Virus record (IMG/VR): IMGVR_UViG_3300037041_002839 | Coordinates: 1 to 28,618 of that record | Source: a virus | Direction: 5' to 3' (one strand) | DNA: 28,618 nt | Shown here: positions 1-28,618 of the stretch, one piece after another | Numbering within the stretch: position 1 is the stretch's first letter | Layout of the letters: every line of letters begins with the position of its first letter | Translations under genes and position numbers: made by a program | Notes under the pieces: model-generated | Told to the model about the DNA's origin: nothing | Databases searched by the model: none | What the model saw: the letters and a program-made list of their open reading frames with translations, nothing else

Positions 1-44
1 CCGTTTAGGATGTTTGTGATGCTATACACAATTCCGGTCATCAT
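1..44 (-). CDS. GIY-YIG homing endonuclease, N-terminal fragment (cut by window edge)
   Basis: Reading leftwards from the ATG at 44-42 (a second ATG follows at 41-39) the frame gives MMTGIVYSITNILNG and then runs off the window. This is the usual opening of a GIY-YIG nuclease: a first beta strand carrying G-I-x-Y, then a turn before the YIG strand. The gene begins 36 nt after the scaffold stop and directly behind a good sigma70-like promoter (50-78), so its message may have almost no leader. The other end of the window carries a 5'-truncated GIY-YIG gene that begins just where this one would continue, so the two are probably halves of one gene. The motif is clear; the identity of the whole gene is inferred. 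Confidence 0.7.
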   Translation of the reverse strand, partial: MMTGIVYSITNILN

Positions 45-49
45 ACTAA

Positions 50-78
50 TATATATCTCGCACTCCTGAAATTGTCAA
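50..78 (-). promoter_or_regulatory. sigma70-like promoter before homing/capsid genes
   Basis: On the minus strand TTGACA (78-73) is followed by a 17-nt spacer and TATATA (55-50). The -35 is a perfect consensus match and the spacing is ideal. Transcription would begin near 43-44, at the ATG of the GIY-YIG gene. If the genome closes on itself, this promoter would also feed the major capsid gene. Confidence 0.6.
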
Positions 79-79
79 A

Positions 80-838
80 TTATTTTGCGCCATTTGCTTT
101 GTGCCAGAGAAAAGCCTGGTAAGCGTCCTTAAACTTCGGAGCTTCACCACCACGAACAGCGGTGCCAGTGCTTGTCTTCAGCAGCGTCTCCTTTGCAGCA
201 GCCCGGCCTGAAGCAAGAGCTTGCGTGCTCAATTGACCGCGAACGATGTGGTAAGCGTCCTCAAGACGGAGCTCAGGGCGTTCCATCAGGAGCCTTGCAA
301 CTGGCATACGGATGGCATCGGATACAAGGTCAGGATTCTTTGCCTTGAAAGTTTCAAGTGAGGCGGTCCGTTGGGCTGAAGCAAGGTCTTCCTGGAGGGG
401 AGCAAGGAGCTCCTGCATCTGCTTTGCAGCCCGTTGGTTGATTCGCTCTTCCAGTCCCTCATCTGACCAAGCATCATGAACCAGGGGAGCAGCTGCACGA
501 GTTGCAACATTCTTTGCAAACTCTGAGCTTGTCATTATCTCACGGTCACGCTGCAGCTGGGCTCTCTCTTCAGCAAGCTGTGCCTTTAGCTCGGCAATCT
601 CCTGTGTCTTTGTGGTGTAGCTTGCGCGTAAGTTACCAAGAAGCTTTCGCCCATTCTCTGGGAGGTGCTCAAGGATCTTCTTGTAATCAGGCAAGCCCTT
701 GTGGCCGCCCTTCAGATCGGGATGGTCGTTGTAGTCAGCGCCTACAAGCTCATCAAGAGACAGCTCAACATCATCGGCAACGTCAAGACGATCAACAGTG
801 CCCGTTGCTTCAACAAGAGGCGTAGTGTCAGCTTCCAT
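80..838 (-). CDS. Capsid scaffolding protein
   Basis: This 252-aa protein is acidic at the N terminus. It has a long charged helical or coiled-coil stretch around residues 70-105 (K/E/Q/L-rich, containing AELKAQLAEERAQLQRDRE). A second helical stretch runs at about 130-165, and the C-terminal tail is basic and rich in K and A. That make-up is typical of podovirus and siphovirus scaffolds, which fill the procapsid, interact with the capsid protein through a basic C-terminal helix and leave before DNA packaging. It follows portal, the zinc-ribbon protein and the 182-aa protein in one operon, and in the expected order lies just before the capsid gene. The ATG at 838 has AAGGAAG about 10 nt upstream and starts 2 nt after the previous stop. 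No protease domain is visible. Confidence 0.75.
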   Translation of the reverse strand: MEADTTPLVEATGTVDRLDVADDVELSLDELVGADYNDHPDLKGGHKGLPDYKKILEHLPENGRKLLGNLRASYTTKTQEIAELKAQLAEERAQLQRDREIMTSSEFAKNVATRAAAPLVHDAWSDEGLEERINQRAAKQMQELLAPLQEDLASAQRTASLETFKAKNPDLVSDAIRMPVARLLMERPELRLEDAYHIVRGQLSTQALASGRAAAKETLLKTSTGTAVRGGEAPKFKDAYQAFLWHKANGAK

Positions 839-840
839 AT

Positions 841-1389
841 TTACATTCTTCCTTTGAATAATTTATCAGTGTCGAGAGGAGCGGCTTCTTCCGGGCTCTC
901 CTCCTCAGTCATCTCTGCAGCACCAGTCTTCATCACTTTGCGCAGCAGGAACTTCTTCATCTTGGGAGAAGCAGCAGCCATGCCAATACGACCAGCTAGA
1001 GACTGCAGACCACTGTCATCTGTGACAGTCATTAGATCAACTTCCGCATCTGTGGGCAGGATGTCAGCTTCAACTGCATCGCTAATTGCTTTGGCAAACA
1101 TGCTGAGGAGACGAACAAACTCAGCGGGCAGAGTTGTTACCGTCTCAATGCCAGTGAACTTAGGATACTTGTCCTCTACTCCAAAGAGGGGAGCAAGCTT
1201 GTTGCTTGCATCAACAAGAACATTGAGTCCCTTGGGAGTGAAGCGGCCCTTCGGAGAAGCAGCAGCGTAGTTCTCATCCTCAATCTCTTCAACATCGCCA
1301 GTGCGGCGCATCACAGTCTCTTTCATCTTCTCAAGGTCTGCGCTTTCCAAAGGTGTCATTTTCTTTTCTCCAATAGTAATAGTGATCAT
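841..1389 (-). CDS. Hypothetical protein, 182 aa, between zinc-ribbon protein and scaffold
   Basis: I do not recognise the family. The protein is acidic and mostly helical. A helical block around residues 85-115 is followed by a D/E-rich stretch, and the C terminus is a charged tail (EEESPEEAAPLDTDKLF). By position, between portal and scaffold, it may be an assembly or head-associated factor; that is inference only. The ATG at 1389 overlaps the upstream stop as ATGA and has GGAG 5 nt before it. A second ATG at 1359 also has a good site (GGAGA, 7 nt spacing), close to that of the gene at 11625, so the protein may be 172 aa. The frame is certain; the start is not. Confidence 0.7.
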   Translation of the reverse strand: MITITIGEKKMTPLESADLEKMKETVMRRTGDVEEIEDENYAAASPKGRFTPKGLNVLVDASNKLAPLFGVEDKYPKFTGIETVTTLPAEFVRLLSMFAKAISDAVEADILPTDAEVDLMTVTDDSGLQSLAGRIGMAAASPKMKKFLLRKVMKTGAAEMTEEESPEEAAPLDTDKLFKGRM

Positions 1390-1853
1390 CCGTTCTCCGC
1401 AGCATCATGGGCAGCTGCTTGCTCTAACATCTCATGTGCTGGGAATGTTTCCGAAACAGCTCGGACTTTGTCCCCTCCAAAAGCCTTCAGGTTACCACGA
1501 TAAGCTGCAGCAGTGGCATCCAACTTATCACGGTCAGCCTTCGCATCATTCATATACTTGTCGTAGAAGCTGTCGCCACCTAAATCTTTTTCATTAATGA
1601 AGCCACGACTGTTCATGATAGTTTCTTCTTCACGCTTGGAAGATACCTGCTGTCCAGCTGAATAGGAGTAGAAGCCGTTGTTGCTGAGACCTGCATTCCA
1701 GCCAGCATTCCAGAGAGTACCAGTCCGAGCAGGCGCTGAAAGGAGAACCTTGCTCATCTGACTGCACTTTGGGCACGGCATGCTTGTCACATCATACTTC
1801 ACAAGGTCCTCGAAAGAGCCATGCTCACTGCAATGGAAGTCACGAAGTGGCAT
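1386..1853 (-). CDS. FmdB-like zinc-ribbon protein
   Basis: The 155-aa protein opens with a short zinc ribbon. Cys8 and His11 form the first knuckle (CxxH) and Cys27 and Cys30 the second (CPKC), with the pattern RDFxCxxHGxFExLV that is typical of FmdB-type putative regulatory proteins. After residue 45 the chain is polar and probably disordered, then helical. Such zinc ribbons are common next to portal and terminase genes in phages, but their role is not known; an assembly or DNA-contact role is possible. Its ATG shares a base with the portal stop (TAATG), so it is probably translated by re-initiation. The last codons overlap the next gene as ATGA. Confidence 0.7.
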   Translation of the reverse strand: MPLRDFHCSEHGSFEDLVKYDVTSMPCPKCSQMSKVLLSAPARTGTLWNAGWNAGLSNNGFYSYSAGQQVSSKREEETIMNSRGFINEKDLGGDSFYDKYMNDAKADRDKLDATAAAYRGNLKAFGGDKVRAVSETFPAHEMLEQAAAHDAAENG

Positions 1854-3475
1854 TAGACACCACCGATGTTAGTTGGGGCCGAGGCAGGTGCTTCTGAAGG
1901 TAATGAAGTCGCTTCAACTGCAGTAGCGGCAGGGGCTTCGGCTTCAACCAGGAAGCTTTCAGGAAGACCGAAGACACGAATAATCTCCTCCTTGATAACT
2001 TTCAGTGGCACACCAAGTGAAGGCAGGATGGGAGCAAGCTGCATCAGTTGCTGCTTCTGCAGGACTTCACTCATTGGAGTCCCACCACCGTCAGTGATGT
2101 AGATGGACCAGTTGGCATCAAGCTTTTCAGTCGATACCACCTTGGCACCATCTGGAGTGGCAACAACAAACTTGTCGCTGTCCTCGATGAGTGGCAGCAG
2201 CATACGGATGTAGAGCAGGACCGCAGCTTCAATGGCACCATCACGGTCGCGAGCCATCTTACCAAGCTCGCTTGCCGTGTACTGCATGAGAGCGCTGACC
2301 TCAGTCGCTGTTGCTTTGCTGGCCTCACCACGTGTAAAACCAGCAGTGAGTGAAGCCTTTGCCAGATCCTGCTCGATGTAGTTGAGGTAGTTGCCGTGGT
2401 TGCTGGAGAGTGGAACAACTGGGACAACATCGATGAGACCACCAATGCTATCAGCATCAACAGGAATCATGGCACCATCAACACCGCTTGTAATCTTGGC
2501 AAGGGCTTCCTCATCAAAAGCGCCCTCCTTGTAGATAAACTGGCGGCTGTCACGGCGGACGGCGTTGGCCCAGAAGGTGCGAAGGATATTCTTCTCAAAG
2601 ATCTGGTCATAGAGCCGTGACATTGCTGAGTAACCTTCCATTGGTCTGTCAGGTGTGCGCCCCAAGAAGTAGGGAATGATGTTGCTCAGTGCGCGGCCAT
2701 CAAAGGTGCTGACGGGGATGGGGGCACGGTCAATGAGCTCCTCACCGTTCTTGTAGTGTGAACTCCAGAAGAGGAGCTCATCATTGAGGAAGTCATACAT
2801 CTCAACAAGCTCAATGTAAAGGAACTCATTGGGCAACTCACCGGCTCCACCGCTGTCACCGTAAGCCCGGCTGTTCCTGTCAGTGTTACGTTCCCAGTCA
2901 GTGAAGTAGTCACGCTGAGGAGCACCAATCCACTTCTTTGCACCAAAGCGCTTTGTGGCTTCATCGACTGAGATGTAGTAGACATGCCCAACAAAGCGAC
3001 TGTCCTCGAATGCAGACGCATCACGGTCAAGGACAACCTGCCAAGGGGGAATCGCACGGAGTGCAATCTTGCTTGTGAGTGTGTTGCTCTCCCTGGGGGC
3101 AAGCTTGAAGAATGAATGCGTGTAGATGAGGGCCATCCGTGAGGCAGCTTCAATCTGTGTGCGGACTGACTTCAGCCACTCATTAGCCAGCGTCTTGGTG
3201 AGTTCAAGGTCACCAGCACCTGTGATATCAGGACCAAACTCCACGCTTGGATACTTACTGAAGAGACTGCCCATCACCGATTCGATGGCGGCATATCCAT
3301 CAGCCGTCTCCACTCGCAGTGTGCTGTCATCGATGGAGGAACCATCTGAGTAGAAGCGAGTCATATAGGCGTTGCGATACTTGCGCATCAGTGAACGCTG
3401 TTGGTCCCAAAACTGTGTGTGGGATTGTAGCGAAGCCCTAATGAAATTGATGCGGTCTCTTTCTGTTCTTGCCAT
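1853..3475 (-). CDS. Portal protein
   Basis: This 540-aa protein forms, by family, the dodecameric ring at one capsid vertex through which DNA is packaged and ejected. The N-terminal helices (about 1-40: RDRINFIRASLQSHTQFWDQ, then LMRKYRNAYMTRFYSDG), the mid-region Trp/Asp-rich strands (PPWQVVLDRDAS near 145) and the long helical stem region near 370-400 fit podovirus portals. The C-terminal tail is rich in A, P, T and E. Length is usual. Position directly after TerL and before scaffold supports the call. The start ATG at 3475 has GAGGGAG 4 nt upstream and its own promoter at 3493-3521. I assign it on overall sequence character and synteny, not on a single diagnostic motif. Confidence 0.85.
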   Translation of the reverse strand: MARTERDRINFIRASLQSHTQFWDQQRSLMRKYRNAYMTRFYSDGSSIDDSTLRVETADGYAAIESVMGSLFSKYPSVEFGPDITGAGDLELTKTLANEWLKSVRTQIEAASRMALIYTHSFFKLAPRESNTLTSKIALRAIPPWQVVLDRDASAFEDSRFVGHVYYISVDEATKRFGAKKWIGAPQRDYFTDWERNTDRNSRAYGDSGGAGELPNEFLYIELVEMYDFLNDELLFWSSHYKNGEELIDRAPIPVSTFDGRALSNIIPYFLGRTPDRPMEGYSAMSRLYDQIFEKNILRTFWANAVRRDSRQFIYKEGAFDEEALAKITSGVDGAMIPVDADSIGGLIDVVPVVPLSSNHGNYLNYIEQDLAKASLTAGFTRGEASKATATEVSALMQYTASELGKMARDRDGAIEAAVLLYIRMLLPLIEDSDKFVVATPDGAKVVSTEKLDANWSIYITDGGGTPMSEVLQKQQLMQLAPILPSLGVPLKVIKEEIIRVFGLPESFLVEAEAPAATAVEATSLPSEAPASAPTNIGGV

Positions 3476-3492
3476 GCGGCTCCCTCATCTTA

Positions 3493-3521
3493 TATATACC
3501 ACTCAACGACTTCTTTGTAAA
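3493..3521 (-). promoter_or_regulatory. sigma70-like promoter before portal
   Basis: The minus strand reads TTTACA (3521-3516), a 17-nt spacer, then TATATA (3498-3493). It lies in the 64-nt gap between the TerL stop and the portal start and would give a short leader holding the GAGGGAG ribosome site. It probably drives portal through scaffold. Confidence 0.55.
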
Positions 3522-3539
3522 ATATTTTGACAGTCTTCA

Positions 3540-5015
3540 CTAATAGCGACGGTGCTCCACTTTGCCGCCCTCTCGTCTGTGATGGGCTGCCTTCCTGTCC
3601 TTGATCCACTGTGGGATAAAAGGAGTGACATCAACCTTGACAGAGAGTGCACACTGTAGAGCCAGTGCCAGTGCAATCACTGAGTCCCCGTGGTGGAGTG
3701 GTGAGCGTGGACATTCAGGGACACCACGGTCATTGAGTATGAAAGATCGCAGCTCACCGACAGTGTGGCTGTCAAGCTGGAGGATACGCCCTCGGAGTAT
3801 GCTGTCCTTCAGGTAATCAAGCATCATGGGCTTGTTGTGTGCATTCGTTGTCCAGTATTTCCCAGCGGCATCTGTCCACTGTGGCACGCGAGCATGCTGG
3901 AGCTCATTGACAATGATACCTCCCCATGTGCCGTTGCTTTCAACAAGCACCTTGGCGCCATTCCACTTTGCACTTGCAGCAGCAACAGTCTCTGCCCATT
4001 CAACAGGTGCTTCAGTGCGTGACCGGCGGATCTCAACCACCTGACCGCTGCTGCAGTGAACCACAACAAGCACTGATGGATCACCACCTGTCCCAGCGCC
4101 AGCATCGACACCAATGGTATACTTTGCAGCGGCTTGCACTCTCTCTATCTGTCCACCAGCAGGCTCCAGCTGTAGGATCTCCAGGTCACGGAGAGTCTCT
4201 GCCCCCATCCAAGCGCCATCATTCTGGGAGTAAGCATCATCAACCGAGAGTGGATACTCACGCCGAAACTTTGTCTCCCCCAGCTGCCCACTCATCTTCC
4301 CTCCCCAGCACTGCTGTCCCGGTGTAAGCGTGCTGTCAGGATCAGGCTCGAAGTCTGGGCCTGGCGGTGTGCTGTACTCGGCGTGGTCTGTCCACTTGAA
4401 AAATAGGAAGTTCCAGTCTACAATACCAGCATCCCACAGCCCAATCTCGCGGTGTAGTGGATCACCAAAGAAGTTTGCCGTGCTCTCAATGAGGAGCTGA
4501 CCACCGTTGAGGGCTGCTATGGCTGTGCTCTTGAGCTCATCTGCGTCAGCAGTAAATGCAAACTCACTGATATGGATGGAAGAAGCTGTAAAGCTGCGTA
4601 GACCACCATCACCGCCAGATGACAGCGCACTCACACCTGCGCCTGTATCAGCGAATCGAAGCTCGCTGCTTGTTCTCACAGAAAGCTTTCGCTGCAGTGG
4701 ACGAGGAAGACCATCGTAGAATCGCAGGAACATCTGAAATATGTGTTTCGAAGATGCTGATTTATGTGACAAGATAACATGTGTTAGTGAGTCATGGGAG
4801 GTGTAAATCCGCCAGAAGAAGAAAGCAGCGGCGGCAGTCGTAGATCCTATTTGTCGCGGCTTTAAGACCAGCGTGTCATCACCGCCCGCAAGTGCTTCGA
4901 TGATTTGCATTTGCTCAGAGTTTGGTCGAAAGCTTACACTCTTGCCCTTTTTGTCAATGATCTTTAAGCGCCCACAGAACTCAAGAGGATCAGCGAGTAT
5001 TGCCTTCACATTCAT
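3540..5015 (-). CDS. terL: Terminase large subunit (TerL)
   Basis: The protein is the ATP-driven DNA packaging motor with a headful or end-cutting nuclease. From the ATG at 5015 it is 491 aa. The N-terminal ATPase shows a Walker A variant LKPRQIGSTT (51-60), a Walker B ending in the catalytic Glu (SIHISEFAF, Glu151), and the coupling motif LIESTAN (175-181). The C-terminal RNase H-like nuclease shows IGVDAG (Asp304), VLVESNG (Glu359) and HHGDSVIALALA (Asp444). I chose 5015, not a TTG 15 nt earlier, because ATG and the upstream stop overlap as ATGA. Length and all key residues are normal, so it should be active. Confidence 0.95.
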   Translation of the reverse strand: MNVKAILADPLEFCGRLKIIDKKGKSVSFRPNSEQMQIIEALAGGDDTLVLKPRQIGSTTAAAAFFFWRIYTSHDSLTHVILSHKSASSKHIFQMFLRFYDGLPRPLQRKLSVRTSSELRFADTGAGVSALSSGGDGGLRSFTASSIHISEFAFTADADELKSTAIAALNGGQLLIESTANFFGDPLHREIGLWDAGIVDWNFLFFKWTDHAEYSTPPGPDFEPDPDSTLTPGQQCWGGKMSGQLGETKFRREYPLSVDDAYSQNDGAWMGAETLRDLEILQLEPAGGQIERVQAAAKYTIGVDAGAGTGGDPSVLVVVHCSSGQVVEIRRSRTEAPVEWAETVAAASAKWNGAKVLVESNGTWGGIIVNELQHARVPQWTDAAGKYWTTNAHNKPMMLDYLKDSILRGRILQLDSHTVGELRSFILNDRGVPECPRSPLHHGDSVIALALALQCALSVKVDVTPFIPQWIKDRKAAHHRREGGKVEHRRY

Positions 5016-5278
5016 AGTGTCTTTGTCCAAGACTTCATTTCATCCAGCATCTCAGCACGCTTGGTGACTGTCTCTCCTTGTGCCTGATAAGCTGCTGCAA
5101 GACCAGACTGCCGAGTCGCAGCGCTCACAGTCTTGATAAGCTCGATGATAATAGTTTTTCCAAGCTCTGGGGGATCGCCAGCATCAAGGTCTAGGAGGGC
5201 TGCTTCAATGAGTGCCCAGCAGAGAGCATCGGCATCACGTTTCTTTGTAGCTTTGAGGGCAGGGGCGTACTTACTCAA
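5012..5278 (-). CDS. Small protein upstream of TerL, possible terminase small subunit
   Basis: The 88-aa protein is largely helical and mixed charge (starts SKYAPALKATKKRDADAL, ends EMLDEMKSWTKTL). It overlaps terL as ATGA, the position and coupling expected of a small terminase subunit that recognises DNA for packaging. No classic HTH can be pointed to, so this rests on context. The start is odd: the only standard in-frame start is TTG at 5278 with a weak AGG upstream. The frame stays open back to 5323, giving about 15 more codons (IEARGHTYFYSRFNT) directly after the preceding stop, which hints at a longer product from a rare start codon. Confidence 0.55.
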   Translation of the reverse strand: MSKYAPALKATKKRDADALCWALIEAALLDLDAGDPPELGKTIIIELIKTVSAATRQSGLAAAYQAQGETVTKRAEMLDEMKSWTKTL

Positions 5279-5323
5279 TGTGTTGAACCTGGAGTAAAAA
5301 TAGGTATGGCCGCGAGCTTCAAT

Positions 5324-5617
5324 TTATTCAAGTATTTTGTGTGAGTGTGCATTTATTTGGGAGTGCTGTGGGCTGAGGGCTGTGGGCTGAGTGCGGTAGG
5401 CTACATTGGCAATGCCGTCATCTGTGATGCGGTACATGTCATGCCGGTAGACGTTGACTACTCTCCCCTCTATCAGGACCTGAGCATCGTAGATCTGCAG
5501 GCTGCCAACAGGTGGCTTGTTGAGTGAGAGGACTATCCCTGTCTGTGGTGAGACCGGCCGGTTATAGACATGGACAAGGTCTCCAGGTGCGAAGTTGTCA
5601 TTGTTCCAGTCATTCAT
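5324..5617 (-). CDS. Hypothetical small beta protein, 97 aa
   Basis: The family is not recognised. The sequence NFAPGDLVHVYNRPVS, then TGIVLSLN, then YDAQVLIEGRVVNVYRHDMYRI, alternates short strands and turns like the small SH3-type barrels found in many T4-like and marine phages, whose roles are mostly unknown. The last 25 residues are polar. The ATG at 5617 is supported by a strong GGAGGAG site 7 nt upstream and by ATGA overlap with the 25-aa membrane ORF before it. It is cotranscribed with the TerL genes from the promoter at 5711-5739. Confidence 0.65.
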   Translation of the reverse strand: MNDWNNDNFAPGDLVHVYNRPVSPQTGIVLSLNKPPVGSLQIYDAQVLIEGRVVNVYRHDMYRITDDGIANVAYRTQPTALSPQHSQINAHSHKILE

Positions 5618-5691
5618 GCGAAGACTCCTCCACTCCATAGCGCTACTATCCAGAACAGGATGATGAAGATGATATCACGTTCAGCTGTCAT
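5614..5691 (-). CDS. 25-aa single-pass membrane micro-protein
   Basis: The frame from ATG 5691 encodes MTAERDII, then a run of about 17 hydrophobic residues (FIILFWIVALW with flanks), then SGGVFA and a TGA that overlaps the next start as ATGA. A GAGG ribosome site lies 5 nt upstream and the TATAAT promoter at 5711-5739 lies just before it. It is the first gene of the operon leading to TerL. A short charged head plus one helix is also seen in small phage membrane effectors and pinholin-like proteins, but the function is unknown. Its small size makes this a moderate call; the start, the coupling and the strongly membrane-like composition argue that it is real. Confidence 0.55.
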   Translation of the reverse strand: MTAERDIIFIILFWIVALWSGGVFA

Positions 5692-5710
5692 GATTGCCTC
5701 ACACATTTTA

Positions 5711-5739
5711 ATTATAGCCACCGCCGAAAGTTTGTACAA
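5711..5739 (-). promoter_or_regulatory. Promoter of the small-protein/TerL operon
   Basis: The minus strand has TTGTAC (5739-5734), a 17-nt spacer and a perfect TATAAT (5716-5711) followed by TAAA. The -35 lies inside the palindrome TTTGTACAAA (5731-5740), so a bound protein would block it. It shares TGTACAA, CGGCG and TATAATTAAA with the promoter at 6833-6860. Confidence 0.6.
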
Positions 5740-5752
5740 ATATTTGCAAATA
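5731..5752. promoter_or_regulatory. Abutting palindromes, candidate operator in the divergent region
   Basis: TTTGTACAAA (5731-5740) is a perfect 10-bp palindrome. It is followed at once by TATTTGCAAATA (5741-5752), a perfect 12-bp palindrome, and the junction CAAATATTTG (5737-5746) is palindromic too. They lie between the leftward TerL operon and the rightward nuclease gene and cover the leftward -35. Three copies of ACTTTGA follow at 5752, 5761 and 5785. The arrangement fits binding of a dimeric regulator to adjacent sites; the protein is unknown. Confidence 0.5.
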
Positions 5753-5754
5753 CT

Positions 5755-5782
5755 TTGATTACTTTGACACTTGCTCCATACT
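5755..5782 (+). promoter_or_regulatory. Weak candidate promoter for the plus-strand nuclease
   Basis: TTGATT (5755-5760), a 16-nt spacer and CATACT (5777-5782) each match the sigma70 consensus at four of six places. This is the best pair I can find before the rightward gene, and initiation would fall near 5789. Confidence 0.3.
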
Positions 5783-5802
5783 TAACTTTGATGGAGTGGA
5801 AA

Positions 5803-6261
5803 ATGTCAACAGCAGATTGGAATACAGCAGATGGAAAGCGTGCTCTTCAGGTTGGTAAAGAGTTCGAAGGTCGTCTCTTCAGCATTATGTGTGAAGCAGA
5901 TCCTGATGCTCAGTGGATAGCAAATGATCCTGAAAGATTCTTTGATGGTTACGATATGATCTTTCGTGGTAAGCGTGTTGAAGTAAAGAGCAATGCTGGT
6001 GTCTCCGCTTGGGGCAAGCACTATGACACTGTCTGTGTTGAGGTCACAACCAAAGCAGGCCGTCCTATCGGTTGGAGCACCGGCAAGAGTGATGTTGTTG
6101 TCTTCATCGATCGAAGCACATGCTGGGCTTACGTCTATAGATCATCAGTCCTGAGGGAGTGGATCAAGAGTGGACGCACCTTCTCCAGCAATGATGCGCA
6201 GTGTATCATCATGCCGTGGATCTGCAAGGACGCAGGCTTCGTTGCACAGATTGCAATATGA
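5803..6261 (+). CDS. PD-(D/E)XK-type nuclease
   Basis: This is the only gene on the plus strand. The 152-aa protein has an N-terminal helix with Glu20/Glu22 (GKEFEGRL), then FFDGYDMIF with Asp51 and GKRVEVKSNAG with Glu60-x-Lys62, the D-ExK signature of the PD-(D/E)XK fold. GWSTGKSDVVVFIDR (about 87-101) fits a later core strand. Family members cut or resolve DNA in phages, as T7 gp3 does, or act as Holliday-junction or restriction-like enzymes. The exact role here is inferred. The start at 5803 has GGAG upstream; an ATG at 5791 would add four residues. Divergent control from the palindromic region suggests expression at a different time from the structural genes. Its 3' end is 21 nt from the convergent HTH gene. 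Confidence 0.65.
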   Translation: MSTADWNTADGKRALQVGKEFEGRLFSIMCEADPDAQWIANDPERFFDGYDMIFRGKRVEVKSNAGVSAWGKHYDTVCVEVTTKAGRPIGWSTGKSDVVVFIDRSTCWAYVYRSSVLREWIKSGRTFSSNDAQCIIMPWICKDAGFVAQIAI

Positions 6262-6282
6262 GGTGTGCTCTTGTTCCAACCT

Positions 6283-6744
6283 TCATCCCCCCAGCCGATG
6301 ATCCGGTCGGACCACGCTGGATTGCATAGAGTAAAGTCGTTCAAGTTCTTCACGAATACATTCCTCAAACTCGGGAAGAATGATGAGTGCTTCAACTGCT
6401 GTTGCATCAACCGCCAGCCCGGGCGCCGTTATTAGTTGCAAAACTTCTTCAGCAATCTTTCTGACTGCTCTGAGATATATAACATTGACTGCATTGCTGC
6501 TCACATTACATGCTGCACCAACCTCAGCGAATGTAAGATAGCCGCTGCAGTCTCCACTGTAGCGATGAACCGAGTGCAGCTTCCTTACCTTGCCAAGCTT
6601 TGTCAGCGGTGGGCAGGCTGCATTGGTTGCCTTCACTGTTGCGCGGCGTTGCTTCTTTGTGGGAGCACCGGCCTTTCGTCGTGCCCATCCATCCTTAATC
6701 GCTTGTTTGTTTTCGTCTGACATTGGACCGCGTTCCCACGACAT
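6283..6744 (-). CDS. Sigma region 4-like HTH protein
   Basis: The 153-aa protein has a basic, polar N terminus. Residues 69-100 (YLTFAEVGAACNVSSNAVNV plus IYLRAVRKIAEE) match the sigma70 region 4.2 / LuxR-type helix-turn-helix pattern: L-T-x-x-E-[VI]-x-x-x-x-x-V-S-x-x-x-V-x-x-x-x-x-R-A-x-x-K-[IL]. The C-terminal third is helical. No region 2 is present, so it is not a complete sigma factor. It may be a transcription regulator or a small region-4-only protein that redirects host polymerase. It could also be a small-terminase-like DNA binder, since those can carry similar HTHs. Start: ATG 6744 follows the preceding stop by one nucleotide; an ATG at 6723 is an alternative. Confidence 0.6.
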   Translation of the reverse strand: MSWERGPMSDENKQAIKDGWARRKAGAPTKKQRRATVKATNAACPPLTKLGKVRKLHSVHRYSGDCSGYLTFAEVGAACNVSSNAVNVIYLRAVRKIAEEVLQLITAPGLAVDATAVEALIILPEFEECIREELERLYSMQSSVVRPDHRLGG

Positions 6745-6745
6745 A

Positions 6746-6823
6746 TTACTTCTTCCCCATCACGAGAGCCCAAGCTCTGCGCAGGCACTCAATTTGAATC
6801 TGTGTTAGTGGTTGATTTGTCAT
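6746..6823 (-). CDS. 25-aa leader ORF before the HTH gene
   Basis: The frame ATG 6823 to TAA 6746 encodes MTNQPLTQIQ, then IECLRRAWALVMGKK. It is amphipathic, with no known family. There is no Shine-Dalgarno sequence, but the ATG lies only 9 nt after a perfect TATAAT, so the message would be nearly leaderless. The stop is one base from the HTH gene's ATG, which suggests coupled translation. It may be a real micro-protein or a translated leader that controls the next gene. Confidence 0.45.
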   Translation of the reverse strand: MTNQPLTQIQIECLRRAWALVMGKK

Positions 6824-6832
6824 TATGATTTA

Positions 6833-6860
6833 ATTATAACTTTGCGCCGTAATTGTACAG
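6833..6860 (-). promoter_or_regulatory. Promoter of the HTH operon
   Basis: The minus strand reads CTGTAC (6860-6855), 16 nt, then TATAAT (6838-6833) followed by TAAA. TGTACAA at the -35, CGGCG in the spacer and TATAATTAAA match the promoter at 5711-5739, so the two are probably controlled together. Confidence 0.55.
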
Positions 6861-6863
6861 TGT

Positions 6864-7538
6864 TTAAAGCAGACCGAGCATCTCTTCGAGTTCTTCAAGA
6901 GTGGGAGCAGCCGTCACTGAGAGAGGCGTGCCATCATCAGCTATGGTAATCCATGTCGAGTCATGGCGAAGTGTATCAGTGAGCTTCTGGAGTGGGGCAG
7001 CGTATGCTTGTGCTTCAGCGCGTGCTGCCTTGTTGTGGCGTCTGCCTTCAACAATCGCTGCTGTGTGCGCACTTGATTGTGTTCTTCCCTTCTGTGAAGC
7101 GCTCATATTGGCACGATGCGCAGGTGTTAAAGGAGCAACTGACTTACCTTTCTTCGCGATGCTGATTGCAGGAATCTTTTTCCCTGTCTTTGTAGCACTG
7201 ATACTGGCGCGAGTCGCATCACTCACTGAAGTTCCAGCGCCACCGCCACTTGTCAAGTTGAAACCGTCCGGTGCCATGCATCCAAGAGTGGCTATCCACC
7301 AGCATTCCCGCTCATTCAGTTCCTCTCTCTTGCACTCTTCGAGGATAACAAATGAGAACTCTCCAACACCATACTTCATGATGGCACCTTTGATTCCAGC
7401 AGAGTTCTTCTTAGGCGTTGAGTGCTGCTTCCATCTCTCAAAACAATCCACACTTTGACCACAGTATTTTCTGCCTGTCTCAACGTGTGTGATGCAGTAA
7501 ATTCCCGTCGTCTTCTTTAAGTAGTAATTAGTTTTCAT
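6864..7538 (-). CDS. GIY-YIG homing endonuclease with NUMOD3-like repeats
   Basis: The 224-aa protein starts with the GIY-YIG nuclease fold: GIY at 12-14, KYCG (YIG variant, Cys for Ile) at 24-27, the catalytic Arg in the helix FERWKQH, and a conserved Glu in LNEREC near 76. From about residue 95, Ser/Thr/Lys-rich segments (SDATRASISATKTGKK, ISIAKKGKS, HRANMSASQKGR) recur in the manner of NUMOD3 DNA-binding repeats. Such proteins are usually free-standing homing enzymes that spread between phage genomes. It overlaps the end of the palm-like gene by 11 nt, so it may have inserted at or fused to its 3' edge. It appears intact. Confidence 0.85.
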   Translation of the reverse strand: MKTNYYLKKTTGIYCITHVETGRKYCGQSVDCFERWKQHSTPKKNSAGIKGAIMKYGVGEFSFVILEECKREELNERECWWIATLGCMAPDGFNLTSGGGAGTSVSDATRASISATKTGKKIPAISIAKKGKSVAPLTPAHRANMSASQKGRTQSSAHTAAIVEGRRHNKAARAEAQAYAAPLQKLTDTLRHDSTWITIADDGTPLSVTAAPTLEELEEMLGLL

Positions 7539-8550
7539 AGAGTTCTACCGTCCATTTGTAACCTGTTGCTTCTTTAAGCTCGAGTAAGATATCTGCGATG
7601 TCACCGTTAACGTCAGCAACGAAACCGTCGTGAACTCTGAGGATGATGTTGTCACGGCCAACAACTTCAAATGCAGTATCAATGATGCGCTGCTCATGTG
7701 TTGTAAAGAACATGTGAGCCCCTTCAACACGGCACTCTTGCAGTGTCGATGCAATCCACTTGCCAAGCTCATCATACCAAGGGACACCAACTGCATGAAG
7801 CTTGAATCCACTGTCAGGATGGAAGAGACGTGACCGCATTGCTTTTGCTTTCTTCTCAATACTCTTTACCGTATCATACTTTAGTGCGTACGTGTAGCAT
7901 TCAGTATCGATAATGCGCTGAAGGAAAGCTGTCTTGCTATCACACATTGCCGTAAAGTCAGGATGCTCAGTGATGCCGCGCTCTTGAAGTAGATGACGGA
8001 AAATGTTTGGAAAGCAAGCGTCAATGTCGAAATCGTGGAAGCCTGCAAACTTAATTCGTTTCATTTCTTTTGTGAGTCCTTGGTCAGCATGGTAAATTCG
8101 TGCGCCTGCATCTGAAGTGGTGTAGTTCCGAACATCAGCGCCTGGATACGGAATGGGCTCTAAAGCCTTTGTGCTCTTGGCTTTCCGCGCTAAGTCTCCA
8201 CTATAAGATGTCTTCCTGTGGTGTTCCTGTCTGTAAGAGTGGATGAGTCTGTTCTCTTGTGCGAGACATCTTTCGAACAGGGCGGAGAACGCCGGTGTCT
8301 GTGCCTCGAGGAGGAAGCAGATGCCAGCCGCCCGGTTGCTGTAGCGCTTCACATGGAAGCACGCGTCTCTGATAACAGGATACTGCTCAGTGAGTGCTTT
8401 CATCTGGGCAGAAGGAATAAACTCCGCTCCCCATCGTGCTGTTGAGACAAACAATTCCATCAATGCAATGTGCCCTCGACCTATACGCTGGAGGGAGGGC
8501 ACATTGATTTTGAGGAAATCTTTATAGAGGGCGGTGGTGCTACTGGACAT
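7528..8550 (-). CDS. Protein with polymerase palm-like motifs, 340 aa
   Basis: I do not recognise a named family. Residues 149-158 (GARIYHADQG) and the helix after them lead into FHDFDIDACFPNIF (171-184), which resembles polymerase motif A: a strand, a catalytic-type Asp, then a helix with P-N. Near the end, IILRVHDGFVADV (302-314) resembles motif C of family A DNA polymerases and T7-type RNA polymerases, where V-H-D lies in a beta hairpin. A Lys-rich helix between them (KYDTVKSIEKKAKAMRSR) could serve as motif B. The order A-B-C is right, and 340 aa could hold a minimal palm with no exonuclease. This is pattern recognition only. The ATG at 8550 (GGAG upstream) is preferred to a GTG at 8577 because the latter lies inside the leader structure. 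Confidence 0.5.
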   Translation of the reverse strand: MSSSTTALYKDFLKINVPSLQRIGRGHIALMELFVSTARWGAEFIPSAQMKALTEQYPVIRDACFHVKRYSNRAAGICFLLEAQTPAFSALFERCLAQENRLIHSYRQEHHRKTSYSGDLARKAKSTKALEPIPYPGADVRNYTTSDAGARIYHADQGLTKEMKRIKFAGFHDFDIDACFPNIFRHLLQERGITEHPDFTAMCDSKTAFLQRIIDTECYTYALKYDTVKSIEKKAKAMRSRLFHPDSGFKLHAVGVPWYDELGKWIASTLQECRVEGAHMFFTTHEQRIIDTAFEVVGRDNIILRVHDGFVADVNGDIADILLELKEATGYKWTVELYEN

Positions 8551-8603
8551 ATGGTCTCCGGTGGGGAGTGGATACACCGGAATTCCACTCCCAGTAGCAC
8601 CAC
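8534..8603 (-). promoter_or_regulatory. Structured mRNA leader over the start of the palm-like gene
   Basis: In the minus-strand transcript GTGGTGCTACTGG (8603-8591) pairs perfectly over 13 bp with CCAGTAGCACCAC (8546-8534), which is codons 2-6. Inside are two competing hairpins: GGGAGTGG (8592-8585) with CCACTCCC (8571-8564), and CCGGTG (8580-8575) with CACCGG (8563-8558). The second hides part of the GGAG ribosome site (8559-8556); the first leaves it free. They cannot form together because no linker separates their 3' arms. The promoter at 8613-8640 would start RNA about 3 nt before the outer stem. This looks like a translational switch. Confidence 0.5.
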
Positions 8604-8612
8604 TTACGTTTA

Positions 8613-8640
8613 AGTATATGCCAATGAGTAGAGTTGTTAA
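8613..8640 (-). promoter_or_regulatory. Promoter of the palm-like gene
   Basis: The minus strand has TTAACA (8640-8635), a 16-nt spacer and TATACT (8618-8613); each box matches five of six consensus bases. The predicted start near 8606 places the leader hairpin at the 5' end of the RNA. Confidence 0.5.
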
Positions 8641-8660
8641 ACTATTTTCAGTTATTTGCG

Positions 8661-9074
8661 CTAAAGTTTTGGAGGATTTAATCCTTCAGCAAATCTAATC
8701 TCAAAATGTGGGAGGTCCCTGAAGGTAGCCCAATCCCCGCCCCAGATCAATTCATAACGGAGACGCTCTTCTGCAGCCATCTCGGCCCAGCAGCTCTTCA
8801 CAACAGATGCAAGCTCTCGAAACCGCATGGTGTCATCCCAGTCAATTGGGAACGGCACAATGTCTATTGCTAGAGATGGCGAGACGTTGTGCTTGCTATG
8901 TGGGAACTGCAGCTTTGAAGCCCCAGCTCTATACGCTTTGTCTTGTGCTTCCTGATTCCTGAAACCACAAATGACAGTGAAGTCAGTCCGCTCGATGACA
9001 CGCTTCATCAGCCGTTGCAGCACTACATGGCAACTGTCCAATTGAGTTAAACTTCTTTGCGAAAATTTCGGCAT
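8661..9074 (-). CDS. Endolysin, M15-type peptidase
   Basis: This 137-aa enzyme should cut peptide bonds in peptidoglycan, as the T5 L-alanyl-D-glutamate endopeptidase does. The zinc site is visible: SKHNVSPSLAIDI gives His62 and Asp71, and DLPHFEI gives His123 with the catalytic acid Asp120. GFRNQEAQDKAYRAG (37-51) is the substrate-side region typical of the family. There is no signal peptide and no cell-wall-binding domain, so it would need a holin. It lies just after the holin-like gene. The length is normal for a single-domain M15 lysin. The ribosome site before ATG 9074 is weak (TGGA), perhaps to limit its level. Confidence 0.9.
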   Translation of the reverse strand: MPKFSQRSLTQLDSCHVVLQRLMKRVIERTDFTVICGFRNQEAQDKAYRAGASKLQFPHSKHNVSPSLAIDIVPFPIDWDDTMRFRELASVVKSCWAEMAAEERLRYELIWGGDWATFRDLPHFEIRFAEGLNPPKL

Positions 9075-9114
9075 TATATTCCAGTTTCAGTTTGACTGCT
9101 ATACTTAGAAATGA

Positions 9115-9164
9115 CGGGGCGACCGTTGGAATACTTTCGACATTTTGATCTGACAGTCGCCCCG
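9115..9164 (-). repeat. Inverted repeat between holin-like gene and endolysin
   Basis: CGGGGCGAC (9115-9123) and GTCGCCCCG (9156-9164) form a perfect 9-bp GC-rich stem with a 32-nt loop. On the minus strand it starts 23 nt after the holin-like stop and is followed by GTCATTTCT, a poor T tract. It could slow polymerase, partly terminate, or protect the 3' end of the upstream message and so set endolysin dosage. Confidence 0.5.
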
Positions 9165-9186
9165 CTTTTAAGTTACTTTAGTTTCG

Positions 9187-9465
9187 TTAGAGGATCTTAC
9201 GAGCAATTGACTCCACAACTTCCTCAACTTTCTCAACACGGACACTCAGCTGAAGGAGACCGGCGGCAAATGCCTCACGGTCCTTCGCATGTTCAGCAAC
9301 AGTTTTGTTCAGCGCATCAACAAGCTTCCCTAAGTGCGATGACTGCTTGTCAAGGTACTCCTTCAACATAGGAAGCAGCACCTTGGCTAGATAGACAAGC
9401 ATTCCTACGGATAAGCCAAGCGCTCCAAGCGGACCTGTGATGAGTCCGATCATCTCTGTTTCCAT
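9187..9465 (-). CDS. Holin-like membrane protein with coiled coil
   Basis: The 92-aa protein has one clear hydrophobic segment at about 5-33 (MIGLITGPLGALGLSVGMLV, then YLAKVLLPM). A charged helical tail follows with heptad-like spacing (LGKLVDALNKTVAEHAKDRE, then VRVEKVEEVVESIARKIL). This plan is shared by small phage holins and holin-associated proteins. It lies directly upstream of the endolysin and shares its first base with the preceding stop (TAATG). Holin is the best guess; a spanin or another lysis accessory protein cannot be excluded. Confidence 0.6.
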   Translation of the reverse strand: METEMIGLITGPLGALGLSVGMLVYLAKVLLPMLKEYLDKQSSHLGKLVDALNKTVAEHAKDREAFAAGLLQLSVRVEKVEEVVESIARKIL

Positions 9466-9677
9466 TATGATGCCTTTCTTAGGAGAGATCCTGCCGTTGC
9501 ACCAGGTCCAATGGAGGGCACGGCAAACGAGAAGTCACCGCCTCGCTGGATGATTACACCGGGACCGGGCTCGACCTGCTCTATGCTGCCACTCACCTCA
9601 GTGACAGCCCACTGGGAGAGCAGCGCTTCCTCAGTTATAATGTGATTCAACTCTATCCGTTCATGCTGTTTCGACAT
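9465..9677 (-). CDS. Hypothetical small protein, 70 aa
   Basis: The protein begins MSKQHERIELNHIITEEALL, has Val-Glu-Pro-Gly-rich strands in the middle (IEQVEPGPGVIIQ) and a Gly/Ala-rich end. I do not recognise a family. The frame is open further upstream, but the ATG at 9677 is preferred: it has GAGGAG 7 nt before it and the longer reading only shadows the upstream gene. It overlaps the 63-aa gene by 17 nt and the holin-like gene by one base, so the three are probably translated together. It may be a minor structural or lysis accessory protein. Confidence 0.55.
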   Translation of the reverse strand: MSKQHERIELNHIITEEALLSQWAVTEVSGSIEQVEPGPGVIIQRGGDFSFAVPSIGPGATAGSLLRKAS

Positions 9678-9852
9678 TGACAATCTCCTCATAGATGTGC
9701 GGAAGCGTCCAGCTCTCAGCCGCTGCCAGCTCCTGAAGGGCAAGGGGAATCCCGAGCATGTAGCCACATGCATCCTTGTTCCGCGATAGATGCCACTGCT
9801 TGAGTGAGTCGGTGGCGTCAGCGGGGAACACAAGCCATTTCTGGATTATCAT
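9661..9852 (-). CDS. Hypothetical small protein, 63 aa
   Basis: The protein opens MIIQKWLVFPADATDSLKQW and ends in an acidic helical tail. No family is recognised. The ATG at 9852 has AGGAGA 5 nt upstream. It lies between the glycine-rich adhesin and the lysis genes, where small fibre chaperones are often found; this placement is the only clue to function. Confidence 0.5.
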   Translation of the reverse strand: MIIQKWLVFPADATDSLKQWHLSRNKDACGYMLGIPLALQELAAAESWTLPHIYEEIVNVETA

Positions 9853-9874
9853 AATATCTCCTGTATCTTCGGAA

Positions 9875-10798
9875 TCATTTCGTCACCAGCACTACAACGC
9901 AGCCGGTCGTGCCCGCACTACCAGCAACACCGAGCGTCCCGGCTCCTGCACCACCAGCCCCACCGAGCGCCTGCACAGTGCCAGTCCCAGTTGAAGTTGA
10001 GGTCTGCAGGAAGACAAGCCCGCCGCCACCGCCGCCGCCACCACCACCGTTTGCCGTGCCAGTTATCGCAGCAGCACCACCGTTGGTCCCGTTGGCGGAG
10101 ATGCGACCGTTGTTTGTCAGCGTAGCGGCGTAGACCATGACTGCGCCTGCACCACAACCGCCAGCACCGCTTGTGCAGGTTCCACCAGTTGTGTTGCAAC
10201 CACCGCTGCCGCCGCCTGAGCCACCACCGAAGGAACCAGGAAGTGTTGTCCGCCCTCCAAAGAGCAGCGCGTTTGAAGACCAGTCCTGAGCAGGTGTGGG
10301 AACCGTAATTGTCCCAGCGGTGCCACCATTCTGACCTAGACCGGATACTCCTCCAGCACCACCGATAGGAACAACTCCTGCACTGTTGAGTGATGCGTTT
10401 GCAACACCTGAAACCACGGGGGAGCCATTGCCAGTGAGCGACACACCGTCCCGCCCAGCCGTCGCGGCTGGCCCGTAGGTGCCGCGGGCAACGAGCGCAA
10501 CTCCGGTGGTTCCAGGCGTAGGATTTGCAGGGCCGTCATCGTCGATGCTGCCGCCAACATCAATGGTCAGTGTGCCCTTGACGCTGACGCGGAAGCCTGC
10601 AGGCTTCAAACGACCAGTTGCAGTGATGATGAGGTTGTTGTACTGCATGTTGCGAGTTAGAGTGACAGTGGTGGAGATGGTTACATCACCGTCAAATCCA
10701 AATCCGTAGTACGCACTGAGGAAAGATGTAGAAAGTGTGGAAGAACCGCCGCCCCCTGCAGCTGGGAAAGCGTCAACACCAAAAGATACGTTTGCCAT
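9875..10798 (-). CDS. Glycine-rich fibre tip or adhesin
   Basis: The 307-aa protein is dominated by Gly, Ala, Ser and Thr. The first 100 residues look like beta strands (VTISTTVTLTRNMQYNNLII and onward). After that Gly-rich loops recur (GGAGGVSGLGQNGG, GGGSGGGSGG, GGAGGAGAGTLGVAGSAGTTG), with a run of ten glycines near residue 255. Four to five Cys are placed in the Gly-rich zone. The pattern is like the glycine-rich distal domains of phage adhesins such as T2-type gp38, where Gly segments pack as polyglycine helices and the loops bind the receptor. The role is inferred from composition and from its place after the structural genes. Its ATG shares a base with the preceding stop (TAATG). Confidence 0.6.
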   Translation of the reverse strand: MANVSFGVDAFPAAGGGGSSTLSTSFLSAYYGFGFDGDVTISTTVTLTRNMQYNNLIITATGRLKPAGFRVSVKGTLTIDVGGSIDDDGPANPTPGTTGVALVARGTYGPAATAGRDGVSLTGNGSPVVSGVANASLNSAGVVPIGGAGGVSGLGQNGGTAGTITVPTPAQDWSSNALLFGGRTTLPGSFGGGSGGGSGGCNTTGGTCTSGAGGCGAGAVMVYAATLTNNGRISANGTNGGAAAITGTANGGGGGGGGGGLVFLQTSTSTGTGTVQALGGAGGAGAGTLGVAGSAGTTGCVVVLVTK

Positions 10799-11223
10799 TA
10801 CTCCCTCCAGACAAGTTCGATGCGATCAAACGTGCAGGTGCCAGCAACAGTCGTGGTCTTTGCATGCAGGTAGAGGACGTCATCAGCGCTTTTGATGAAG
10901 TCGACATCCAGCTTTGCCGTGACGTTGCCTTGAGTTGCAGTGGTGATGCCTGTGGAGAAAGTGGCTGTCGTATCACCAATCCACTTCTGGTTGCCAGCAG
11001 TGTCCTTGCTCAAACTGAATGTGAGACCAGTTGCACCAGCTGCGATGGAGTTGACGTGAATGTAGATTGCGGAGAGGTGAGCAACACCACGAGTGTTTCC
11101 AAGTACGTTTGTGCTGTCAGCATTGAGCGGAAGCGCATGACGGTTTGCAGCAACGAAAGCGTCTGTGATCGCTAGAGCCAGCGTGTGCTGGGATGAATGA
11201 ATGTAGGTGCCTGTGGCGCCCAT
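10798..11223 (-). CDS. Hypothetical beta-rich virion protein, 141 aa
   Basis: The protein is rich in Thr, Ala and short beta-prone segments (LSAIYIHVNS, TGLTFSLSKD, VLYLHAKTTT) and ends FDRIELVWRE. The final strand resembles the ends of the fibre-like proteins at 20239-22407. It probably is a small beta-sandwich structural protein that works with the adhesin encoded directly after it, to which it is coupled by TAATG. No family is recognised. AAGGAAAAT precedes the ATG at 11223. Confidence 0.55.
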   Translation of the reverse strand: MGATGTYIHSSQHTLALAITDAFVAANRHALPLNADSTNVLGNTRGVAHLSAIYIHVNSIAAGATGLTFSLSKDTAGNQKWIGDTTATFSTGITTATQGNVTAKLDVDFIKSADDVLYLHAKTTTVAGTCTFDRIELVWRE

Positions 11224-11268
11224 TTGATTTTCCTTTTCTTCGACTTCTTCGAGGAATTAATTGTTTGT

Positions 11269-11625
11269 TTACTTTGATGCCTTACGGGCGGGAACTGGAA
11301 TAGCGCGAGTCTCCTGACCAGGTAGATCAGAGATAGACATCTTGCCTGCATCACGAGGAGGCTGGTACTTCACAGGACCAGGACCTTCTCCCTGCACAGC
11401 AGGCGAGCCGCTCTTGTACTTGGCACGCCAGCCAGCAGCACCAGCAGAGCCTGGGCCACCGCTGTTGGTGTTCGACACCGTTGTATCAACATACTCGCCC
11501 TCATTTATCAGATCAGGGACCTTGTAGGTTGAAGGAGGAGTGTTGCCTTTGCGGCCCTTGCTCTTCCCAGGATTCTTTACTCTTGTCTCTGCGTAATCCG
11601 CATCTTTAAGGTCGTCATAAGCCAT
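11269..11625 (-). CDS. Hypothetical Pro/Gly-rich basic protein, 118 aa
   Basis: The protein is polar, probably disordered and rich in P, G, K and S (ETRVKNPGKSKGRKGNTPPS near the N terminus, RDAGKMSISDLPGQ near the end). No family is recognised. The frame is open to 11658, but the ATG at 11625 has GGAG 8 nt before it and follows the candidate -10 at 11644-11649, so it is the likely start. It lies directly after the largest ejection protein gene and may be an internal virion or assembly factor. Confidence 0.55.
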   Translation of the reverse strand: MAYDDLKDADYAETRVKNPGKSKGRKGNTPPSTYKVPDLINEGEYVDTTVSNTNSGGPGSAGAAGWRAKYKSGSPAVQGEGPGPVKYQPPRDAGKMSISDLPGQETRAIPVPARKASK

Positions 11626-11643
11626 TTTCTTTCTCCAGTTGTA

Positions 11644-11649
11644 AATATA
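11644..11649 (-). promoter_or_regulatory. Candidate -10 element (TATATT)
   Basis: In the 64-nt gap after the 1718-aa gene the minus strand has GAGATATATTTAC, close to GAGAGTATATTTAAAG before the adaptor gene and GAGATATATATTAG near the window start. No good -35 is seen here, so this is weak. Confidence 0.35.
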
Positions 11650-11689
11650 TCTCATCATAGAAATCCATCACTTATTTTTTATCTTTGCT

Positions 11690-14600
11690 CTATTTCTTTC
11701 TTGCAGCGCCTGTCAGTATTTCAAGTTCACTACGACGGATCGCAGCTTCTTGTGCAGCCTGCTCAATTGCACGTGTCTCAGTCTCTAGCGGTAGGCCGGT
11801 GCCAAAACGACCAGTTAGACCAGCCATCTCAGAGCCTGTGAATGTTGTACGCTCACCTGTTGACAGTCCTTCGGCACCAAAGATATCGAATGAACCTGCA
11901 TACTTGCCCCAGTCATCAACGAATCGACGAGTACCAAGAAGTTCAAATGCTTTCATGTATCCCCTGTAGCGCTCAAAATCTGCGGATGGTACCTCATAGA
12001 CTTGTCCGTTGTAAGCTTCCTCACCACCTGTAGCAGGACGAACCTTTGCATTGAAGTTGGTGGTCCAAGCATCTTTCAGACCAGCTGCATCCATGAAAGC
12101 AATGTGTTCCACAGGAATCCTGTTCTTCTTTAGCTTTATGTTCCAGAGAGCTCCCATACCAGTTCCATAAGCAATCATTGTTTGGTATTCTGGACGAAGC
12201 TTGCTGAAGATATAGCCAGCACCGAAGTCTCGCTTCCCCTTGACAGGATCAGCAGCCCCAACCATAAGATCAACCGGTGTTGTCATCAGTCCTGCAGCAA
12301 GGTAGACAAAATCACTGTAAGGTAAATTAGGCATTATGGTTATTTGCCCTTCACGACCTGCCTTGGCTTCAAGATCGAGAACAATATTGCTAACACCAGC
12401 ATCATATGGAGTGTACCAACGCATCTCATTCCACTGCTCTTCACCAACAGCCATTTTTGTTCCATCAGTAGCAAGACGCATCTGACGGACAACACGACTT
12501 GGATTTGTTAGCAGCCCTCTCAATCCCTCGACCACGGAGTTTCTGGTGAAGTTGTAGAACAGAATGAACTTGGAGACGTACTTGCGTTCAATCTCGGTTG
12601 CTGCGCCGTAGTCAAAGAGAGAGCGACGTCCAAGGTCTATTGCTTCGTCAACTGTCTTTCCAGATTTGATGGCATCAACAGTGTAGCTGAGACGCCACAT
12701 ATCATCAGCAAACTGAGCAAATCCTGAACTTAGAACAAGCTTGGGACTGTCAATCGCACTCCCGACTGCACCACGTGCCTTCCCGAACAGACCACTTGCA
12801 AGACCAAGTTCGCGTGCATCATCAAGGAATCGAGGATCGATGTTGACAGAAGCCGCTGACTTAAATACACCACTGACAATCGCACGATCATAGAGTTCAC
12901 CAGCTGTGACAGGCACACCGAATCGATCGGTTGCCACAACTGCTGCTCTCACTGCAGCATCAGTCGATGATCCTTTTTGCAGCACGCTGGCACCTGAAAT
13001 AGGAGATACAGGAAGGGCACCTATTGTTAGCCCAGCAATAAAAGGTGCTCCACTGATGTTTTTTCCATGGAACCGAGGATTGCGGTAGAGGATCATGTTG
13101 TAGAAGATGGAGTTGTAAATGCCCCAAAGATCGTTGACGCGATTGCGGACGGAGATCACAGATAATTCTCCTTTGAGTCCTCCTCCCTTAGCTGCACGCT
13201 CAGCAAGAATGCCCATCTCTTGGATGAGCTGATCAAACTTAGGTGCCTTACCAAAGTCAGCTTCAATCGCTTCCTGGATGAGGCGACCAAGAGGACCAGT
13301 TCCCATTGACTTCACATCGAGAGCGCCAGATGCAAGTTTTGCAGCATCAACAGCAATGAGAGTTGCATCATCTGCATATGAAGCGCGGATGGCAACTGCT
13401 GTGTCCTCGCCACCGGATATCCATTCAGAAGCCCGCGCACGAATTGCCCCTTCAAGTGCTGGCTGATCTTCCAGTATACTTCTCACCAGCGGCAAGTTGA
13501 TAAGATCATCAGCTGAGTTAAGGGCAGTTCCTTCAAGTTTTGCAGCAGTGACACCATTGATAAGCTTGCGACCATAGACAGGACCAAATGCTGATATTGC
13601 AAGGTCAAGATATCCACCAAGAGTGTCAGGCTCAAAGTCAAGTATCTTGCTAACAGTCTCTCTTGATATTTTGTTTGCCTCACCACGTGCCCATGCAGCA
13701 GTGAGCACTTCATCAGGCTTTGTGGTAAGTGAGAAGACTTTGCCTAGCTCATCAACAAATGCAGTGTTTTGAAACTTCGTGTCGCTGGCTATGGCGGCAA
13801 CATCAGTGATGAATGCCTTGATGTTGTTGACATCATTAAGGTCGGTACCTAAATAGCGGTTGATGGTGGCTGTCAGTTCAGTGGTGCCTTCGGCTGTTAG
13901 GAACTTTGACACATCATCATATTCGAATGTACCAGTAAGGAATTGTGCACCACTGAATTGCTTCCTTCCAAAGATAGCTGACTGCGCAATGCGAGTCCAT
14001 GTATCGCTGCTGCTGTTATCACCGACAAGGTTGACAATCTTTTCGTATGGAGTGCTTCCAACAGCTTCCGCCAACTGCTTCTGAAGAATCTTACCAAGGT
14101 TGCCCATCTTCGTCCTACCGTCTGTTAGGATACGAAGCTGATCACTGTTTAGGAAGCGCACAGGATCACCAGCTTTTCTTGCCCACTGACTGACAGTAGA
14201 TACAATTGAACGCCAGGTAGAGTTGATAAGACCAACATCACCACCGTAAGCTTCTGCACGCCCAGATGGAACAGACAACGGACGAGAAACTTTATCACGA
14301 ATGATTGTTCGTTTGCCAGCAGGCGCAAGAGCACTGCTCTTAAAAGAATCGCTTCCTTTAGCTGCAACAGCGTCAGTAACAGAGTAGACAATCTGACGTA
14401 AATCAGATGCTTCAACCGTTCCGCTGCTGATCTTAGCCATCATCCTGCTTGCTTCACCACGTGGCAGTGTGGATGAGATTGCTTGCTGACGAACAGTATT
14501 GCGAAGAGCAACTTGCTGAGGAGGAGTAAGAGCGTATGTGCCTGTGCCAGGAGAAGCTGAGGTGATGCTGTCAATAAGCCTGAACTCATCAGTGGCTCGA

Positions 14601-16846
14601 ACTTCTTCAAGTATACGGGCTGCACCATTTGACGTAGTGAAAGTGCTGGGAGTAAGTCGGATTGTAAAGCGACCTGGATCTGTTCCTCTTGTTGCACGAT
14701 CTATTGTGGTGAATCCTTTCTCAGCTGCCGCTGTGTCAGCAACTGTCCTGTAGAAATCCACACGCTCAGCATCAGTGAGAGCACCATTGATAGTCTCCAG
14801 CACCTGCGATGCCTTCATTCGTGGGCTGAACTCAGCTGTTGTACCAGCGGTTGCGCGAAGAGCATCCATCACAGTAGGAGATTCACGAACTGCAGCAGCA
14901 ATGTATGGACGCAATTCTTTACCAGCAGCAACAAGGTTCTTGCCCTTTCGTGCATCATCTACAGCATTAACAATCTTTTTATAATCAGTCCACTCAGACG
15001 CATTACCAAAGTGTTTGCCGCTCTTCACATCATCAATGATAGATGGACCTGCTGCTTTTGCATCATCAACAAACTTTGCACGAGGAGCAACACGTTCGGC
15101 TTCAATGAGAGCAGTAGCATGATCACCACCTAATTCTATAACACGTGTGTATTCATCGGCTGCCCTGAAGTCATCGCCTAGTGAGGTGCCAAACTGAAGT
15201 CGCACATCACCAACATCCACCTTTCCAGCAATACTTCCCAGTCCAATCATCTCCAGGAATTCACGACCAGCAGCTTTTGTACCGACCTTGGCTGCAGCAG
15301 ATAGAGCTGGACGACCAGCCGCGCGCGCAGCCCGGGCACCTGCAAGTGCGCTTCGACCTCCAGTTGCAGCAGCACCGATAAGACCAAGATCAAAGCCGAT
15401 GATGTCACCGGCAAAACCTGCAGCCTTCGCAAGCGTTGCGTACTCTTTCAGCGGCTTTCCACCGAGAGTCCAGGTCTCAGGTGCATAATCATACAAGTCA
15501 CCGACCTCTCCCATAAGACCACGTGCTTCAGCAACGTTGAAGACAGCAGCAGATGAATCACGGTAGAGAGCAGGCCGAGCAGCACGTTCACGCTTTGTGA
15601 TTTCTTCAGGTGTGAATCCTTCTGACACTGTGCCGACTAAAGCATTTGGAACTGCAAGCGCTGCGCGAACAAACAAACTGACAGGGCTCTCAACTGTAGC
15701 TCCTGTCTCATACTCTTTCTGAAATAAGAAACCGCCCTTTGATCCTTTCTCAAGGTTTCTAAGGACCTCATCACGGCGGTCTGTTGCGTAGAACGGAAGA
15801 GCACCAGCCTTTTCTTCGTAGTCAGTGACTCTCTTCTTTGCTTCTGCAATCTCTGCTTCAGTTGCCGGACGGTACTGCCCAGTTCCAACTTGAACTTCCT
15901 CAAGGACAGGACGACCACCAACTACCTCACCGGTTGGCCGCTTCTCTGCCCTGGTGATTTCAACACCACGAGTTTTGAGTCTTTCTTCTGTTTGCGCAGC
16001 TGAAAGATCAACACGGCGACCACGCTTAATACGATCAAGTTCACTGACAAATGTTATTTGTCCTTGCTCAAGCACTGGGATTGGAGATGATGCCGTCACT
16101 TGCTTCTGAAGAGCACGTGCAAGCGGATCACCGCTGTATCCCATACGATTCGCAGGATCATCAACAAACGTTTTAATGTCCCCCTCACCAAGTGCCTTTA
16201 GCTGACGCCGCAAATCCTTTAAGATCTCATCGTCAGTAACACCAGTGTCAGGGGGATTGAGCTCACGAACCTTCTTGAATGAAGCTTTGAACGCTTCATA
16301 CGTATCAAGCTGCTCACGCTTGTCATCAGGTGTTAAGTCTTTGATAGACTCGTTGAATGCTTTGTCATCAAAGAGTCCGCCAACACGACGAGCCTCAGCA
16401 GCAGTTGCAACTTCTTTTTGAACACGTGTCTGAGGAAGAAGAGCTGTAAGCAAACCAGGGACTACAGGTGATGGAACATTAATTGGAGGAGCAACACCAA
16501 TCCCGGCGCCGTACCTGAAGGGGGAGAAGCCACCAGCATAGATGGGCTCTGGGCGGGCAGCTTGAACACGACGCTTTGCCTCATCACGAAGTGCTTGCGG
16601 TGAGAGTGGTGCACCTTCCCTCTCAAGTTTCAGGAGCTCTATTTGCTGAAGACGCTCCTCTTCAATCTGAAGATCACGAATTGCTCCAGTAGATTCAGCA
16701 CCTGCAACTATCTCACCAACAGATGTACGTCTTTCCTTACCACCAGCGGGAAGTGGGGAGGATGGCGGCACTGAGACTGGAGGAGCAAAAAGATCAGGAT
16801 ACTTTTTGCGAAGCTCTTCCTCTCTGCTCTTAGGAATTGGCGGCAT
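11690..16846 (-). CDS. Large internal virion (ejection) protein, 1718 aa
   Basis: By place and size this is the counterpart of T7 gp16, which is carried in the capsid and enters the cell with the DNA. Residues about 1407-1450 contain LFDYGAATEIERKYVSKFIL and then FYNFTRNSVVEGLRGLLTNP. That pattern (aromatic-Y, E-R, PFY/FYxFTR, then LxxLLxxP) recurs in many large phage internal and polyvalent proteins. Hydrophobic or Gly-rich helices near 480-520 (GFAGDIIGFDLGLIGAAATG) and the helical C terminus could enter membranes. No transglycosylase or lysozyme domain is visible at the N terminus, unlike T7 gp16. Its ATG shares a base with the stop of the 878-aa gene (TAATG), as expected for proteins needed in fixed ratio. 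Confidence 0.7.
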   Translation of the reverse strand: MPPIPKSREEELRKKYPDLFAPPVSVPPSSPLPAGGKERRTSVGEIVAGAESTGAIRDLQIEEERLQQIELLKLEREGAPLSPQALRDEAKRRVQAARPEPIYAGGFSPFRYGAGIGVAPPINVPSPVVPGLLTALLPQTRVQKEVATAAEARRVGGLFDDKAFNESIKDLTPDDKREQLDTYEAFKASFKKVRELNPPDTGVTDDEILKDLRRQLKALGEGDIKTFVDDPANRMGYSGDPLARALQKQVTASSPIPVLEQGQITFVSELDRIKRGRRVDLSAAQTEERLKTRGVEITRAEKRPTGEVVGGRPVLEEVQVGTGQYRPATEAEIAEAKKRVTDYEEKAGALPFYATDRRDEVLRNLEKGSKGGFLFQKEYETGATVESPVSLFVRAALAVPNALVGTVSEGFTPEEITKRERAARPALYRDSSAAVFNVAEARGLMGEVGDLYDYAPETWTLGGKPLKEYATLAKAAGFAGDIIGFDLGLIGAAATGGRSALAGARAARAAGRPALSAAAKVGTKAAGREFLEMIGLGSIAGKVDVGDVRLQFGTSLGDDFRAADEYTRVIELGGDHATALIEAERVAPRAKFVDDAKAAGPSIIDDVKSGKHFGNASEWTDYKKIVNAVDDARKGKNLVAAGKELRPYIAAAVRESPTVMDALRATAGTTAEFSPRMKASQVLETINGALTDAERVDFYRTVADTAAAEKGFTTIDRATRGTDPGRFTIRLTPSTFTTSNGAARILEEVRATDEFRLIDSITSASPGTGTYALTPPQQVALRNTVRQQAISSTLPRGEASRMMAKISSGTVEASDLRQIVYSVTDAVAAKGSDSFKSSALAPAGKRTIIRDKVSRPLSVPSGRAEAYGGDVGLINSTWRSIVSTVSQWARKAGDPVRFLNSDQLRILTDGRTKMGNLGKILQKQLAEAVGSTPYEKIVNLVGDNSSSDTWTRIAQSAIFGRKQFSGAQFLTGTFEYDDVSKFLTAEGTTELTATINRYLGTDLNDVNNIKAFITDVAAIASDTKFQNTAFVDELGKVFSLTTKPDEVLTAAWARGEANKISRETVSKILDFEPDTLGGYLDLAISAFGPVYGRKLINGVTAAKLEGTALNSADDLINLPLVRSILEDQPALEGAIRARASEWISGGEDTAVAIRASYADDATLIAVDAAKLASGALDVKSMGTGPLGRLIQEAIEADFGKAPKFDQLIQEMGILAERAAKGGGLKGELSVISVRNRVNDLWGIYNSIFYNMILYRNPRFHGKNISGAPFIAGLTIGALPVSPISGASVLQKGSSTDAAVRAAVVATDRFGVPVTAGELYDRAIVSGVFKSAASVNIDPRFLDDARELGLASGLFGKARGAVGSAIDSPKLVLSSGFAQFADDMWRLSYTVDAIKSGKTVDEAIDLGRRSLFDYGAATEIERKYVSKFILFYNFTRNSVVEGLRGLLTNPSRVVRQMRLATDGTKMAVGEEQWNEMRWYTPYDAGVSNIVLDLEAKAGREGQITIMPNLPYSDFVYLAAGLMTTPVDLMVGAADPVKGKRDFGAGYIFSKLRPEYQTMIAYGTGMGALWNIKLKKNRIPVEHIAFMDAAGLKDAWTTNFNAKVRPATGGEEAYNGQVYEVPSADFERYRGYMKAFELLGTRRFVDDWGKYAGSFDIFGAEGLSTGERTTFTGSEMAGLTGRFGTGLPLETETRAIEQAAQEAAIRRSELEILTGAARKK

Positions 16847-19482
16847 TACTTTCCTCCGGGAGCGGTATCCCGATCTTTAATATCAAGGGCAAGAGCGGTC
16901 TCGTGTGCTTTTTCCATGGCAGGTCCGTCACCAGCAAAAGTCAAAGTAATCTCCTCATAGGTTCTGCTAAATGGTATTCCCTTCGATTTATTGGCGCGGT
17001 ATAGATCATACGCAACTTTACCAGGTCCGCTTGCAGAAAGTCTGCTGAGTTTATCAGCTTTCTTTGCAAGCAGGTAAGCCCCCTCAAGACGATTGATGAG
17101 GTAGCCTTCCTTTGTCTGACGGGGACCAGTCTTTGGTCCTCTAAAAGACTCAATTGTACCAGCTGCTTTGATGTCAGCCATTGTCTTTGCTGCAGCTCCA
17201 GATGCCTCCATACTTTCGGTGCCTTCTTTGATTGCCATGCCGGCCCTCATGTTGGCTAACAGCGGGCGACTAGGACGATCGAAGGTACCTTCAGGTGCAG
17301 CAGCAGCAGATCGTGGCGCAACACCTTCAGTTGATGGTGAGGGGGCAGCCTCTGCTATTGGAGGAACAGAACCTGGGGAGTAACGACCAATTGATACACC
17401 TGCTGATGGAGGAACTGCACCGCTAGGAACTCTTACAGTACCTGTTGACTCTGCAATCGTCCCTCCCCCACCGCCGTAGGCCCCGCCGCCGCCGCCGCCA
17501 CCGCCACCGACAGAACGTTGGCTCAGCATGTCCTCAATGCCAATGCGCGGCGGTGCTGATGGAGCACGGAGAGCAGAAGTTCTAGCAGTCACTGGAACGG
17601 CTAGATCCGGTTCGAACGCTTCAGCTTCTGGTACAAATTCACCAGTGAAACGTGGGCGAAACGTTGCTGCACGAAGCTTGTCACGGAACTGCTGCTTCTC
17701 ATCTTCAGTCATCAGGTCGGCTGCTTCAGGACGAATATCTGCAGCTGCGGAAGGATACGTGCCCATTGGAGGAGCGGCTCGACCAGCAGCATCACGCTCC
17801 CTTGCTATGTACTCATCCAGTGCACGCTGATCGGCTCGACCGCCGGGCTTGCGGAAGAATGGAACAAGCTCACCGCCACGTTCTTCAAATGGAATCTCGA
17901 AAGGACGATCTTCCATTGCAGTCTCTATACCAATGCGTGATTCAGCATCCATCATACGCTTGGCTTCTGCAAACTTGGTGTCAGCCAGACGTTGGAGAGC
18001 TGACTGCCCGCCAGGTGTCAGACCAGGAGTACGTGCAGCCGCTCCAGCAGACACAGCATCAGCCATGATAGTCTCAGCGCTCTTGCCTTTAGCGATTGCT
18101 ACCTCTTCACGAGGAGGCATCGTGAAAGCAGGAGTTGCACGAGCTGCAGCCTGAGACTTTGACCATGCAACCTTCGCAGCCTGGTAAGAAGCCGCGTCTG
18201 CATCCGGATTACCTGTGTCAGGCCGGACCACACCGACTGATTCCCATGCGCTTGCAGTTGTAGGAGCAACTACAGGAGCGGCCGGAGCCGTGGCTGCAGA
18301 GGGCGCAGTCACTCCCGGAGCAGTTAGACCAGGTACACCACCAGGAATGGGGACACCGCTCTTGGAGAAGCTCTCAATGATGGTATCGCGCATCGGCTTA
18401 TCAGCACGTAGGAGCGCCTCAATTGCGTTGCGTTGACCGTAAGAAGGCGATGCCCTGACTGGACCAAAGCGACCAGCTGCAATATCACGGGCACGAGTAA
18501 TGTAGTCAAAGCCGGCCATTGATGGACGATCGAGCCCGGCTCTTTCAGTTCCAACATCAGCAATTTGCTGATCGATCCGTGCCTGAAGGGCTGCGTCGCT
18601 TTCTACAGCAGGAGGCGTCACAGTCGGAGCATCAGAAATATTCTTAGCAAGACCTGGATACTTCTTGTAGTACTCAGTTTCACGTGTTGTGACGGTTGGC
18701 GCTCCAGTTCCAGCTTCTGCTGCAATCGCTGCATCGATACGTTCGAAAGCTGAAGCAGCACCTGCTTGACCACCTGCACGTAAGCTCCCAACAACTTTGA
18801 TTCGTGCAGCATCACGAGCATCCTCGTAAGGCATGCCAGGATTGCCACTCATTATGGTTGCTGTGGTTGCATCAACTGATTCATTCACAACTCTGTATCG
18901 AGCAGCGTCTGCCTCAGCAGGCTTACCAGCTCCAATACGACCAGCTCCAATCTTTGTCTCCACATTTCCAACAAGACCAACAGCATCTGTTGGAGCAACC
19001 TGAGCTTTCGAAAGATCGATCTCTTTCTGCGCTTCATCACTGATTGCATCAGCACCAGTACCACCGCGCCGTCCACCACCGCCAGTAGTCGTTGTTCCTG
19101 TTGTAACAACACCAGTAGCAGCCACTGCTTCATCGCGACGCGCCTGTTCAGCCTGACGATCACCTGCCTCACGCAGGGCAGAGATTGCAGCAGCATCAGT
19201 TGCGCTGAGACGACCTTCAGCAACACGGACCTTCAGCCCTTCGAGCTCCTTACGGCGTGCATCAAGAGCATCGAGGCGGTCGCGGTAACCTTTCATCTCT
19301 TCAGCGTATTGCTTCGAACCAAGCTCAAGCTCAAGCAGCGACTGCTTTTGAGCCATTTCCCACTGGTTGGCGCGCTCCTTGGTGAAGACAGACGTGTACT
19401 CACCAGCAGCTGAGTCTTTGTACTTCTTTACCTGATTTGGCGAGATGACATAGACGCCCTTCGCGACCTGAGATATTGCCAT
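16846..19482 (-). CDS. Internal virion protein, 878 aa, low-complexity
   Basis: The first 125 residues are helical and charged (YTSVFTKERANQWEMAQKQS, then ELGSKQYAEEMKGYRDRLDA). The rest is rich in A, P, G, T and R, with long stretches that look unfolded. A Gly run broken by AY lies near residues 655-672. The C-terminal 90 residues are helical again (GYLINRLEGAYLLAKKADKL). It lies second in the three-gene ejection set, matching T7 gp15 in order and rough size, but I see no direct sequence match. Ribosome access comes from GGAG 6-10 nt before ATG 19482, which starts 9 nt after the preceding stop. Confidence 0.6.
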   Translation of the reverse strand: MAISQVAKGVYVISPNQVKKYKDSAAGEYTSVFTKERANQWEMAQKQSLLELELGSKQYAEEMKGYRDRLDALDARRKELEGLKVRVAEGRLSATDAAAISALREAGDRQAEQARRDEAVAATGVVTTGTTTTGGGGRRGGTGADAISDEAQKEIDLSKAQVAPTDAVGLVGNVETKIGAGRIGAGKPAEADAARYRVVNESVDATTATIMSGNPGMPYEDARDAARIKVVGSLRAGGQAGAASAFERIDAAIAAEAGTGAPTVTTRETEYYKKYPGLAKNISDAPTVTPPAVESDAALQARIDQQIADVGTERAGLDRPSMAGFDYITRARDIAAGRFGPVRASPSYGQRNAIEALLRADKPMRDTIIESFSKSGVPIPGGVPGLTAPGVTAPSAATAPAAPVVAPTTASAWESVGVVRPDTGNPDADAASYQAAKVAWSKSQAAARATPAFTMPPREEVAIAKGKSAETIMADAVSAGAAARTPGLTPGGQSALQRLADTKFAEAKRMMDAESRIGIETAMEDRPFEIPFEERGGELVPFFRKPGGRADQRALDEYIARERDAAGRAAPPMGTYPSAAADIRPEAADLMTEDEKQQFRDKLRAATFRPRFTGEFVPEAEAFEPDLAVPVTARTSALRAPSAPPRIGIEDMLSQRSVGGGGGGGGGAYGGGGGTIAESTGTVRVPSGAVPPSAGVSIGRYSPGSVPPIAEAAPSPSTEGVAPRSAAAAPEGTFDRPSRPLLANMRAGMAIKEGTESMEASGAAAKTMADIKAAGTIESFRGPKTGPRQTKEGYLINRLEGAYLLAKKADKLSRLSASGPGKVAYDLYRANKSKGIPFSRTYEEITLTFAGDGPAMEKAHETALALDIKDRDTAPGGK

Positions 19483-19491
19483 GGGAACTCC

Positions 19492-20217
19492 TTACTTGCC
19501 CTTCGAAAGGCTGAGATATTCACCGATTGATTTTGCAGCATCAGGATTGCGACCAAGGTACTCTATCAGTCCCCCTGCGGTTGCTTCATCAACACCGTAG
19601 AGATTTGCCACAGCAGAGATCTCACTCTTTGATGGCGCTTTCCCCTGGATTGTTTGCTCCTGTGCAAGGCGTTCGTTGAATGACTGGACACCTGTTGCAG
19701 CGATACCTGTTGCTGTTGCAACGCGGGCAAGGTCGGTCTCACTCTTTGCGGCGATGCGGGCCTGGATTTCATCCTCAAGCTCACGCTTACGCTTTAGGTT
19801 TTCACCTTCAACGCTCCGACCAGCAGCACCAAGAAGTGCGGCCTGACTCTCTGCAAGAGCAGCCTGTTGGAGTGCAGCTGTTCCAGCGCCTCCCATATTT
19901 GCCGCGCCTGCAGCTCTGATTCCACCACGCGCTGTGTTTAGCTGACCAGCAATCTGGTCTTGCGCTGAAGAAAACAGCTGCTGCTTCTCAGCTTCAGTGA
20001 GACCAAGCTGTCCTACCTTCTCCTGGAGCTGAAGTTGCTTTAGACGGCGCTTGTTCTCTTTTTCAGCGTCAGTCTCGATAAGACCTGGTATTGCTTCGAG
20101 ACCAGCTCCAAGCAACGAACCTGCTGCTGTGCCAAGTGCAGTTCCAATTGGTCCGAATGTAGTACCAGCTATACCGCCTAGTGTGCCACCAATGCTTGAA
20201 CCGATTCCGTTTGCCAT
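19492..20217 (-). CDS. Small internal virion (ejection) protein, 241 aa
   Basis: The N terminus is a glycine-zipper type segment (GIGSSIGGTLGGIAGTTFGP, then GTALGTAAGSLLGAGLEAI), which can insert in membranes. A charged coiled-coil region follows (about 50-160, KENKRRLKQLQLQEKVGQLG onward, then KRKRELEDEIQARIAAK), and a short helical C terminus. T7 gp14 and P22 gp7 share this plan and help build a channel for DNA across the host envelope. It is the first of the three ejection genes. AGGAGA 4 nt before the ATG at 20217 is a clear ribosome site, and TATATA (20232-20227) just upstream may be a -10. Confidence 0.65.
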   Translation of the reverse strand: MANGIGSSIGGTLGGIAGTTFGPIGTALGTAAGSLLGAGLEAIPGLIETDAEKENKRRLKQLQLQEKVGQLGLTEAEKQQLFSSAQDQIAGQLNTARGGIRAAGAANMGGAGTAALQQAALAESQAALLGAAGRSVEGENLKRKRELEDEIQARIAAKSETDLARVATATGIAATGVQSFNERLAQEQTIQGKAPSKSEISAVANLYGVDEATAGGLIEYLGRNPDAAKSIGEYLSLSKGK

Positions 20218-20238
20218 ACTATCTCCTATATATGGTGA

Positions 20239-20937
20239 TCATCTGTAAAAAACTTCTAAATTTAGATTTCTTGCCGTAATGTGCATCTTATCAGAGCGTG
20301 GATCTACAACAAGAGCAATGTTAACAATGTCGCCCTTGTTGAATGTGCGCCAGTATCGTTGTGCATACCAACGCCGACTGTAGATGCCATGCACTGTGGT
20401 GTTGCCGCTTGTGTCACCATCGCCTGTCACACCATCCTCGGTGTAAGCACGTCCCTTTGTTGCAGGGATGTAGTCGGTTGCAATCACGCGGTCGTTCAGG
20501 CTGATCTGGACGTAGACGCCGGTTGCCTTCTTATCAGGTGTGAGCTCGTAGTTTGCATCACCAATTGCTGCCATGCCTGCAGAGAAGAAGATTGTTCCGT
20601 CCCGCTCCATGATGACGCGCTTGCTCATGTTAGGAACAGCTTCAGTCTTTAGCGAGTAAAGGTCATAGCTCTTAAAGTGCGATGTAGCGTAGGTGTGCGA
20701 GAACAGATCAACCTCAACAAACTGCGTGAAGATATCGCCAGTTGTGAACTGATGGTCACGGACAACGTTTGCATACTCTCCACGAACGATGTCGGTTGTT
20801 GTGACTGACACGGGAAGGATGTCGGCTTTGATGATGCCGTGGTTGATGTACTTGCGAAGCGCAGTGTGGTTTGTCTGCAGCGAAGTTGCTGAGACTGCAG
20901 TGGCGGCGGTGAAGACTACTGGTACTGTAAACGGCAT
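20239..20937 (-). CDS. Fibre-like minor virion protein, 232 aa
   Basis: After a short N-terminal segment (FTAATAVSATSLQTNHTALR) the chain is beta-rich with aromatic residues and ends HITARNLNLEVFYR. It is the third of three neighbours with similar size and plan: a short helix with an A-x-x-x-N pattern, then a beta domain closing on a hydrophobic strand. That plan fits minor tail or collar proteins that bind the virion by the helix. The exact role is unknown. Confidence 0.55.
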   Translation of the reverse strand: MPFTVPVVFTAATAVSATSLQTNHTALRKYINHGIIKADILPVSVTTTDIVRGEYANVVRDHQFTTGDIFTQFVEVDLFSHTYATSHFKSYDLYSLKTEAVPNMSKRVIMERDGTIFFSAGMAAIGDANYELTPDKKATGVYVQISLNDRVIATDYIPATKGRAYTEDGVTGDGDTSGNTTVHGIYSRRWYAQRYWRTFNKGDIVNIALVVDPRSDKMHITARNLNLEVFYR

Positions 20938-20946
20938 GCGGCTCCC

Positions 20947-21633
20947 TTAGTGAAGTGCTCTGAAAACTTGGAAGGTGCCTTCCTTAATACTGATTGCTGA
21001 AAGATAAGTTGTGTCACAGACTCGCGCTCGCACCTCAATCCAATCAAAGCTTATTGCTGCGCCAGTTACATTCATAAAACAATTGTGCAGTGAGCAGCGC
21101 TGTCCGATTCTGACAACATCCTGGAGTCCAGTTACAGGCGGGACTGTCGTTCCTTTATTCGTTGTCGAGTAGGTTGCAGTTGGTCCAAAGCCTGCAACAA
21201 CGCCGCTGACAAAATTTCGAAAGAAGAAGCGGAATTGATAGCAGTCGCTGTCCTCGTTGGCAAGGTACGCAAGTGTACCAGCAGGATTTAAGATTGTCGC
21301 AGCAATGACGTTGATGTCAAAGTGGCAACGCAACACCTCACCGGGCTGCACCACCAAACCACCGTATGCTATGCGGAACGCTGGGACAAGATTTACCTGT
21401 GTGAAGACGTTTGTGTTGATGACTTGAGTTGTGTTGCTGTCCTCAACTTGCGCAAAGTTAAGATTGAACGTTGCGTTTCCAGCCTGAGAGATGTGCTGCC
21501 GGGAGCACCACTCGGAGCGTGTGTTCTCATCATCAAGTATAGCAGTCTCTGCTGCAATTGCAGTGTATGCAGCGTTGACATCAGCGGCAACCATCGCGTC
21601 CCCGCCTTCATATGTGTCTACTGAAACAGGCAT
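20947..21633 (-). CDS. Fibre-like minor virion protein, 228 aa
   Basis: The N terminus (YEGGDAMVAADVNAAYTAIA) has the G-x-x-x-x-A-x-D-x-N pattern common at the virion-binding ends of tail fibres. The remaining 180 residues are beta-rich with aromatic strands (FRIAYGGLVVQPGEVLRCHF, YQFRFFFRNFVSG) and five cysteines in the second half. It is the middle of three similar neighbours and could form a trimeric jelly-roll or beta sandwich. AAGGAG lies 6 nt before the ATG. I cannot assign a named family. Confidence 0.55.
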   Translation of the reverse strand: MPVSVDTYEGGDAMVAADVNAAYTAIAAETAILDDENTRSEWCSRQHISQAGNATFNLNFAQVEDSNTTQVINTNVFTQVNLVPAFRIAYGGLVVQPGEVLRCHFDINVIAATILNPAGTLAYLANEDSDCYQFRFFFRNFVSGVVAGFGPTATYSTTNKGTTVPPVTGLQDVVRIGQRCSLHNCFMNVTGAAISFDWIEVRARVCDTTYLSAISIKEGTFQVFRALH

Positions 21634-21642
21634 TCTTTCTCC

Positions 21643-22407
21643 TTATCGATACTGGTTGCGGACGAAGATTGAGGAGTCACGCACCTTGAACGACGCGATG
21701 AACTCAGTGATTATTGGATTTATCTCCTTGCCGTTTACAAAGATAAGCCTGAAGCGAATATCAACGCTGCAGTTGGTGCTTCCAATCGGTGTGCTGAATG
21801 GCAGGACAAATGTGAACCGTCCACCAAGCCACTGCAGGTCGCTTCTTGCAACACAAACATCGTTGCAGAAAGCGCCAAATTCGATGAAACCGTCATTGCG
21901 TGCTTTTGTAACTAGATCTGAATCAGGTGGTACTGAAGTTTGTCGGAATGACTGTCTCCAACTTGCATCAATAAGGATCTCACCAACAAGCATGCCCTCT
22001 TTGGCTTCGAACTGTACCTCAGCGCCTGCGTAGTAGTTTGTGCCAAAGTTTGGTGTGAGACGCTTTTGCGCCATACGCTGCCAACCAAGGAACCAGTCAT
22101 CAGGTGCCCAAGTGGTTGTCTCAAAAGTCAAATCTGTTGGATCATCATCAACAAGCGATGAGACATGATATGACTGGCTTGGCATGTAGGAGTGCGCAAC
22201 AAGGTAGCGTGAGACTGCCGTCGTATCAATCTCGACATCTAAAACAGGATCAGCAACTTTCGAGTCATCGACCGTGCTAAGCGGCATGTTGTTCTGGTCA
22301 AGCTGACCGTTAATCTCAGAGACTGACGAGTTCATCTCCGCGTTCCAGTCCTCGGCATTGGCAAGATTACCGCCAATGAAAGCGCGTTGAGTGTATTGGC
22401 GAGCCAT
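21643..22407 (-). CDS. Fibre-like minor virion protein, 254 aa
   Basis: The N terminus (RAFIGGNLANAEDWNAEMNS) shows the same F-x-G-G-x-L/A-x-A-x-D-x-N pattern as its neighbour and is the clearest of the three. The C-terminal half is beta-rich (RFTFVLPFSTPIGSTNCSVD, then IRFRLIFVNGKE). It follows the nozzle gene and two micro-ORFs, and GGAGG 6 nt before ATG 22407 is a strong ribosome site that overlaps the second micro-ORF. Confidence 0.55.
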   Translation of the reverse strand: MARQYTQRAFIGGNLANAEDWNAEMNSSVSEINGQLDQNNMPLSTVDDSKVADPVLDVEIDTTAVSRYLVAHSYMPSQSYHVSSLVDDDPTDLTFETTTWAPDDWFLGWQRMAQKRLTPNFGTNYYAGAEVQFEAKEGMLVGEILIDASWRQSFRQTSVPPDSDLVTKARNDGFIEFGAFCNDVCVARSDLQWLGGRFTFVLPFSTPIGSTNCSVDIRFRLIFVNGKEINPIITEFIASFKVRDSSIFVRNQYR

Positions 22408-22457
22408 CAGTGGCCTCCAGATTGTATGAGAGAGCTATGAGCCATGGTAATCCTCAT
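22407..22457 (-). CDS. 16-codon micro-ORF linking two structural genes
   Basis: ATG 22457 shares its A with the stop of the 34-aa ORF, and its TGA shares a base with the next ATG (TGATG). It encodes MRITMAHSSLIQSGGH. It may only carry ribosomes from one gene to the next; the peptide itself need not matter. Confidence 0.3.
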   Translation of the reverse strand: MRITMAHSSLIQSGGH

Positions 22458-22561
22458 CAAAATATCGATACCTCTCTGCGCATCACTGGTGAGCCCTGGA
22501 TGAGGAGGGCCTCCACACTGCTCCTTAAGGTACTACCTATGGTGGATGTGGTGGTGGTCAT
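22457..22561 (-). CDS. 34-aa ORF overlapping the nozzle gene stop
   Basis: ATG 22561 overlaps the nozzle stop as ATGA and has GGAG 8 nt before it. The product is MTTTTSTIGSTLRSS, then VEALLIQGSPVMRREVSIF: a Thr/Ser-rich head and a short amphipathic helix. Without it the 150 nt between two tightly packed genes would be unexplained. Together with the 16-codon ORF it fills the gap exactly. No family is recognised. Confidence 0.45.
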   Translation of the reverse strand: MTTTTSTIGSTLRSSVEALLIQGSPVMRREVSIF

Positions 22562-24834
22562 GAGCCAGCTCCAGGCATCCTGGTGTTAGGCGTCTTGACG
22601 GTGGATCCAACAACATTGATCTGATATTTTACGATTTGCATGTGATTAGAAGAGACAATCCTGAAGGCAAACCAGCTCACAAGCCCAGTGTTAACATCCC
22701 AACGAAGCCGTGTGACTCGTGGCTCTTCCCACCTTGAAGTATCCCAGGTTGCAGGATTGCCCTGTCTCGATGTTGCAGGAGGACCAACGATTGCTGGGGA
22801 GTAAGTTGCCGCTTCTAAGGTTGTGCCGCTAACCTCGCCTACCTGAAGGGGAACATTGCCTGCTGACACAAAGTCGTAGGACCAATCGCTTGCCCACTGC
22901 AGCTCAATCGGATTATTGCCTTCAGTGATAACGTCCATCTCAACTGCAAGGATACGCTTCTTGACGCTATCATCACCAAAGTCCTGCCAAGTTGACTGCC
23001 AAGTGGAAGCAGCAAGAGCGTGTGCAACTGGCGTCAGCGTGTAAGCCCCCTGTGGATCGAGTGTGATTGTGACATCATCACCGCTTGCATTTCTTCCACT
23101 CCAGACTTGTAGACCAAGACCTGGATAGGCTCTGCTAAACTGCGGGAATGTAACATTGAGCGTCGGGCGTGTGCCAAGGATGAAGTATCCAGCAGCATCA
23201 CAAGCGATCTGGCTAAACTTCCATGATGCATCAAGTTCAAGAGCTTCCTGATCAGGACCAGCCCCTCGCACGCTCCACTTCCCATTGATGATGTTGTAGC
23301 TTGCACCGCGACTGCACTCCGTCTCACCATCAACAGGATAGAGACACCAGTATTCTTTCTCACGGTCTGAATAAGCAGCGACTGCACGAGGAAGAGCGTT
23401 CTTACTCAGCGTGCCCATCTCTTTTTCGAATGTTTGTGTAACATTCTCTATATCGATGGACGCTCCACCACGAAGGCCGCCCTTGATGAGCCAGAAGCCG
23501 TCCTTGTTAAGGAACATGATGCCAACACCAGGGATAAGCTTGATGGAGTTGGTTGATGTCGTGCCACAGTCCTTCTTGATGGTGGTACAAGTGAAGCCAT
23601 CGCCGGTGGAGTTAGTGAAGACGGCATCGATGCTGCGCTCACGGAAGACGAGGAGCACATCGTAGTAAGGATAGAGAGCAGTGATGTGACCACCGTCTCG
23701 AACACCAACATCAAAGAAGTTAAAAGCCGGAAACTGCTCAGGAAGTCCTTGCACTGAGTAGATGATACGTGTTGGAGTGCTCTCACCACCTGCAAGCCAG
23801 AACGAACTGTTCCAAGCTGCACCGTATTTGTAAGTTGTTGAGATTGTTACGCTGTCATTGACGCTTGGAGCCGGGCTAACAAGTTGGTTGTCTGGAGCCA
23901 CATCCAGGTAGGAGGTGCTGTTGTTTTCATCGATTTGCAGAACAAGGTAGTAGACGTCGCCTGCCCCAGTCAGTCCGTCTTTCTTGTTTTTGGTGCGATA
24001 GATGCGGCGCGCAACGGTGCCAGCAGGACCAGGATCAAGGCCCGTTAACATAACACCGTACTTCCTCTGATTTGCAAATGGAATAGGAGTCTCGACGGTG
24101 CCGATGGGGATTGTCCAACCAATCGTTGCTGGTGCTGATAGTGGACTCTCGCTGCCAGTGTCAGTCACATACGACAGTCTGTAAGAGAACGTGTTGACAG
24201 CGCCAGAAGTAGGATCTCCAAGGCCAAGGCGATCAGAAATTTGAAACTGAACTGCGATGCCGTCAAGGTTGTTGTTGGTGGGCGATCCAGTAGGCGCGGT
24301 TGGTGGTACTGTAGAAGAGTAGTCCGTCTGCACATCGAGGATCGTCGGCGACGGAGGCAGCTGGTAGAAGCCAAACTGAGTTGTGACGTCACGTCCCCAG
24401 AACTTGAGTGCCCTGTCGTAGCCGTTGAAGATGCCGATGAAGCGTCCGTATGGAACAGCCTGCGTGCCGGGATCATCTGAACGTGGAAGGTTGCGCTCGG
24501 TGTCGAGGATGATCTTGTTGGTAGATGCAAGTCCTGTGTTGCCGAACTCGTAGAACAGGATGCCGTTGCGCTCCTGGAGGTAATACTCCTCACCGTTTGA
24601 ATGGCGCTGCAGAACCGACAGGAAGCGCACCGGCTGATAGAGGTCACGCACTTCAGCAACAGTCGGATTCCAAGGAGATGGATACGGGATGAGCGGCTCC
24701 CAGCCCCTGTCATTGCGCCAACCGCCGCTTGGCTCAGCCCGGTAGTTTCTGACCAGTGTTGCAGAGTTAGGACCTGGAAACCAGCGCTGGTCCATGCCAC
24801 CTGCAACCTGTTCAGGGATTGTGACGCTTTGCAT
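22558..24834 (-). CDS. Tail nozzle / DNA-stabilising beta-propeller-like protein, 758 aa
   Basis: The sequence is beta-rich throughout. It contains the region PEQFPAFNFFDVGVRDGGHI, then TALYPYYDVLLVFRERSIDA, then PGVGIMFLNKDGFWLIKGG (about 355-455). This pattern of trp/phe-rich blades, with repeated FR/R-E-R-S-I and D-G-F-W-L, is seen in podovirus tail nozzles and P22 gp10-type stabilising proteins. These close the tail end of the capsid and carry DNA out at infection. It begins next to the adaptor-like gene (shared base, TAATG), as in T7 gp11-gp12. The family is assigned on this resemblance and on order. Confidence 0.65.
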   Translation of the reverse strand: MQSVTIPEQVAGGMDQRWFPGPNSATLVRNYRAEPSGGWRNDRGWEPLIPYPSPWNPTVAEVRDLYQPVRFLSVLQRHSNGEEYYLQERNGILFYEFGNTGLASTNKIILDTERNLPRSDDPGTQAVPYGRFIGIFNGYDRALKFWGRDVTTQFGFYQLPPSPTILDVQTDYSSTVPPTAPTGSPTNNNLDGIAVQFQISDRLGLGDPTSGAVNTFSYRLSYVTDTGSESPLSAPATIGWTIPIGTVETPIPFANQRKYGVMLTGLDPGPAGTVARRIYRTKNKKDGLTGAGDVYYLVLQIDENNSTSYLDVAPDNQLVSPAPSVNDSVTISTTYKYGAAWNSSFWLAGGESTPTRIIYSVQGLPEQFPAFNFFDVGVRDGGHITALYPYYDVLLVFRERSIDAVFTNSTGDGFTCTTIKKDCGTTSTNSIKLIPGVGIMFLNKDGFWLIKGGLRGGASIDIENVTQTFEKEMGTLSKNALPRAVAAYSDREKEYWCLYPVDGETECSRGASYNIINGKWSVRGAGPDQEALELDASWKFSQIACDAAGYFILGTRPTLNVTFPQFSRAYPGLGLQVWSGRNASGDDVTITLDPQGAYTLTPVAHALAASTWQSTWQDFGDDSVKKRILAVEMDVITEGNNPIELQWASDWSYDFVSAGNVPLQVGEVSGTTLEAATYSPAIVGPPATSRQGNPATWDTSRWEEPRVTRLRWDVNTGLVSWFAFRIVSSNHMQIVKYQINVVGSTVKTPNTRMPGAGS

Positions 24835-26360
24835 TAATTCAATCTCCGCAGTGAAGCTGGATCAAATGGAGAGACCATACGTCCAGGTCGACCAAACTGT
24901 CCTCGGACGAGGTTAGTGTCGATGCTGTCAACATAACGTTTTTCAAGACGTTTAATCTCATCGTTATACTTCTTCTGATAATTCTGAGCCTGTGACAAGT
25001 TGTCATGCTTGCTGAAGATATCGTGGAGAACTTTGTAAACAACAAGCTGATGGAACTCTACTGGAAATTCTGGAGTGTCTGTCTGTAATCCAAGACGATG
25101 GGGCTTGCGGTAGTAGCGGCATTCCCACTGACGGAACTGACGTTCAGGAGCATCATTGATAGCAACTGGCCCTTCAGCTCCAGCGCTGTACTGGTAGACG
25201 AAGTCGCTGCCAATGGGGCGAGGATAGGGCCTGAAGCGAAGATGCAGACCGTCGTAGTCGATGTAGCGCTTGTTTCCAGGACTCACCTGAGCAAGACTTG
25301 CAATGGTGTAGGTTGATGCAGTATCCAGCACACGTACCGGATCTTCAGCGGTGCTGAGCCCAGGCATACCAGGTACCACAGCGGTTGTTCCAAGAGTTAT
25401 TTCTCTCCAGACTGGAAGACCAGCAAGGCGGACACCAGTTGCTCTGTTGAAATTCTGGTTGAAGTAGAGGCGCTTGCGAAGTCCTTCAAACTGGTTCATT
25501 GTCTGGTCAACACCATCAACATAACCAGGAGCAGCAAGGGCTACATTGTCAAATGTCCTGAATAGGATTTGAATTCCACCAGGTCCACCGACCGTGATGC
25601 TTGTTACCTTTGACTCAGAAAGCGCGCCAACCTTCTTACCGCCATCCGTCTCAAATGCCCAGCAAACCTCGAGGAAAGTGCCGATAGGAATCGTTCCAAG
25701 GATACCGACAGTATCAAATGTAAAAGTCTCTGCAGGAGGAACATTGCTTGTCCCATATGGAATGTAGCATTCACTGTAGAAGTTAGTGAAATCCTCGCGG
25801 AGGTTCATGTCTTCTTCTTTTCTTGCAGTGATACCACGAACTGCACCATACGGAGGAATCTTTCCAACAGCAGGAGTGTCCTTGTGAATGAGCCCAAGCA
25901 GCTCGATGGCATCAGCCGGGAGGTCATAGAAGCGGTGCTTCATTTTCCAAGCAGAGTCACCACCAGCAGGAGAAGTTGTACCACGATAAGGCTCACGAAG
26001 GCGAATCGAAGTGGAAGAAAGCACTTGATCTATGAAGTAGTCTCGACCATTGATCTCAATGATCTGACCTTCCCACTGATATGGATAGGAGGCGAGCGCG
26101 TAGACCGCGGCGGCGAACGTTATTGCGCGTCGGTTGTTTGTAGCGGTCACATTGACTGTTGTACCGTTGGGCTGGGCTGCTACAACATCAGGCCAGATGT
26201 CCATGAAGATTGTCTTCTGCGCCCACTTCCATCGCTTCTCCGTCCAGATTGCATTGTAAGCGTCATTGACAAGTATGTCAAGCTGCTCATTGTAGACTGC
26301 AAGTTCTGGAGAATAATCTGTGATCGACTTGATCTTGTTTCTGATCTCAGTTAAATTCAT
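24834..26360 (-). CDS. Head-to-tail adaptor-like protein, 508 aa
   Basis: The N terminus (MNLTEIRNKIKSITDYSPEL, then YNEQLDILVNDAYNAIWTEKRWKWAQKT) is a helical opening common to podovirus adaptor or tail-tube-A proteins, here with a Trp-rich helix. The rest is beta-rich with PPYGAVRGIT and a C-terminal helical segment (YQKKYNDEIKRLEKRYVDSI). It is longer than T7 gp11 (196 aa), so extra domains are likely. The open frame reaches a TTG at 26393, but ATG 26360 is preferred, with AAGGCAGGG upstream. It follows a terminator and its own candidate promoter. Confidence 0.6.
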   Translation of the reverse strand: MNLTEIRNKIKSITDYSPELAVYNEQLDILVNDAYNAIWTEKRWKWAQKTIFMDIWPDVVAAQPNGTTVNVTATNNRRAITFAAAVYALASYPYQWEGQIIEINGRDYFIDQVLSSTSIRLREPYRGTTSPAGGDSAWKMKHRFYDLPADAIELLGLIHKDTPAVGKIPPYGAVRGITARKEEDMNLREDFTNFYSECYIPYGTSNVPPAETFTFDTVGILGTIPIGTFLEVCWAFETDGGKKVGALSESKVTSITVGGPGGIQILFRTFDNVALAAPGYVDGVDQTMNQFEGLRKRLYFNQNFNRATGVRLAGLPVWREITLGTTAVVPGMPGLSTAEDPVRVLDTASTYTIASLAQVSPGNKRYIDYDGLHLRFRPYPRPIGSDFVYQYSAGAEGPVAINDAPERQFRQWECRYYRKPHRLGLQTDTPEFPVEFHQLVVYKVLHDIFSKHDNLSQAQNYQKKYNDEIKRLEKRYVDSIDTNLVRGQFGRPGRMVSPFDPASLRRLN

Positions 26361-26380
26361 GCGGTGCCCTGCCTTCTTTA

Positions 26381-26410
26381 AATATACTCTCAATTGGGAT
26401 CTTGATACAA
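26381..26410 (-). promoter_or_regulatory. Candidate promoter of the tail gene operon
   Basis: The minus strand has TTGTAT (26410-26405), an 18-nt spacer and TATATT (26386-26381). The -35 is a weak match and overlaps the end of the terminator. A restart of transcription after the terminator is nevertheless expected. Confidence 0.4.
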
Positions 26411-26448
26411 AAAGGTGCCGCCCCTAGAAAATAATCTAGAGGCGACAC
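26409..26448 (-). terminator. Rho-independent terminator after the decoration gene
   Basis: On the minus strand GTGTCGCCTCTAGA (26448-26435) pairs with TCTAGGGGCGGCAC (26428-26415) over 14 bp with two G-U pairs and a 6-nt loop. C and then five T follow (26413-26409). It ends the capsid-decoration transcript and would let these abundant proteins be made apart from the tail genes. Confidence 0.85.
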
Positions 26449-26505
26449 ACTTACTGGGCCTGACCGGCTTTCTATTGTTTAGGAGCCGCCCGACTTGTGA
26501 GCAGA

Positions 26506-26991
26506 TCAGAACTGCTTGTAGATCCAGACCTCGGCCACGTTGGCGACCGGGGCGGTGAGCGTGACACCGCAAGCGGGGCCAACGTCTGCAGCCCCGCATG
26601 CAACAGCCCGGCCTGCGCCAGCTGCCTCGACGATCAGAGCCACACCAGCAGCCGCGACAGCGTTGGCGACGTTAGCCGCAGCAACGAATCCACCGACGCA
26701 GACGCGAACGACAGCGGGCGAAGTTGCAGTGCCGGTGACAGTTGCGAGAGCCACACCGCAGACAAGGGGATTGCCCAAGCCGTTGGCGGTGGCCTGCCTC
26801 ACAACGAGCACCTTGGAGGCACCTGTCTGAGCAATGTCGAACTCGAGCCAGTCACCAGCGGTGACAGTGGTCTCAGCAAGAAACTCCTCGACCTGTGAGC
26901 GATTGGAAGTGGAAGCGCCGACCGGAGTCGTGCCACCGCCCGCGAGGTTCTGAGTCTTTTCGAGGTATTGAACGAGAGTAGAAGTTGCCAT
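26506..26991 (-). CDS. Head decoration protein
   Basis: The 161-aa protein is Ala/Val/Gly/Thr-rich and probably a beta-tulip or barrel fold. Regular strands such as PLVCGVALATV, VVRVCVGGFV and ACGVTLTAPVANVAEVWIY recur with short turns. Its place 2 nt after the capsid gene and before a terminator fits a protein made in high, near-equal amount to the capsid that locks or covers the shell. It contains four cysteines, which is unusual for a cytosolic phage structural protein. Family membership is by composition and synteny. Confidence 0.65.
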   Translation of the reverse strand: MATSTLVQYLEKTQNLAGGGTTPVGASTSNRSQVEEFLAETTVTAGDWLEFDIAQTGASKVLVVRQATANGLGNPLVCGVALATVTGTATSPAVVRVCVGGFVAAANVANAVAAAGVALIVEAAGAGRAVACGAADVGPACGVTLTAPVANVAEVWIYKQF

Positions 26992-26993
26992 GA

Positions 26994-28016
26994 TTAGAAG
27001 AGATCTCCATTGAAGAGTAGAGCGCAGCTGGCAAGGTTGTCAGCGATGAGCTGGCCTTTCCAGTAGATCTGAGCGGAACGAGCGGTAGTGCCGGGGATGT
27101 ACTCAAAGGGGCTGACCGCGAGGTCGCCATCGGAGTGCATAACCATCTTGATGCCGTCGAAGTTGATGAAGTACATGGTGGCCTCAAGGTTGGCACCGTT
27201 GACAGTGGCGTCAGGCATGAAGACATCCTGAACAACTGCAGCGTTACCAAAAGCGAGGGACATGAAACCGGCATTCAGCTGCTTCTCATCAATGTAGCGC
27301 TCCTGAGTGAACATGGCGCGACGGTAGTTGGCGTATCCAGCCTCGGAGGCAAGGACAAGCTTGATCTCGCCCATAGGAGCGCGAGCCGAAGTCTCAGCAG
27401 CAATCTGGTGCATGCCTCTGATACCGTTGGTACCGAAGGCGGCGCCGGCATTGAAGATGCGGTTGAAGAGACCGTTGCCGTCAGGAACCAGGGAGCGAGC
27501 GAGACCGCCCACCGTGTTGGTCTGACCAGCGGCGGTAGGAGCGCCCTGCTCCAGGAAGCCAGTAGCGGTAAGAACACCGTTGAGAGTCCCGAGAGAAGTC
27601 AGAACGGCGGAGTTACCAGCGACAAGCTGACGGTTGATCTCCCTGCGGAGAAGTCCCATCACGTTGCGCATACGGGCTTCAACAATCTTGACGACAGCCT
27701 TCTCACCGGAGTTCTCAAGCTCTTCCTTCTTGGTGATAACGATGGGAGCCACGAAGTCAGACCACTCATAGAGAGCGGGCTGCATGACATCCTGCACCGC
27801 CAGGGAGACAGGCTCGTAACCAGTAGCAAGCTGAGTTATGGTCGAGTGGTTGCTGACAGCGAGGGGACGCTGAATTTTTATCCCTCCGTCTTCATATTCA
27901 ATACCACCGAGACGCTTCGCAAAGTCCAAAAACGGCACACGCTGGAAGAGTTCATCAACTTCCCCATCGCGGATAGAAAATAGAGTCGAGCTGAGTAGCT
28001 CATTAGAAATCGGCAT
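26994..28016 (-). CDS. Major capsid protein
   Basis: The 340-aa protein should have the HK97 fold and form the icosahedral shell. It opens MPISNELLSSTLFSIRDGEV, then FQRVPFLDFAKRLG. The region near 90-125 (FVAPIVITKKEELENSGEKA, then KIVEARMRNVMGLL) is a strand-plus-long-helix segment typical of the capsid spine helix. The C terminus is beta-rich (MYFINFDGIKMVMHSDGDLA, then YWKGQLIADN). Length is usual for phages without a fused protease domain. AGGAGG 6 nt before ATG 28016 is the strongest ribosome site in the window, in keeping with high expression. No capsid protease gene is seen. Confidence 0.88.
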   Translation of the reverse strand: MPISNELLSSTLFSIRDGEVDELFQRVPFLDFAKRLGGIEYEDGGIKIQRPLAVSNHSTITQLATGYEPVSLAVQDVMQPALYEWSDFVAPIVITKKEELENSGEKAVVKIVEARMRNVMGLLRREINRQLVAGNSAVLTSLGTLNGVLTATGFLEQGAPTAAGQTNTVGGLARSLVPDGNGLFNRIFNAGAAFGTNGIRGMHQIAAETSARAPMGEIKLVLASEAGYANYRRAMFTQERYIDEKQLNAGFMSLAFGNAAVVQDVFMPDATVNGANLEATMYFINFDGIKMVMHSDGDLAVSPFEYIPGTTARSAQIYWKGQLIADNLASCALLFNGDLF

Positions 28017-28048
28017 TGTTGCCTCCTATTTGTAAGAACAAGATACGG

Positions 28049-28618
28049 TTAAATTTCGGTTGTCGGCTGCGCCGGTCCGGTGTCCACAGTTGAGACGATA
28101 GGTGACGTTTCCGTTCTATCATTTCTGGCGGGAGCACTTGCCCTTACAAGTTGTTTTGCAGCTAACGTAGCTTTTAGCGTCGCTTTCTGCTTTGCTTTCG
28201 TTTCTTCAGATTTTGGCGTTGGCCGCTTTCTGGTTAGTCCGGTTCCTTTTATCTTTTCAGAAATCTTTCGGCAACGTTCGGCTTCCATCTCAGGAGTCCT
28301 GTTTGCATTCCATTCAGTCATTGCAATCTTGTGCTGTGTCCAGTCCTGCTTAGCGGTTGCTTCTTTAATTTTGCGATTGTGGTCTTCAGAATTCTTCATT
28401 CCACGACGACTTCCGCCAAGTGCAACCTGCTTTACGTTGTAGAGACCGCTATGTCTAAAGATACCGAACGCCATCTCTTCCAGAGCGTGGCGATTTTCAG
28501 CATCACACACCATCAAAACTTCATATTCAAAAGCATCAGGACCGTGCTTATTGAAAGAAGCCTGAAGGTGACAGCTATGATGCTTGCCACGACGTAGCAT
28601 GCTACAGTGGTCTTTCCA
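28049..28618 (-). CDS. GIY-YIG homing endonuclease, C-terminal part (5' end cut by window edge)
   Basis: The frame is open through the window edge; an internal ATG at 28600 is not the start. The first residues are WKDHCSMLRRGKHHSCHLQA, then FNKHGPDAFEYEVL. This is the alpha helix and following strand of the GIY-YIG fold after the YIG strand, with the catalytic Glu in ALEEMAF. After this come SRRGMKNSEDHNRKI and further Lys-rich NUMOD3-like segments. The GIY and YIG motifs are missing from this part; the matching start lies at 1-44. It ends 32 nt before the capsid ATG. Confidence 0.8.
   Translation of the reverse strand, partial: WKDHCSMLRRGKHHSCHLQASFNKHGPDAFEYEVLMVCDAENRHALEEMAFGIFRHSGLYNVKQVALGGSRRGMKNSEDHNRKIKEATAKQDWTQHKIAMTEWNANRTPEMEAERCRKISEKIKGTGLTRKRPTPKSEETKAKQKATLKATLAAKQLVRASAPARNDRTETSPIVSTVDTGPAQPTTEI

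Follow-up and report, generated by a model that had tools for sequence, protein, structure and literature searches.

Both ends of a small tailed-phage contig fall within one GIY-YIG endonuclease gene, pointing to a nearly complete circular map

Overview

The two ends of the contig described here are confirmed, at the level of sequence comparison, as the halves of one selfish endonuclease gene, and therefore the contig can be regarded as a nearly complete circular phage map. The window, i.e. the whole stretch of DNA that was analysed, comprises 28,618 nt (IMG/VR record IMGVR_UViG_3300037041_002839). It is very probable that it represents a near-complete tailed phage with a circular map of ~28.66 kb, in which the endonuclease gene lies in the capsid leader and overlaps a conserved RNA that would control the capsid mRNA. 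Taken alone, the join is ordinary: a near-complete phage contig opened in a free-standing homing gene.

The two window ends and their join

The minus strand carries the 5' part of a GIY-YIG homing endonuclease gene at 1..44 and the 3' part of the same gene at 28049..28618. The 5' part begins with ATG ATG at 44–39, encodes MMTGIVYSITNILNG (minus strand 44–1) and stops 2 bases into a Gly codon, the third base of which is missing. From 28618 the minus strand encodes WKDHCSMLRRGKHH... and reaches a stop at 28049 after 189 codons. The window copy keeps the GIV-Y part and the sequence following YIG; YIG itself falls in the gap. The 3' half matches the homing endonuclease phrog_314 (3.1e-11), and on its own it gave no Pfam match.

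The missing piece was read from a sibling contig (L002), the DNA of which is 88–91% identical to the window at both joins. In L002 an uninterrupted gene for a GIY-YIG endonuclease (185 residues) follows the scaffold-like gene and is in turn followed by the capsid gene, and both window pieces fall within a single open frame. Window 1..44 matches L002 3524–3567 within the intact ORF in 43 of 44 nt, and the first 372 nt of the 3' piece match from L002 position 3611 in 337 (91%). The 43 nt between these matches (L002 3568–3610) encode KRYIGSSAQTPGER plus one base and supply the YIG motif absent from the window. With GIY and YIG in one frame, the complete ORF of L002 scores 33.1 bits against the Pfam GIY-YIG model, the cut-off of which is 22.6. 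Presumably, this free-standing gene, flanked by the scaffold-like gene on one side and the capsid gene on the other, is where the assembler opened the unit, and ~43 nt, as judged from L002, would be missing from the window.

The first-pass annotation had proposed that the window ends are two halves of one GIY-YIG gene on a closed unit near 28.66 kb. Both points hold, since both ends map inside one intact L002 gene and the unit amounts to ~28,661 nt with the 43-nt gap; the continuous frame with a YIG motif over the gap, which it had anticipated, is present in L002. Its gap of about 40 nt and its 13 residues have to be corrected to 43 nt and 14 residues, as read from L002. The predicted order of scaffold, homing gene and capsid is found in L002, with the label 'scaffold' given by position alone. 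Since the window is the entire record (G000, 28618 b), there is nothing beyond either edge. A contig running on past an edge into unrelated genes, which had been named as grounds against the join, is thus ruled out.

A gap known from L002 alone would also allow ends that truly abut, in an endonuclease gene that is dead after losing 43 nt including the YIG motif. We regard this as very unlikely: the remaining frame stays open over 189 codons, ends butted without a gap break the frame and give a stop after 49 codons, and a deletion falling exactly at the assembly break would be a coincidence.

Circular map and gene order

Of 21 relatives retrieved in full length, six show an overlap of 60–199 nt between their two ends. 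These six are 29.9–34.2 kb long, corresponding to units of 29.8–34.0 kb, and all are among the nine longest relatives. Because their ends overlap and at least five distinct openings occur on the same gene order, a circular map is supported, with the opening of the present contig apparently within the endonuclease gene. All gene neighbourhoods round the circle come from the window itself, except for the join, which comes from L002. A linear genome with fixed ends, in which the end proximity on the relatives' map is due to chance, would agree with the lack of an exact terminal overlap (8–60 nt) in the window and of a terminal overlap in three of the nine longest relatives, but it is extremely improbable given window ends 43 nt apart inside one L002 gene and six relatives with overlapping ends at differing places.

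The major capsid protein gene (26994..28016, minus strand) was assigned by tblastn to annotated major capsid/virion structural proteins at 23–28% identity; the 80 viral capsid loci examined are the best of 168 found. Directly upstream on the closed map lies the scaffold-like gene (80..838, minus strand), which has no PHROG or Pfam match and is therefore named by position alone. The capsid gene has a scaffold-like gene ahead of it in 73 of the 80 loci, and in the remaining seven the contig begins 3–824 nt before the capsid gene. Also on the minus strand are the portal protein gene (1853..3475; phrog_156, 4.5e-5; Pfam SU10_portal, 1.1e-5, below cut-off) and the terminase large subunit gene (3540..5030; phrog_2, 4.1e-19). 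A second, internal endonuclease gene (6864..7538, minus strand) had been called an internal paralogue. It is indeed a GIY-YIG gene (Pfam PF01541, 1e-7, above cut-off), but it is only 31% identical over 65 residues to the intact L002 protein. For ORF 7528–8577, sequence comparison with PHROG, Pfam, viral contigs and PDB found no match, and its single-sequence structure model, with a mean pLDDT of 35.5, is of no use. No tRNA was found in the window, and no capsid relative was confirmed in a pattern-based scan of genome contigs (host search).

A conserved structured RNA before the capsid gene

A 93-nt conserved structured RNA element with three hairpins and a pseudoknot is located at 28055..28147 (minus strand). 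It overlaps 31 endonuclease codons, which are followed by one codon and the stop, i.e. 31 of the last 32 codons run through it. Model R1 was built from 12 seed sequences, the window among them, and the window score of 96.7 bits is thus that of a seed member. The first-pass annotation, made from the sequence only, missed this RNA beneath the 3' end of the endonuclease gene.

Over the 33 distinct rows of the RNA alignment 89.9% of the cells are paired. The covariation of 0.511 compares with 0.134 for shuffled alignments and at most 0.097 for slid partners, so that compensatory changes exceed both, and none of 500 shuffles was as high. In the pseudoknot helix 95.1% of the cells are paired, and at three of its six pairs three or four different pair types occur. 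Pairing is only 77.1% in the lower part of hairpin 2, and 10 of the 33 rows do not form the outermost P1 pair. Base pairs formed number 25 of 28 in the window copy, 26 in L002 and 21–26 in the ten seed sequences without the endonuclease. Decay of the window RNA under the gene was considered and rejected, the recount of 25/28 being within the range of the endonuclease-less copies. Conservation of 28055–28147 through the endonuclease protein was likewise discarded, since relatives without this gene keep the element.

R1 matches with E < 1e-4 occur in 35 of the 80 capsid loci, always 35–84 nt before the capsid gene. As 34 of these 35 loci lack this endonuclease, the RNA is not present because of it. 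The other 45 loci have no such match (one, L016, begins at the capsid gene), and 16 of them have another RNA-like leader. A 17-base pattern yielded eight new contigs, among which L123 gave no R1 match and L142 11.9 bits, while the element of L126 is truncated at the contig end. The element is new to the RNA family library searched (Rfam 15): nothing in the window reached gathering score, and the element itself, as it occurs in the window and L012, had no match up to E=5. Seven loci yielded two matches under the threshold, neither of them located on the element. The single Rfam match in the leader of a distant clade scored 16.1 bits, far short of the threshold of 50. In isolates, a blastn search with one copy brought up a single chance match of 25 nt, and nothing on point for capsid-leader RNA was among the literature matches listed.

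Promoter-like signals and the putative role of the RNA

Just before the endonuclease ATG, a promoter-like sequence can be read at 50..78 (minus strand), consisting of TTGACA (78–73), 17 nt and TATATA (55–50). It is ~560 nt from the RNA, with the gap taken as 43. In L011, which lacks the endonuclease, TTGACA-16-TATATA is found just before the RNA. Strict promoter scans of the two window end regions returned no site at 50–78 or before the RNA. Of 22 non-redundant loci, 14 have a -10-like box within the 24 nt that precede the first stem, versus 1 of 22 further up, as scored with weights set after the sequences were seen. Compared with shuffles, a complete -35/-10 (sigma-70) promoter ahead of the RNA stands out in only 4 of 29 loci, with p 0.05 not reached in the other 25. 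Hence, the promoter claim is based on the -10-like box.

We infer that the RNA is a leader controlling the capsid mRNA. Where a relative lacks the endonuclease, the element most likely forms the start of this mRNA, and it would most likely set the lifetime of the mRNA or the frequency of its translation. The endonuclease gene was probably inserted in the capsid leader, between the promoter-like sequence and the RNA.

Scaffold autoregulation is known from phage P22. The position of the RNA between the scaffold-like and capsid genes would also suit a translational operator that is bound by the scaffold-like or the capsid protein and tunes their ratio. This possibility appears doubtful: the RNA ends 35–84 nt from the capsid start and therefore has no fixed overlap with the ribosome-binding site. 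Nothing on point for P22-type scaffold autoregulation was among the literature matches listed. Unlikely, too, is a function of the conserved stretch as DNA, be it a packaging/replication site, an operator or a recombination hotspot. A site of this kind could account for the single copy per source at a fixed place in the 36 strong R1 matches, but the pseudoknot pairing requires a single strand, several pairs retain G-U cells (seven at one, four at another) and the -10-like box directs transcription into the element.

Distribution of the endonuclease and comparison with known systems

Among the best 80 of 168 capsid loci, tblastn found this endonuclease gene before the capsid gene in L002 only; the match in L017 covers codons 157–188 alone, which is the RNA stretch. 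Presence at the site is patchy, the gene being known from the window and L002. The scaffold-like protein of L011 is 97% identical, yet this contig has no endonuclease at the site and a different GIY-YIG-like match (29–32%) elsewhere. Free-standing GIY-YIG endonucleases of the T4 Seg type (PF01541, PF19835 SegE, phrog_314) are alike in the GIY and YIG motifs. As in that type, the gene lies between two genes, splits none and was found in one relative only; its PF19835 SegE score of 22.4 bits is under the cut-off of 25. In contrast to the T4 Seg type, it occupies a capsid leader, and a conserved RNA is overlapped by its 3' end. To judge from its family and patchy presence, the endonuclease most likely cleaves those leader alleles from which it is absent and spreads by repair. 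For T5orf172-type endonuclease genes, excerpts of one study give terminase, ribonucleotide reductase or capsid genes in the commonest neighbourhoods (PMC10448857).

The phage group is seen in many IMG/VR contigs, and no close relative was found in the phage collection searched. The capsid protein is 23–28% identical to those of Mx8-like and related phages (Myxococcus phage Mx8, Bradyrhizobium phage ppBjS10J-1, Bacteriophage sp. ctMlz233 and Stenotrophomonas phage BUCT555). As here, one gene, ~1.0–1.2 kb long in those phages, directly precedes the capsid gene, and in three of the four, where annotated, it is itself preceded at some distance by terminase or portal, but their genomes are larger (39–50 kb). 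The four of seven records tested for the RNA gave no convincing match (13.7 and 8.9 bits), and the best isolate score, 13.7 bits in BUCT555, lies inside a coding gene. The manA, wcaG and PhotoRC-II leaders are likewise structured RNAs from marine metagenomes and phages, but in the excerpts concerned they are tied to metabolic or photosynthesis genes (PMC2864571), and the word 'capsid' is absent from the main text of that paper. Unlike these marine phage-borne leaders, the RNA described here has no Rfam match.

Implications

The join makes a near-complete genome map of a contig without end repeats and offers a means of recognising other contigs cut in homing genes. The RNA offers a concrete point at which to test how small tailed phages could produce capsid protein in very large amounts from a single gene in a long run of co-oriented genes. 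It is likely that in this phage group a dedicated pseudoknotted RNA forms the beginning of the capsid mRNA, and that a homing endonuclease has colonised this leader. Since the two would share 31 codons, one stretch would be read both as protein and as structure, a case of a homing gene overlapping a conserved RNA.

Closure of the genome map

The window is a complete virus record and not part of a longer parent contig. On the minus strand, positions 44-1 encode MMTGIVYSITNILNG and break off two bases into a Gly codon, and from 28618 the same strand reads WKDHCSMLRRGKHH... up to a stop at 28049. A sibling contig, L002 (IMGVR_UViG_3300031746_003238, 6454 b; gene row g3, g2, scaffold-like, endonuclease, capsid), aligns with the left 3.5 kb of the window (88%) and with the initial 372 nt of its right end piece (91%). 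The window ends map to L002 positions 3567 and 3611, both inside one intact gene, which confirms the proposal of the first-pass annotation that they are two halves of a single GIY-YIG gene. L002 also bears out the short gap postulated inside this gene, but its size of about 40 nt has to be corrected to 43 nt, which in L002 encode KRYIGSSAQTPGER plus one base. Closing the window over this stretch gives a map of ~28,661 nt, in agreement with the circle of about 28.66 kb suggested before. Read from the comparison with L002, both limits of the missing stretch are at third codon positions (chance 1 in 9). Given these limits, the assembly graph may, as a conjecture, have broken at silent differences between strains.

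Relatives were obtained by a viral-contig scan with the capsid protein, of which the best 80 of 168 were used. The scaffold-like gene (window 80..838, minus strand) is located 159-876 nt before the major capsid gene (26994..28016, minus strand) in 73 of these 80 loci; in the remaining seven the contig begins 3-824 nt before the capsid gene. Among 38 loci with records opened, 21 long relatives were fetched whole, and six of them have overlapping ends. The overlap is exact in four (199, 123, 87 and 127 nt) and inexact in two (one of 60 nt containing a single mismatch, one of 98 nt that stops two bases early). All six belong to the nine longest of the 21; the other three of these nine and all 12 shorter relatives showed no end overlap. 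One of the six maps is opened just before terL and the others at the junctions g519/758-aa tail gene, g254/g232, g241/ivp, ivp/terL and g11/terL, the last two of which may lie close together. Otherwise, the order of recognisable genes is common to all six. The circular reading of the window is correct but ordinary.

Several further genes were noted. The ORF at 7528-8577 (minus strand, 349 aa) has no sequence match in PHROG, Pfam, viral contigs or the PDB; its strings DIDACFPNI and RVHDGFVAD are, judged by eye, presumably polymerase-palm-like. The searched window proteins included no recognisable DNA polymerase. A likely gene at 5755-6261 (plus strand) runs opposite to all others and is kept, likewise reversed, upstream of terL in three relatives (G005, 76%; G014; G015). 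In the 30.4-kb relative the terL match (G005:C1:398-1879) contains one TGA, by recoding or error. The proteins of 1718 and 878 aa encoded at 11690-16846 and 16846-19482 (minus strand) match nothing in PHROG or Pfam, and several relatives have counterparts at the same place; perhaps they are internal virion proteins.

The endonuclease gene and its surroundings

The intact L002 protein matches Pfam GIY-YIG with 33.1 bits (cut-off 22.6). The half in the window alone has no Pfam match and matches phrog_314 (3.1e-11). As a free-standing GIY-YIG gene it is ordinary, and homing genes in the vicinity of capsid genes have been reported before (PMC10448857). Upstream of the homing endonuclease gene (HEG), the window resembles the HEG-less locus L011 (TTGACA, then TATATA), and downstream, from TTGTAAGG onward, it resembles loci L013 and L017. 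Hence, the HEG lies between a promoter-like sequence and the RNA element described below. The L002 endonuclease lacks 32 codons that the window's has ahead of the overlap with this RNA (157 codons in L002 3611-4084 versus 189 in window 28049-28618). In some relatives a small basic ORF (KKASKKVVKN...) replaces the endonuclease in the scaffold-capsid spacer (L007 5374-5635, L022 6046-6319), and there a -10-like box still adjoins the RNA.

A pseudoknotted RNA before the capsid gene

HEG-less relatives have a conserved stretch within the scaffold-capsid spacer. The aligned element comprises a four-pair stem P1 (typical loop GCAACTNCTCCCG), a second and a third hairpin, and a pseudoknot in which the P1 loop pairs with the strand preceding the third hairpin. 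In a 12-sequence alignment every pseudoknot cell is paired; its first pair occurs as C-G, G-C and U-A, its third as U-A, G-C and C-G. A covariance model (R1) built from these 12 as seeds matched 43 times at E up to 1 when 81 sources were searched. The 36 below 1e-4 are the window and 35 loci; 24 of them, with 16 distinct sequences, are outside the seed set. Seven matches are weaker, with L060 off-site. The distance from RNA to capsid start is 35-84 nt in all 35 strong loci and 38 nt in the window. Scanning viral contigs with a 17-base pattern returned 27 stretches, 19 of them on contigs already in the set; the eight new contigs gave five strong model matches, one that is cut off and two chance ones.

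In the model-fitted alignment (33 distinct rows, including five weak matches) 89.9% of cells are paired. Both-sided changes occur at 22 of 28 pairs, versus 16.7 in shuffles. Covariation reaches 0.511; shuffling gives 0.134 and sliding the partners no more than 0.097. The pseudoknot is absent from the covariance model, so its 95.1% paired cells are not a product of fitting, but the structure was drawn by eye on sequences including the 12 seeds, which works in its favour. Covariation is seen at three of its pairs, and the remaining three vary little or not at all, with one of them failing in four rows. Hairpin 2 is weak in its lower part (77.1% paired). No Rfam 15 family matches the element, which is undescribed within Rfam 15 and the literature searched (subscription papers lay mostly outside that search).

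In the window the RNA (28055-28147, minus strand) spans 31 endonuclease codons; beyond it the gene has one more codon before its stop at 28051-28049. It differs from the L002 RNA at 13 of 93 positions. Four of the five varying pairs are paired in both genomes and one P1 pair only in L002; pairs 28-51 and 30-49 show clean two-sided changes. The ten HEG-less seeds form 21-26 of the 28 pairs; the window, with 25, falls inside this range and L002, with 26, reaches its upper limit. Therefore, the RNA looks equally well kept with and without the overlying gene, and decay beneath it is rejected.

Promoter context and possible role

Of 22 non-redundant loci (drawn from 29), 14 have a -10-like hexamer at most 24 nt before P1, and none of 2000 shuffles equalled the score sum, whose weights we chose after inspecting the sequences. 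The next stretch upstream has such a hexamer in one of 22 loci (p 0.78). Only four of 29 loci reached p 0.05 when a full -35/-10 promoter was scored. In the 14 loci the hexamer ends 2-10 nt before P1, which would place the transcription start at P1 or close to it.

With the HEG in place, the window's RNA lies ~560 nt from the promoter-like sequence. Any function tied to the extreme 5' end of the mRNA would consequently be lost here, an argument against a pure 5'-end stabiliser that holds unless the HEG arrived recently or a different promoter is used. Our leading guess, held with about even confidence, is control of mRNA stability or translation; the main rival is that the RNA serves as an operator to which the scaffold-like or capsid protein binds.

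A more distant clade has an alternative leader motif in 16 of 31 searched loci (11 distinct elements; L054 9904-9969 and 15 others of L051-L081). In all 16, TTGACA, 17 nt and TACAAT, TAAAAT or TACACT directly precede it. For this leader, a candidate RNA different from the 93-nt element, RNAalifold predicts a closed multi-hairpin fold, but the sequence is 92% conserved. On our reading, capsid transcription in these phages probably begins at a promoter with a structured leader directly after it.

Follow-up and report, generated by a model that had tools for sequence, protein, structure and literature searches.

Does the gene at 7528..8550 (minus strand, stop at 7528-7530) of a small virus genome encode a polymerase, and, if so, of which family? 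The window, by which we mean the whole stretch of DNA analysed here, is a 28,618-base virus record (IMG/VR IMGVR_UViG_3300037041_002839, classed linear). The gene is a single open frame that starts with the ATG at 8550 and encodes 340 aa before its stop. A Shine-Dalgarno-like GGAG stands 5 nt ahead of the ATG, and the product (P0001) carries, in this order, DFDIDACFPNIF (D173, D175, D177) and ILRVHDGFVADV (D308). An initial annotation took these for motifs A and C of a family A or T7-type palm in a protein that has no exonuclease and belongs to no named family. The frame and the motif order were confirmed, and searches of Pfam, PHROG, NCBIfam and PDB sequences found no exonuclease, no nuclease and no other domain. 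Sequence queries with P0001 returned no match in Pfam, PHROGs, NCBIfam, PDB sequences, phages, plasmids or IMG/VR, profile scans of genome contigs recovered no relative, and the database searches yielded no homologue close enough for a purifying-selection test.

The window probably represents an almost complete genome of ~28.7 kb, because its ends split a single GIY-YIG homing endonuclease gene and the gene order wraps correctly across them, from a scaffold-like gene to the major capsid gene. The two parts of the split gene (1-79 and 28049-28618, same strand) encode MTGIVYSITNILNG at the window start and RWKDHCSMLRRGKHHSCHLQASFNKHG at the window end, with ~40 nt missing by an eye estimate that took as its guide record G013, where the GIY-YIG gene in this place is intact. 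Three relatives close on themselves: G004 at 29.9 kb (exact 87-base overlap), G071 at 32.6 kb (123 bases) and G046 at 30.4 kb (199 bases). The virus is a small tailed phage in an uncultured clade with genomes of ~29-33 kb. A portal query found 45 IMG/VR loci and a TerL alignment query 80 loci; among 50,697 phage records the portal and a 758-aa virion protein had no match and the capsid matched at 21-28% only, so that set includes no close member of the clade. TerL (3540..5030, minus strand) served as the anchor for finding relatives and for the tree, and the endolysin gene (M15 peptidase, 8661..9074, minus strand; PHROG endolysin E 1.7e-34, PF13539 E 2e-8) forms the upstream border of a variable replication locus. 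A 168-aa protein is encoded at 5755-6261 on the plus strand, opposite to the late genes; it carries FDGYDMIFRGKRVEVKS, which by eye resembles a PD-(D/E)xK nuclease, and it has homologues in several clade genomes (44% identity in G063, 76% in G046) and no Pfam or PHROG match.

Relatives of P0001 stand at the same genome position. P0002 (357 aa, locus L012) and P0003 (391 aa, L022) are encoded 1.4-2 kb upstream of TerL, and P0004 (414 aa, L051, record G038) lies between endolysin and TerL. All three have the GR pair, a motif A of the form D-[IM]-x-N-C-H-P and a motif C of the form [F/H]DG, and P0003 and P0004 also have the RxxxK-(x)n-YG signature. Queried with P0003, the candidate stretches yielded P0004 (E 2e-41), P0002 (E 3e-12) and L245 (E 2e-8), all E-values being relative to those stretches. 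The match in L245 is to the N-terminus of a 743-aa ORF, which runs on into a P-loop region that reads by eye as a D5-like helicase; a packaging-ATPase-like gene (likewise a by-eye label) lies in the vicinity, and polinton-like genes stand beside the ORF. Fusion to a D5-like helicase is a known architecture of the TV-Pol family, which Iyer, Abhiman and Aravind described in 2008, with a TV-Pol of the tailed phage Ma-LMM01 among its members and with a definition that takes in stand-alone forms as well as fusions to a D5-like helicase or to a helical domain at the N-terminus (PMC2579912). P0001 is the least conserved of the four phage proteins (16-21% identity).

We placed P0001 with a test profile built from P0002, P0003, P0004 and the L245 TV-Pol, from which P0001 itself was left out. 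In hhalign, residues 149-215 matched this profile with E 7.3e-5 (score 40.7, probability 62%), a score above those of all 278 controls (best 26.3 in 120 shuffled copies and 27.0 in 158 unrelated ORFs taken from these phages); against the three relatives only, without L245, the match was weak (P 0.005, probability 7%). In an hmmsearch with the TV-Pol profile, P0001 ranked first behind the profile's own members (E 6.4e-4). The significant match is limited to residues 149-215, over which the Arg of the hairpin, motif A and the helix after it are in register, and in an extended alignment the HDG of P0001 (D308) is in register with motif C of the relatives, [F/H]DG. In our view P0001 is likely to be a far-diverged TV-Pol that stands alone, a minimal enzyme of family A serving the phage as primase/polymerase in a swappable slot. 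The assignment to TV-Pols replaces the initial verdict that no named family fits; on this placement the suggested small, separate polymerase group is one already known since 2008 and not a new one.

Structure prediction points the same way for the relatives. An AlphaFold model of P0003, made with three relatives, reached pLDDT 69, rising to ~81-92 in the strands that surround motifs A and C. Against the PDB, all 50 of the best-listed matches were family A DNA polymerases, at modest TM-scores of about 0.4; 1taq matched with E 2.4e-7 and probability 1.0, and Taq, T7 DNA polymerase and Klenow all matched at about 2e-7 to 4e-7. Against BFVD, the first match was a 400-aa tailed-phage protein (E 2.8e-20), and the next included the replication proteins of Zamilon and Qinghai Lake virophage (V6BPG7, A0A0R5K514). 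The corresponding model of P0001 with three relatives has pLDDT 33, at which a Foldseek result is meaningless, and for this reason we infer its family A palm fold through its relatives. The proposal of family A/T7-type palm motifs thus gains support from homologues at the same position, one of them with a family A fold.

The residues expected of a TV-Pol can be followed along P0001. R151 (8098..8100, minus strand, as are all codons given here), in a GAR that reads GR in the relatives, is the putative template-strand Arg of the beta-hairpin; it is invariant in alignments A1, A4 and A5 and aligned in the hhalign output, and an Arg with this role is absolutely conserved in TV-Pols (PMC2579912). 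The catalytic Asp of motif A is D175 (8026..8028), the second D of D-F-D-I-D-A-C-F-P, in a column invariant in A1, A4 and A5. It is D175 rather than D173 or D177, because motif A of P0004 reads VLDM and keeps the D175 position only, not that of D173; the catalytic set first proposed is therefore upheld for D175 with D308 and not for D173 and D177. D308 (7627..7629), in HDG, is the motif C catalytic Asp and is invariant in A1 and A4, and R151, D175 and D308 are all invariant in the four-sequence alignment. Five residues past the motif A Asp, F180 (8011..8013; an alignment reading) occupies a putative steric-gate position, the same offset as E710 in Klenow, G542 in T7 RNA polymerase and Y115 in HIV-1 reverse transcriptase. 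This position is Glu in Pol I, aromatic in reverse transcriptase and Gly in T7 RNA polymerase, and a Phe at the putative gate would favour dNTP use and argue against an RNA polymerase. D204 (7939..7941) is a weak candidate for the conserved Asp of the fingers, from an hhalign column; elsewhere in the fingers RxxxK is at best KxxxK (KSIEK-like), where the alignment is unreliable, and YG is absent.

The TV-Pol-like motif A calls for caution in annotation. Nearly all IMG/VR matches to a DNA pattern for DIDxxNCHP were class-II glutamine amidotransferases, and class-II glutamine amidotransferase-like phage proteins at L137-L243 share this string with the TV-Pol motif A; because these enzymes carry the same motif, it cannot be used alone. 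By themselves the motifs of P0001 are weak evidence; in their context they exceed chance.

The slot between endolysin and TerS/TerL is exchangeable and holds a TV-Pol, a Prim-Pol with helicase, a PolA-like protein with UvrD, or nothing. Upstream of TerL, L102 and L108 encode 821-839 aa proteins that join an AEP Prim-Pol to a VapE-like helicase (PF09250 E 6e-28; PF05272 E 5e-72), and L104 encodes a UvrD helicase and a 729-aa PolA-like protein with GRVY, FDFKNAH, RDVAK and MYDG motifs (PHROG DNA polymerase match 1e-5). The complete genomes G046, with a capsid 93% identical to that of the window, and G004 have no TV-Pol, Prim-Pol/helicase or PolA-like/UvrD module, and a search of both for remnants of P0001 found none. 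As these complete close relatives do without such a gene, a TV-Pol is not needed for replication in the clade. TV-Pols are scattered over three separate positions in the TerL tree. L102 and L104 have nearly identical TerL, with full support, and different replication modules; swapping has therefore happened repeatedly and, in at least one case, recently. Such exchange agrees with the polymerase swapping reported in larger phages (PMC11348598). Among the window proteins searched against Pfam and PHROG, several of which match nothing, none was recognised as a helicase, a primase or another polymerase, nor was an SSB-like partner recognised in the window. That P0001 is the phage's own polymerase is accordingly plausible, no other polymerase-like gene having been found in the nearly complete genome, but it looks accessory, complete close relatives having none.

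Most likely, by analogy with the characterised CcPol, P0001 would make or extend DNA primers for the phage, and the host would give the helicase and the main polymerase. The protein would be a palm-and-fingers enzyme like Pol I or T7, without exonuclease, in which D175 and D308 would bind two metal ions and which would join deoxynucleotides on single-stranded DNA. As primase/polymerase it would start or locally extend phage DNA synthesis, leaving the remaining replication to the host replisome and helicase. Primer extension is established for CcPol, which has been placed among the TV-Pols; together with MP, a partner with an OB fold, it also primes de novo, in dependence on its two Asp residues (PMC7581432, PMC10061031). 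We infer that P0001 itself folds, is active and DNA-specific, and serves phage replication, and that it would prime, and act without a partner. Counting against the TV-Pol reading are the model pLDDT of 33, the short profile match, the eroded fingers, the lack of a recognised helicase or SSB-like partner of the kind that CcPol works with, and the absence of the gene from complete close relatives.

A rival reading is a decaying or repurposed TV-Pol that has kept its palm, lost its activity and become, for example, a DNA-binding or regulatory protein travelling with the adjacent homing endonuclease. We regard this as unlikely. The eroded fingers without YG, the low conservation of P0001 among the four proteins and the sister genomes without the gene are all compatible with it, as is the GIY-YIG gene, which P0001 overlaps here and which directly follows its counterparts in L012 and G038. 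Rice (2023) set palm-only relatives, which may be vestigial and inactive, apart from those that keep key catalytic residues (PMC10061031). P0001 retains both catalytic Asp, the hairpin Arg, an open frame and a ribosome site. The overlapping gene (6864..7538, minus strand; Pfam PF01541 E 1e-7, PHROG homing endonuclease E 1.6e-29) has its start 11 nt into the end of P0001, across the P0001 stop. Three of the four TV-Pol genes have a GIY-YIG gene overlapping them or immediately after them (window 6864-7538, L012:3026-3373, L051:11741-12151), and an HNH gene lies near that of L022; the neighbourhood may be chance, because these phages are rich in homing endonucleases.

It is very improbable that P0001 is instead a single-subunit phage RNA polymerase of the T7 or N4 kind, transcribing phage genes. 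Its gate residue is aromatic, against glycine in T7 RNA polymerase, and it is far smaller than that enzyme; T7-type enzymes have a small gate residue and a promoter-binding N-terminal domain, whereas P0001 has Phe at the gate by alignment and matched no RNA polymerase model; the nearest profile is that of TV-Pol, and the best 50 PDB matches of the P0003 fold are all DNA polymerases. In its favour, the palm of T7-type RNA polymerases has the same motif order, and divPolA2 of other phages has been proposed as a possible RNA polymerase (PMC11348598). Even harder to credit is that P0001 is no polymerase and its motifs coincide by chance in an unrelated phage protein, as the amidotransferase motif A and the poor model might allow. 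Against it stand a profile score that none of the 278 controls reached, the alignment in register of hairpin Arg, motif A, next helix and also motif C, and a genome position shared with the true TV-Pols of the relatives.

A structured leader had been proposed for the gene and is borne out by a long-loop hairpin at 8534..8603 (minus strand; perfect 13-nt arms at 8534-8546 and 8591-8603): the RNA fold of 8515-8625 has -43.9 kcal/mol (z -6.3), the 3' arm spans codons 2-6 of P0001, with the ATG and the ribosome site immediately inward of it. An Rfam search of the leader gave no match. The promoter that had been proposed with it is not supported, as there was one consensus match against 2.5 expected by chance. 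Long-loop inverted repeats with perfect arms of 13-17 and loops of 24-64 occur about once or twice per genome across the clade, often near the endolysin-TerS region and with or without a polymerase gene (G038 29519-29593; L022 431-528; G071 18172-18237; G046 27974-28037; G010 5162-5211; L009 2596-2653). The hairpin is therefore not polymerase-specific, as similar repeats also occur in genomes without a TV-Pol, and it may act in translation control, as an origin or in some other way; the clade's repeats are candidates for an origin or a regulatory hairpin. A second inverted repeat of the window lies at 9115-9164 (12-nt arms, 92%, 26-nt loop), between the 9187-9465 gene and endolysin. Helicase-free initiation by a single gene, in which the TV-Pol would start phage DNA synthesis at the 8534-8603 hairpin beside its own gene, strikes us as doubtful; if true, the replication slot of the clade would consist of an origin hairpin and an exchangeable primer-making enzyme.

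Read as a TV-Pol, P0001 is a genuine and far-diverged member of a family already described, and the setting is an unusual one. TV-Pols have been known above all from transposons, SCC elements and virophages; P0001 widens their range to a clade of very small tailed phages, in one of which a TV-Pol appears to be the sole polymerase gene. With the same slot holding a TV-Pol, Prim-Pol/helicase, PolA-like/UvrD or no replication gene, the clade offers a natural comparison for testing how a primase-polymerase benefits a minimal phage. In situ exchange of phage polymerases was already known, and here it takes in AEP, PolA-like and TV-Pol modules at a genome size of ~30 kb.

Among known systems, the replicative family A DNA polymerases of phages have a 3'-5' exonuclease and a full thumb, palm and fingers, and P0001 has 340 aa and no exonuclease. 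The AEP Prim-Pol with VapE-like helicase of L102 and L108 shares the genome slot but belongs to another enzyme family and has its own helicase domain. The divPolA2 of barbaviruses and Vibrio phages (P0005) resembles P0001 as a small PolA-like palm without exonuclease in the variable neighbourhood of tailed phages, and it matches the TV-Pol profile weakly (E 0.008); in barbaviruses, however, it stands beside a regular PolB in genomes of 80-85 kb (PMC11348598). The TVpol-helicase fusions of virophages and polinton-like viruses (L245; BFVD V6BPG7 and A0A0R5K514) match the relatives of P0001 in sequence (E 2e-8 to P0003) and in fold, but are fused to a D5-like helicase in a eukaryotic-virus setting. 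The CcPol-MP primase of SCCmec is, like P0001, a mobile-element family A palm among the TV-Pols (PMC7581432, PMC10061031), although CcPol needs the OB-fold MP and has a helicase neighbour, neither of which was recognised for P0001. Within the TV-Pol family, P0001 differs in its strong divergence (no Pfam, PHROG or BLAST match), in an RxxxK that is not clearly kept, D204 being a weakly aligned candidate for the fingers Asp, and in a neighbourhood where no D5 helicase, integrase or resolvase was recognised; the family fold, a palm with N-terminal thumb helices, is represented by the palm of its relative P0003. TV-Pols occur in mobile elements and in small DNA viruses as minimal family A palm-and-fingers enzymes, stand-alone forms among them, and what P0001 shares with them is a profile relationship, the hairpin Arg, the two palm Asp and the lack of a fused nuclease.
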